64,000 nucleotides of DNA from Clavelina lepadiformis (Eukaryota > Chordata > Ascidiacea > Aplousobranchia > Clavelinidae): positions 4,032,501-4,096,500 of the forward strand of contig NC_135243.1 of the NCBI RefSeq assembly GCF_947623445.1, read 5' to 3'. Made by a program: the position numbers and the translations under genes. Under the pieces are notes generated by a model. The model did no database searches and had not been told where the DNA came from. It saw only the letters and a program-made list of their open reading frames with translations. Shown piece after piece: positions 1 to 64,000 of this stretch (its first letter is position 1; each line of letters starts with the position of its first letter).

Positions 1-99
1 AACAGCGTCATGAAAAGCACAACAGTTTTATTCTTAAACTATTATTCTCGCAAATTAAACAGAACTGTAAGAGAGTGAGTTGAACCTTCATTATAGCAG

Positions 100-301
100 T
101 AATTGCAGAAATACTTCGCCTCAAACATCAAATGCTCAATATTCCGGTCCGAATTCGGACTAATATTTTTTTCAACTTAATCCCGAACTCATCCCCATCC
201 TAGACCGGCTTACAATTATGCTCTGGTATCATGCGATCCGGGAATTGAACTCGAGCTTCTCCGCAGAGGATACGTAAGTTCTAACCAATAGGCCATCTGT
301 C
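100..301 (-). mobile_element. tRNA-derived SINE (left arm copy)
   Basis: Read on the minus strand, 301-221 is tRNA-like: a box A-type stretch TGGCCTATTGGTTAGA is followed about 35 bases later by a box B-type stretch GAGTTCAATTCCC. A non-tRNA body then runs to about 100. It matches the plus-strand copy at 30,177-30,390 in the opposite arm, so the insertion is older than the arm duplication. The related module at 44,958-45,480 stops matching at this point, which suggests it never had the SINE. Confidence 0.7.
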
Positions 302-860
302 AGTGTCAATTCTACAGTACTTTAGAACCTCTTGAACGAACGAAAAACGACGTCTGACTTTAAAGAAGAGACTTGATCATGCAGGTGAAGCGATGGGTGT
401 AAGCATGCCAGCTGCATCCAATCATACAATTTAAATATTATTAAAACTGGAGTTGGGAAATTGCTTTCTTCTTCTAAACGACAACATCTTTATTTTTTGC
501 GGGGTGGGAAGTTTTTAAACTATGAACTTTAATTTGATTAGGCCTACTTTAACTTAACAAATGGTTCGCTATGTGTGTGCTATAAGTATATTCTGATGTA
601 TATTCTGACGCCAATGTGTGTATTACGTTGATGTGTACAATAATGGGAGTAGAACACTTTACTAAAAACATTTGTGAATTTTACGTAGATATGATATTTA
701 TGCAATGAGAAGTGTATGTTTTATGACATTTACTTGGTTTCTGCTTTTACTTTGAAATTCGACAATTCAGTATTGCTTTAAAGAACGTTGGCAATTCCAA
801 GCAAGATAATTCTTTTGTTAAAACTTTGAACAAGCATTTGATTGAACTCACTTTAAATAA

Positions 861-908
861 TTTTAACATTCCACACATTCATGTGAAAGCACACCACGTT
901 GATTAATT
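861..908 (+). promoter_or_regulatory. Head element 1 (plus)
   Basis: Copy of the roughly 50-bp head element that opens each module: TTTTAACATTCCACACATTC, then ATGTG, then CCACGTTGATTAATT. A TATA-like TTATATAA lies at about 948, 40 bases downstream. Its inverted partner is at 29,579-29,626 with the same TATA-like string. Confidence 0.6.
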
Positions 909-1213
909 CGGATCTTTTCAAATTCTTTCGACCACGTGTTACTTTATATAAGGTTTGATTTAGCAAATACGCAACCTACTGTACTGTAGTTCGCAGATTT
1001 TTTTCAGGCCGAATAAGTACGTGTCAGATATTACATGTAAAGTATAGTGGATTCATTGTTAGTTAAATAGAAGTTATTTTTCTTTTACTTCTCATAGGGT
1101 TTGAATGAAATACATTTTGCCGACTTCATTATTTGTAGAATGATTTGAAGAAGTTTGTATAGTTCAAAACGAGTCGCTTATTAGAGTGGTTTTTCTGGTG
1201 TTGGTTTCAAATA

Positions 1214-2120
1214 CAGTGGGACCTCGTTAATCCGGACCCCGAACAACCGGAATCCCCGCTATCCGACACAAAACTGCCGGGAACGGATTTCTTCCTATGC
1301 ATTTCACCCCTTTAATCCGGAAACCCCGCTGTCCGACTCCGACACAAAAGTTTTGGAACAAATGTGCTAAATCAATCGCAATAAAATCCGATAAACCGGA
1401 TTATTAACAGTTTAGCGAAAATGATTCACGATTGTCCTAATACACTATGTACGCTGGGTAGTTAGATGACGAAACAATAGCCGATTATCTACGCATAATA
1501 ACGTTGCGGTCTTTATTGATTCAAAAGTACAGTACTGTACAGCATTGCGCTTTGTAAAAAATTTTAGCCGCACAGCTTTTTAGTCATACTATGAAATACT
1601 GTACAGTGTTTTAGAAACGAAAAAATAAATTGTTCATCAACAGTAACAAACAACACTTCCGCGGTCGCAAAAAAATACGTACATTACATGGGTTGAGTGC
1701 GGCAATCTATTGAAAACATACTGCTGCAACTCAATCGTGCTATCAGCTTTTGATATCGCATTGCGCAATGATTAGAAACAGGTCAAAGAAAGTTCAAGAC
1801 TGCTGGTCCCGCCGGAATGCTTCGCCATGCAAGAGCGGTTGTCATACCGTTCGTCACTTCTGGCTTAGAGCATTCGTCTTTAATACGGTGGTTCTGGGGT
1901 TCGACACTGGGTCGGATCATACAAAAAATATAATTTTATTTTAGTTGCTGTCCAGCCAGAAACTCGGTACTTAGAATTTCACTAGGGTGCGTACTGCGTT
2001 TTGAACACGGTGCTGCATTTGCATGGTTGATTGATTTTCTCCTTTCCGATAATCCGGAAACCCCGCTAAACCGACATTTTTTGACGAAACGAAGTGGTCC
2101 GGATTAACGAGGTCTCACTG
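1214..2120. mobile_element. pogo/Tigger-like nonautonomous DNA transposon
   Basis: This is a 907-bp element with inverted ends CAGTGGGACCTCGTTAATCC on the left and the reverse complement of CAGTGAGACCTCGTTAATCC on the right, flanked by a TA target duplication (1,212-1,213 and 2,121-2,122). A subterminal string AATCCGGAAACCCCGCT recurs inside both ends. No transposase frame is present. The opposite arm at about 29,270-29,285 preserves the empty site, so insertion happened after the arms duplicated. A tRNA-like stretch lies inside at about 1,855-1,920. Confidence 0.88.
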
Positions 2121-3419
2121 TATATCCAAACTTAAGATAACGCTGAATAAACTGTTAAACGAAACACAATCAAATTTCCTATTACTTTTACACAGTAGAA
2201 TGTTGGTGAAATGATGATTGTTTGAATTGGGCGTGATTTCCAAACGTGATTTGGCGAATTTTGCAGCTGCCATAATCTGCCTTCCACACAGGTTAAGGTG
2301 ACCTTGAGAAGAGTGCAATCGATAATGGCCACCGTGACTTGTCTTATGTGTCTCGATGATACAAATGTATGGAACATATGAAACTTGGGAAACGTAAGTT
2401 GATTAAAATGCACGAACTGAGTTTTGTTTTATTGTCACTCCTGTATCGTCATTGCATCGTGTGACTTGTTTTTCTAGATCATAGAAGCAGATCTCTGCCA
2501 GCCTAAATGAAATGAAGGTAGAAGCAAACTTGTTCAGATCTCTTGCAGAGCGTTCGAGTCTGATCACCATTTCCTAGCAACATTTCTTGTTGCTAGGTTA
2601 CTGATGGCTGGTCGTTATGTCCATAAGTGTTTGTACATAATTTACGTTCTATGTATTAATATCTGCATCCACCACACAAGCCTTTCCTAGCTACCAGCAA
2701 GCAACTTCGCTCTTTGTGCTTGCTGTGCGGATTAATGCGTGGTTAATCCGCCCTGTAAACAGTTATGTAAATGTCTTGTCTTTAGCCATCAAACCATTTC
2801 TCTTTACTACGTCGTCACCGCCACTACGAATAAGCCATTTGCAATGAACAAGTGTAAATAGTTTTGATCATGTGCGTTTTAAAGTTTTTGCCTTTCATAC
2901 TTAAACGAAAATGTAGTAAAATAAGTTTCGGGCGTTTTTAAGTCTTTTGCCGCCATCAAACGAATAGTTTTTATGAACTGTGATTGATGTGCGTTTAATT
3001 TTTGTAAATACTTTCCAACGCCAGCCAACTGCGACCCAGTTTGTGTAACACGAGTGTTTTCTTCCACATAATGTAGAGCTTCCCATTAATGTGCAATAAT
3101 ACATAGAATTTGCTTAAATGCCAACCTGTGATACATGATTCGTGTTGTACTTGTGCGGGTAAATGTACATAGTTGCTGTTGTCCGCCACTGTCCAATACA
3201 TGTATTTAATATCTGTAGACATCAAACATTGTGATTAGTAAATTTTTGCTTCCACGAGACCAGTTAATATTCTAACAATTATTCTCCATTTACTGTGATG
3301 TGCGTTTAATATTTGTAAACACTTCCAAATGTCAGAAATAAGTGTTTGCCTCCATGTGGAGTTCACATTTATGTGAATTTGAACAAAACTGCCATTGAAA
3401 TAAAATAGATAAAATATAT

Positions 3420-4095
3420 AAAATTGCTGATGCCAATTTATTCCGTACAGAATACATAATAGTAAACCTTACACCTTTGAAAAACTATCCTCATCAGCTT
3501 TGCTCAATTAATGCCCCGCACTATGGTAATTTTCAGCAAACAGTGAAACTTTCAATATGATTTAATTTGGATTTGAGTCATGGTTTTCATGGCATAGCTA
3601 TTAAAACTACAGTAAACAAACAATTGTCAAACAAGTTGTCCAACAAATGTCAGCAAGAAATGAATTGAGAATTTTGTTCATTTCATTGCAAAACATATTG
3701 CATCAGCTCTAATTCATCTGCTACTTAATACTAATTGTTGTTTTTCAACAGCCCTGTATATTATTGAATTATGAGACTGTAATACAAAAAGGAAAGCCTG
3801 CCATTGTTTTCACTTCCGATCATTTTGTTTTAAACTTTGTGATGAATGTATAAAAACTTTAGATATTTTTACACAAACTGGGTTGTAGTTAGCTGACATC
3901 GGAAAGTATTTACAAATATTAAACGCACATCACAGTAAATAAAACTGGTCTGAAGGCGGCAAAACACTAAATCGCAGTCGTTGTGATAAAAATACAAATC
4001 TTCGGAGAATAATTGTTGAAACGCACATTGAGTAGAAGATGCACTGGTCTCGTGGCGGCAAACACTTATAAGCATAATGTTTGATGTCTACAGAT
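3420..4095. repeat. Local palindrome within the left arm
   Basis: Bases 3,300-3,240 and onward reappear reversed from 3,890 to 4,095. For example, the strings around TGATGTGCGTTTAATATTTG at 3,296 and CAAATATTAAACGCACATCA at 3,914 are reverse complements. The centre, about 3,420-3,830, matches both 27,640-27,980 (reversed) and 39,655-39,990 (direct). Confidence 0.6.
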
Positions 4096-4453
4096 CAGAG
4101 GTCGGGAACCTATGACTCGCGAGCCAGGTGTGGCTCTTTTGATGACGGCATCTGGCTCGCAGATAAATCTAAGCTGGCATTTCTTAGCACAATTGTTACG
4201 AATAAAACTTTTCTGTTATTTGTAGTTTTGTAATTTCTGTACCATGCAGCACCAGAAATCGCATTAACAGTAATTAGCATGTTATTAAAGAGTAAATTCA
4301 GACATTTACCGTTGTCTAAAATAGTTGGTTTTGCTTAAAAATGCACACGTTAGTTGCATTAAGTGTTGAAAAATATTATATGGCTCTAACGGAAATAAAA
4401 ATTAACAATATGTGGCTTTCATGGCTCCTTCGCCAAAAAGGTTCCGACCCCTG
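4096..4453. mobile_element. hAT-type miniature element (MITE)
   Basis: This is a 358-bp insertion bounded by CAGAGGTCGGGAACCT and, at the far end, AAGGTTCCGACCCCTG, which are inverted copies. It is flanked by a perfect 8-bp target duplication CTACAGAT (4,088-4,095 and 4,454-4,461), the size typical of hAT transposition. Subterminal stretches with GGCTCGC and TGGCTTTCATGGCTC also look like each other in reverse. It has no coding capacity. Several related module copies (about 3,215, 28,195 and 39,210) keep the uninterrupted target. From memory the body resembles nonautonomous hAT elements common in bony fish genomes. Confidence 0.9.
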
Positions 4454-4455
4454 CT

Positions 4456-6570
4456 ACAGATATTAAATACATGTAATAGACAGTGGACGACAACAGCAAA
4501 CAGATACAATTATCCGAACAAGTACAACACTGATAACTATCACAGGTTGGCATTTAAGAAAATTCAACGTATGATTGCTAAAAACGCTGAACTTTTCAAA
4601 ATTGTGTATTAGCAGGATTGAACCAGGAGTACCAATTGTAATTAACACCCTTGGACTGTAAACGACACCAAAAAAACCAAGAAATAACCATTTATATGAA
4701 TATTTACAACAAAGACCGAAATATAACTGTTATCTAAAAACACTAGGAAATGTTTCGCCTGATAGAATTACTGTTAACTGTTGTTAAGGACTGAACTGAA
4801 CTGCTCAACTGCATTGAACGCGTCGAGTATAAAGTCAGAATCTTGAGATGTCTTCCTGGAATCCCGTTCTGTTCTCTTTAAAATAAAAGCATTTACAACT
4901 CATCATATCTCTAAAAATTCATTATTATATTCTTGCATTTTTCAAGTTGGGTTTTATTGTACAATAAATGATAGATTCAAATTAAAACGGATTATTAATG
5001 TACCACAGGAAGTGGTAAATGTACCACTACTAATGTACTTGTTTTACCACTTGCAGCTCATTTTTATAGTTAGTTGTGGTCATCTGCTATGTGGTGTGAA
5101 GGCAACCATGGTTCAAATGGCGTAAAATTTCATTCAAAAATTAAATTGCTAAAATTCTTTTGCGCATTATTGGTAATTATGACGTCACAAAGCGAGATCC
5201 ATGCATATTTCTGGTACCAGGGATGCATATCCAGTATACAAATTGTTCGCATTACCATTGCCGTATACGGATGATGAATTTTCTGAGCAATATACTTGTT
5301 ACAATATTTTATTGCAGTTGTTATAGAAATAACATAAAATATTGGCAGCTAACATACAATCCACACAGCACTAACACAAAATACTTGGCAGTTTACAGTT
5401 TGCACCTTGGCGGTTGATCATTAGGTATTTCACGAACATCAAACACAACACTCGGATGGCGTCTGACAGTTGGTACAATATCGACAAATTGTGGACACAG
5501 AGCAAACACAAATAATGTTTGGGCTGGGCATTGAAACTTGCGCATAAAATAACATTTTACGGAAGACAAAACAACTAAGTGGTGTGATTGCGGTTCACAC
5601 CAATATGTACAAGTATTTACAATTAACCGCACATCGAGCACCGGAAGGTATTCTCAAGCATTTCAATAAATTGATTGCTCTGCAAATACTGGAACATTCT
5701 TAACGAGTGGTTTTGAGGACAGACAGTACAACACCAAAAATAAAAACACCAAAACTCCATTAGGCCATGGACCTTACGGAGACATGAGCTTAAACATTTA
5801 ACGCACATCAGTCACAAAACTTCTGATGTCGGCCGAAGACTTTAAAAGGAAAAAGCAATTTTCAAGCATTTAAAGATGGAGTGCAAAAACGCTTGAAATT
5901 TAGGAAATGGCATGTTGGCAGTATTTGCTATAATATCGATTATAGCCAATACAGACACCAAATCAGTACCAAAACCAATCAACAAACCCCAACAAACCAA
6001 CTGCAAAGAAAGTTGAAGCTTGGATGAATTGATGATCAGAACTCTCAGATCCAAACATGCTGCGAGGTAATTGAACCAGATTGTTTCTACCCTCGGGTTG
6101 TTCAGTCGTGCTACAAAATCCATTCATTCAAACCTGAAAAGAAACAAAATAGGCATAACAAAATCATTTCATCATATTTAACGAATTTGCAGCTTTGCCC
6201 AGTTAAAAATATGTTGATTTTAGCTTCACCAATTGTTAATCTTCGTCTTCAATCATTGTTACACAAATCATATTGTTGACGCACTTGCGATGTAGCTTCG
6301 TAAATCACTCAACGACATAGTTTGGAAAAAATTACGCAACTACACAAGTATATAACATTTCATCATTTCACCAATATAGATCTGTAAATATTGAACACAA
6401 GTTTTTTAAATTTTGCGGCTGTATTGAACTAACACAAGGAGCGACTAGCTGTACTACCTGCAAATAAACCAACTCCACAGGTTAAATGACATTTTAAAGG
6501 ACACAATAACCAGCGGAAAGAATGGCAATTAACGTGGGTTGCCCGCACATGAACGCGTGGAATGTTAAAA
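4456..6570 (-). repeat. Module 2 (minus)
   Basis: The head element is at 6,527-6,570, block X at about 6,240-6,380 (minus-strand start TATATTGGTGAAATGATGA), and block Y at about 6,060-6,125 with GTAGAAACAATCTGGTTCAAT. The body runs to about 4,456. The whole module is the reverse complement of module 12 (36,190-38,400). It is absent from the right arm, between 27,350 and 27,640. The short open frames in it are not shared between copies. Confidence 0.65.
6527..6570 (-). promoter_or_regulatory. Head element 2 (minus)
   Basis: Minus-strand copy of the head element, with GAACGCGTGGAATGTTAAAA at one end and AATTAACGTGG at the other. The GC-rich centre is shortened relative to the 36,190 copy. Confidence 0.6.
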
Positions 6571-7599
6571 TCAAGCAAATTGACGACACAAATAACAAGC
6601 CTGGGATAAAACAATTGGCAACAAATGTACGATTGCATTGAAACAAGTCTGATAAAAGACAAAATCCATTTTTAATAAATTCAGAATGAAAGGAAAAAGC
6701 AATCATTCGTCACTTACCTTTACCAAAATATGTTTGACCTACGCTAAACTTTTAAACACCCTGATTAAACTGTTGTTTTATATTACCAAATATATATATA
6801 TGTATGAAATTATTATGTATTACCATCAACTACCGTCAACTGGGGTTGGCTGTTCAATTTAAATATGATTCCCAATGGTAACATTTCCCTGCTAGGAATG
6901 AACTGTAATTTGGTGGATGTGGCTTAGAAACATGCAAATTTTTCAATGTAATCTGCAATTAGACTAATTAATATTTGTCCGGAGGAGCGTTTAAGCTGCC
7001 GCAAGTATCGGTGATGTCATAAAAATTCAAATATTTATTCATTATCATGTAGGTGCTTATTCATTATGCACAGTATGTAATATGACTAAAATGTCTTATC
7101 AACAACAATGAGGAATATTAACTGTTAAAGTATGTATTTGAAAGTTTTACAATAAAATTTTATGCTAATGTTTTAAAGTTAATATTACAAGTTTAATATT
7201 ACAATTTATCAAAATCCAATCTGCGCATAGTGCAACTTCTGTGTTCATTTAAGGTACAGTTTAAAATGCAAGATCGTTTATAACAAAGTTAAACATAAAT
7301 TACTTCTGAAATCCTGTTTAACAGCGTGGCGTAATGTAAAAGTTTAATTTGATTAAACACGCTGCCTGAAATAGACGGATTTATACTTGTGGTCAGATAA
7401 GATTTAATTTAAAGACAATCAAGATTCAATCTTATTCAGTGCAAAGATGCTTTCCATAATGTATTGTCAAAGTAAGACGGGAATAGAAGTGCTATAATTT
7501 CAAGTTCGAAACTTCAGGTAGGAAATATCAAATTTCCAACGAGTGAGGATTCTAGTCAGGATCTCATTGAGTGAAAGAAAAATAAAATTGTTTCCGTTT

Positions 7600-8430
7600 A
7601 CAGAGGTAAAATTGCTGTTTTTACGGAATTCTCTATGCTAAGAACTTTACAAAATTTACTTTGTAAACTCGCTAGTAACATCAAAAAAGATGATGATATT
7701 TGGTTTTTCCAATTTTTATTGCAGTTGTGAAGAAAATTACACAAAATATTGCCTTGATGACAATTGATAAAGATTAGTTGGCGTTTATTTTCGCATAAAT
7801 TATAAATTTGGCGGGTGATAAATAGGTATATCAAGTACAACAAACACAAAATATATCGAATTTGAAGTCGCCAGCTACTTGCTACACAATATATACAAAT
7901 TGTAATCACAGAGAAAACACAAATAAATTTTGGGCTGGGCAGTGAGACTTAGGCATGAAATAACATTCTACAAAGGACAAAACATCAGTAGTGTGATGGC
8001 GGCCCAAGACTTAATACAATATAAAAAGGAATCTTCAAACAATTTATGATGGATTTGAAAAAATGCTCGAAATTTAGGAAATGGCAGTGGGCAGTGTTTT
8101 TGTTTAAATTTCGCTCACATTTAACACACCCACCAACTCAGAACACCACCCAACCGACTGCAAAGAAAGTTAAAGCTTGAATGAATTGGTGATCACGATC
8201 AGAAACCTTTGCGATCCAAACATGCTACGAGGTAATTGAACCAGATTGTTTCTACCCTCGAATTGTTCAGTCGTGCTACAAAATCCACTCATTTAAAGCT
8301 GGAGTAAAAGTAATAACACCCTAATAAAAGCATATCTAGCTTTGTGAATATTTGAAACAATACCATTTAACTTGGCTTGCTGGCGGTATCACATGAACAC
8401 GTGGAATGTTAAAATCAAGCAAACTTGCTT
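7600..8430 (-). repeat. Module 3 (minus), partial
   Basis: This module is a partial direct repeat of module 2. It has a head element at 8,365-8,414 and block Y at about 8,225-8,285, directly followed by body sequence matching 5,430-6,100 (for example the stretch with TTTGGGCTGGGCA at 7,925 and 5,518). Block X is missing. It joins module 4 at the TGTAATACC minisatellite. Confidence 0.6.
8365..8414 (-). promoter_or_regulatory. Head element 3 (minus)
   Basis: Well-kept copy: ATTTAACTTGGCTTGC, then TGGCGGTATCACATG, then AACACGTGGAATGTTAAAA. It points left into module 3. Confidence 0.6.
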
Positions 8431-8482
8431 CAGTCATGCATTCCAAACGAGAATAAATTGCCAAAATATTTTTACACAATAA

Positions 8483-8556
8483 TACTGTAATACCTGTAAT
8501 ACCTGTAATACCTGTAATACCTGTAATACCCTCTGTAATACCCTCTGTAATACCAG
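8483..8556. repeat. Minisatellite, TGTAATACC unit
   Basis: At least six tandem copies of a 9- to 12-base unit (TGTAATACC, with a CTC extension in two of them). The reversed, more diverged counterpart lies at about 27,290-27,355 in the other arm, and a short remnant at about 11,745-11,775. Confidence 0.8.
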
Positions 8557-9520
8557 TACAGTGCTACATTGCAATCAAACTCTAGTACTCCAACTCTTTC
8601 TCTTTTTCGATTGTGACGTCATAATAATCCTACATTGACATCGAACAGGTCAAAATAGCCAAGCTTGCTAAAACAAACAACCTAATATAATTATTAAAGA
8701 CTTTTTGATAATTATACGCTATCCTAACTATTCATCTTTGCATTATTGCCTACATGTTATAACAATAATTGCTTCTATGATCAACTTAAGGGGCTTAGAC
8801 AAGAAAACAACGTGATAAAAGAAAGGTAAATACACTAAGTAAGCAAAAACTGTAATTAGAACGTGGAAGATATTATGAAGTGTTCCAGGTTAAAACAAAG
8901 TTTGTTAACTCCAAGAATTGCTGTTGTGATCGCTAGGACACATTTTCTGCTTCAAATAACCTATACATCAATAAGTCGAACATGAATACAAACCAAGTCG
9001 GGAATAAGCTTTGGATTGCGGCGCAAGACTTGGATTACGTTGAACTATATGGTTAAAGGCTAACGTGATATTAAAAAGAATTTTTAACGGTATACTTCAG
9101 AAATGTTACAATATTTATGTTGGTTATGTTGCGAATATCGAGTAGTCACCAGCATTGCCATTATACAGTACAGGTATTTTATTAATATGGCTAATATCTT
9201 CCGAAGCGTTACACTCGTATCAAGCACAAACTCAAAATATGCCTGTACGGCTTAAACATAATTACTGCAAATTCAACACTTCATGTAGAAATTTTTAAAC
9301 ACACGAGGGCGGCAAACACTTGCGAAAATCTGACATGATATTTTGACATTCACGCACATGCAGTACAATTGTACCGATGGAGGCAAACACTTAAGATATT
9401 TACATACATCACTATTAACGCACATTGAGCATCTTTGATGGAAGTCTTCGTTTTACATACATTAAACGACCATAAGTACAAAATATTCTGGTGGCCAACA
9501 CTTATATAGTCCATTTCATA

Positions 9521-9935
9521 TGCGCATTAGTCACGTGCAAATTGAAATGACAGAACTCTTTCCAGAACAGGATTTTGAACATTTTAAACGCACATTAGTC
9601 ACGTGCAAATTTAAATGACAGAACTCTTTCAAGAACAGGATTTTGGGTATTTTAAATGCACATTAGTCACGTGCAAATTGAAATGATAAGAACTCTTTCA
9701 AAAACAGGAATTTGAACATTTCAAATGCACATTAGTCACGTGCAAATTAAAATGATTGAACTTTTTTAAATTTACAAATTTTAGAGGCACTTTAGTCACG
9801 TGCCAAATAAAATTCAGAATCTCTTGACGCAAAACGGAATTTCTACAAATTTCAAATGCACATTAGTCACGTGCAGATAAAGATGATAGGAACTTTTTTC
9901 TTCAAACTTAAAATGCACATTAGTCACGTGCAAAA
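9521..9935. repeat. Tandem array carrying seven TCACGTGC E-boxes
   Basis: Seven imperfect units of 56-72 bases each contain GCACATTAGTCACGTGCAAA or a close variant, with the CACGTG core at about 9,532, 9,600, 9,668, 9,736, 9,796, 9,868 and 9,924. The reversed array in the other arm (about 25,945-26,235) has five units with only three intact cores. The palindromic E-box is the best-conserved part of the unit. Confidence 0.85.
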
Positions 9936-10798
9936 GTAACATGATGAAACTGTCATGAAAAGGTAATATTTAAACGCTCATTAAACAAACAGCCAACTGG
10001 GACGATGGCGACAATTCTTATAAAACAGCACATCAAGGAGAAGCGTGATGGCGGCTTATACTTAAGTAGATGGTTCTTATGAGAACAAGCAGTTACCATA
10101 AATCCAACATCCAGGTATCAGAAACTCAAATGAACGTACTCTTGTTGATCAGACTAACCGTGGCACAACTCATCCAAACGCTCGTCAGTGAAATTGAACA
10201 AGTTTGCTTCTAATCTTAATTCGTTCAGTCGTGTAACACGATTTGCTGCAAAGTGATCTGGAAATCAAGTAGGAAACATTGAAATGCAAAGTTAAGAACT
10301 ATTTCAATTACTAAACTTTGTCAGTATATTGACATGAACAGGCAACATGCAGTTATGTTGAGAATTAATGTTTGCCTAAATCATACTTCGCACAGTTTAC
10401 TGCTGGCCGGTGTTGGTCAAAGCCTGAACACTTACATCATCGCAACAAAAATCAACGTACTTTTTAACTTCTTCATTTTCATTCTCAGGTAAATTTCTGC
10501 TGCTTGCAGACACTGATCCCCACTGGACACTGTTGCATCATCGCGACAGGTTTCATCACCGTGACCTTTGACGATTGCTCTCTTTTCAAAAAGGTCACCT
10601 TGACCAGCCACACTGCAAAGTGAGCTTTGAAATTCGCCCGAACGACATCGTTTGGAAAACACATTTCCAAAATTTCTCATCATTTCACCAACATCATTCT
10701 GCTAACACAAGGAGAGACCAACAGTAACACCTGTGAATAAGGCAACCCCACCAGTTAAGTTTCATTTTAAAGAATACAACAAGCAGAGGAAAAATGCC

Positions 10799-10857
10799 AA
10801 TTAGCATAGCTTGCCGGGGGAGGAGGGCAATATCACTTGAATGCGTGGAATGTTAAA
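10799..10857 (-). promoter_or_regulatory. Head element 4 (minus)
   Basis: Copy of the head element with a short G-rich expansion in its centre. TGAATGCGTGGAATGTTAAA and the extended flank with GTGATGACACAAACAACACG are kept, as in the 25,142 and 36,190 copies read in reverse. Confidence 0.55.
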
Positions 10858-11489
10858 ATCAAGCAAAGTGATGACACAAACAACACGCCGCGTGCAAAAC
10901 AATCAAATGAATGGCAACAAAATGTACGATTTCATAGACGCACAATTGACAAAAAATGAAAGTTTAACCCTGATGGTGAGCACTCGTTTTAAACTTGCGG
11001 TTACCTTAAAATTGGAATAAATGTGGCCTCAATCAAATATTTTACATCTGACAAAATTTTCCAAAATATTTTTACACATAATTGAAGCAAAACAATTTCT
11101 TTTTCAAACAAGAAAGCTTTTTCATGTGAAATTCAAAGTGACGGTAAAGGGAGATGCAAGCGCTAGTACAAGTTCAATTTATTGCAAAGAAAAGTAGTCA
11201 GTATAATATGGCAGAAAAATAAGTTTTCAATATTATACATAATGGTTATTTTAACTGTTGATGCTGAAAACCTGCGGCTAAAAGTGAAATATTTGAAGTA
11301 GTTTGTGACTTAATACATTGTAAGATTGACGTCATAATACGAAAACAGTGTGACATATCGTTGGTATTAGGGCCAAATATAAATCGAACAACTCGTATGG
11401 AGACAAGATTTAGGTAGGTAGCCTATACACATTTTTTTATTAGTAAACATAAATTCGTTGCACGAAACTCTTGCATTAGTTAGATCTAT

Positions 11490-12780
11490 AACTTACATAC
11501 TTAAAGTCAAGGAACTTATACTGCTGGTGAAAGTAAAAGCTAGGCTACAGCTCCCTAAGCTTAGTGCTGGCTGTGGAAGCAAAACTATAAGTCCAGTTAC
11601 CGGTACTTGCCTTATGACAAGAATACTTTCCCAGTACCTGAATTAATAGTATCTCTGTGTGGTTTTCATTCAAAAAAAGTTTCACCTGCAACTTAATCAC
11701 CTGCCAGTCATGTCGAAGTCTATTTAGTCCCGTTGAATATATTATCAGTATCACCCTCTGTACTACCAGTACAGTGTTACATTGGAATAAAATTCTAGTA
11801 AATGTTGAGTAAATTGTGATATAATACAATGTAGCATTAACGTCATAATAGGAAAACCGAAGACCTCACAAGAAATATATGCAGAATATATTAATCAATC
11901 CTCATCGTATAGTTCTACAAGTTGGTTCGTTTCTTGTACCAAGTGTCATTGTACCAAGTAATAGCATGTCATTGCAGAACGATGACACAACAGCAAGTTA
12001 ATTTTTTTGACGCGAGTGAAGACTATAAAAGTGAAACCAGCAAAAGGTTTTGGGTTTTTGATACAAAGTACAATCTAAAGTGTATTTTTGATTGATTTTG
12101 TAGGTTCTAACAACCATGGTGGTTGGCAAAATTGAATTTTAAAACTTACATTAATGCAATTATTGATGTTGGTAAATTTTATTGATTCCTACCAATGTTC
12201 TCGTGTGGACATAGTTGGTAATCTTAAATTTGTAAATAAAATCAAAATTTTGGTCACTTATACCAATTATCTTTTCGAGTGTGATGCCAGTTTTGAGGAA
12301 GTCAGACACCAGCGTTTACCTATATTTGTTTTACAAATGGACGTCATCACCGTAAGTAACATCAAGTTTTCGATGAATTTTCAGAAGAACTGCTTATATA
12401 AATACTTTTAAAGATGACAAAAAATTTATTAATTAATTAACATTAAACTTAAAAACGTACCTACGTAGGAGCCTAGGAGGAGTGGTAATTTCGAAACAAA
12501 ATTTTACCTAACCTTGAGCTGTGTTGCTTTTAATCTCTGCCTTTCTTATTGTAGCCTTCGGTAAGAGCAAATCAGAAATTTTGGAACGCAAGTGTGTGAA
12601 ATGTGATTAAAGATTTTTAGCAAACTGGTAACAATCAATGCCGACGTGTCTGTCTTCAGTTTTGTTGGTGAGGACAATTTGACTAATTCCGGACATTTGA
12701 AATACGTATGTACAATTTTTTTTATTCACATTTGCTTTAGATTATAGCACATCACGCATAAATAGTTCATCATGCGAATG
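11490..12780. other. Region without a recognised gene
   Basis: Bases 11,740-11,870 are a degraded direct copy of 8,530-8,640 (shared CAGTACAGTG...ACATTG and a GTCATAATA string). From 11,900 to 12,780 I see AT-rich sequence with no module landmark, no splice-consistent frame and no transposon ends. The frame at 12,154-12,411 has no copy elsewhere and no recognisable motif. Confidence 0.5.
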
Positions 12781-14424
12781 ACACAAACCGTGTAATGTTT
12801 AAACAACCATCAAGTAGACTGGACGTTTGTGTGAATGAAGGCACTACAAAAACGAATTGAAATTAAACACGCATCATATGCAAAACGTGGTCTAATGGCG
12901 GCAAAACACTTTAAAATACTTGATAATGTCCTACGCATATCAGGCACAGCAAACATAGCAATCACATGTTTTAAATCAGATTTTTTACAACAGACATCAA
13001 AGTCGGAAAACCGACAAATTTGGATGGCGGCAAACACAAAATGTCACAAAACGCTTCAGTTTCTGTACAAACTTTAACGCTCATCAAGTAAACAAACAAA
13101 TATGATGACGGGAAATACTTTGCGCATAAATACAGAGAACTAGCTGGTCTGGTAGCGGCAAACACTTAATACTTTCACAAAATCCCTGATAATGTCCTAT
13201 TCACAGCAGGTGCAGAAATCACACTTGATGTTGAGTAATACATATTAGGAATCAAATCACCAATAGAAGCAAAAACGGTCAACACTTGAGCTTCAGAAAG
13301 CAATGGGGCTAATATTTGACAGTCATAGGAGATTGAAACTGGCAATACGTGAAACTTTGTCGTTAGGGAACTTATGTCATGGGAACTTATGTCTTAGAGC
13401 AACTTATGTCATGGGAACAATAAGAAATTGAACATTGGGTAAATCTTACAGCTTAACTCATTGGAACAATACTCCATTATGGAACGAAAATTAAAAAAAA
13501 TATTGCAACATCAGATAATAGTGAAACATTAAAATGAAAAGAACTTATTGTTTTATGCTGGATTATGGAACAAAATGTAAACTGTTGGGAACAGTGCGTT
13601 ACTATAACAGCTGGGGCTGAAACTAAAGTATCAAACGCAATTGAAATAACTGGCAATTGTTGAATACTAATAGTGAATTATTCATAAAAGCACAAACAAA
13701 AGTTACCTGCTAGCGCACATACACTACCAGTGACAACGAAACAACCACCAACCAGCAAACAAATTAAAAGTTTCCATTAATTGGTGATCAGAGTAACTGC
13801 CATCGCCTAACACAAAGACGCTTCGAGGAAATTGAACTAGTTTGCTTCTACCCTCGGTTCGGTCGAAACGGCAGCAACATCCGCTTCTAAGTGACCTTAA
13901 ATAAAGACATTTAGATCATTCACAATCATTACAACAAATATTCATTTCAATCATTTTTCCCAAATCTGTATAAAGTTAAAAAAGGAAATCAACTTACGTC
14001 ATGTCGATTGAAAATACGGCAACTCAAAATCTAATCATGTCACCAAGATTTCTGTAAAAGTTAAATACGGAAGTTTTAGCTACGTGCACTTCATCCCTTA
14101 AAACGAAAACAGCACAACATCCAAACTTTACCAAATGGTTAAGTCAAAAAATCATTTTGTAACGCTACTTTTCTTAGAGATTCAAATCCGCTCCAATAAC
14201 TCTGAAACTAACTAAACCATCCGACTGACAAGCAATCACTCACTTGTAAAACTTTGACACATGCTGTCTTCATCAAAACAACCGAATTCAGAAGCGTGCA
14301 AAGTAGGCTTCGTCTTGCCAAAAACACTACTTTTAGTGTAACAGACATAGTTGAAGGAATTCAGAGAAACGCAATCAAACAACGTGGTTTGCCCCGGGCG
14401 TTAATTGGACACATGGAATGTTAC
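12780..14424 (-). repeat. Module 5 (minus)
   Basis: The head element is at 14,375-14,424. Block X is at about 14,005-14,060 and on the minus strand is flanked by TTTTACAG and GAC|GTAAGT. Block Y is at about 13,800-13,870, and the body carries GGCGGCAAACAC repeats. It is a direct copy of 17,780-19,280, sharing for instance GCAATCAC...CACCTGTA-like strings and GTGCAAAGTAGGC. Confidence 0.6.
14375..14424 (-). promoter_or_regulatory. Head element 5 (minus)
   Basis: Divergent copy: CAACGTGG, then CCGGGCGTTAATTGG, then ACATGGAATGTTA. It stands back to back with head element 6, about 1.1 kb away. Confidence 0.5.
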
Positions 14425-14639
14425 AATCAACCAAAATGAGTTCAGCAATTTAAGTTTTTGTACAAAAAGTTCATCAAAAGTTATAAAGTGCTGTGACACT
14501 GAACAAAAATGTGCATTGACGCAATGCTCAATTTTCAAGTTCAATAGGAATAATAAACAAAAGAAAAAATCCAGCAACACGCATTCTTCACATAAAAATA
14601 TCTTATCCAAATGACAGACATCTTAGAAATAAAAGGGCA

Positions 14640-15510
14640 TCTATATAAAGATGTTCCATTCAATTTAATGTCTATGCATTGACAAACCATTTTCTATAAG
14701 CCAACATAATCAAATTGTAGTACCCAAAATAATAAAAAAAATAAAAAAAATAAATTTATGAATTATTAACAACCGAACAAGCAACGAAGGGTAGTAATCT
14801 TCTTTAAAAAAAGAAAATTATCCTATAAACCTTACTTCAAACAGATTTGAATTTTACCGTTGTATACAGTAGTTGCTGACATGTACACTTTGCTCATATT
14901 TTTTCATCAATAATTATTATTAAATAGTAGTTAAATAAATAATTAAAATATTGTTAAATAAATAATTTTTAGATTATATAATTGACCTGATGTAAAAAGC
15001 TGAGGTTATAATTGGAATCAGTGCTCAAAAGGTAACCAAAAACACGTTTTACTTTTATTTCAGCAAAAATGATGCAGACCAATGTAATTAATATTAGATT
15101 GTCATGTTCTTTCAGTCTTCATTGTACCTTTGTTTCATAAATTAGTCGCTTAAAGAAAATTAAAGAATCGATAGATTTTAAATCAAGGATTTAATTTTGA
15201 AAAAATTGAAATGTTTTTCAGCAATCATTGAGCTATACATTGTAGTTCAAATTGCAAAGATTAAAACAATCTCTATTGTCCTAAAAATATTAGTTTTAAA
15301 TGATATATGGTCTACGAACATGAAGCAAGCCCTACAGTTATATGTTTTTGTTGTGTGTTTTATGATTTGTATTCTCAGTTGATGATATTTGTTTCCTTTC
15401 CATTTCACATAATTTGTCATTTCAGCATTACTGCAATGAACGGATATTTTGTTGTCATTCGCTCAATGTTTAGTACCGGGCGTGCAATATCTCTCATTAT
15501 TTTGCTTGAT
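14640..15510. other. AT-rich spacer between back-to-back modules
   Basis: This is the divergent spacer between head elements 5 and 6. It is very AT-rich (TAAATAAATAATTA-type runs near 14,920-14,975). No gene, repeat end or RNA gene is recognised. Confidence 0.5.
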
Positions 15511-15558
15511 GAAAATTCCACGCGTTTGTTCGATGCCGCCGGCAATCCACGTTAACTG
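15511..15558 (+). promoter_or_regulatory. Head element 6 (plus)
   Basis: Good copy of the right half: TTCCACGCGTTTG, then TTCGATGCCGCCGGCAATCC, then ACGTTAACTGG. The left half has drifted. Confidence 0.6.
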
Positions 15559-17700
15559 GCTTCATTCTCGTATTTTCTCTCTCGATTGTTATAAACTTTA
15601 GAATGTATCTTGTGTAGTTTTTATTGTTAGTCGCTTTTTACGGAGAAAACAATGTTTTTTTGTTAGCACTGGACGAAATTTGTTGCAGTTAGAAGGAAAA
15701 CAGTTTGAGAAAAATTGAGTATTACAAGACGTTCGGCTTTTAGCTGCTGTAGTTGTTGCTAGGTTCAGATTATTTGGTGTAACTAAAACTAAACATTCCT
15801 CGATTAGGTTTTGTGTGAAAGCAAAAATTAACTAAGTTGCGATTAAACAATTAACAAATACCAAATTTACAGAACGTTGGTGAAGTAATGAAATATTATA
15901 CTGCCAGCTTAAACGCTGTATAGTAGTGTATTTCATTCTGAACGATGTTCAACGAATTTCACAGCTGAAATGCGTCTCTCTTTCACACTGATAAAGATGA
16001 CCTCCTTGAAAAGATTGCAATCGTCAAAGGTCACCAAGATGAATTGTGATTCGATGATGCAAAACCAGATGAGCTGTAAGTCTTAGCCGTGGAGATAGAA
16101 TGATTGAAACTACAAGTTCAATATTTTTTAAAGATGGATTTAACGAAAAACCGTTTTTGTAGCGAATCTGAGTATTGGAGCGAACTTGTTGGAATTCTAC
16201 GTTTGGAGCAAGAAACACCAGTTTCCTCATCACCAGCTTACCCAACCTTCCATTGCTGATTGGTTGTGTGTGTGTTGAATATTTTTTGTGCTAGTTTTTT
16301 CCCACACAGTATGAGACCTGTAGTTCAGTATTGTTAGCAATCCGTCCAAAATTGTTTAAATTTCATTCTTGGAAAAGATGCTTGAAAGTCCTAAGCAGCC
16401 ATCAGATACATTGTTTCCGTTTGATTAACTTCTTTATTGCTAAAAAAAGCCGCTTACACAGACACAAGGCAGTCTTTAACGACGTTTAATACTGTAAGGA
16501 ATCAAACAATTGCCGTCTTCAAAACAAAATAATTTGTAGTTAATGTGCGTTTATATAATTGTTCCGTGTAGTTTGATTTCAGCGTACATTTGACCAGTAA
16601 GGGGTAAAGCGTCCATCGCTTGCTCGCTTTTTTGCGGCATATTCAGTGAAGACGTGATTGTTACTCACCTGCAATTTGTAGCGATTTGGTATTGGTGGTA
16701 GATTTATTTAAATTGTCTGACAGGCCGATCTAAAAGTTTCAGCATTTTTAAATAATTCATTAGAGTTAAATAAAGATGCCATATGGTGGATGGGCGGGTG
16801 TTTATGTATACTAATTTAGTCAAGCAAATTTAGTGTTTGTATGTTGCAAATTTGTAAATATTCTCAAGTATAAGCCGCCAACGCAGAAGCAAATATTTGT
16901 TTTGGTTGTGCTTTTGCATAAGTTTTGGTTCATCGTTTACTGTCAAGCCTCGTATACTTCCGACAAATGTAAGAAAATAAAATGATTGTATGTAAAGTAA
17001 AATGGCTGTAAAGTGTTACAGTTGATGGTGATTGTTTCATTATTAGTGCATTAAACGCTGGAAATATGGGAATTAATTTTTACTGAAAAAAAATAACGAA
17101 CAATTTACCAGTGTAATTGATTTTCACTAGTTGGCGTTACTGGAACTCGTGAATTCTAAATTAATATTTGATAAATAGTTTCTTTGTTCAGGCATGGCGA
17201 GGTAAATTATTAATATGTATTAATATTAATATCAGTTTGCATTAATATGTAACTATAGACTCCTGACACCAAGATAATTTTGCGAATGGCTTTTAGTAGC
17301 AAGAGTAGTAGTAGTAGTAGTAAGATTAGCTGCTAGTCGGTAACAACCATATTACATAAATATTCCAACGTGTTTTACGTGACAATCGTTGAGACGTTTT
17401 CATCTAATCTAGTTTTTCGTCAGTAACGAACATCATTTAAAATAAAAAACTGATTTCAAGATCATGTTTCAAAGCGGCAGATTCTCCAAACAACCAAATT
17501 TTACGAACTTTGCTGTAGTAAGGTGATAAAGACAGTTTAAAATAATATTCGCAGATTTTTCGGTCGCCACTTAAAGTAAGCCGGTGTCAAGTTATTGTAA
17601 GTCAAACGATTGTTCTTGTTTCAACTAATTTGTTAATAAATTGCGACTTTGAGTCAACCTACTTTTGTGTCCTGTCCACCTTTCTTTAGAATTTTTTTAC
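15511..17700 (+). repeat. Module 6 (plus), convergent with module 7
   Basis: Block X at about 15,875-16,072 starts GAACGTTGGTGAAGTAATGA and ends in AGCT|GTAAGT at 16,073. The string GAAAAGATTGCAATCGTCAA in it matches the same block in other modules. No clear block Y is visible. The body around 16,870-17,060 matches the region 41,530-41,660. An AGT microsatellite lies at about 17,303-17,330. Confidence 0.5.
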
Positions 17701-17779
17701 TATAAATAAAAACCTGTTGGCAATGACAAACCAATTGGCACCAGCATAATGTTATTTTTCAAACACATTATATCAAGCT

Positions 17780-19280
17780 TCATATACAACGTACAAATTT
17801 TAAACGTCCATCAAGCAAACTAGACAACATCCGTTTTTATGATGAAGGCATAAACTGTTATTCAACGCACATCAAATAAAGTTTCGATGGCGGCCAACGT
17901 TTGAATGTGAATATTACACGTTAATCCATAGAGAAATAATTATTTGCATTTAAGGCTAAAGCACTGGAATTATATTACAGATTCGCGGAAAAAACTTTAT
18001 AGTTTGTATAACCTGTAACGCACATCAAGCAACAAGCACAAATATGATGGCGGCAAATAATTCGTAACAAGCAAGTTCAATACTTCAATATCTGCTACGG
18101 ACAGCAGGCTTAGAATTTATATCCGAAGGTGAGTAATACACATTAGGAATCAAAATCAATTGAAACAAAACGGTCAATTCTTGAGCTTTAGGAACTAATG
18201 GACGGGGGTTATTATTACATAATATTTGACTGTCATGCGAGATGAAACTGTAATACGTGGAACTGTTAGGAACATGAGAACTTGAAAAATATGCAACGAA
18301 AATTGAAACTACCATTACTGAAACATTAATGACTGGAACTTGTCTGTTTTGGATCTTTAGGGAAATTTGATGGGATGCTAATTATAGAACAAACGTGAAA
18401 CTGTTAATGCCTGAGAAACTTTGTGAAATGGATCTTTTTTATGGTTGGAACTTAGGTCAACATTGAAACTTTTTCATAAATAGGGTTCAAAAATAAAACG
18501 CAGCGTAAGCAATTGATGTAAATCCCCAATAGTTGAATACGGACATCCGGCACAAACAAGTTACCTGATGGTGCACACACAGAAGCAATGACTACGAAAC
18601 AACCATCCAGCAGTTTCCATAGATTGGTGATAAGAGTAACTACCATCGCCCTGCAATTAAAAGATGGTTCGAGGTAATTGAACCAGTTTATGCTTCTACC
18701 TCGGGTTCGTTCGAAATGGTAGCAACATCGGCTTCTTTTAAGTGACCTGAAAGAGACATTTTAACACAACAATCACAATCACTACCAACAAATACATGCT
18801 TCTATCACAATTGCCAAAATCTGTACAAAGGTTACGATAAATACGAAATAGTAAGTTTTAACTCACGTCACGCCGATTGGAAAGGCAGCTAAAAACTCAT
18901 CATTTCACCGACATTGTTCTGTAAGAGTTAACCGAGTTAAAGTTGTGTGCAACCAGCGGTTAATGTTAAAATCTTTTTTAAAGCCAACATCCATGCTTTA
19001 GTCATTTGTAAAAGTGATTGAACTCATTTTTGTAAACCTGCTTTTACAAGTTTACCCTGAAACTAACTAAACCATCCAACAAACAAGCAATCACCCACCT
19101 GTACAACTTTGACACAAGCTGTTTTCATCAAACCTCTCAAATTCAGAAACGTGCAAAGTAGGCACCTTTTTGCCTAACTACCCTTTATAGTGTAACACAC
19201 GTAGCCGAAAGAATCCAGAAAAGTGCAATTAATCAACGTGGTATCCGCGGGCGTCAATTGGACGTATGTAATCTTACAAT
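17780..19280 (-). repeat. Module 7 (minus)
   Basis: This is a direct duplicate of module 5. The head element is at 19,227-19,280. Block X is at about 18,850-18,925, with minus-strand TTACAG before it and GTGAC|GTGAGT after it. Block Y is at about 18,610-18,750, followed by GATGGCGGC-bearing body. It is convergent with module 6, making a roughly 3.8-kb two-headed unit. Confidence 0.6.
19227..19280 (-). promoter_or_regulatory. Head element 7 (minus), degenerate
   Basis: Degraded copy recognised by position and by AATTAATCAACGTGG plus a CCGCGGGCG centre. The distal half is drifted. Confidence 0.4.
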
Positions 19281-20686
19281 GAACCAAAGTGAGCTCAGCA
19301 ATTTAAGTGTTTGTACAAAAAGTTTAAAAAACAAATAAAGTGTTTGGACATTGAACAGCAAAGCGCGTTGATACAATGATCATTTATCAAATTTCATAGT
19401 GAAAAAAATTAACAAACTAAAAAAAGGAAAAAACATAAAATATTAAAAATACATTATCTAAATAAACTTCGAATAATTTTTATTTAATTGCATTCATTGA
19501 AAATAATGCTGGTGAATTAGCATACCATTCTCCAAGACAACGTAATCGAATTAAAATATATACGTTAATAACTTCCGGGCCAGCAACTGAAATGATAACT
19601 TTTTTTAAACTAAAATTCAAATTTAACCATATTTAAATTTTATAAGTACTGTACACACAAGTTACTTGTTCCTTGAATTTTCCGCAAGTGAAAACAGATT
19701 ATTCTAATCAAAGTTAGGAATCATTTTTTTAACAAGACATGAAATTTTTTGCATCTACACGCGAAGGCGTAACTTGTGAAAGAAGATAAAAAGGCTTTTC
19801 TGGCCACTCATATTTCAAGAAAAATTTTCAATAGTTTTACTTCAACTGAATAAATTTGACGTTATTTTGGTAAAGGCGACTTTTGCGGTCAATTTGATGT
19901 TTCTTTAAATAGAAATAATATGCAATTTACCTTTTAATAGAACTAGAAATATTTTGTATTTTTTAAGCATGAGTTTTTTTATTTTACTTTTTTATATTTT
20001 ACGTATTTTACTACTTTATACTTGCATTAAATCCGTTTTGCTTTTAGTGTTTGACCCGGAAGATCACCTTTGTGATCACATCACCTCGCAACAATTTGCT
20101 TCGTAGCTTTCCTCCTTTTGCGGTTGTTACAAAAAGCTTTCTTATTTCTTACGACTAGTAATAACAAACGCATATGCTGTTATATAATATTCATAAAAAT
20201 TTCGTTAACTTATTTACTAGTCATTAGTAGTGTGACTTGTACAGATTCAGTAACCATTTAAGATGTATAACATGTCGCTTTGACGCAAATGCTTTATAAA
20301 ACAAGTTATTAATTTACTTGGTATCCTGTTTAGGCCAGTTAAAAAATTTCATATCTGCGCACAGAAGATTACAAACAGTCTTTTATTGCAGCATCGAGTT
20401 AGTTTTCTCCCTTTTTTCGGTTTTCATTGTGAGTTTGCTTTGTGAATACCCTTGCAAACATTCACCAGAGCACAGCAATTTAATCACGGTTATTTAAGTT
20501 TAACATTTGTTCTACATCTTTTGTAAACTTCAAGTAACGTATGATAAATATTTTATTTGTGTTTGCATTTGAGAAAAACGAATTTTGCCTTTCATCAATT
20601 TCCTTTAATATGCTTTTTCGTTTTGTTGAAATTAACTTAATTACTTCGGGCCAGGCGTGTTAATTGTTTCATCTCTTTGCTTGAGT
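19281..20686. other. Spacer between back-to-back modules
   Basis: The spacer is AT-rich with long T runs around 19,980-20,040. No open frame above background, RNA gene or transposon end is seen. Confidence 0.45.
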
Positions 20687-22320
20687 TTAACATTCCACGT
20701 GTTCATATCATGCCGTACCTCCTGAATCCTGTACCTGAAACCTGCACCTCCTGAACCATTTTTTAAATGAAGCAATACGAATGTTTTTCTCCAAATAGTT
20801 CCAACGTATTCTATTCCTTGCGTCATAGTATACTCTTTGCATAAACTTAACTCACCTGAGACGAATAAGACATTAAACCTCTTCTTTTATTCAGTGTTTG
20901 GTGAAGTGATTCTATGATTCTAAGAACTCAAATTATGATTATGATTGCAAAAGTAAATGGATATAGTGAACCAGCTTGGAAAATTACATATTTATTTAAA
21001 ATTGTGTTACTTATCAGCAGATTATCCCAAGCTTTGACTTCCAGGCAACTTTTAAACACCAGCTTGTCAATGGCCTAACATGCCTGTGTATTTGTTAACA
21101 TAACTTTTTCGCCTTACAAACTTAATATACTGATTCATGACACAACCATAATGACTTTGTGACTATGTCTTAGTCAGTAAAGAATACAATTTCCAAAACA
21201 ACAATAGTGTTAATATAAACAGATTCTTCGGACAATCCACTTACCAATTTTTGTTGAAATAAGCTCTACTAAGGTGATAAACTTCATTTAAGGAGAAAGT
21301 TATTATTCAATATTTTTTGATTTTCGTTATTATAATGGCGGTGTAAGAGTTTCTCTGAAGCACTGACAAACAGAAAGTTTGCTAATAGTAGGAAAATACA
21401 TTTGCTAATAGTAGGAATAGCTAATAGTAAGTGAGTAGGAAGTCACAATCGGTAATAGTGGTTTGGAAACCGCTGTAATTTTGAAGTAATACAGATATTC
21501 TATTGACATTCGCACTCCACGCATATTTTCGCAAATCATTTCCATCAAGAACGAATTTTAACAACAAGAAAAAACAAACGTTTTAAATCACTTATACATT
21601 GCATAAAAAACGTTAAAAATGCCAACAAAATAAAAAAAGATCTCATGTTCAGTAGATGTTCTGAATTGAAAGAGAAAAGTCGTAGCCTCGTTTTTATTCA
21701 AACCCAATTAAAATCACCATAAAACTTTCTTGCTTCACATAATTTAGTATGTCCTGACCCTGTAAAGGGAAACAAACTTATTCAATATCCAAGAAGCTGA
21801 AACTTTCAACAATTTCCATCAAAGCTTTGAAGAAATGCTTTATCAATCTGAGCTTGTTATGCAAAAGACCGAGTAAAACGCGAGTTGATCCCAGGTGTTA
21901 TTCATCTTGTTAAAAGCAGCTTGAAAGAAGGAAAATAGAGTCTTAATTTATATAAAAGCATTTTTTAAACAAAGTAGCGGGTATATTCCAGAATTCAAGC
22001 ATATGATTTAAAAACGATTGAATCTCGATTTGAACAATTGTTTTTTTCGCTTAAGACGATAACATGTTTATTTGTTGCAGGGTTGTATGTGATTAACCTA
22101 TAAATGTTGATTTGCTAAATTTGATTTGGAGGATGATTTCTCAAGGTGTACATTAACTAATATGGAACACTTTAATAACGATGATTGGAAATTTGTGCAG
22201 ATGGAATTCTTTTGTGAGTAGTTTGCGTTTCATGATTTTTTTTTGAATTTTTTCCCTCTTTTATTGTGAAATTTAAAAATTAAGGATTGCATAAATAACA
22301 TTTTTATTGAATTCACTTTA
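20640..22320 (+). repeat. Module 8 (plus), degraded
   Basis: A block X remnant (TTGGTGAAGTGATTCTATGA) lies at about 20,898. Bases 20,640-20,900 recur reversed at 42,165-42,290, and 21,020-21,080 (CACCAGCTTGTCAATGGCC) matches 30,985-31,020 and the reversed stretch near 41,745. From about 21,100 to 22,320 no landmark or gene is seen. Confidence 0.45.
20687..20730 (+). promoter_or_regulatory. Head element 8 (plus), partial
   Basis: The left half is intact (GTTTAACATTCCACGTGTTC) with its extended upstream flank from 20,650 (CCAGGCGTGTTAATTG). The right half is replaced by CACCTCCTGAA repeats. Confidence 0.5.
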
Positions 22321-22325
22321 ATTGA

Positions 22326-22379
22326 TTTTAACATTCCACACGTCCATGTGACGCCGAAGGCAGACCACGTTGATTAATT
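22326..22379 (+). promoter_or_regulatory. Head element 9 (plus)
   Basis: TTTTAACATTCCACACGTCC, then ATGTGACGCC, then CCACGTTGATTAATTC. A TATA-like TCTATATAAAG lies near 22,415, as in head element 1. Confidence 0.6.
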
Positions 22380-24510
22380 CGGATCTTTTTAAAATTCTTT
22401 CGAACACGTGTTATTCTATATAAAGTGATTTCACAGATAAACAGACAAAAAGACGGATTTTTATCACTTGAATTCAGCAGGTGTCAAGGTATTGCAGGTT
22501 AAGTAGTGAAACGACTATTGCACAGATGAAGTCATTTTCGCTTCACTTCCATTCTGTTTGAGTGACTTGTTCATAAATTCCGAATTTAGGAATTTGCAGT
22601 GTTCGAGCTTGGAGCGATAGTGTGGAAAGGGCAGCTTACTATAATGACTACTGTTTCTATACCGTCAATGAATGTTACGAGGCTTTCCGATATCGCTGAT
22701 TACATATAAAATGCACATAAAGGTTTTGTTGTAACTTGACGATATTACTTCACAAAATGATGGGAATATGGTTTGATTGCTTTTAACTGATTTGCTAATA
22801 AATAGCTGAATATACGCTAACATCCTCGTTTTTACTTTACCAGAGCAATATTGGTGAAGTGATGATAATTTCCATACAGTAGAAGTCCAGTGAATTTCAC
22901 AGCTGCAAAGCCTCTTCCACACTGGTAAAGGTGACTTTTGAAAAGAGTGCAATCGTCAAAGGTCACCGTGATGAATCCTGTCGCGATGATGCAACAGTGT
23001 CCAGTGGGGAACGGGTTCTACAAACAGCGAGAGTTGTGAATTAATGAGGAAGTATAATGGCGAGTTGAATTGCAGTTCTGCTTTCAAACTTTGAATTTAA
23101 TATAAACACTATACTTGTGGTTTGACATCACGTAATTACTTTGTTTTCGTTCCCAAAGCAGATTTTTAAGCAAGCCTGATCGATTTGAGGGTAGAAGCGA
23201 CCTTGTTCAATTTCCTCGCAAACCGTTTTGGAGCCTGATCACCAATTCATAAAAAGAAACAAAACCTTCACGTTTGGTTAGGTTGTTGATGGCTGATTCG
23301 TATGGGTGGTTTCATCTTGGTGTTAGTTGTAATGGTTGATTCTCCAAGGAAAATAGTTCCAGTATTTTCAGCAATTCACTATGGAATTGTTACGAAAATG
23401 CCACCTGTAAAAAATGTTGTCCATTTTTAAGTGTCGTTTTCTGTCCTTGCATGGGTGTTACTTTTATTTTAACTGTTGGGCAAATACTGCCCACAAAGAC
23501 TTTTCATATAAGTTCAAGTATTTTTAGCAATCATATATTGATTTTGCTCAAATACCAACCTGTGATACGTATCGGTGTTTTAATTTTGCGGATAATTGTA
23601 TATAGTTGCTGTCATCCGCCACTGTTCATTAACTGCTTGTACATAATATTTTCATGTATTTAATATTTCATAACCACCTGTGTCTCCAGCCATCTTACGA
23701 TCTTTCCTTTGCTTAAGTATTCACTGCCACCACAAGAAAACGCTTGTGATTATGTACGTTATTTGTTAATAGTAAAAGTTTGCCGCCATCAGGATAAATA
23801 TTACCTTTGTACTTGCTGTGGGTTAAAAATTAAACAACTATCATCAAGAATTTTCAAGAGTGCTTAAACTGTTTTGCCGTCGTCATAACATAACTTTTCC
23901 ATACTGTGATTGATGCGCGTTTAATATTTGTAAATACTTACCAACTGTCAGCCAACTGCTGTTCAGTTTGTGTTAAATTGTGCAAGTTTCTGCCTCCAGG
24001 TAAAGACCGAATCCTTTTACTTGCTGTGAGTTTGAATAAAATCACCGTCAGCAGATTTCCTGTTATTGGTTGATGCGATTTGGAAGTACTTCTACAATAT
24101 GTTGCTGTAGTCTATAAACACACACTAACCATTTTCGTTTTCAATGGTAACCAGCAAGTAATTAACATTGTTACAGAAATTTACTAAATTAATTACAGTT
24201 TTCATTTTGCTTTTTGGAATAGTGTCAAAAGTATTATATAACATTACCAGTTGCCAATCGGCATTTTCTTCATTCTCTGGTTCTTGCTTGAGCAGGTTAT
24301 CGCATATATTGATCATTGTAGCAAGTATTACGTTTCTACTAATCACTATTGAGGTATGTCGCTGTTCGTATCACCACAGCAGTAGCTCCATAATACGAAA
24401 ATTTCAAGGTCGTCCGCCACTTTCCATTTTAACTGCTTGTACATAATATTTTCATGTATTTAATATTTCACAACCACCTGTGTCTCCAGCCATCTTACAA
24501 TCTTTCCTTT
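22326..24510 (+). repeat. Module 9 (plus)
   Basis: Block X is at about 22,853-23,010 (ATATTGGTGAAGTGATGA, then the GTGCAATCGTCAAAGGTCAC string). Block Y is at about 23,165-23,255 (GAGGGTAGAAGCGACCTTG). The body includes a tandem duplication: 23,620-23,716 recurs almost exactly at 24,415-24,513. It is similar in reverse to module 14 (43,340-45,008). Confidence 0.6.
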
Positions 24511-25141
24511 GCTTATAGACCTAACCAATGCAAGACTTTCGTGCAACGAATTTAAGTTTACTTATAAAAAAGTATATATACTTACCTAAATGTTTTTTCC
24601 ATACGAGGTGTCCTGTTTATATTTGGCCCGAATACCAACAATTTATCACAGGGTTTTCGTATTATGACGTCAATATTGCATTGTATTATGTCACAATCAA
24701 ATCTAAATAATTCTCTTTTAGCGGCATGTTTTCAGCATCAAAAGTTAAAATAACTGCTAAGTATAATAATTAAAACTTCTTTTTCTATCATATTATACTG
24801 ACTACTTTTCTTTGCAGTAAATTCAACTTGTACTAGCGCTTGCATCTCCCATTAAGGTCACTTTGAATTTCACATAAAAAGGGTTTCTTGTTTCAAAAGG
24901 GAATTATTTTGCTTAAATTAATTGTAAAATGATTTTGGCAATTTTTTTCATTTTTCAAATATTTAATTCAGGCCCCATTTATTCCAATTTTTATTTAACC
25001 GCAAGTTTAAGACGGGCAGTCGCCAGAAAAAGTCAAACTTTTCTTTTTGTCAATTGTGCGTCAATGAAATCATACATTTTGTTGCCATGAATTTGATTGC
25101 TTTGGACCAGACGTGTTATTTGTGTCATCACTTTGCTTAAT

Positions 25142-25192
25142 TATAACATTCCACGCGTCCATGTGATACCGCCGGCAAGCTACGTTAATTGG
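25142..25192 (+). promoter_or_regulatory. Head element 10 (plus)
   Basis: Near-consensus copy: ATAACATTCCACGCGTCC, then ATGTGATACCGCCGGCAAG, then CTACGTTAATTGG. The conserved upstream flank (CCAGACGTGTTATTTGTG) starts at 25,108. Confidence 0.65.
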
Positions 25193-27350
25193 TATTTTTT
25201 CGTTGGTAATTGCACCAAATCAAATGAAACAACAGGTGGTGTTGCTTTATTCACAGGTATTACTTTTAGACTTCCCTTGTGTTAGCAGAATGATATTGGT
25301 GAAATGATGAGAACTTTTTTAAATAAATTGTGCTTTCCGAACGATGTCTTTCGAGCGAAGTTCAAAGCTCACTTTGAAATGTGTCTGGTCGAGGTGAGCT
25401 TATTGAAAAGGGAGCAATCGTCAAAAGCCACCGTGATGAATCCTGTTGCGATGATGTAAGTGTTCAGACGGTGATCAACACCGAACAACAGTAAACTGTG
25501 TGAAGTATGATTTAGGCAAACATTAATTCTCAACATAACTCCATGTTGCCTGTTAATGTCACTATACTGACAAAGTTTAGTAATTGAAATAGTTCTTAAT
25601 TTTGCATTTTAGTGTTTCCTACTTAATTTCCAGATCACGTTGCAGTAAATCGTGTTACACGTCTGAACGAATTAAGATTAGAAGCAAACTTGTTCAATAT
25701 CACCGACGAGCGTTTGGATGAGTTGTGCCACGGTTAGTCTGATCACCAGAAGAACGTTTATATGGGTTTTTGATACCTGGTTGTTGGATTTATGGTATTT
25801 TCTTGTTCAATCTACTTAAGTATAAGCCGCCATCACGCTTCTCCTTGATGTGCTGTTTTATAAGAATTGTCGCCATCGTCCCAGTTGGCTGTTTGTTTAA
25901 TGAGCGTTTAAATAATACCTTTTCATGACAGTTTCATCATGTTACTTTGCACGTGACTAATGTGCATTTTAAGTTTGAAGAAAAAAGTTCCTATCATCTT
26001 TATCTGCACGTGACTAATGTGCATTTGAAATTTGTAAAACTTCTGTTTTGCATCAAGAGATTCTGAATTTTACTTGGCAAGTTGGCATGTGACTAAAGTT
26101 CCTCTAAAATTTGTAAAATTTAAAAAGTTCAATCATTTTAATTTGCACGTGACTAATGTGCATTTAAAATGTTCAAAATCCTGTTCTTGAAAGATTTCTA
26201 TGATTTCAATTTGCGCGTGACTAATGCGCATTTGAAATGCAATATGTAAGTGTTGGAGGCCGTCAGAATATTTTGTACTGATGGTCGTTTAATGTATGTA
26301 AAACGAAGACTTCCATCAAAGATGCTCAATGTGCGTTAACAGTGATGTATGTAAATATCTTAAGTGTTTGCCTCCATCGGTACAATTGTACTGAATGTGC
26401 TTGAAGGTAAAAATTTCAGATTTTTGGAAGTTTTTGCCGCCCTCGTGTGTTTAGAAATTTCTACATGAAGTGTTGAAGTTGCAATAATTATGTTTAAGCC
26501 GCTATCAGTCAAGTTAGTGCTTGATATGTGTGTAACGCTTCGGAAGATATTAGTCATATTATTAAAATTCCTGTATTGTGCAATGGCAATTAATGCTGAT
26601 GACTACTCGATATTCGCAACATGACCAACATAAATATTGTAACATTTCTGAAGTATACCGTTAAAAATTCATGTTAATATCACGTTAGTCTTTAACCATA
26701 TAACTCAACATAATTCAAGTCTTGCGTCGCAATCCAAAGCTTATTCCCGACTTGGTTTGTATTCATGTTTGACTAATTGATGTACAGGTAATTTGCAGGG
26801 CACCCGAAGATAAAGCAGAAAATGTATCCTTACGTTCTTGCAACAGCAATTCTTGGAGTTAAAAAAACTTTGTTTTAACCTGGAACACTTCATATTATCT
26901 TCCACGTTATTAAATTACTTTAAGACAACAAGCATAATTGCAGAATACAGAAGGAACACAAACCTTGCTCAAGAAGTTTATTTTCTAATTACAGTTTTTG
27001 CTTACTTAGTGTATTTACCTTTCTTTTATCACGTTGTTTTCTTGTCTAAGCCCCTTAAGTTGATCATAGAAGCAATTATTGTTATAACATGTAGGCAATA
27101 ACGCAAAGATGAATAGTTAGGATAGCGTATAATTATCAAAAAGTGTTTAATGTTTACTAGGTTGTTTGTTTTAGCAAGCTTGGCAATTTTGACCTGTCCG
27201 ATGCCAATGTAGGATTATTATGACGTCACGATCTAAAAATAGAAAGACTTGCAGTACTAGAATTGATTCCAATTTAGCACGGTACAGGTATTACAGAGAT
27301 TAATACAGGTATTACAGGTACTACAGTTATTATAGCTATTACAGGTCATA
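25142..27350 (+). repeat. Module 10 (plus)
   Basis: This is the inverted partner of module 4. Block X is at about 25,290-25,455, ending in GATGAT|GTAAGT at 25,456. Block Y is at about 25,620-25,745 behind TTAATTTCCAG. The reduced E-box array is at about 25,945-26,235, and a CREB-type TGACGTCA at 27,221 mirrors 8,613. Block X is open here as MMRTFLNKLCFPNDVF..., a frame that differs from the longest frame of the partner. Confidence 0.65.
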
Positions 27351-27639
27351 TTACATAATGTGCATAATGTAAAGTGATAATGCACAAATAATAATTTTTG
27401 TTGTTATAATTTGTTATACTGGTCATTTAGTCAGCATTTTCCGGGCCAACGTAATAAAATTTCATTAATGTATTTTAATAACGTTTAGATCTACAACAAG
27501 TACAGTCGTGGTGAAAAGCTTAAATCCATTTATCAACCTTCTGATTTCGACTATAAAATGTACTTGTTTCTTTGTTAAAAACTAAAAAACCTGGTAATCA
27601 ATGTGGATATTACAAATATCTAACGTTTTTATACATTCA

Positions 27640-29626
27640 TCCCAAAGTTTAACGCAAGCTGATTGGAAGAAAAAAAATTCTGTTTGTATTACAGTCTAAT
27701 AATTTAATACTATAATAGGCGGTGGAAGAAAACGAATAGCAGTAAGTAGCAGATGAATTAGAGCTGATGCAATATGTTTTGCAATAAAATGAAAATTTTT
27801 TTAATTCAGTTCCATTTGACAACTGTTGGACAACTTGTTTGACAACTGTTTGCTGTAGTTTTAAAAGTTTCATGAAAATTATGGCTCAAATCCAACCTAA
27901 ATCATATTGAAAGTTTACCACCGGTTGCTGACAAATACCATAGTTATAAGCATCAATAAAGAAAAGCTGATGAGGATAGTTACAACTTTAAATATTTTTT
28001 TATATTTTATTTGTAATGGCAGTTTTGTTCAAATTCAGATAAAGGTGAACTTCACATGGAGGCAAACACTTATTTCTGACATTTGGAAGTGTTTACAAAA
28101 ATTAAACGCACATCACAGTAAATGGAGAATAATTGTTACAATATTCACTGGTCTCGTGGCAGCAAAAATTTACTAATCACAATGTTTGATATCTACAGAT
28201 AATATATACATGTATTGGACAGTGGGGGACAACAGCAACTATGTACATTTACCCGCACAAGTACAACACGGATCATGTATCACAGGTTGATTTAAGCAAA
28301 TTCTATATATGATTGCAAATTAATGGGAAGCTCTACATTATGTGGAAGAAATCACTCATGTTACACAAACTGAATGGCAGTTGGCTGGCATTGGAAAGTA
28401 TTTACAGAAGTCAAATGTACATCAATCACGGTACAGAAAAATTACCTGTATGATGGCGGTAAAACACTTAAAAACGCACGTTACTTATTTTTTGTTAACT
28501 TTGAAAGGCAAAAACTTTAAAACGCACTCGATCAAAACTATTTACACTTGTTCATTGCAAATGGCTTCTTCGTAGTGGCGGTGACGACGCAGTAGAGAGA
28601 AAATGGTTTGATGGCTGAAGGCAAGACATTTACATAACTGTTTACAGGGCGGATTAACCACGCATTAATCCGCACAGCAAGCACAAAGAGCGAAGTTGCT
28701 TGCCGGTAGCTAGGAAAGGCTTGTGTGGTGGATGCAGATATTAATACATAGAACGTCAAATATGTACAAACACTTATGGACATAACGACCAGCCATCAGT
28801 AACCTAACAACAAGAAATGTTGCTAGGAAATGGTGATCAGACTCGAACACTCTGCAAGACATCTGAACAAGTTTGCTTCTACTCTCGGTTCATTTAGGCT
28901 GAAAAAGATCTGCTTCAGTGATCTAAAAAAACAAGTCACACGATGCAATGACGATACGAGAGTGACAATAAAACAAAACTCAGTTCGTGCATTTCAATCA
29001 ACTCACGTTTCCCAACTTCCATATGTTCCATACATTTGTATCATCGAGATACATAAGACAAATCACGGTGGTCATTAACGATTGCACTCTTCTCAAGGTC
29101 ACCTTAACCTGTGTGGAAGGCAGATTATGGCAGCTGCGAAATTCGCCAAATCACGTTTGGAAATCACGCCCAATTCAAACAATCATCATTTCACCAACAT
29201 TCTACTGTAAAAAAGTAACAGGAAATTGGATTGTGTTTCGTTTAACAGTTTATTCTGCGTTATCTTAAGGCTGGATATATATGAAACCAACACCAGAATA
29301 ACCACTCTAATAAGCGACTCGTTCTGAACTATACAAACTTGTTCAAATAATTCTGCAACTAATGAAGTCGGCAAAATGTATTTCACTCAAACCCCATGAG
29401 AAGTAAAAGAAAAATAACTTCCATTTCACTAACAATCAATCCACTATGCTTTACATGTAATATCTGACACGTACTGATTTGGCCTGAAACAAATCTGCAA
29501 ACTACAGTAGGTTGCGTATTTGCTAAATCAAACCTTATATAAAGTAACACGTGGTCGAAAGAATTTGAAAAGATCCGAATTAATCAACGTGGTCCGCTTT
29601 CACATGAATGCGTGGAATGTTAAAAT
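27640..29626 (-). repeat. Module 11 (minus)
   Basis: This is the inverted partner of module 1 without the transposon insertions. The head element is at 29,579-29,626, block X at about 29,010-29,215 and block Y at about 28,825-28,895 (GAACAAGTTTGCTTCTACTC). The body has GATGGCGGTAAAACAC and related repeats. It gives the reference (empty-site) state for the 1,214-2,120 and 4,096-4,453 insertions. Confidence 0.65.
29579..29626 (-). promoter_or_regulatory. Head element 11 (minus)
   Basis: Mirror copy of head element 1 (AATTAATCAACGTGG, then CACATGAATGCGTGG, then AATGTTAAAA). A minus-strand TATA-like string lies at about 29,536. Confidence 0.6.
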
Positions 29627-30176
29627 CATTTAAAGTGAGTTCAATCAAATGCTTGTTCAAAATTTTAACAAAACATTTCTCTTGGTTGGAATTGCCAACG
29701 TTCTTTAAAGCAATGCTGAATTGTCGAATTTCAAAGTAAAAGCAGAAACCAAGTAAATGTCATAAAACATACACTTCTCATTGCATAAAGTATCATATCT
29801 ACGTAAAATTCACAAGTGTTTTTAGTAAAGTGTTCCATTCCCATTATTGTACACATCAATGTAGTACACACATTGGCGTCAGAATACACATCAGAATATA
29901 CTTACAGCATACACATAGCGAACCATTTGTTAAGTTAAAGTAATCAAATTAAAGTTCATAGTTTAATAACCACCCACTCCGCAAAAAATAAAGATGTTGT
30001 CGTTTAGAAGATGAAAGTAATTTCCCAACTTCAGTTTTAATATTATTTAAATTGGTATGATTGGATGCTGCTGGCATGCGTACACCCATCGCTTCACCTG
30101 CATGATCAAGTCTCTGCTTTAAAGTCAGACGTCGTTTTGTATTCTTTCAAGAAGTTCTAACGTAGTATTGACACTG

Positions 30177-30390
30177 ACAGATGGCCTAGTGGTTAGTACT
30201 ACCGCCTTTTTTGCGGGGAAGCTCGAGCTCAATTCTTGGATCGTATGATACCAAAGCGGAATTGTATGCGGTCTCGGATGGTGTTGGGTTCGGGATTAAG
30301 TTGAAAAAATGTCAGCCCGATTCGAGCTAGATTATTGAGCATTTGATGCTTGAGGCGAATTATTTCTGCAATTACTGCTAACATGATGGT
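30177..30390 (+). mobile_element. tRNA-derived SINE (right arm copy)
   Basis: The tRNA-like head is at 30,177-30,258, with box A-type ATGGCCTAGTGGTTAG and box B-type GAGCTCAATTCTT. The body matches the reversed copy at 100-301. Confidence 0.7.
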
Positions 30391-30799
30391 TCAACTCACA
30401 CTCTTACAGTTCTGTTTACTTTGCGAGAATAATAGTTTAAGAATAAAACTGTTGCGCTTTTTATGACGCTGTTTACAGCCTTGTTACATCATACTCCGAC
30501 TTCTGTAAAGTTTGTTCTGTAATTGTCCTGGTTCGGTTGCGTCGGACAAAAAAGTTGTTTTGGAAATCAGTGTATGATGTTAAATCGTGAAACTTCCTGA
30601 CAAAGTAATTTTGGTGACGTTATCACGTCGGAAAGCCATCAAATTAACCATTGATCAGTAATCAACCATCAAAGCGTAAAGAAGCTTGAAGGTTGCGAGT
30701 GAAGGATGAATGAGTCGGCTTGAAAGCAAGAAATTTAAAAAGTTTGAACGGTGGTTTGCTGTACCATTTTGGAATCATGTGTTTCAGAGGTGGATGAAA

Positions 30800-32640
30800 A
30801 TCTTTAAGCAGAGTATTCCAAGTTTTAACTTCCAAGCACCTTATAACAAAGTGAAGGAATTATTTCAAATTTATGTATCATTTCCTTAACCAAGAGCACA
30901 TCTAATATGCATAGTTGGAGTTTTGGTTGGAAATTGTTAGGTCTGTGATGTCCGATACAAAGTGACTATTCATGATTTCCGACCAATGTGGCAAACACCA
31001 GCTTGTCAGTGGCCTAATGTGATACTAAAGCTAAATACCAAAAGGTTATACTAAAGATACTATTAAGAACGCGCAAATACCGAAACCATCAAATGTAATA
31101 GCACGTATATTTTATTTCCGTTTCAAGGCAGTATATGAGGCTTTGGCAGTGAAATATTGAAAGCATTGCCAGCACAAATATTGACTTTTGCAATGACGGC
31201 TTGCACTTGTGAACGTAGAACATGCTTTAAGCAAGAAATTGACCCAAAGATGGCATAAGCTTAGACAATACCGACACAAATACATTACTACACCAATACT
31301 AACTATATACAGGGAGGCATTTTCATTGAAATCTCAACAAAATATCTAAAAATGCTGAAACTTTTGTGATGGCCGTTAATGTTACGCAAACAAAAAACAA
31401 AATTACCAATAACATGATTATTTACAGGTTGTAGATGATAGCAGCAGAGTTCTCATCTAGAGGTCTGTGGTCAAACGACGTATGTAAATGTTAAAAGCAT
31501 CAAGTAGAGAACAATCAAATGGATTTAACGGCGGCAAACACTTATTATTTACACATTAAACGCACACCAGTAACAAACTTCCTTGTTGCTGATGGCGACA
31601 TCTTGTCAGCAAGCAATACTGATACCAACAAGCATTACGACACTGGAGATCAAAGAGTAACTGCATGTCTTCAGATTCCAATCCAAAAACGACGTAAATA
31701 TTCGGACCAGCTTAATCCACCGTGGCTTGTTGTTCTGTAACATGAAACTAAAGCGAATAAAACATCTTCTACGGCAAACAATTCTTGAAATATATTTTGA
31801 ACTACCGGACTGTCTGGAAACCAGATGTTTAATTTCAGACACACCCAGCATTGGGAGACAACCAATATAAGTATTAAAAGAGGAAAATTGCACTAACATG
31901 AATCATTCCAAATACTTTCCGTATTCTTTATTTCTTCTGGTGCCAATTTGTGCTAACGGATAACCGTTGACGATTGCACTCTTTTCAACAAGGTCATCTT
32001 TACAAGCTTGTAATAGGGGCATTTCAATAGCAAACTTAAACTCACCTACATTGATATCTTCAACAGGATTCCAAAAGTAAGTTACGTTTAACTTTCGCGA
32101 TGAACATGCATTTTAAACTGAGCCTCAAATGATCACAGCAGTTGGACTACACGTTGACTATATTCATTCAGCGCCAGATAAAAAGCAAAAACATGTGTAA
32201 ATCGTCAAATTTGGGAACCTGTTATTTCAAAAAAATTTGTGACGGTTAACGTTGCAGTGCAAGCTTAAATGTAATTCCAAGGAACAAGCAATCGGTTCTA
32301 ACGTCAGAGATCTCAGACAAATACTTGCAAATTTGCCTTAAATACAAAAGCAAAGAATCCGTTATCTTACTTTACCATAGTTTTATTTGATTTCTCAAGC
32401 AGAAATTTTGTTGATTGCAAAAGTTGATCCCCGTTTGAACATTTTTACATCATGGAGACACAAGTTATCTCGGTGGTTTCGGCTAATGCATGTTTTTCAA
32501 AAAGATAATCTTTGCCAGTGTGGAACTGAGAGGCATTTCAGCTGTTAAATGTGCTGAACGACATCGTTTGGAAAGATTTATAAAACTACATAAATTAGAA
32601 ACAAGTACTTCATGATTTCACCAAAACCCTGTAAAAGTTG
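30800..32640 (-). repeat. Headless module (minus), arm of a second inverted repeat
   Basis: Bases 30,800-32,040 are the reverse complement of 40,640-41,830 (for example GATTTAACGGCGGCAAACAC at 31,521 and its reverse near 41,160). A block X-like string lies at about 32,480-32,640, with CATCGTTTGGAAAG and ATGATTTCACCAA. No head element is found upstream of it. The frame at 31,519-31,740 is repeated in the partner arm (41,176-40,949) but loses its 3-prime part there. Confidence 0.6.
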
Positions 32641-32940
32641 GTCTAAACTAGTTGGTCACATTGAAGGTAAAAATGTCGATAACTTTACTCCAATTGTTTG
32701 CGTCAAGTCAATGTGATATGATTTTGCAGAATTTATAAACTTATTTTAAAATCCGGTTATTTTTAAGGGACATTTATACAGAAAAGTCGCTGTATGGTGA
32801 GTGCTGCACCTAGTTCCACTTATACTTTATGAGCTTGGGGCTGCATGCCAAAGCAATTCAGCAAGTAGCGAAAATGTAACGATTTTAATGTATATCACTA
32901 AAACATCGAAAAACATATGACGAAGACAAGTGATCTATTA

Positions 32941-34948
32941 CACTGGCCTGCATTTTTCAACTTTAAAATTTTTTCTTCACTAAAAACATGCAAATATAGC
33001 TAATTTTGGGGCGCTGATTCCAAATCTGTGGTCCGTTTTATTGTAGCACATCAGGTTTTTGAGATAACTGTTACACGTCATATAGCGTTTTTGGTGAATA
33101 ATCGCAAATAATGTACAAGCTTGACTCGAAAAAATTCACAGTTTGCACAGAATTTTTACACATCTTTGTCTTCTTATGATAATTAACAATAAAGAGTTTT
33201 GAAATATGACAGCAATAACGATATAATCCGGTAAAATGATTATTATTGAAAACACAGCGGTTCACTACCTCGGTATCTATTTTATTGAAAATGCGCGTCT
33301 ACCTGATTTTCTCACATATTTAGTAGAGTCTTCACTTTTAAGACACCAGCAGTAGTCAGCAATCATGATGACATTCCACTTACCCTGATAGCGTTCCTCC
33401 ATCACCATTATCTCCCGGTGAAAACGTTCACCTTGTTCCTCACTAAACGTCCCACAGTTATCTGGATAGTAGTCTAGGTGGGAGGGTAAAAAGTGCATTT
33501 TGACGCTCATCCTACCCCAAGTTTTTGTAAGGCATCGAGCATATCTGTAATAAGCTGTTTGTAATTGGAGGCTCCGTTATTTCCATGGAACTGCTGGATA
33601 ACAGCTTTTAACCCCTTCCAGGCTTGCAATTCCGTTATAGACTTTTTTTTCGAAATCTTCATCCTTCAACAGTTCTCTGATTTGAGGTCCAGTGAAAATA
33701 CCTGCTTGCAGCTTAGCTTCGGATAAAGACGAAAACTTTTCTTGCAAGTACCTAAATCCTTCTCCGTATTTGTCCATACCTTTCACAAAGTTTTTCATGC
33801 ACTCAAACTTGATGTGCAAGGGCGGTAAAAAAAACTTTTGCTGGAGCAACAAGAGGATGTGCCTTTACATTCTTAGATCCAGGCAGAAACTCATCTCTTG
33901 CTGGCCACAATTTCCGAGTAAACTGTCCGAGAGATAAAGAAAACAGGGAAATTTAGTGTAGTATAGTATGAGAGCTACAACTTTTAAATCAGCACATATC
34001 AACCAGTTATGCTCTTGGTACTTTATCATTTGCAACAGGATTTCTATGTCTTCATACGTTTCTGACATCACAGTAAAACGTGCAACAGGTACTGATGGCA
34101 CAGTTTGCCCATTGTACCACAACACAGCTTTCATGCTCGTCTTCCAAGAATCTATGAACAGTCTCCAATGTTCTGCTGAATATGATATCCTAAATGTTTC
34201 ATTAACTAAACCCTGAACATTCTTCAAAAAACCAGAATATTTTCTTTACTAAAAAATTCTGTAAATTTTTTCTTTCTGTGGCGGAACCACGCAAAACTTG
34301 TTCCCTTTTCTAGAAGATTCTTTTCCTTTAATCTTCATGCTAGAAGTTGTGCATATTCTTTTGAAAGATATAACTCTCTTGTGAGATCATTCAGCTGAGT
34401 TTGTGAAAACATCTTTGGAGAGTCATCGTTTATTCCTTCCTGATAGTGCTCTCCATCACCTGCACTTCTTTCAGATTCTGAGGAGCTTTGCATCTCTGTT
34501 AGAGGATTCGGCACAGGAATTTCATCACAATGTGGTACAGGCCTCAATGCTGACTTTAAATTAGGGTACTTGATATTGGATTTGTTTCTTCTGTTAAACC
34601 CCTTAATACACCATACAAAAATAACAGTCATTGCGATGTTTTTTTTGCTCCCTACATACCGTAGGAACGCCAAAGGGAAGGTCCTTGAGTTTTTTATGGT
34701 ACCACATACGTAGCTTTGATGCACATACGTAGCTCGTTGTGATAACAAAATTTATCTTGATAAATTATATCCTTTTGACAAAAAAGTGGGTAGTTAAACG
34801 TAAAAGCGAAAAATTATGCGGTTTTTCGACCGTAACTTTAAAACCTGATGTGACAGCCAAAAAAGGATGGCATTTTTGAAATCAGCGCACCAAAATTAGC
34901 TAGAAAACGTTGGCATCATACAAAATAAAATTTTCATGCAGACCAGTG
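32941..34948 (-). mobile_element. Degenerate 2-kb DNA transposon with CACTG ends
   Basis: The element begins CACTGGCCTGCAT and ends ATGCAGACCAGTG. The inverted ends extend about 120 bp with gaps (TAGCTAATTTTGG at 33,000 and its reverse at 34,890). TTA stands on both sides (32,938-32,940 and 34,949-34,951). Minus-strand blocks between 34,748 and 33,277 match a protein family found in many copies in arthropod and cnidarian genomes. Recognisable stretches include EHWRLFIDSWK, HNWLICADLKVVA, LPPLHIKFECMKNFVKG, GERFHREI and RYQGKW...DYCW. The coding region is broken in several places and is a fossil. The ends suggest the CACTA-like (CMC) group, but the 3-bp TTA duplication also fits Harbinger-type insertion, so the superfamily is open. 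Confidence 0.8.
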
Positions 34949-35109
34949 TTATTTACAAACTGTTGGCAATTACTACATTGACCTAATAAGAAACTTTTAT
35001 ACAATAATGAGCGAAAACATGTAGTTTTTTTTGAAAAATCTTGCTCCATGTTAATAGTTACTCGTTGAAAAGAATGTGAGAAGAATATAAATATTTATCG
35101 TGGACGGCT

Positions 35110-35185
35110 GGGGCTGTCGGTTAGACGTGTTGAATCCTACGATCATACTAGGTTGGTTCCAACCATTTAATGACAGGCTTAACAT
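35110..35185 (+). repeat. tRNA-like SINE remnant
   Basis: GGGGCTGTCGGTTAGACG resembles a box A and GGTTGGTTCCAACC a box B, about 35 bases apart. No body or tail is clear. Confidence 0.35.
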
Positions 35186-35189
35186 TTTT

Positions 35190-38100
35190 AAACACTGCAT
35201 AATAAATAAACACCTACATGATAATAAACAAATTTTTGGTATATTATGAAATCACCGATATTTGAAGCAGCTTAAACGCTCATCAGCACAAATACTAATT
35301 CATCTATTTGCAGCTTACATATAAAAACTTGCATGTTTCAAAACCTCATCCACCAATTTACAGTTCATGTATTTTCCTGATGGAAGCATACCATTATTCA
35401 ACTGCCAAACTACTACATATTATTAACTATACCTTCTCTATGCGTATACTTATATAGGAAAATGCCTTCTGATTTAAGACCAAATTATTTTTGGATTTAC
35501 CCCACGCTTTAACACAAACTAGTCCGAATGTGGATCTGATGTGGACTAATTTTTAAAATAATGACAAAGTTAAATGTGAATAAACTTATTTGATGGCAGC
35601 ACACACTTACTATTTGCATTTATATACGCAAATATCAACCTGAAGCAATTACTTCCTGATGGCTACTTTCCACAATCACAAAAAAAATTGTCTGGTGGCG
35701 GCTTAACACATATAAATTAAGTCAAGCAAAACAAAGATATTTTGATAGCTCCAAGTTTCCAAGCTATACAAAGATGTTATACCCACAATATGTACAAAAA
35801 CTTGCTGATAAAGGTAGAAAACCAAAATATTCGTAAAAAATGCAAGCAACATTTTCGACAATAGCAGGGAAATGTTACCCTTGTGGGCCATAATTAAATT
35901 GAACAGCCAAACCCCAGCTAGTGGAAACATTTGGATAATTATAAATAAATTCATATATATATTTGGTAATATAAAACAACGGTTTAATCACGGTGTTTAA
36001 AAGTTTATCATAGGTCGTATATTTTTTGGTAAAGGCAAGTGACGTATGATTGCTTTTTTCTTTTATTTTACATTTATAAGAAATGAAAGTTTATTTTAAT
36101 CAATTTTGCTTCAATACAATTGTACATTTGTTGCCAATGGTTTGATTGTTTCGTCCCAGGCGTGTTATTTGTGTCATCACTTCGCTTGATTTTAACATTC
36201 CACGCGTTCATGTGATACCGCCGGCAAGCTACGTTAATTGGTATTCTTTCCGCTGGTTATTGTATCCTTTAAAATGTCATTTAACTCGTGGAGTTGGTTT
36301 ATTCGCAGGTATTACAAGTAGTCGCTTCTTGTGCTTTTTCAATACAGCCGCAATGTTTAAGAAACTTGTGTTCAATGTTTACAGATCTATATTGGTGAAA
36401 TGATGAAATGTTATTGATTTGTGTAGTTTCATAAATCTTTCCAAACGATGTCGTTCAGTTACTTACGAAGCTACATCGCAAGTGTGTCAACAAGATGATT
36501 TGTGTAACGATGATTGAAGACGAAGATTAACAAATGGTGAAGCTAAAATCAACACATTTTTAACAGGCAAAGCTGAAAATTAAATGAATATGAATTCTTT
36601 GTGTTATGTCCATTTTGTTGCTTTTCAGGTTTAAATGAATGGATTTTGTAGCACGACTGAACAACCCGAGGGTAGAAACAATCTGGTTCAATTACCTCGC
36701 AGCCTGTTTGGATTGGAAAGAATTCTGATCGCCAATTCATCCAAGCTTCAACTTTCTTTGCAGTTGGTTGGTTGGGGTTTGTTGATTGGTTCTGGTACTG
36801 ATTTGGTGTCTGTATTGGCTGTAATTGATATTATAGCAAATACTGCCAACATGCCATTTCCTAAATTTCAAGTGTTTTTGCACTCCATCTTTAAATGCTT
36901 GAAAATTGCTTTTTACTTTCATTAAGTCTTGGGCCGCCATCAGAAGTTTTGTGACTGATGCGCGTTAAATGTTTAAGCTCAGGCCCCCGTAAGGTCAATG
37001 ACCTAATGGAGTTTTGATGTTTTTATTGTTGGTGTTGTACTGTCTGTCCTGAAAACCACCCCGTTAAGAAAGTTCCAGTATTTACAGAGCAATCAATTTA
37101 TTGAAATGCTTGAGAATACCTCCCGGTGCTCGATGTGCGGTTAATTGTAAATACTGTACATATTGGTGTCAAACCGCCATCACACCACTGTTCTGTCCCC
37201 AGTAAAATGTTATTTTATGCGAAGTCTCACTGCCCAGACCAAACATTATTTGTGTTTGCTTTGTGTTAACTATTTCTATATATTATAGTAACTATCAGAC
37301 GCCATGAAACCCGATATGTTGTTTTTGATGTTCGTGATATTCCTATGTATCAGCCGCCAACGTGCAAATTGTGCCAAAATGTAAACTGCCAAAGTAATTA
37401 GTATTAGTGCTGTGTGGTTTGTATGTTAGCTGCCAATATTTTATGTTATTTCTATAACAACTGCAATAAAATATTGTAACAAGTATATTGCTCAGAATTT
37501 CATCATCAATAAGCGGCAATGGTAATGCGAATGATTTATTTACTGGATATGCTTCCCTGGTGCCATGTTTGCAGCTGTCGTTTATTACTTGGCCGAAAGA
37601 CCAGAGTTATGGATGTCGCTTTATGACGTCATTCAAATTTCAGTTAAACGCAACGTTTAAACGGCCACCGAACTTTTCGTTTAATTTGAATCTATCATTT
37701 AGCGTACAATAAAATCCAAATTGAAAAATGCCAGATTACAATTATGAATTCTTAGAGAAGTGATGAGTTGTAAAAGGTTTTATTAAGGAGATTCCAGTAA
37801 GACCTCTACAGATTCTAACTTTATACTCGACACGTTCAGTGCTGTTGAGCAGTTCAGTTCAGCCCTTCAGCGCTTTAACTGCTTTTTGTGAAAATTATCA
37901 TTCCATGGAAATCAGCTCGAACCATTGTTGCCTTCACACCACATGGCCGATGGCCACACATAACAGTTAAAGTGGCCTGCAAATGGTAAAAGCATTACAT
38001 TGATTGTGGTACATTTATCATGTCTTGTGGTACATTAATAACAACAGTGATCATTAATTATATCAGACAAACCATTTCCTAGTGCTCTTTAGTTAACAGT

Positions 38101-38400
38101 TATATTTCGGTTTTTGTTGTTAATATTCATATAATTGGTTATTTCTTGGTTGTTTTGTTTTTGTTGTTGTCTTTTTGTTGTTGTCTTTTTGTTTTGTTTT
38201 GTTTTTGTTTTCGTTTACTGTCCTTGGAAGGGTAATTACCATTGTTACTCCTGATTCAATCCTGCCAATACACAATTTTGAAAAGTTCAGCGTTTTTAGC
38301 AATCATACATTGAATTTTCTTTAATACCAACCCGTGATAGTTATTAGTGTTGTACTTGTTCGGATAATTGTATCTGGTTGCTGTTGTCCGTGTAATGTCG
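35190..38400 (+). repeat. Module 12 (plus) with upstream flank
   Basis: This is the reverse complement of 4,456-7,080. Block X is at about 36,375-36,520 and block Y at about 36,620-36,740 behind TTGCTTTTCAG. The body continues to 38,400, where it is abruptly joined to the headless copy at 38,420. About 600 bp at 35,300-35,880 is extra relative to the left copy. A T/G-rich simple stretch lies at 38,145-38,215. Confidence 0.65.
36190..36240 (+). promoter_or_regulatory. Head element 12 (plus), best consensus copy
   Basis: TTTTAACATTCCACGCG, then TTCATGTGATACCGCCGG, then CAAGCTACGTTAATTGG. The upstream flank from 36,157 (CCAGGCGTGTTATTTGTG) is shared with heads 8, 10, 4 and 13, so the conserved block is nearer 90-100 bp in these copies. 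Confidence 0.7.
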
Positions 38401-38419
38401 AATGCATGTTGTCGAAACA

Positions 38420-40000
38420 TGTTAATATTACATGTTGTCGAAACGTGAGTTGATTGAAATGCACGAACTGAGTTTTGTTTTATTGTCACTCTCGTATCGT
38501 CATTGCATCGTGTGACTTGTTTTTCTTGATCACTGAAGCAGATCTTTTTCAGCCTAAATGAACCGAGGGTTGAAGCAAACCTGTTCAGATGTCTTGCAGA
38601 GTGTTCGAGTCTGATCACCATTTCCTGGCAACACTTCTTGTTGCTAGGTTACTGATGGCTGGTCGTTATGTCCATAAGTGTTTGTACATAATTTACGTTC
38701 TATGTATTAATATCTGCATCCACCACACAAGCCTTTCCTAGCTACCGGCAAGCAACTTCGCTCTTTGTGCTTGCTGTGCGGATTAATGCGTGGTTAATCC
38801 GCCCTGTAAACAGTTATGTAAATGTCTTGTCTTCAGCCATCAAACCATTTTCTCTCTACTGCGTCGTCACCGCGACTACGAAGAAGCCATTTGCAATGAA
38901 CAAGTTTAAATAGTTTTGATTACGTGCGTTTTAAAGTTTTTGCCTTTCATAGTAAAATGAAGTAAAATAAGTTACTGCGTTTTTAAGTGTTTTGCCGCCA
39001 TCATACAAGTAATTTGTTGCCAGCCATCTGCTGTTCAGTTTGTGTAACATGAGTGATTTCTTCCACATAATGTAGAGCTTCCCATTAATGTGCAATCATA
39101 CATTGAATTTGCTTAAATGCAAACCTGTGATACATGATCCGTGTTGTACTTGTGCGGGTAAATGTACGTAGTTGCTGTTGTCCGTCACTGTCCAATACAT
39201 GTATTTAGTATCTGTAGACATCATACATTGTGATTAGTAAATTTTTGCTGCCACGAGACCAGTGAATATTCTAACAATTATTCTCCATTTACTGTGATGT
39301 GCGTTTAATTTTTGTAAACACTTCCAAATGTCAGAAATAAGTGTTTGTCTCCATGTATTTGCAGCCACGAGACCAGCGAATCTTCAACTCAATGTGCGTT
39401 TTAACAATTATTCTCCAAAGCTCTCTATTTTTATCACATCGACTGCGATTTAGTGTTTTGCCACCATCAGACCAGTTTTGTTTATTGTGATGTGCATTTA
39501 ATATTTGTAAATAGGCTACTTTCCAATGTCAGCCAGCAGCAACCCATTTTGTGTTAAATAAGTGCATTTTGTTTTAAATAAGTTAAACTTTTATGAAATT
39601 TTAACAAAACTGTCTGTAAAAGTAAATTAATTAAAAAATATAGGCCTAATATTGCTGTTGCCAGTTTATTCTGTACAAATTACATAAAAACAAAGTTACA
39701 AATTTTAACAATCATCTTCATCAGCATCGCTCAATTGATGCGCCGAACGGCCATGTCAGCAACCAGTGACAGACTTTCAATTTGATTTAAGTTGAATTTA
39801 AGCCGAATTTTCATCTCTTAAGGAATAAATGACATTGAAATTGCTATTTTTTATATCATTACGAAACAAACTAATTGCATCATGTCTAAATTATTCATCT
39901 GCTACTTAATCCTAATCATTTTTCAACCGCCCGTGATAGTATTAAATTATTAGACTGTAATACAAAAACGAAACCTATACCATTTTTTTCTTGCCAAGGT
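38420..40000 (+). repeat. Headless module, direct copy of 2,395-3,830
   Basis: The copy starts mid-block X at GTGAGTTGATTGAAATGCAC and carries a full block Y (about 38,545-38,625) plus body, all in the same order as 2,395-3,830. The junction with module 12 near 38,400 is a breakpoint. Here two sequences that lie apart and in opposite relative orientation in the left arm are fused. Confidence 0.65.
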
Positions 40001-40311
40001 TGCCTTTGATAATCGTAGCCGCGAATTAATCTTATCACCATGTGTCAACTTTTATTGTAAGTTTGTTTTGTAACGTAATTGCTAACATAGACAGTAACCA
40101 TAACAATACTTTTATCACGATTTTGTGACTTTAAGTTAAGTCATACGTAGTGTTGTGTATTTTGTGTGTGCTTAGTCGTTGATTCTTTGTTTTCTTTTGC
40201 GGATCAGTACAAATATTTGTTTAATCATGTAATGCTTCATGGCACAGACATTTTGCTGCCAATCCATTAACGTTCAGTCCCAGGCGTGTTTTTCTATGAT
40301 TATTCATTTCG

Positions 40312-40363
40312 TTTTTACATTCCAGGCAATCATATGATCCCACCGGCAAGCCACGTTAATTGG
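40312..40363 (+). promoter_or_regulatory. Head element 13 (plus)
   Basis: TTTTTACATTCCAGGCAATC, then ATATGATCCCACCGG, then CAAGCCACGTTAATTGG. A TATA-like TTATATAAACT follows at about 40,395. Confidence 0.6.
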
Positions 40364-42290
40364 CCGCATTCCTTTCACAATCGATCTGCCAAGTTATATA
40401 AACTCCACAATGCAGTTTACAGTGTACGTTATCTAGTTTACACGTGGATGTATTTAGGTTTGCTGAAGACAATACGCATCAGGATTTTTATTAAGTCGAC
40501 CGCTTTTCATCTATATTTTTTCTTGTTAATTATGCGATTTTTATCGAAATCAAGAATTAACAAATTAAGAATGTTTGGTTAACATTTACAGAGATTGGAG
40601 AAATGATGAAGTAGTTTCAGGTAAATATCTGGATGATTTTTCAACAATGTCGTTCACTGATTTCTGCACAAATGCCCCTATTCCACGCTTGTAAAGATGA
40701 CCTTGTTGAAAAGAGTGCAATCTTCAACGGTCATCCATTAACAGAATTTGGTCTGAGAAGAAATGAAGAATAAAAAAAGTAATTGGAATGATTCATGGTT
40801 GTGCAATTTTCCTCTTTTAATCCTTTACTTGGTTGTCTCCCAATACTGGGTGTGTCTGAAATTAAACATCTGGTTTCTAGACAGTCCAGCAGTTCAAAAT
40901 ATATTTGAAGAACTGTTTGCTGTAGAAGATGTTTAACTCGCTTTAATTTCATCTTACAGAACAACAAGCCACGGTGGAATAAGCTGGTCCGATTTTTTCA
41001 CTTTGTTTTTGGATTGGAATCTGAAGACATGCAGTTACTCTTTGATCTCCAGTGTCATAATGCTTGTTGGTATCAGTATTGCTTGCTGACAAGATGTCGC
41101 CATCAGCAACAAGGAAGTTTGTTACTGGTGTGCGTTTAATGTGTAAATAATAAGTGTTTGCCGCCGTCAAATCCATTTGATTGTTCTCTACTTGATGCTT
41201 TTAATCTTTACATACGTCATTTGACCACAGACCTCTAGATGAGAACTCTGTTGCTATAATCTACAACCTGTAAATAATCATAATCTACAACCGGTAAATA
41301 ATCATGTTATTGATAATTTTGTTTTTTTGTTTGCGTATCATTAACGGCCATCACAAAAGTTTCAGCATTTTTAGATATTTCGTTAAGATTTCAATGAAAA
41401 TGCCTCCCTGTATATAGTTAGTATTGGTGTAGTAATGTATTTGTGTCTATGTTGTCCAAGCTTATGCCATCTTTAGGCCAACTTTGTGCCTACAGCATGT
41501 TCTACTTTTACAAGTGCAAGCCGTCATCGCAAAAGTTAATATTTGTGCTGGCTGTGCTTTCAATATTTCACTGCCAAAGCCTCATATACTGCCTTGAAAA
41601 AGAAATAAAGTATATGTACTGTTACAGTAGATGGATTCGACATTTGTGTTTTCAATGCTGGCAATAAAGAATTGTAGAAAATTTAGTATCATAATAGTAT
41701 CTTAAGTAATTCAGTACTTTAAATTATCACATTAGGCCACTGACAAGCTGGTGGTTGCCACATTGGTCGGAAATCGTGAATGGTCACTTTGTATCGGACA
41801 TCACACAACTAACAATTTCAAATCGAATCTTCAACTAATTGCATATGAGATGTGCTCTTGGTTAAGGAAAAATACATAAATTTCACACTGTTATGCCTCA
41901 AAACGGAAATAAAGTATATATTCATTTACACTTGATGGTTTCGGCTTTTGTTCTTTCAATGCTGTCGTTAATAAGAATTGTAAGAATATAGTATCATAAC
42001 ATTATCGTTATTAATTTAGTATTTTAATATCATTATTTAGCTTTAATACCATGTTAGGCCACTCGATTTTTTTATTAATGGTTGGTTATTAAAGTTAAGC
42101 AATGTCGTAAAATTTGAGATGGACTTTTCGGGAAATTAAACGTAATCAGTTCACCAAAGACTGAATAGAAGAAGAGGTTTTAAGTCTTATTCGTCTCAGG
42201 TGAGTTAAGTTTATACAATGAGGATGACGCAAGGAATAGAATACGTTGGATCTTCTATATGGATAAAAAAATCGATATGATTTATTTCAT
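40312..42290 (+). repeat. Module 13 (plus)
   Basis: Block X is at about 40,590-40,740 (GGAGAAATGATGAAG, then GAAAAGAGTGCAATCTTCAA). There is no block Y. The body 40,640-41,830 is the reverse complement of 30,800-32,040. The tail 42,165-42,290 is the reverse of the start of module 8. Confidence 0.55.
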
Positions 42291-42299
42291 TTAAAAATG

Positions 42300-43330
42300 G
42301 GTTTATATTTCATAAAATAAAATTTAAATAAAATTTATTTAGATAAAATTTATTTCATTTAAATATAAATATGACCAGTATAAATACACCAAGAAAATAA
42401 AGGTTATCGACCAGCTTCTCCGAATTCAGATCTCAATTTCATTTCAAATTCAATCCAAATTTTTATCTCACTGGGCGAATAAAAATGTATTTAAATTACA
42501 GAAATTATTTGTCAAAAGTATAAAAGATTCATATTTTGTTATGCTTGCTTGGTGTTTCTTTGCATTAAGGTAAACTTGTTTTGGCATTGTGACCTACTTG
42601 TGGCATCACATGTTGAGTATATAGTAATTTGCTTGCTTTTATCTGCAACAAGATGCAAGCGTTTTTAGGCAACCCTCATAATCAAGTCATATTTTGGAGA
42701 ATTTGCTCTTGTGGCCTAATTTAAAAAATAAAATTGTAACATTGTAATAAATGTAACGAATGAAACAGATCAGTTACAGTATAAAGACCTTTTGACATGA
42801 AATAATGTGTGTGTTCAAAAACGAATCATGTAAAAAGGTCTTTAGTTTACTTTAACTTTAAAAGTTTTTTATTAGAGTGACCAACTTTGCACAATTGCTT
42901 AACTCTTTTCTCTATAGCCTAACCGTTTATGATTACAGAATGGCCAGCTTTTTTGTAAATCCTTTTTGCGTGTATCAAGGCAATGAGATATTACAATAGA
43001 ATTTAGCTAATTTTTCTCTTCATATTATTGTGAATTATATTGATATATTATTCAAGACAAACAGTATGCATTAGAGTGTTCTCTGTGCTGGTATGTGTTC
43101 TACTAATTGACACTTATTGGCGATCTTGCCAGGAAAATATTTTACTTGCTACGTTGATGTAGATGTTCGAAAAAATATTTGCACCAGCATTATACTTTAT
43201 TATAACTAAAATTTTGGGTCAGCACAGACGTAACCAAGCACAAACAGGAACTTTTCTGAAGAAAGTTACACAAAAGAATTGGGTCTTCACCTAGAGGCAT
43301 AAATTTACACATTTTTATAAATTTTACACA
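42300..43330. other. AT-rich spacer
   Basis: The spacer is low in complexity at 42,300-42,375 (AAATAAAATTTATTT-type). No module landmarks, coding signs or transposon ends are seen. Confidence 0.45.
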
Positions 43331-43339
43331 TTTTACGCA

Positions 43340-45008
43340 TTATTTGCACATTTTTTTTTACTGAACAGCAGTTGGCTAATGTTGGAAAATACTTACTGAT
43401 ATCAAACACACATCAGTCACAATTCAGAAAATTTAATGCTCTAATGGCGGCAAAACACTTTAAACTCACATGGAAATTGCTGATGGATTGCCAAAAATCA
43501 AATACAAAAATACACCTGGTGTGACGAAAGTAAACATTTAAAGCTTTTTACTTTTTAAATTCATCGCAAGCGGCTTACTCGTGGCGGCAGTTACTTATTT
43601 AAAGAAGGATTGTCTGATGGCTGGAGATGTTAAATTTATAAAATGCATATTATTATGTACAAGAAATTAATGGACAGTAACGAAAGACAGCAACTAATTC
43701 CAATTACCCGCACAAGTACAACACCAATTACAGATCACAGGTTGGCATTTAAGAAAATTCAACATGTGATTGATAAAAACGCTGAACTTCTCAAATTGAC
43801 TATGGGTAATATTGACCCAGGGGTAAAGATAGCTGACACGCATGCAAGGACAGAAAAATACACCAAAATCAACCCACATGAACAAACCAATTATACTTAT
43901 AATAGCAGCTAACATCCATATAAGACTGCACAAAATTTGTTTCAGGTGTCATTTTTTTTCAACAACTTTATGGATTGTTTGAAAATAACGGAACTATTTT
44001 CCTTGGAGAAACAACAACAAACACAAACATACAACAACCAACAGCAAAAACAGCAACCGGCCATCGACAATCAAACCTAACGGAATTGGTGAGTAGTCTT
44101 CATAAGTTCAGTGAAGAAATTGAACAAGTTTGCTTCTACGTTCAATTCATTCTGTTCCAAAAGGATGTAGGAAAACAATAATGTTGTGAATTGTCTAGAA
44201 TTTAAGATAAAATGAGTGACGTCATAAATTCTTTATTATTGCCAAATTTCGAAGTTACTTCAGTCATACAATTGTTATTTTTTTGGGAGCCTAACCAAAA
44301 TATTTACTCATGATTAAAGCTGAAATTCAATAAAATCAATATTACAATTAACTTGACAGACAATTAACACACAAGTCAACTCGCTTTTCAACTTTTTATT
44401 TTCATTTTCTGGCGAGTCGCTGATGCTTCCTTTGCTACTTGTGGTAACTGTGGTCACAGCTCAACACTTTTGGATCATCGTTTTCATCGCTTTCAAATTA
44501 GGCAACTTGAAAAGTAATCATCATTTTACCAACATTGTTCTGTAAAATGAACTTGTTGTCCGTTTTTGAACTGCTATTTTGCAAATAAAAATACTAAAAC
44601 CCCACAAATTTGACCACAGGCATTGCAATAAAGAGCATTTAATACTTAACCAGCCATATATGGAAGTCAACATATAAATAGTAAGCCAATGAGCTTAATT
44701 TGGGTTAACATAAACTACATAACCTTGGCTCTAGCTCAAATAACATTGCTGCTATAGGGAAAGTTTTCAGAGAAACTAAACGCTAAGAAAATGCGAACTA
44801 AGAACTTCATCTGACCATCAAACGAGCGACTACTTTATATGTAAAATCTTAATAAACGCTGTTTTAACCGACCAAAAAAGTGCAAAAAGGTTGTGTATTT
44901 GCAAAATCACCTTACAGAGAGTAACACACTGTGGAAAGAATTCTAGAAGAATGCAGTTAATTAACGTGGACTGCTTTCTACGTCACACGAACGTGTGGAA
45001 TGTTAAAA
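43340..45008 (-). repeat. Module 14 (minus)
   Basis: The head element is at 44,958-45,008, block X at about 44,460-44,545 and block Y at about 44,085-44,170 (GAACAAGTTTGCTTCTACG). The body matches 22,326-24,000 in reverse and 28,370-28,480 directly. It stands back to back with the first ZU5 gene head at 47,044. Confidence 0.6.
44958..45008 (-). promoter_or_regulatory. Head element 14 (minus)
   Basis: TTAATTAACGTGG, then GTCACACGAACGTGTGG, then AATGTTAAAA. The flank 44,900-44,945 matches the TATA-bearing flank of heads 1 and 11, but the TATA-like string is lost (CTTACAGAGAG). Confidence 0.6.
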
Positions 45009-45480
45009 TCATCTAAAGTGAGTTCAACAAATGCTTGTTCAACTAAAGAAAAATCTTGCTTTGACGCTAAACACTGACATGCTTTATTGCTGTCTAGTCA
45101 AAATTTACACGAAAACTAAAAATAAATTTATATGAAACAATCATAAAGCAAACCCTACCCGGGAACAATGTATAATTTATGTGATATTCCAAAACCTTGC
45201 ACTACCCACCAAAACATTTACCTTGCACTACAGTCAATGCACATTAACGGACCATATACCAAGCCGACGTAAACAAACTGTAGCTTAATAACATGCGATT
45301 CCGCAACTAATAAATATACGTTATCGTCTCAGGAAATGAAAAAAATTACCCGACTTCAGGTTAAATCATTTCTAAATTGAGTGCTTGGATACTGGCATGT
45401 TTGCGCCTTCCGCTTCACTTGCGTATTCATAAACTTTCTTCAAAATTGGGCGTCGTTTTGTTTATTCCAAAAGCTCCCAT
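45009..45480. repeat. Module flank shared with 29,630-30,170
   Basis: This is a direct but diverged copy of the flank beyond head element 11 (shared CGTCGTTTTGT and CATCGCTTCAC-like strings). Similarity stops just where the SINE begins in the other copies. Confidence 0.5.
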
Positions 45481-45599
45481 CTTCCTCGGACTGCTGTATA
45501 ACAAGCCCAACTTGATAAAATACTTCTTTAAAATTAAACAGAAAGTTGTTGAAAGCTGTAGCTTGTTCACTATTTGCTTTACCAATTATGGTTACTTAG

Positions 45600-46540
45600 A
45601 TGATTACAGTAAGGCAATTAAGAATGTTTGAGATGTTACAAAGGATAAAATAAAAGTCGAAATGCAGCTATCTCTTGTGAATGTTTCTTATCAGTTATGA
45701 AAAGGTTGTGATGAAGTCATAATGAAGTCAACATTAGAAGACATGTTGGAAGCTCGATATTTGGTAAACGTTTGCAATCTAATTACCTCCAATTATCAAG
45801 ATTCTATTTCAAGCGTCCTTGTGCCGTTAACACTGTTATAACTTATGACAAAAGCAAGATCTATACGGTTATGTTTCGGAGATCAAGAGACAGAGTGACT
45901 GATGGAAACACTGCAACTCCACAAGAACCAAAACGTCTGGAAAAGTAAATTTATGATAATCCCTCTATTTTTGACAGCGAACGCATCTTATACTGTGCAT
46001 TAACTGAATAAAACAGTAAGAAATGGATATTAAGTTTCAGAGAGTTTTAAGGAAAAGATTTCATCACTAAAGTCCAGAATGTCAAGTTTGGTGATTGTCT
46101 CCAAGTCTAGTCATTCAGTTATTGATTGCGCTTTGAAATAGATCGTCATTCTTATCAGCGTCCTGTTCTAGTTCTTTAAGACTTCTAAAGTAGATGATTT
46201 TCAAGTTGAAAGAGAAATCAAAAGATGAAGTTTGAACGTTTACAAGAGACAAAGAAGCTGTGTGTAGAGGCCGACTTCTTCATTTGAAAGGATACAAATT
46301 CGCAATATTCAAGATGAGTCTACAACGAAACCACAAGCGCACTGAAGCTTGGAAATTTTGCTTTGAACGATAGCAGGTCTTCTTGTTATTCCTACTTGTC
46401 TCAAAACTTCTTCACTGTACCTGAAAGTAAACTTTTCGGGGAAACTCTAGTCAGTTGTAAACTTTGTAAATGAAAGAAAAGGAAAAAAAGCAATTACGAA
46501 CTTGAATTATCTGACGTTGATGCCGCGGCTTTGCTGCCCA
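45600..46540 (+). pseudogene. Possible decayed coding stretch ending at a splice donor
   Basis: Composition differs from the modules: codon-like, less AT-rich, and with long partial open frames (for example around MFRRSRDRVTDGNTATPQEP at about 45,871 and FTVPESKLFGETLVSCKLCK near 46,470). The 3-prime end reads ELSDVDAAALLP followed by CAG|GTAAGT at 46,541, an ideal donor. Several stops interrupt any single frame. I do not recognise a family. It could be an old exon of a gene that has decayed, or chance. Confidence 0.25.
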
Positions 46541-47043
46541 GGTAAGTGTTTGCGAGTGATTTACGTCTAATATAGTTTAATGAAATCGTTAGGATTGTAC
46601 TGTAGTTTCTACAGCCAATGCTAAAATCTTGACCTTATCATCATCCAAAATCATAACAAAACATCCAACAAAGAAGCAAAATCATTTCAAACTTGAAATG
46701 TTAGTAGACACATTCAGTAAATGACAGACTATTCTATATCTGAATTTTTTTTAAGTTGACCGAATTTTGCAATCACTTTTACCAAATGGGCTAATTGGCT
46801 CTTAGAAATTTATTTCAAAGTAATCATTATGGAATTTTATTGCATTTTAATGCATTATGTGCATTTTATCAAACATTTTAGGGAAAGCAATGTGTTCCAT
46901 GAATGTATCTATTAATTCATAATGTTCGTACAGTTTTTTAAACTTTGTCTATTTGATTGCTTCCATTCTTATTTTCAGTTTATGTTGCTCACTTTTGAGG
47001 GTATAATTAAGAGGTCATTTTAGTTAGATGTACTTCGTAGCAG

Positions 47044-47088
47044 TTTAACATTCCCCACGTTTCAAAGATGCCGCGGGCTGAACTCGTT
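47044..47088 (+). promoter_or_regulatory. Head element 15, upstream of the plus-strand ZU5 genes
   Basis: GTTTAACATTCCCCACG, then TTTCAAAGATGCCGCGGGC, then TGAACTCGTTTAG. The first half and the GATGCCGC centre fit the module head elements; the CACGTTAATT end has drifted. It lies about 450 bp before the start codon at 47,541. Confidence 0.45.
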
Positions 47089-47540
47089 TAGTTTATTTTC
47101 GTTTTCTAGTTTGTCCTCCGTTGTACTTCCCTGCACGCGCGGTCATTTAGGTTTGAGTGTTGAATAGTTTATATGTTGAAGAGACCTCTTATGTAATTGT
47201 TGTAGATCTTAGACCTTCCTTGTCTACGGTACAGCCGTTTGCATGTGAATGATTGTACATTGGGCTCCAGAAATTATCTTTACATTGAGTAGTTTGTTTT
47301 ATTTAGTTTTAGTTACTTGTTCTTTTTTCGTCGAAGTCATTAACTAAGTCTCCCTTGGAGATTGCATTTTTTCTGCGATGTGACAGGAGTTACATGAAAC
47401 ATGCATTGACCAAAACGTAACAATGCAAACGTGCAGTTGAACTAAAATCAGTTTTGTTAAAATTTGTTTTTACTTTACAGAAAACGTCAGCGATAAACTT
47501 TTCGTTTGTGTTTCAACATTGCACCTTTCTGCCCGTTACT

Positions 47541-48778
47541 ATGATGATAGAAAGTTCTTCCGATGAAGGTTAATTTGAACAAAATACTTAAATCAGCTGT
47601 TTGGTAAAACGTCAAAAATTAATTTTGGTTTTACGATTGTCGACAAACGCACAAACAAGCTTTTGCTGTTTACTCTGAGCAACTTCGCATAGTCCTTAAT
47701 GCCGTATTAGCAGTTTCCGTGATAGTTAAAATGACCCTGCTTATTATTAATCAAAATATTAAAAATAACAGAAAATGAAATTGAGACGCTGGATGCTTTG
47801 GGAGGAAAATACTTTTGCAAGAGAAGTGAACAAAGTTTATTGTATTTTAGCTATTTGCTGCATATTTTTACATAATTTGGAAGCGTATTGTGTTATTTAA
47901 CTTTATCTTAATGTCAAGGAAATCATAAAGATTTCCAATTTAAAAAAATGAATAATTTTCTAAATTCATTATTTCGCTTTGCAGAAAAAAAAGTAGAAAA
48001 AATTTCGGAAGGACGATGTTGGTTTCCTCCAGTAGCAATACGACTTGTATACGAAACCTGCGCGGTATTCATTTGACTGCTTTAAAATTTCTTTGTCGTT
48101 TTTGTGATGCATTATTTTGATGTAGATCGTGAGTTCCAGAGGAGGAGAATTCAAAATTGGCCCATGCACGGTCTCAATTCCAAAAGAAGCTTTACTAACT
48201 CCCTATGAGTTCAAGTTCATGTTACTTTATGGAAAAGCGCGTTTCAAGGTTGAAATGAACTAGCTAACTTCTAACTAAATTATTTTAAACTAATCTTTTA
48301 GACTTTCTAGACTAACTTCTTCTTCTTTTGCATAAGAGCCCTGAAGAGCGTGTTGTTACACCAACTTTAGATTGCATGCCAGCACATAGTTTTTTGGAGT
48401 CAGTAACCGTAACGCTTCCAGCATTCCATGATCATGACAGGTCATTTACAGTGAATGTAAGTTGCCAAAACGAAAATAACCACTCTACTTTCGCCGATAG
48501 TTAAGTAAGCAGCATATATTTTAGATGCAACGAAGCTATCATGGAATAAAGTGGGAACATTTCATGAAATTAAAAATCCATCCTGAAAATGACTACATAA
48601 GATTTACGACTAAAGATTTATGTTTGTAAGTATTGGATTTTCAATTTTACTTTTTAAATATTGATGTTTCCAATCTTCTGTTATATTTGCTAGATATTTC
48701 AAAACGCTTATATGCTGATCTTTTTTCAGGATTCGAGCGGTGAAACAAAACGAACAACATTCGAGTATTATTGATTAG
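47541..48778 (+). CDS. ZU5-domain protein, short copy (ZU5 only)
   Basis: The exons are 47,541-47,568, 47,772-47,825, 47,985-48,064, 48,126-48,248, 48,337-48,456, 48,525-48,625 and 48,730-48,778. All introns are GT-AG and all phases agree, giving 184 residues. Residues about 60-150 form a ZU5 domain: GGEFKIGPCTVSIPKEAL, then YEFKFMLLYGK, then VTPTLDCMPAHSFLESVTV, matching the family pattern of a glycine-rich strand, an IPKGAL turn and a TP.L.C.P...F..PV core. A conserved LDALGGKYF motif precedes it. The last exon aligns with the start of the second-domain exon of the other copies (IRAV against FRAV) but stops after 16 codons, so the UPA-like domain is missing. It is either a truncated gene or the upstream part of a longer alternative transcript. 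ZU5 domains are known in ankyrins, UNC5 receptors, ZO-1 and PIDD; the role here is unknown. The donor of the second exon (AA|GTGAAC) is the weakest call. Confidence 0.7.
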
Positions 48779-48948
48779 TTATTACAGTATTACTGATTGG
48801 TTATCAACTTTAGTTTTTAAAATTTTCTGTTATGACAATGTTCATACGTTTTGTTTTACTTTAGACCGTACGAAAACGATTTGTATTTTATTGTTTTCAA
48901 GCACCCAATTTTCTAAACAACCTAATTACTTAATAAATTTTTCTATAG

Positions 48949-50724
48949 GTATTGAATGCAAAGCAAATAAAAAACAAAAAATAAAGAAAATTGAAAGTAA
49001 TGAGCTCAACGCGTTAGGAGGGAAATACTTCAACAAAGGTAACAAGTTCTGAAATTCATTTACTATTTGCATTATATTAGTAATATGCCATTTTCCACTT
49101 TATAATTTAATTAAAAGCAAACAAAAATTTTAAAATATTTTTTCAAAATGGAACTTTGGTTTTGCAGCGAAAGAACTGGAAAAAATTTCGGAAGCACGGT
49201 GGTGGTCTCCTCCAGTAGCAATACGACTTGTATACGAAACCTGCGCGGTATTCATTTGCACTACTTTAAAATTCGTTTATCGTTTTCGTGAAGTACTGTT
49301 TTGATGTAGATCGTAGGAGAGAAAGGGGATGAAATCAGAGTTGGCCCATGCACGATCACAATTCCAAGAGGAGCCTTGAGGAAGACCTATGAGTTCAAGT
49401 TCATGTTACTTTACGGAAGAGAACGTGTTAAGGTTTTAGATAGGACGGTTGGAATCGTTTTTAATTGTTGTCATAAGTCATAAGTCATAAATAATGGCAG
49501 TCATAAGTTTCTCAAGATTGTCCTTGTTTTTTTTTGCACTAGGATCATGGTCATGTTGTCACACCAACCTTAGATTGCTTCCCAGCTCATGAATTTGAGA
49601 AGCCAGTAACAATACTACTTCCAACATGTTATGTTCGAGAAACTTTAGTTTCATTCACAGTAAGTATCACAGTAACTTAACAGGAAAAATACCATCCGTT
49701 ATTACTTACCATTTACACATTTAAACATATAAGCAATATGCCTTTTAGCCACAAAGAAGCCGATACGGAAGAGTATGGGAAAATTTGAAAAGTGAAGATT
49801 GTCGACCTGGCATTCCTTTTATAACGTTTGAAGTTAAATCTTTATCTCTGTTAGTATTTAGTTGTTACCGTATAAATAGTGCACCTTTAAAAGTTTTGTC
49901 ACGGTGAGCAAATATTTAAAATTATTCCTTTGCTAATCAATTCTTTCTAGTTTTCGGGCGGTCATTGCAAGTGCCAAAATATTTCATGTCTGTAAAAAGC
50001 GGATGATATTTTTGTGCTACCGCCACCCAGGAGATGAAAGAGCTAAACCACACTTCACCTGGGAACTTCGTGATGACGTTATCCATTCTGATAAAATGTT
50101 GTTGCAAAGAGCCGGCTACCAAATAACATTTGATGTCGAGTTTGTATTTGAAAACTATATAACAACAATCTTAATATTTTTGACAGACAAAGTAACCTTC
50201 ACATTTATTTACATATTTATATAATATTACTTCCTAAAGTAAACATAGCTGTAATAAGTGAACATCGTTCATATTGTAGGGTTTTAATCATTTTTCTTCT
50301 ACTGTAAAGGGCAAAAGGAACCTTGAAAGTAAAGTTGGAAAGTCCGAACAATATCATCAAACCAATCACAAAGAGTGTTAAGGCCAACGACATTTTTGAG
50401 CAGGGATTTTTTCTGCGGGAAAATTTTTACCTTTTGGAGCACGTGAAACGTTCACAAATTGAGAATTTTTCCTACAAAATTTTGTGGAACAAAAAACTTG
50501 CTTGCAGTGAAAAACTTTCCTTTTCTGCAAATAGCACGGATAGTAAGTTTTTAGAATCTGGGTTTTTAATTTACTATTAAAGTTCGCTTGCAAATCTCTA
50601 AAACTTTTTAAATTCTGATGTGCAACCATGGATATCCCACGGATTTGCATGGAAATTATTATTTTAATTTTCAGACGATTCACGGTCATCATCCACCCCC
50701 ATCCTTGAACCAAGTGACGGCTAA
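48949..50724 (+). CDS. ZU5 plus UPA-like domain protein, plus-strand full copy
   Basis: The exons are 48,949-49,038, 49,168-49,247, 49,310-49,432, 49,543-49,659, 49,749-49,849, 49,951-50,139, 50,310-50,542 and 50,675-50,724 (stop TAA). They are in phase throughout. With a 28-base first exon the product is 336 residues. That first exon is either 47,541-47,568 shared with the upstream copy, or an alternative at 48,712-48,739 (ATG...AGCG|GTGAAA); both have the right phase. The ZU5 domain contains GPCTITIPRGAL, YEFKFMLLYGR and VTPTLDCFPAHEFEKPVTI. The UPA-like part contains FTWELRDDVIHSDK and DIFEQGFFLRENF. The protein ends in a short serine-rich tail and has no death domain or membrane segment. 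Its second-last domain exon uses a donor 8 bases downstream of the position used in the minus-strand genes, where the equivalent dinucleotide is AT. AATAAA lies at 50,909. Confidence 0.72.
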
Positions 50725-50729
50725 GTGAA

Positions 50730-51890
50730 GTGAACCGGTGGAAGTAAAGCTTACTTGGTTTCAAGAAATTATAAAGGCCTATTGTATTGTATTGTATTCT
50801 GTATTCTGTATTTTGAGTAAACATATATTATATTAGGCAAATTTGTGTGATGCATTTTGCAACTTCTGTTTCAGAAGTATATTTATTATTGTTTGGCCAA
50901 AAATGAAAAATAAACAAAGTAATCTTGCAGAAACAATACTTGTAAAATTTGATCAATACTTGTAAAATTACTATTAAAATTACAAATTACGGAAAATGTT
51001 GGATTCAACTCGTGTAGATAAATAGGTTAAGTCTCCAAAAAAATCAATACAAGATTGATCGATTCAAGATGCGTTTAAATAAACCTTCACAAACCTATGT
51101 TCATAACAACATAGGCCTTTACCAAGAATATAATAGTCGTGTAGAACTGACTGAAGTAGTTGCGGTTAATTAATGTCACGCTGTTATCCCGGTGTTTATT
51201 ACGTCACGTCAAAATCTAGCTACTGTATGTGCTAAAACTTAAGAATTCACCCTAAATCGAATTTCATTTTTCATATATTTAAATAATTTCACGTGAAAGT
51301 TGTTTATCAGTTCCAATAACGTTTAAAGTTTTATTAATAAAAAAATACAAATCAAAAAAAAATCCAAACCTTCATAAATATTTCCATTTGATCTGGAATA
51401 AGTGCAATGAGCAGTTTCTTTCAAACGTGCTTTGTTCTATCATAAACATTTTAAAGTTAATGACATTGTTTCAATTATAATCAATCTGACGACAAACAAT
51501 TTCAGGTCTATGTTCACTAAAGTGCAACTTTTACATGATAGCATTCCATCAACAGAGTCAATTTCATGATTTTGACAACATTTTGGAAGTCTTTCATCTA
51601 AATGACGCTGTGCGTTATATTCATAACCATATAATCGTATCCACAACTAATTGTTTTTATTTAATAAAACATTTATTTTTCACTTTTCAGAGTATTTACA
51701 TAGTTTTGATGTTTAATATTTTTGTTGCTTAATATTTTCTGTTGTCGTTGCTGTTATTGTTGCTGCTGTTGTTGCTGCTGTTGTTGCTTTGTTACTTTGT
51801 TGTTTAATACTTTTTACATCTTATCTTTTGCTTCTTGCTTCTTTCTTCATTATTTGATAAATACCTATACATTTTTGACGAATTCTACAA
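50730..51890. other. Intergenic region with microsatellites
   Basis: TATTGTATTC-type repeats lie at 50,783-50,815, and a TTG/CTG trinucleotide repeat at about 51,739-51,797 accounts for the cysteine-run frame there. No gene is seen. Confidence 0.6.
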
Positions 51891-52320
51891 TAGGAATACC
51901 ACCAATTTCATTTTTCATTTTAGCAATTACTTTTCTTGTTTTTTGAATCATAAAAATCTAATTTAAAAGTATAATTTCTAAAATCAGGCTTTTCTTTGTC
52001 CACCCCGAAATATTTGAATACTACTTCTGTTTCGATATTGTATTGTAATGAATCTGCGTCTATGTATAAGAGTTTTGCTTTGTAACCATATTTCTCTTTG
52101 ATTTTGTTATAATACAAATCCTACGTCAATGTTTTCGAAAGTTCTAGGATACTCATGCCTACATAAGCTGGTCGTGCGATTGATGCGATGCGATTGAAAT
52201 TCCATATCTTGATACTCCAATTCACGATGAGGCAAGAGAATTTAATAAAATCATTCTTATTCAACAAGACTATAATGATTCTGGATATGAAAGTTTAGAA
52301 AAATATCTGTAATTTTTCAT
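51890..52320 (-). mobile_element. Polinton/Maverick-type fossil fragment (family B DNA polymerase piece)
   Basis: A short minus-strand stretch matches the palm region of protein-primed family B DNA polymerases as carried by Polintons and their relatives. It includes the segment just before and around the catalytic aspartate motif and the downstream conserved part. Only a few hundred bases remain. No terminal repeats, integrase or capsid pieces are visible nearby. It is a broken, old fragment in the gap between the plus-strand and minus-strand ZU5 genes. Confidence 0.65.
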
Positions 52321-52324
52321 GTTA

Positions 52325-53405
52325 AACTTTTTTAAAGATTATTATTTTCAAATTTTCATACTCATTTTAACCCTTAAACGTAACGTGACCACATGACCCC
52401 GTGACCACACTCAAAGTCATAAGACCTAATTTAAAGTCATTTAACCTTAAAGACATGTAACCCCAAATTCTATTGTGTAATTGTCCTGATCCCACACTTT
52501 GAAAATTCTACTTTTTGCTGGTTCCAACATAAATCATAATACTCTACTCATTTGAAGCCAAAACCTTTTTATATGCAACACACCAACAGGTAGAATCCAA
52601 AAAAAAACTCACAAAACACACAATTTCTTGATTGAAATGAATAAACTTACAAGCAAAATCACTCAGAAATGCAAATTCGTAAAATCAAATTCTATTCAGT
52701 AGACTACACCGGTACCGATTTCTTTGCGAGTCTTTCAGTGAAAATGGTTTAGCCATTCCCAAGCTTAATTGTGGTAATTTATAATACCCTTCCGTTGAGT
52801 ACATATAAATATTATTTATTGAAATTGTAGCATATTGTGTACAAATTAAAATATTTCGAGCTTTAAACATACGTACTCTTACTAAAACAGCGCATTAACA
52901 GCAATTGGTAGGATGCCAATACCTTAAATGTAACACAGATAAAAGTATATAATTGAACAACCAAATAAAAACTTGTGGATGCATCACGCTCAAAAAAACT
53001 TTTCCAATAAATCTTGATAAATAAATAATTAAATTAATTTACCAGGATTTAAATTCATGCTTTACAAGAGATACTTTATATGAAATACACCAATTATCCA
53101 GGAGCTAATTTCTGAACGAAAGTGAAAACGCTGTTTGGTCATCAGAGTAGTTGTATTTGGTGATGTGACAATGGATCGTTTATTTATAACATTGTTTTGT
53201 ATTCAGTACAGTTTGATGGTGGACCAATATTACAAAAACCTGTAAAGGCGAATCATGCATAAATAATAAATTACCGTTGGTTTGATTACAGTTAACAGTT
53301 TAACATAGAAAAGGTTTAAAACACATAAATTTTTTGAAGAGACTTTTAAATCAATCCAGCAGCTTACTTTTGCAAGTAATGGTTTGGTTTGATACATATT
53401 GGAAT
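52325..53405. other. Intergenic region
   Basis: No gene is recognised. A minus-strand AATAAA at about 53,172 could serve the gene ending at 53,413. Confidence 0.4.
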
Positions 53406-53412
53406 TTTTTGT

Positions 53413-55974
53413 TTACCGGTAAAATGGAAGCCAGCTTCGTACGATGCCCCATAAAGATTTTTCATCCATTTTTTCCTTTTTCTCAAACGTTGGAGCAGTA
53501 TCTGAAGTATGCCAGTTGACTAAACATAGCGAACTAATAGAATATATGCAACTCACTCTATTTTGTCGTGAAAGCAAGTGTACTATAGTGTTTTATGAAA
53601 TGTTATGATAAATATTATGCATAAAATAGCTTCGAAAGATAACCACGTAGTACTATTAACCACAACCAATCAAAAAATCAATAGTTGTTCGCAAAATTTA
53701 ACAAAAACTCACCTGGGATGATGTTCTCGATATAAGTGCAAGTTGGCGCAATAATGCTTTTTGTCGGCACATATTTTATCATGCATGTGCACATGTCAGG
53801 GTCGAGTAGGTTTTTCTCAATTTGGAAATTTTGCCGCAAAAAAAATCCTTGCTTAAAAACATCCTCACTTTCAATGTTTATCTTATCAGGTTTTATTTTT
53901 GCTTTGTAATGCGTAAAGGTTACCTCCAAATCTTTTCCTGACCTTAAAAACATTTTGTTTTATTCTACCTTTTTACACAAATAACTGTAAACTGCTAGTC
54001 TCTTTTAATCAACTGGTTTGCCAACGTCTTAAGCCAAGTGGTAAAATTATTGGTTACTCCTCTGTAGTTTCGAAACCTTATGGTTAGATTTTCTCTGAAA
54101 CATTTTTCGTTGTTCACTAAATCATTAGAATCCATGACTTCATCACGAAGTTCCCAAGTATATTCTGGAAGGTCGGATGGGGAAGTCGAGGCGCACCGAT
54201 GACGGTAACAAATTAAGAGCATGTGTTTCACCAGCAAATTGAATTGCCCTGGAACAAAGCAATCAACTCGAAGCCTGCAAAATTTAATATTTCTAGATTT
54301 GTTTACTTACTCAACCATGCTCATAAAACATTATTTATATAACAAGTCACTTAACCAAGATAAAGAATTCACGAGAAAATTCATAGGTCTAGGGCCTTCA
54401 TCACCATGTCTATAAGCGTTATCTGGTATTCCCGAAACATTCCTTTGGGAACTATACCATAACCTACGTCCCTGCAATATCAAAAGATATTGGATATGCA
54501 CTGGTGAAAAATGGAAAAAATAAGTTTTTATTTTCTTCCACACTGAAACCTGGTGTGAAGATGCGCCATCTACTGGAGACACTGGTTTTCCTGAAGATGC
54601 CGGCGCGGCTTGCCATGTTTTTCCATTCTGACTTACATGTGGCTGAAACACACCATTCTGGTTTATACACATTGCTAAAATTAAAACAATAAATTCGTCA
54701 TTTTTAAAACTCACTTTAACTGAAGTTTCCTTTTCGGGAACATAACATGTTGGAAACTGCACAACTAATGGCTTTCGAAATTCGCTTGCTGGAACACAAT
54801 GCAATGCTGGCGTAAGGACCAGCTCATCAGGGCTCTATTTGCAAAGAATCGACCAAATTTTAAAACCACGTACTATTGTATTCAAAATGTTAAAAACTAG
54901 TTGGCGTAAGTATACAATATAATGCAGTAAATCTGTAAGATTGAGCATCTCCCTACAATATAATTGGTAATTAGTACAATACAAAAGCACACAGTAAGTA
55001 TAAGTGGTAATTACAAACCTTTCCATAAAACAACGTGAACTTAAACTCGTAGGTGCTTTCCAAAGCATTTTTTGGAAAGCTGACCTTGCATCCACCAAAG
55101 CTGACACAACCTCCATTTATACCAATGATCTGTAACAACAATAAATATAAGAAATACCTTAAGATCTTTTATGGTATAATGGATTTATCATACACATACC
55201 GCGCATTTTTCGTAAGCGAATTGTATTTTTATGGAGGTTGACCAGCATCTTTCGATCGACGATGATTCGACATGTTTCTTGTCTGCACAAAATACAATTA
55301 GTTTTAAAAAGCTGTAATAGGCGACGCCAGAGATTGAATTTTATGACAAATCACTCACAAGATCAAGAGAACAATCATTTGTAGAAATAGAAACTGCAAT
55401 ACCGAGAACTAAACTGAGATATATCTTATTAATTTCTGTAAAGCTATCACACTTTTGTAACTGTACTACTAAATATATTTCTAAAAATACATTTCTAAGA
55501 AATACTAACTAGAAGGCAGAGAAGCAAATTACAAGACAGATTAAGAGTAGACGAAAATTGCAACCAGCTTAAGTTTCACCTTTTTCGTGTGGAAATATTC
55601 CTCCCAATGATTCAAAAGATTCTTGTTCGTTTTTTTCTGGCTCTAGTGTACAAATACTGAACTTCAGTTTAATTCAATTACTTGAAAAATAGGAACCGCT
55701 TTAGTTGCTACTCGGCATTTTCGACCTATGCAAAATTGTTTATAAATAAATTTTATAAAAACAAACTAAGACTATACAGGTTTGTGTTTAGCAATGTTAA
55801 AAAAATTGACAAGAACGAATGTAAGTGAACTTTTTCTTTTGGCTTTACAATAATAATACCCGACACGTTGTAGAAATCTGCCGGAAGAAGTTTGGGAAAA
55901 TTCCACAAATCATTCTTGGCTCTATCATTGAAAATACTGTAAACATTCGTGCTGAGCAGTTTGCCTGTCGACAT
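53413..55974 (-). CDS. ZU5 plus UPA-like domain protein, minus-strand gene A
   Basis: Ten exons in order: 55,974-55,860, 55,642-55,580, 55,282-55,200, 55,129-55,019, 54,834-54,715, 54,642-54,550, 54,471-54,356, 54,274-54,077, 53,942-53,713 and 53,501-53,413. All are GT-AG and in phase, giving 405 residues. A FESLGGIFP motif lies at about 50-57. The ZU5 core (about 87-164) has NGGCVSFGGCKVSFPKNAL, YEFKFTLFYGK and TPALHCVPASEFRKPLVV. The UPA-like region (about 234-376) has LICYRH, YTWELRDEVMDSNDL and DVFKQGFFLRQNF. The C-terminus is VRSWLPFYR. There is no signal peptide, membrane segment or death domain, so the protein is probably intracellular. ZU5-UPA pairs elsewhere act as a signalling supermodule; its job here is unknown. 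The start is uncertain, because the base aligned with gene B's ATG reads ACG here and I used the next in-frame ATG. A head element lies about 640 bp upstream. Confidence 0.8.
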
Positions 55975-56611
55975 CGTTTAATCAAATTAGTAATTTACGA
56001 AACATTTATCAAGGTTGTCCTTTAAAATGAAAAAAGAAAATCTTAACAAATATTTTCTGAATGTTCTTCGCGTTGTACTAACTTGTAAAATAGTGCATAA
56101 GCTTAAAAAGAAATCAGTGTGTTTACCGTATTGATTCTCAGTTTAAATTGATTCAAAAAAACCTTTGGTTAAATCTATTACACACTTGGCATTTATCAGA
56201 ATACTAGTAATAACAAATGTCAAAAGAATTCAAAACACAGATTGAAAGATTTACTTTTGCCTAATAACATACAACTATAAAAAAGACCATTACCCTACAG
56301 TACAGGCCTACTTGCACATCATGAAAGATTAGAAGCTTACTACAGCTGTAAAAGAACATGTGCTACTACCGAGTACAAACGCAAACATTTAACTACACCG
56401 AATTAATCTCATTAAATAAGATTATACGAAGTTTCAATACTTCGAAGATTATGTGCATTACTATTGTAAATATAAGGATCGAAAAATTACAAAAAACAAC
56501 TTTATTGCTATGTAAGTGTTACACAACCTAGGTCTTTGTATCTATACTGAAACACGCGAAAGACAAACTTGCAACCTACTGCGAATGAAATTCAAAGAAT
56601 GTAAGAAAAAC

Positions 56612-56674
56612 GTAATTAACGTGGCCCGTCAGCAGAGTGCAGAATCACACAGAAGCGTGTAGCGCTAGAATCAA
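56612..56674 (-). promoter_or_regulatory. Head element 16, upstream of ZU5 gene A
   Basis: On the minus strand: GATTCTAGCGCTACACGCTT, then CTGTGTGATTCTGC, then CGGGCCACGTTAATTACG. CACGC, TGTGAT, CGGGC and CACGTTAATT fall in the same order and spacing as in the module heads. Confidence 0.6.
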
Positions 56675-56699
56675 ACAAAAAGATTATCAATTCTAATGA

Positions 56700-58240
56700 T
56701 GATTAACTTCACTATTCTGAGTTATTTTTTTGCATTTAAGTAATCACGAGAAAAAAACTGTAATTAATACACATATACAAGGCTTACAATGAGTTGTTGT
56801 TGCAAAACAGTCTTCCGTAAACTTTAACTTCAAAGATCAAAGATAAAAATGTGTAACTTTTGCAGTTAAAAAGAAAAGTATTAAACGTTAAATTTTGCTG
56901 TAAAATGTTTAGTGAAAACAAAAGCGAAGAAAGCAAACCTCAAGCATAAGTCTACACCTGTTTACCATTTAATTTTCAACTTGAGAAGTAAAGATAGTGA
57001 GAAAAGCAAAGTGCTGCTTTACCGTACATATGAAACAAATATATGAAATTCTACATATTACTATTAACTCAAGTACCTACGTTGTAACGGTTGAAGTATT
57101 GCCTTCACAACGTTTAGATACCTTTTTTATGCTCAAGGAATTGTTTTAGACATTAAGATGCGATGTGCTTGTCATTGTTTTTTAAATTTATATTTTCATT
57201 TTCTGCAGGAATAATTATAAAATTTGTACTTAAACATAATGTTTAAACAATCGCGATCATGCCTAAACAAAGCTGATATTTTATGTTTACAAAAAAATGA
57301 CTGAACGAAAATAATCAAATTACTCTTTCACAACGATCAGTACTTGCAAAAATACGTGAAATACTACATTCAATGGTTGGATACATGGGAAGTCTGCAAC
57401 CAAACCAACATAAAAGGTTGATTGAGCTACGGTGCGTTTAGTGAACTTTCACAAACGTTGTCGTATACCTTGCGAGATAAACCGCCACAGACGATAGTGA
57501 CAGTACATAGATGCTTTCAAATACATTTTAGATAGATTTGTTATAACAACAAAGGATTTTTATGGAATATTTGGTGGCCAGATAAACCTATTACCAAAAT
57601 ATTGCATTCGGTGCAAGCAAACAAGGCCAATTAGATAAATGTCAATACAGTGAAAAACATTGCCTTAAATGTAACTCATATAATGGGAGTGACTTGTTAA
57701 GATTTTTCATTTGAAAAACCTGCCAGAAACCCCATTATCAAACGCCACTTTATTATAGAAAAACCATAAACAAACTGTTTAGATTTATTGAGAAACAGTT
57801 ATTCAAATTTTTTCGAAAAAATAATTCTGTACCCACATTTTATAGTGATGAAGATGACTTATCAATGTATACTAAAATGATTTAAATTCATTTATTGTGA
57901 GCAAAACTGCAAAAATTTTAAAAGCGATCTAGTTTTATCCAAGATGTATTTTTTAGAACAATTTAAGTGATGAGACAAACGCTGTTCTCTTGTTATAGTT
58001 ATGAAATAGATTGTTTATTTCTTTTTTTTAATGCACGTCTGACTTAGTAGATAATATTACCAAACATTAAAACTCAAATCCTGTATAGCTAATATTCAAC
58101 CGTTGCTTTGATTACAGTTAACAGGTTTATTTACACAAAAGTTGACAACACTCATTTCTCATAAACAGATTTTGCAATCTATCTGATTGCATAATTTTAC
58201 AGGTAATGGTTTGGGTCGGGAGGGCACACATTGAAATTTT
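56700..58240. other. Intergenic region between ZU5 genes A and B
   Basis: Bases 56,690-56,960 are a diverged copy of 61,935-62,300, the upstream flank of gene B (shared TCTAATGATGATTAACTTCA). The remainder shows no gene. A minus-strand AATAAA at about 58,013 may end gene B. Confidence 0.5.
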
Positions 58241-58244
58241 GCGT

Positions 58245-61200
58245 TCAAAATCCAAGCAGGTTTCGAACTAACTCCAATATTGTTCTTCTTCTTCTTCTTC
58301 TTCTTCTTTCCACTGTTTCAAAAACTCTCCCAATTCTGAAGACAGGCGGCTCGACTGAAAACATGAAACTTTCATTTAGTGAACTTTCATTTTGTGTCGT
58401 GAAAGAAGACGTACGGTAATGTTATAACATGAAATATATTTACAAATATTAATATATCTACGCATTAAGCTCAAACAAACAAAACTCACCTAGAAAGATA
58501 TCACATAAAAAATCAATATTCATTACACGAACATTGTTATTTCTAGACACGAATGTTATCGTGCATTTGCAGCCCGAAAGGTCAAGTGCGTCTTCTTTTA
58601 AAATTAGGAATTTTTCCCGCAAACAAAATCCTTGCGCAAAAACATCCTTGCTTTTAATGCTGGTTTTCAAAGGTTTCACTTTGGCATTAGGATGAGAAAA
58701 TACCACTTCCAAATCTTCTCCTGACCTTAAAAACATTTTGTTTTATTCCGCCTTTCTTCACAAATACAACCATTCTACACAATACAACCAGCAGAACTAC
58801 CAGTCTCTTGTAACCAAGTAGTTTGCCAACGTATTAAACCAAGTGGTAAAATTGTTGGTTACACCTCTATTACTTTCAAAACCTGATGGTTATGTGGTTT
58901 CTGACACATTCTCTTTCGTTCAATAAATCATTAGCATCAATGACGGCATCGCGAAGTTCCCAAGTGTATGTTGGAAAGGACATGACGTTTGGATGAATGT
59001 AAAATATTAAGACCATGCGCTTAAAAAGTGAATGGAATTGCTTTATATCAGCGCTATCAACTCGAAACCTGAAACATTCAAAATTTCTTGATATGTTTGC
59101 GTATTCCCAGGCTTGTCCATGGGACATTTTTTTCTGTCCCATCTCATCCTATCCCATAGCAATTCATGCCTGTCCCATCCCATCCCATCCCATCCCATCC
59201 CATGCCATCCCATCAAAATACAATTCCATAAATGTTATTAAATTTATGGAAATTTAAGTCTAATGTCTATTAGAATTGACTACATGTACAAAGAGAGATA
59301 CAAAACGACAAAATTTATTGACTTTGTTAACTTTAAAGTTCAGAAAAGTTGTCTATCTATGACAATTTATTATCATTGGTACTCATATTCCGAGTCACTG
59401 TGCTCATTTAGCAAATTTTCAATGCCATGGGAATTGCAATTCGTGCTGTTCCATCCCATCCCATCCCATGGGACATTTCCCATGGGATTCCCGTGGGAAT
59501 CCCATTCCCATGGACAAGCACGGTATTCCACAATGTGCTTGTAACATTTTTTATATAAAAAATGAACTAACCAAGATAAAGATTCCAAGGCAAAAGTTAT
59601 AGGTGGAGGACCTCCGTTATCAATATGACCATCATCGTTACCTGACGATCCTGTAGGCAGCTGTAATATAGAATGATGTTGGATATGCAGTGTTGCAAAA
59701 TTGAAACAATAAGTTTTTATTTTCTTCGACACTGAAACCTGATTTGTAATTGCACGATGTTGTCCAGATAATGGTTTTTCTAAAGACGTCGACCCGGCCT
59801 TCCATGTTTTTCCATTCTGACTGAATTGTGGCTAAAACACAGCTTTCTGGTTTATACGCATTTCGAAAATTAGAAACAAAAAGTTCTCTTTTTGTGAAAC
59901 TTACTCTAACTGAAATATCCTCTTTTAGAACATAACATGTTGGAAGCTGCACGATTATTGGCTTTCGAATTTTTATCGCTGGAACACAATGCAATGCTGG
60001 CGTAAGGACTAGCTCATCAGGGCTCTATTTGCAAAGAAACGACCAAATTTTAAAACCACGTACTATTGTATTCAAAATGTTGAAAATGAATGTTGAAGTA
60101 AGTGTGCAATATAGTGAATGCAGTATATGCAGTAAATCTGTAAGATTGAGCATCTCCCTACAATATAACTGGTAATAAGTACAATATAACAACAAACAAG
60201 TATAAGTGGTAATTCCGAACCTTTCCATGAAACAACGTGAACTTAAACTCGCAGGTGCTTTTCAAAGCATTTTTTAGAATGATGACCTTGCATCCACCAA
60301 AGCTGACACAACCTCCATTTATACCAATGATCTGTAATAAAGATAAATATAACTAATACGATAGAATCAATTATGGTATAATAGATCTTTGATACACATA
60401 CCGCACATTTTTCGTAAGCGAATTGTATATCAATGGAGGTTGACCAGCACCTCTCAATCGACGATGATTCGACATATTTGTTGTCTGCACAAAATACAAT
60501 TAGTTTAAAACAGCTGCAATAGGCGACGCCAAAGATTGAATTTCATGAACTAAAATGGTTGCAATAAATTCTCCTACTTCGGTATTTGAAATTGTTTGTA
60601 GTAACCCAAGCAAGTTCGTCAAAAAAGATATATATAAGTTGAAGCAAAAAGCTTTTATAAACATATCTACTGTTTAGTATAGAGTATATAGGTATAGTAC
60701 AACTTCAGAGTATTGATTTAAGCGATTTACATTCATACAACATATGTCGGTTGCAAGTTAAGAAATTAGTATAAAGCAGCTGTAGTATAGTACTACTATA
60801 TGTAGTAAGCGACTCCAAAATTTCACTTTGTTTTAACAATCTATCACAAGAGCAAACGAACAATCATTTCTAGAAGTATAAACTAGTATAACGAGATCAA
60901 AGCTAAGGTATATACCTGTATTATCAATTTCAATAAAACAATGACGCATTCATACGCATCCTACTAAACAAAACAATAAAAATACTTTGAAGAAATACAT
61001 TAATTTAGAACACAGAGATATAAACTACAAAAGTAGAGAAAATGCAACCGGCTTCACAAGGAAATAGTCCTCCCAATGCTTTAAGATAATTTTCTTCTTC
61101 GATTTTTGGTTTTTCTGTACCTATGGTAAACATTACTTTAATGCAATTATTTGAACAAAAAATAAAAATAAAACATTTTAGTTCCTGCTCTGCATTTATA

Positions 61201-61531
61201 TCCAATTCACAAATTTTTATAAAAAGAATTGAAATATTTTTAACTAAAAACATAGTAGCAATCACGACTACAGCTATTTGTTTAATAATGGTACAACCTG
61301 CTTTACAGAAGCGATAATAACAGAACATCAAATTTTGCCGAAATAAACAAAAATAAAAATGACACCTGAATCGTCGTCGAAGTCTTCCGGAAACGGAAAA
61401 CGATCGGGAAAACTCCATGGGTCTTCTTTGACTCTTCGCTTGGAACCGTCAGAAATACTCCGGTTGAATATTTTCCTGTAGCTAGTACTCGCTTCTTGGT
61501 AATGTGGTGGTAGTGGTATATGCACTGACAT
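58245..61531 (-). CDS. ZU5 plus UPA-like domain protein, minus-strand gene B
   Basis: Ten exons in order: 61,531-61,366, 61,114-61,049, 60,484-60,402, 60,331-60,221, 60,024-59,905, 59,831-59,739, 59,660-59,572, 59,068-58,883, 58,725-58,490 and 58,354-58,245. All are GT-AG and in phase, giving 419 residues. It is a tandem duplicate of gene A. Exon 1 is longer and acidic at its end (PFPEDFDDDSG). YLKALGGLFP follows. The ZU5 core has GGCVSFGGCKV and TPALHCVPAIKIRKPIIV; its IPKGAL-type turn is altered to IILKNAL. The UPA-like part has YTWELRDAVIDANDLL and DVFAQGFCLREKF. The last exon encodes eight arginines from an AGA microsatellite (58,283-58,309), then ELVRNLLGF. An element with CCCAT repeats sits in the seventh intron. 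A head element lies about 340 bp upstream. Confidence 0.82.
59108..59522. mobile_element. Small inverted-repeat element with CCCAT repeats
   Basis: This 415-bp insertion lies in an intron of gene B. Its ends are CAGGCTTGTCCATGGGA and the reverse of CGTGCTTGTCCATGGGA, and 7-bp GTATTCC duplications stand at 59,101-59,107 and 59,523-59,529. It is therefore probably a nonautonomous DNA transposon, hAT-like in size of duplication and CAG start. The interior carries tandem CCCAT runs at about 59,175-59,215 and 59,450-59,470. Gene A has no insertion at the equivalent place. Confidence 0.75.
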
Positions 61532-61871
61532 TGTGCTAACTTGTAAATTAGTGCATACGCTTAAAAAATTTCAACATCATATCATATCATATTTATCATG
61601 TTTTATCATGTCATAGTACTAATAGCAAATGTCCAACAGATCATATATTAGATTGAAAAAATCACTTTTTGCCTGATATAATATAAATCAAGTCAAAAAG
61701 GTACAGTACAGGCCTACTAACACACCGTAAAAGACAAGAAGCTTAATACTGAGTATCAGTTAAAAATAAGTTTTACATAACCTAGGTCTTAGTATCAACA
61801 CTGACACAGGCCCAAGATAAATTTGCAATCTACTGTGAAAGAAAATGCAACCAAAAGAATGTAAGACAAGG

Positions 61872-61930
61872 GTAATTAACGTTGCCCGCCCGCCCGCAGC
61901 ATCACGCAGAAGCGTGAAGCGCAAGAATCA
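61872..61930 (-). promoter_or_regulatory. Head element 17, upstream of ZU5 gene B
   Basis: On the minus strand: TTGCGCTTCACGCTTC, then TGCGTGATGCTGCGGGCG, then GCAACGTTAATTACC. It has a small GGGC expansion in the centre. It is closest to head element 16. Confidence 0.6.
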
Positions 61931-62329
61931 AGTAAAAATATTGTCAATTCTAATGATGATTAACTTCACCGTCCTATGTTAGTAAATCCATAAAAGCAAT
62001 CGCGAGAAAGCGACTATAACACACATATACAAAGCATATAAAACGATTTACAGTGAGTGTGATAAACATGTCAACAGAAATAATGAATAGTGACTAGGTC
62101 AATAAATAGCAGCCGCGGGTAACCAGGCTTTACTTATCGGAGTTTGTAGTTGTTGTTACAAAACAGTCTTCCTTCCACTTTTGCTTTAAAGATCAAACAT
62201 AAACATGCGTTAATTTTTTCAAAGAAAAAGAAAAGCATAAACGTTTCATTTTGCTTAAAAATGCTCAGTAAAAACAAAAGCGAAGAATTCAAGCCTCTTC
62301 ATAAATTCCAGGAGGATATACCCACGGGA

Positions 62330-64000
62330 ATATGAAAACGTAATCAAATCGATCAGACAAAAAATGCAGAAACAGCAGAAGTAGGACAAGAAATTAGCCT
62401 ATCTTGTTCTGATTGGTCAAGTTTGTAAGCCAGCTGCAAGCGTTTGTTTGGAAAATCATTGGCCAAAAAAGCGAACTCCAAAAGACGGGATCTGGAAGAA
62501 AAACAACAGAACCTTCGACTTGTAAAAATTACCGGTGCTCAAAACGGTCACAGATTGATGAATGCGTTAGCCTGAATTTACTACGTTTTCTTTGTACTCC
62601 ACCGTAACAACTCTTCCGTCTCTTTTACGTTTTTTGCTTTCGTATGACCTCACCATCATTTATGACTACTGTCGGAGTTGCAAGTTCATGTTTTCTGAAG
62701 AAAAGAAAGAAATGCTTAGCTACTGCATAACAAGCTAAAGCATGCATCCTAGTTTTGCTGAACTGATAAATATGTAACGAAAGTATGTCACGTGTTATTT
62801 ATAGTATCTTATATTATACCATTTTTAATGGTGTAATAAAAAATAATTCTCTACTAGTCTACTACTGTTAACTCTTTAATAGTACTCGTTGTTAAGCGAC
62901 CTTATCTTATCAATAGCTTAAAATCTCACCTTTTGTATTCTATGAAAGCCGCTGATAAGTGATTTAAGGAGGTCGGTTTGGTTTTGAGGCGCGGGGCTGT
63001 TTAATAATTTTACGGATTTTACTGATGGTGTCGCGGCTCACCGTGAATGTGGAAAGACAGCCTGGCATTCGAAATTGAGTGGGGGGAACGAAACCAATAC
63101 AATGCTAACATTTTTATAGCTAAACATAACGTGGAACATGATCACAAACAATCAACAGGAAAAAATGATGAAGTTTCATAAAGATGCTTACTGCCAGTTT
63201 GTTAATTTTTTATATTTATCAGCACAGTATAAATCTTTTACGGTTAACTATGCGTTTACATTTAGCGAAGTTGAAAAAACATACGGCCTGTGTAAATGCA
63301 GAATCGGTTACAAGAGCGTAACTTACAAAATACATTACATGATAAATAATTCACGTTAAGTACACATACCGCTACACGTCTTCGTGTCATTACCTCAAGG
63401 CGCGGAGAATGCCGCTGGCACTTCTTACGGAAAATCACAAATACTTTTAGGTATGTGTTTACTAATTAATCGTTTTTGACCATCGAATATTAATTACTCC
63501 GTTAGTTCATTACTACACAAAAATTATGCAAAGAGGGTGTGTTACAATTATAGGCTTGTCTGTGACAAATAAAACTTAATTTCTTACCTGTTGACGTCTG
63601 TAGTTACTACCGAAGCACATAAATAGAGGCATAAAACTATATTGAAAATACGTACCTACAATGAGCTTTGCGATACAGGCCCGGTTTCGGTACCAATAGG
63701 CCTACCCTTCCCGCTTAAATCAAAATTTCTCATGGTTAACTAGCTCTAATTATACTACTGGAATTTGGCCAATCTGAACTAAAAAAAAACAGGCAACCCA
63801 GCCGGAGGTGAAACTATGGAGAAAGCGTGAAAGCTCATGAGAACCTGAACTTCGGACTGTCGTTCATGAGTACCCGAGTCTGAAAGTGTGATGTCAGTGT
63901 GTGATACTCGGCGTAGTGAGTACCACGTACGAAATATGAGACAGGTTCGTCCATTTTCAAGAACGAAAAACCAACCAGAATCCAGCAACAATGCATAGAA
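62330..64000. other. Right-hand end, no recognised gene
   Basis: A 64-codon plus frame at 62,413-62,607 has a cysteine/basic cluster (STCKNYRCSKRSQIDECVSL) faintly like a CXC-type repeat, but nothing else supports it. Bases 63,785-63,935 are a less AT-rich island with alternating purine-rich strings that could be a SINE or the 3-prime part of another repeat. No splice-consistent gene is visible. Confidence 0.35.

Follow-up and report, generated by a model that had tools for sequence, protein, structure and literature searches.

A putative proximal promoter shared by kinase-like and ZU5-like genes and by protein-less modules in Clavelina lepadiformis

Introduction

Why should one short DNA element stand both in front of genes and in front of units in which no protein is recognised? 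The question is raised by a stretch of contig NC_135243.1 (C4) of the ascidian Clavelina lepadiformis, where such an element, here called the head element, recurs at the start of noncoding modules and of ZU5-type genes. We analyzed C4:4,032,501–4,096,500, a stretch of 64,000 nucleotides within a 209-Mb genome of 95 contigs; this whole stretch is referred to as the window, and positions given without a contig are counted from its first letter. The original prediction had described 17 copies and proposed a ‘locus-specific promoter or coordinating element’ common to two unrelated kinds of unit. The locus was not described in any of the matches listed from the open-licence literature on ZU5-kinase genes, on promoters that are shared or retained, and on pseudogenes that are transcribed.

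Results

Copies of the head element

Seventeen seed copies were located in the window by consensus matches. We equate these with the 17 copies of the original prediction, an assumption based on the equal number and on the three sites named there. Using nhmmer with a profile built from the seeds and iterated on the window, 18 copies were found (E 2e-13 to 3e-28). The search was then extended by 100 kb of sequence flanking the window, 50 kb from a second cluster and 30 kb from C6, to 244 kb in all: the retrained profile yielded 43 head copies, 34 of them in cluster A (C4:3.99–4.12 Mb), eight in cluster B (C4:15.68–15.70 Mb) and one on C6. E-values of the retrained profile come after it had absorbed its own hits, and the search was repeated with the window-only profile, which gave 42 copies in the 244 kb, 24 of them outside the window. 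No match below 1e-3 appeared when the 244 kb were shuffled four times with an order-1 Markov model or searched in reverse, the best control E-values being 0.12 (shuffles) and 0.3 (reversed sequence); with 18 profile copies from 17 seeds and none in the controls, the repeated element is real. The described parts of its consensus are present, but CCGCCGGC occurs exactly at only three places in the window and is therefore a loose consensus. Only some of the copies also retain the stretch upstream of the element.

Every copy had been thought to head a unit. This holds for 16 of the 18 window copies, which lead into three ZU5-type units and 13 modules with one or both of two recurrent blocks, E2 and E3, downstream on the same strand. 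Module subfamily S1 is headed at 838–930 (+, E 3e-17), a putative promoter copy with TATATAA at about 944, and at 29,556–29,648 (−, 9e-20), likewise with TATATAA. The heads of S3 lie at 6503–6605 (−, 5e-23) and 36,155–36,263 (+, 3e-28), those of S4 at 10,785–10,893 (−, 2e-21) and 25,106–25,212 (+, 2e-26), and those of S5 at 14,352–14,460 (−, 6e-22) and 19,206–19,313 (−, 4e-19). One copy each was assigned to S6 (15,475–15,575, +, 8e-21), S2 (22,303–22,400, +, 9e-24), S7 (40,279–40,381, +, 1e-17) and S9 (44,933–45,034, −, 1e-23), the S2 and S7 copies with TATATAAA. At 8354–8436 (−, 3e-20) the head belongs to a shortened module whose E3 block starts 62 bp downstream. The two exceptions, a truncated copy at 20,650–20,715 (+, 2e-13) and the eighteenth copy, outside the 17 seeds, at 35,067–35,162 (−, 3e-15), are followed by neither E2 nor E3. 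The three ZU5-associated heads that had been named were all found and each is directed at ZU5-like exons: 47,020–47,116 (+, 1e-13) lies 5′ of such exons at 48.3 and 49.5 kb, and 56,593–56,692 (−, 1e-14) and 61,853–61,949 (−, 2e-13) each lie 5′ of one.

Kinase-like and ZU5-like genes of cluster A

Cluster A contains nine open kinase-like exons without internal stops, and when one of them was searched against the genome, these nine ranked best among 137 matches. Pfam kinase models match the four kinase sequences that were scanned, one of which consists of two exons joined by eye, at 9e-19 to 3e-14. With the kinase-like exons go first coding exons of the MSFS...VVVKVF type and C-lobe exons, nine of each. 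Comparison of six of the nine kinase exons showed variation mostly at third codon positions (753/503/1026 for the three positions). Judged by position, the cluster's eleven ZU5-like exons fall into six that come after kinase genes, six of the nine genes being so followed, and five in units that show no kinase match. The Pfam ZU5 model matches none of the cluster's ZU5-like exons, with 11 matches elsewhere, and hmmscan made no ZU5 call on the cluster exons tested; since Pfam calls none of them, the name refers to resemblance and to a family-built profile. In the window this profile finds ZU5-like exons at 48,316–48,501 (+, hmmsearch iE 1e-22) and 49,543–49,677 (+, iE 3e-22), and, combined with open frames, at 54,331–54,834 (−) and 59,638–60,024 (−).

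Seven of the nine kinase genes carry a same-strand head 282–706 bp 5′ of the start of the first coding exon; one of these seven has CTG in place of the ATG start of the others. With the window-only profile six of the seven heads fall below 1e-3 and the seventh (C4:4,012,095) reaches only 0.11. The remaining two kinase genes are without a same-strand head of their own, and the eighth gene shares its intergenic space with the head of a divergent neighbour. In the 3.1 kb upstream of six more distant kinases no head was detected in any case (best E 21). In four cases, C4:4,002,976 (+) and the three in the window, the head is followed by ZU5-like exons without an intervening kinase match. The 43 heads thus comprise seven on kinase genes, four on ZU5-like-only units and 32 on modules. 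Cluster B and the C6 site, with nine heads, gave no kinase match, nor was there a strong match to the ZU5-like or C-lobe profile.

Exon-like blocks in the modules

Two blocks recur 3′ of the heads: with retrained profiles, 20 copies of E2 (<1e-3) and 26 copies of E3 were found in the 244 kb. In genome-wide pattern searches, 11 of the 11 matches listed for each block lie at places with the head element, and the controls gave 0. Same-strand E2 and/or E3 follow 28 of the 32 module heads, and neither follows the other four. E2 was located by nhmmer at 2291–2364 (+), 10,533–10,605 (−), 15,992–16,062 (+), 22,924–22,994 (+), 25,387–25,459 (+), 29,036–29,109 (−), 31,959–32,003 (−, partial), 32,445–32,516 (−) and 40,691–40,735 (+, partial); no head is near the copies at 31,959 and 32,445, the latter also being matched by the kinase exon profile. 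The copy at 15,992 reads NASLFHTDKDDLLEKIAIV in the kinase frame and is matched by that profile as well.

E2 resembles exon 2 of the kinase genes, but with a broken frame, and several lines connect the two. The window-only E2 profile reaches 4e-4 on one kinase exon but only 0.25 and 0.36 on two others; the retrained profile gives 7e-12, 0.002 and 0.003 for the same three exons, having absorbed the first hit. In the opposite direction, the kinase exon profile matches the frames of four E2 blocks at iE 0.0017–0.0063 and the MSFSxLRSYIAS-type starts of six modules at 0.035–0.6; among the module frames that it matches are NASLFHTDKDDLLEKSAIV (iE 0.0017) and MSFSYLRSYIAS (0.066). Exon order, acceptor and start region also agree by eye between modules and kinase genes. 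These lines are modest one by one; taken jointly with the shared head, they establish E2, as judged by sequence comparison, as a decayed form of the kinase genes' first coding exon. The modules had been described as units with no recognisable protein: they indeed show no kinase or ZU5 match, but a protein ancestry is present in the form of E2.

E3 lies in the window at 2481–2556 (+), where a splice-acceptor-like sequence precedes it, and, by nhmmer and acceptor inspection, at 6052–6126 (−), 8217–8292 (−), 10,174–10,252 (−), 13,813–13,890 (−), 18,660–18,736 (−), 23,156–23,228 (+), 25,639–25,717 (+), 28,844–28,919 (−), 36,635–36,711 (+) and 44,101–44,166 (−); a headless copy at 38,532–38,607 (+), found by nhmmer, represents a module fragment. 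The E3 protein profile finds no kinase gene strongly, so not every part of a module can be traced to the parent. An origin of E3 from the kinase C-lobe exon was rejected: the C-lobe profile is strong on the nine kinase genes and on no module, the E3 profile on none of the genes. Coding constraint was not seen in six hand-picked copies of the 26, in which variation over the three codon positions is 69/103/92 and codon differences are 25 synonymous vs 141 nonsynonymous.

Conservation of the modules

The modules may not be mere remnants. Possibly, if with clearly less than even probability, they are functional: descended from the kinase-ZU5 genes, they would yield a set of related spliced noncoding RNAs, or else tiny peptides; selection would then act on promoter, splice sites and exon blocks, and the products could perhaps regulate the intact paralogues in trans, or the modules serve as promoter decoys. 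Local alignments across subfamilies are consistent with this, as they concentrate on the head region (eight alignments in four of ten representatives, 4–6 in five and one in one), with 0–6 elsewhere in the modules and secondary maxima over exon 2 and E3. Cross-subfamily identity is 70–80% in short head-only alignments and 59–79% in longer ones. The opening of exon 2, TTGGTGAAATGATGA, occurs 30 times with up to two mismatches, by eye with an AG no more than about 12 nt upstream in 28 of the 30, and a pyrimidine-rich YAG lies 5′ of 23 of 26 E3 copies, a count biased upward because the best YAG within a limited stretch was chosen. E3 is present in eight of ten module subfamilies, was not found in the kinase genes and is not coding-like; its conservation may therefore postdate the loss of the kinase. 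Between subfamilies, promoter, splice acceptors and exon blocks thus appear as conserved islands without substitution of the coding type.

However, within young subfamilies the head does not evolve systematically more slowly than the rest. For six subfamilies the fraction of alignment windows with conservation equal to or above that of the head was 0.07, 0.50, 0.75, 0.13, 0.19 and 0.80; S1, S5 and S8 were omitted, large parts of them being unalignable, and S9 is a single copy. Fisher's method, applied by hand to these six fractions, yields p of about 0.24, a rough value as the windows overlap. A structured RNA in E2 or E3 was also rejected: RNAalifold finds only a weak hairpin in E2 (−4.1 kcal/mol, unfavourable covariation term), whose pairs are broken in one or two of nine sequences at most positions, and no consensus fold in E3. 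Rfam gave no match at gathering scores in the window and none at E up to 0.5 in positions 1–47,000. Consensus donors are seen in only some of nine representatives, 10 of the 43 heads are without the best-kept stretch of the element, ACATTCCA, within one mismatch, and the older constraint could stem from copies that were still coding. In its fullest form, this reading sees an amplified family of about 30 genes for spliced noncoding RNAs, produced when a kinase-ZU5 gene lost its kinase and ZU5 body; parental promoter and splice sites would have stayed under selection while coding constraint was lost, and the family would have spread with that promoter to three places. To this we assign a slightly smaller chance still; if true, gutted and intact members would be kept under one switch.

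TATA spacing and a TEAD-type core

The arrangement downstream of the head bears on its nature. In 13 of the 43 heads, which come from five subfamilies, TATAWA occurs at +15 to +32 from the end of the element. Counted in 20-bp bins, it occurs 18 times in the two that cover 0–39 vs a mean of 1.3 per bin elsewhere, although the bin at −300 contains 16. The TATA-like string that had been noted downstream is therefore borne out for these 13 copies but not for the other 30, which include all seven kinase and four ZU5-type heads. Head and TATA together suggest the layout of a proximal promoter element 5′ of a core promoter. The head might instead be a coding or 5′ UTR exon, as it lies 5′ of exon-like blocks in fixed order; with TATAWA at a set distance downstream in five subfamilies and with a variable length of the head (the copy at 10,785–10,893 carries a 10-nt insert), we consider an exon improbable.

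ACATTCCA is found exactly in 28 of 43 heads and with at most one mismatch in 33. It contains CATTCC, which the available text of PMC4546604 gives as the TEAD consensus, and TEA-domain exons are present on C1 of this genome. The likeness to the TEAD site as given there is confined to CATTCC inside ACATTCCA; such a short match is weak evidence, and the rest of the head has no named factor. Binding of a TEAD-type factor to the putative core is a lead only.

Genomic distribution

All genome-wide repeat counts given here are minimum values. With up to three mismatches allowed, a 26-nt pattern taken from the element's first half occurs in at least 21 places: 16 in cluster A (C4:4.00–4.115 Mb), four in cluster B (C4:15.68–15.70 Mb) and one at C6:4.652 Mb. 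The 19-nt second half alone, with two mismatches, gave at least 16 matches and a 134-bp DNA query at least 17, all those listed (16/16 and 17/17) lying in clusters A and B; the reversed 26-nt and 19-nt patterns gave 0 matches each. Among the matches listed, the head element is thus confined to three places, the clusters A and B on C4 and one site on C6. The C6 copy aligns over ~2.56 kb with two copies of cluster A at 86.5–87.5%, and kilobase blocks, introns included, are common to the C6, B and A copies. By these alignments, the duplication of the modules is one at the DNA level that included introns. Viral contigs numbered 0.

The head copies are numerous and lie on both strands, and a 2.56-kb unit sits ectopically on C6, as a transposon end or dispersed repeat might produce, but with every genome-wide match listed in the same three places and none at unrelated loci, reversed controls of 0, and family exon blocks downstream of 28 of 32 module copies, such an origin, which the original prediction had named as grounds for its own rejection, is highly improbable.

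Discussion

The head element would be the proximal promoter, just 5′ of the TATA/start region, of one tandemly expanded gene family. Intact members of this family would encode a kinase-like domain, followed by ZU5-like exons in six of nine. Duplication of kilobase blocks would have carried promoter and gene start together, and most copies would subsequently have lost the body with its kinase and ZU5 parts. What may be left in these gutted copies is the promoter, a non-coding first exon, the E2 remnant, E3 and splice-site-like sequences. Duplication and gutting would explain why the same element is found before kinase genes, ZU5-like-only units and protein-less modules.

We hold it highly probable, from the sequence comparisons, that the head is the inherited promoter of one kinase-like/ZU5-like family and that the modules are promoter-bearing pseudogenes. 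Most modules can be read as gutted relatives with a promoter because 28 retain E2 and/or E3 and E2 appears to be a decayed kinase exon; both the E2 match and that of one kinase head lose strength when the profile is not retrained. Given the kinship of E2 and the lack of coding-type variation in E3, the most fitting view of the modules is that of gutted derivatives free of coding constraint. Position, orientation, TATA spacing and the restriction to three places point to a promoter that is probably locus-specific, its activity being putative. The promoter half of the original proposal is thereby favoured. A special coordinating element is unneeded, since most modules would be gutted paralogues copied together with their promoters, and the notion of one element common to two unrelated kinds of unit falls, most units being relatives. 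The overall case is mostly one of ordinary gene-family evolution.

The nearest known case is human ABCC6 with its pseudogenes ABCC6P1 and ABCC6P2: according to the available part of PMC2329642, these carry a near-identical ABCC6 promoter and are transcribed, and knock-down of ABCC6P1 lowers ABCC6 mRNA. Like them, the modules would be pseudogenes with the promoter of the parent. Unlike them, the 32 promoter-bearing copies described here lie in three places, are far more diverged, have lost the coding middle and are known from DNA. A likeness also exists to transcribed pseudogenes as treated in the accessible text of PMC2753554, decayed copies of coding genes in which transcription signals may persist; the modules differ in that DNA sequence alone reveals them.

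The protein-less modules of this locus would thus be explained as gutted relatives of the adjoining genes. With 43 copies of one putative promoter, on seven kinase genes, four ZU5-like-only units and 32 modules, the family would offer a clean test case for whether promoter-bearing pseudogenes are still transcribed and whether their parents are affected.

Motif and repeat content of the cluster

The motif TGATGTGCGTTTAAT was counted with up to three mismatches (≤3) and is enriched in both clusters of C4: in cluster A (3.99–4.12 Mb) 51 sites were observed versus ∼11 expected, and in cluster B (15.68–15.70 Mb) 18 versus 3, compared with 1 versus 2 on C6, which carries a single further site of the family. 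The motif is spread over the whole of cluster A, for example at 2985, 3296, 23911 and 39295. The modules of subfamily S4 contain tandem arrays (9512–9955 and 25926–26246) of ∼57–71-bp units with AGTCACGTGCAAATT or its complement. The module headed at 838 is the host of a 907-bp DNA transposon (1214–2120), presumably Pogo-like, with inverted ends of ∼25 bp each (CAGTGGGACCTCGTTAATCCGGACC and CAGTGAGACCTCGTTAATCCGGACC) and TA on both flanks; a sister copy near 29,280 lacks this insertion.

Kinase-like genes and neighboring exons

Adjoining the cluster, BIR-type exons were found at C4:3,974,866–3,985,948; the single exon scanned matched Pfam BIR with an E-value of 7.5e-16, and three related pieces were also seen. 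The kinase exon itself has at least 137 matches genome-wide, on C2, C4, C5 and C9, many of them in dense arrays. Active kinases carry HRD at the position where the aligned exons have HGx, and are expected to contain a DFG motif. Because all six aligned exons show HGx and DFG was seen in none of the six, the kinase genes of this region (C4:3,991,429–4,128,642) are probably pseudokinases. One head, on the minus strand at C4:4,105,938–4,106,016, lies between two divergent kinase genes starting at 4,105,359 (−) and 4,106,993 (+), and is a candidate two-way promoter.
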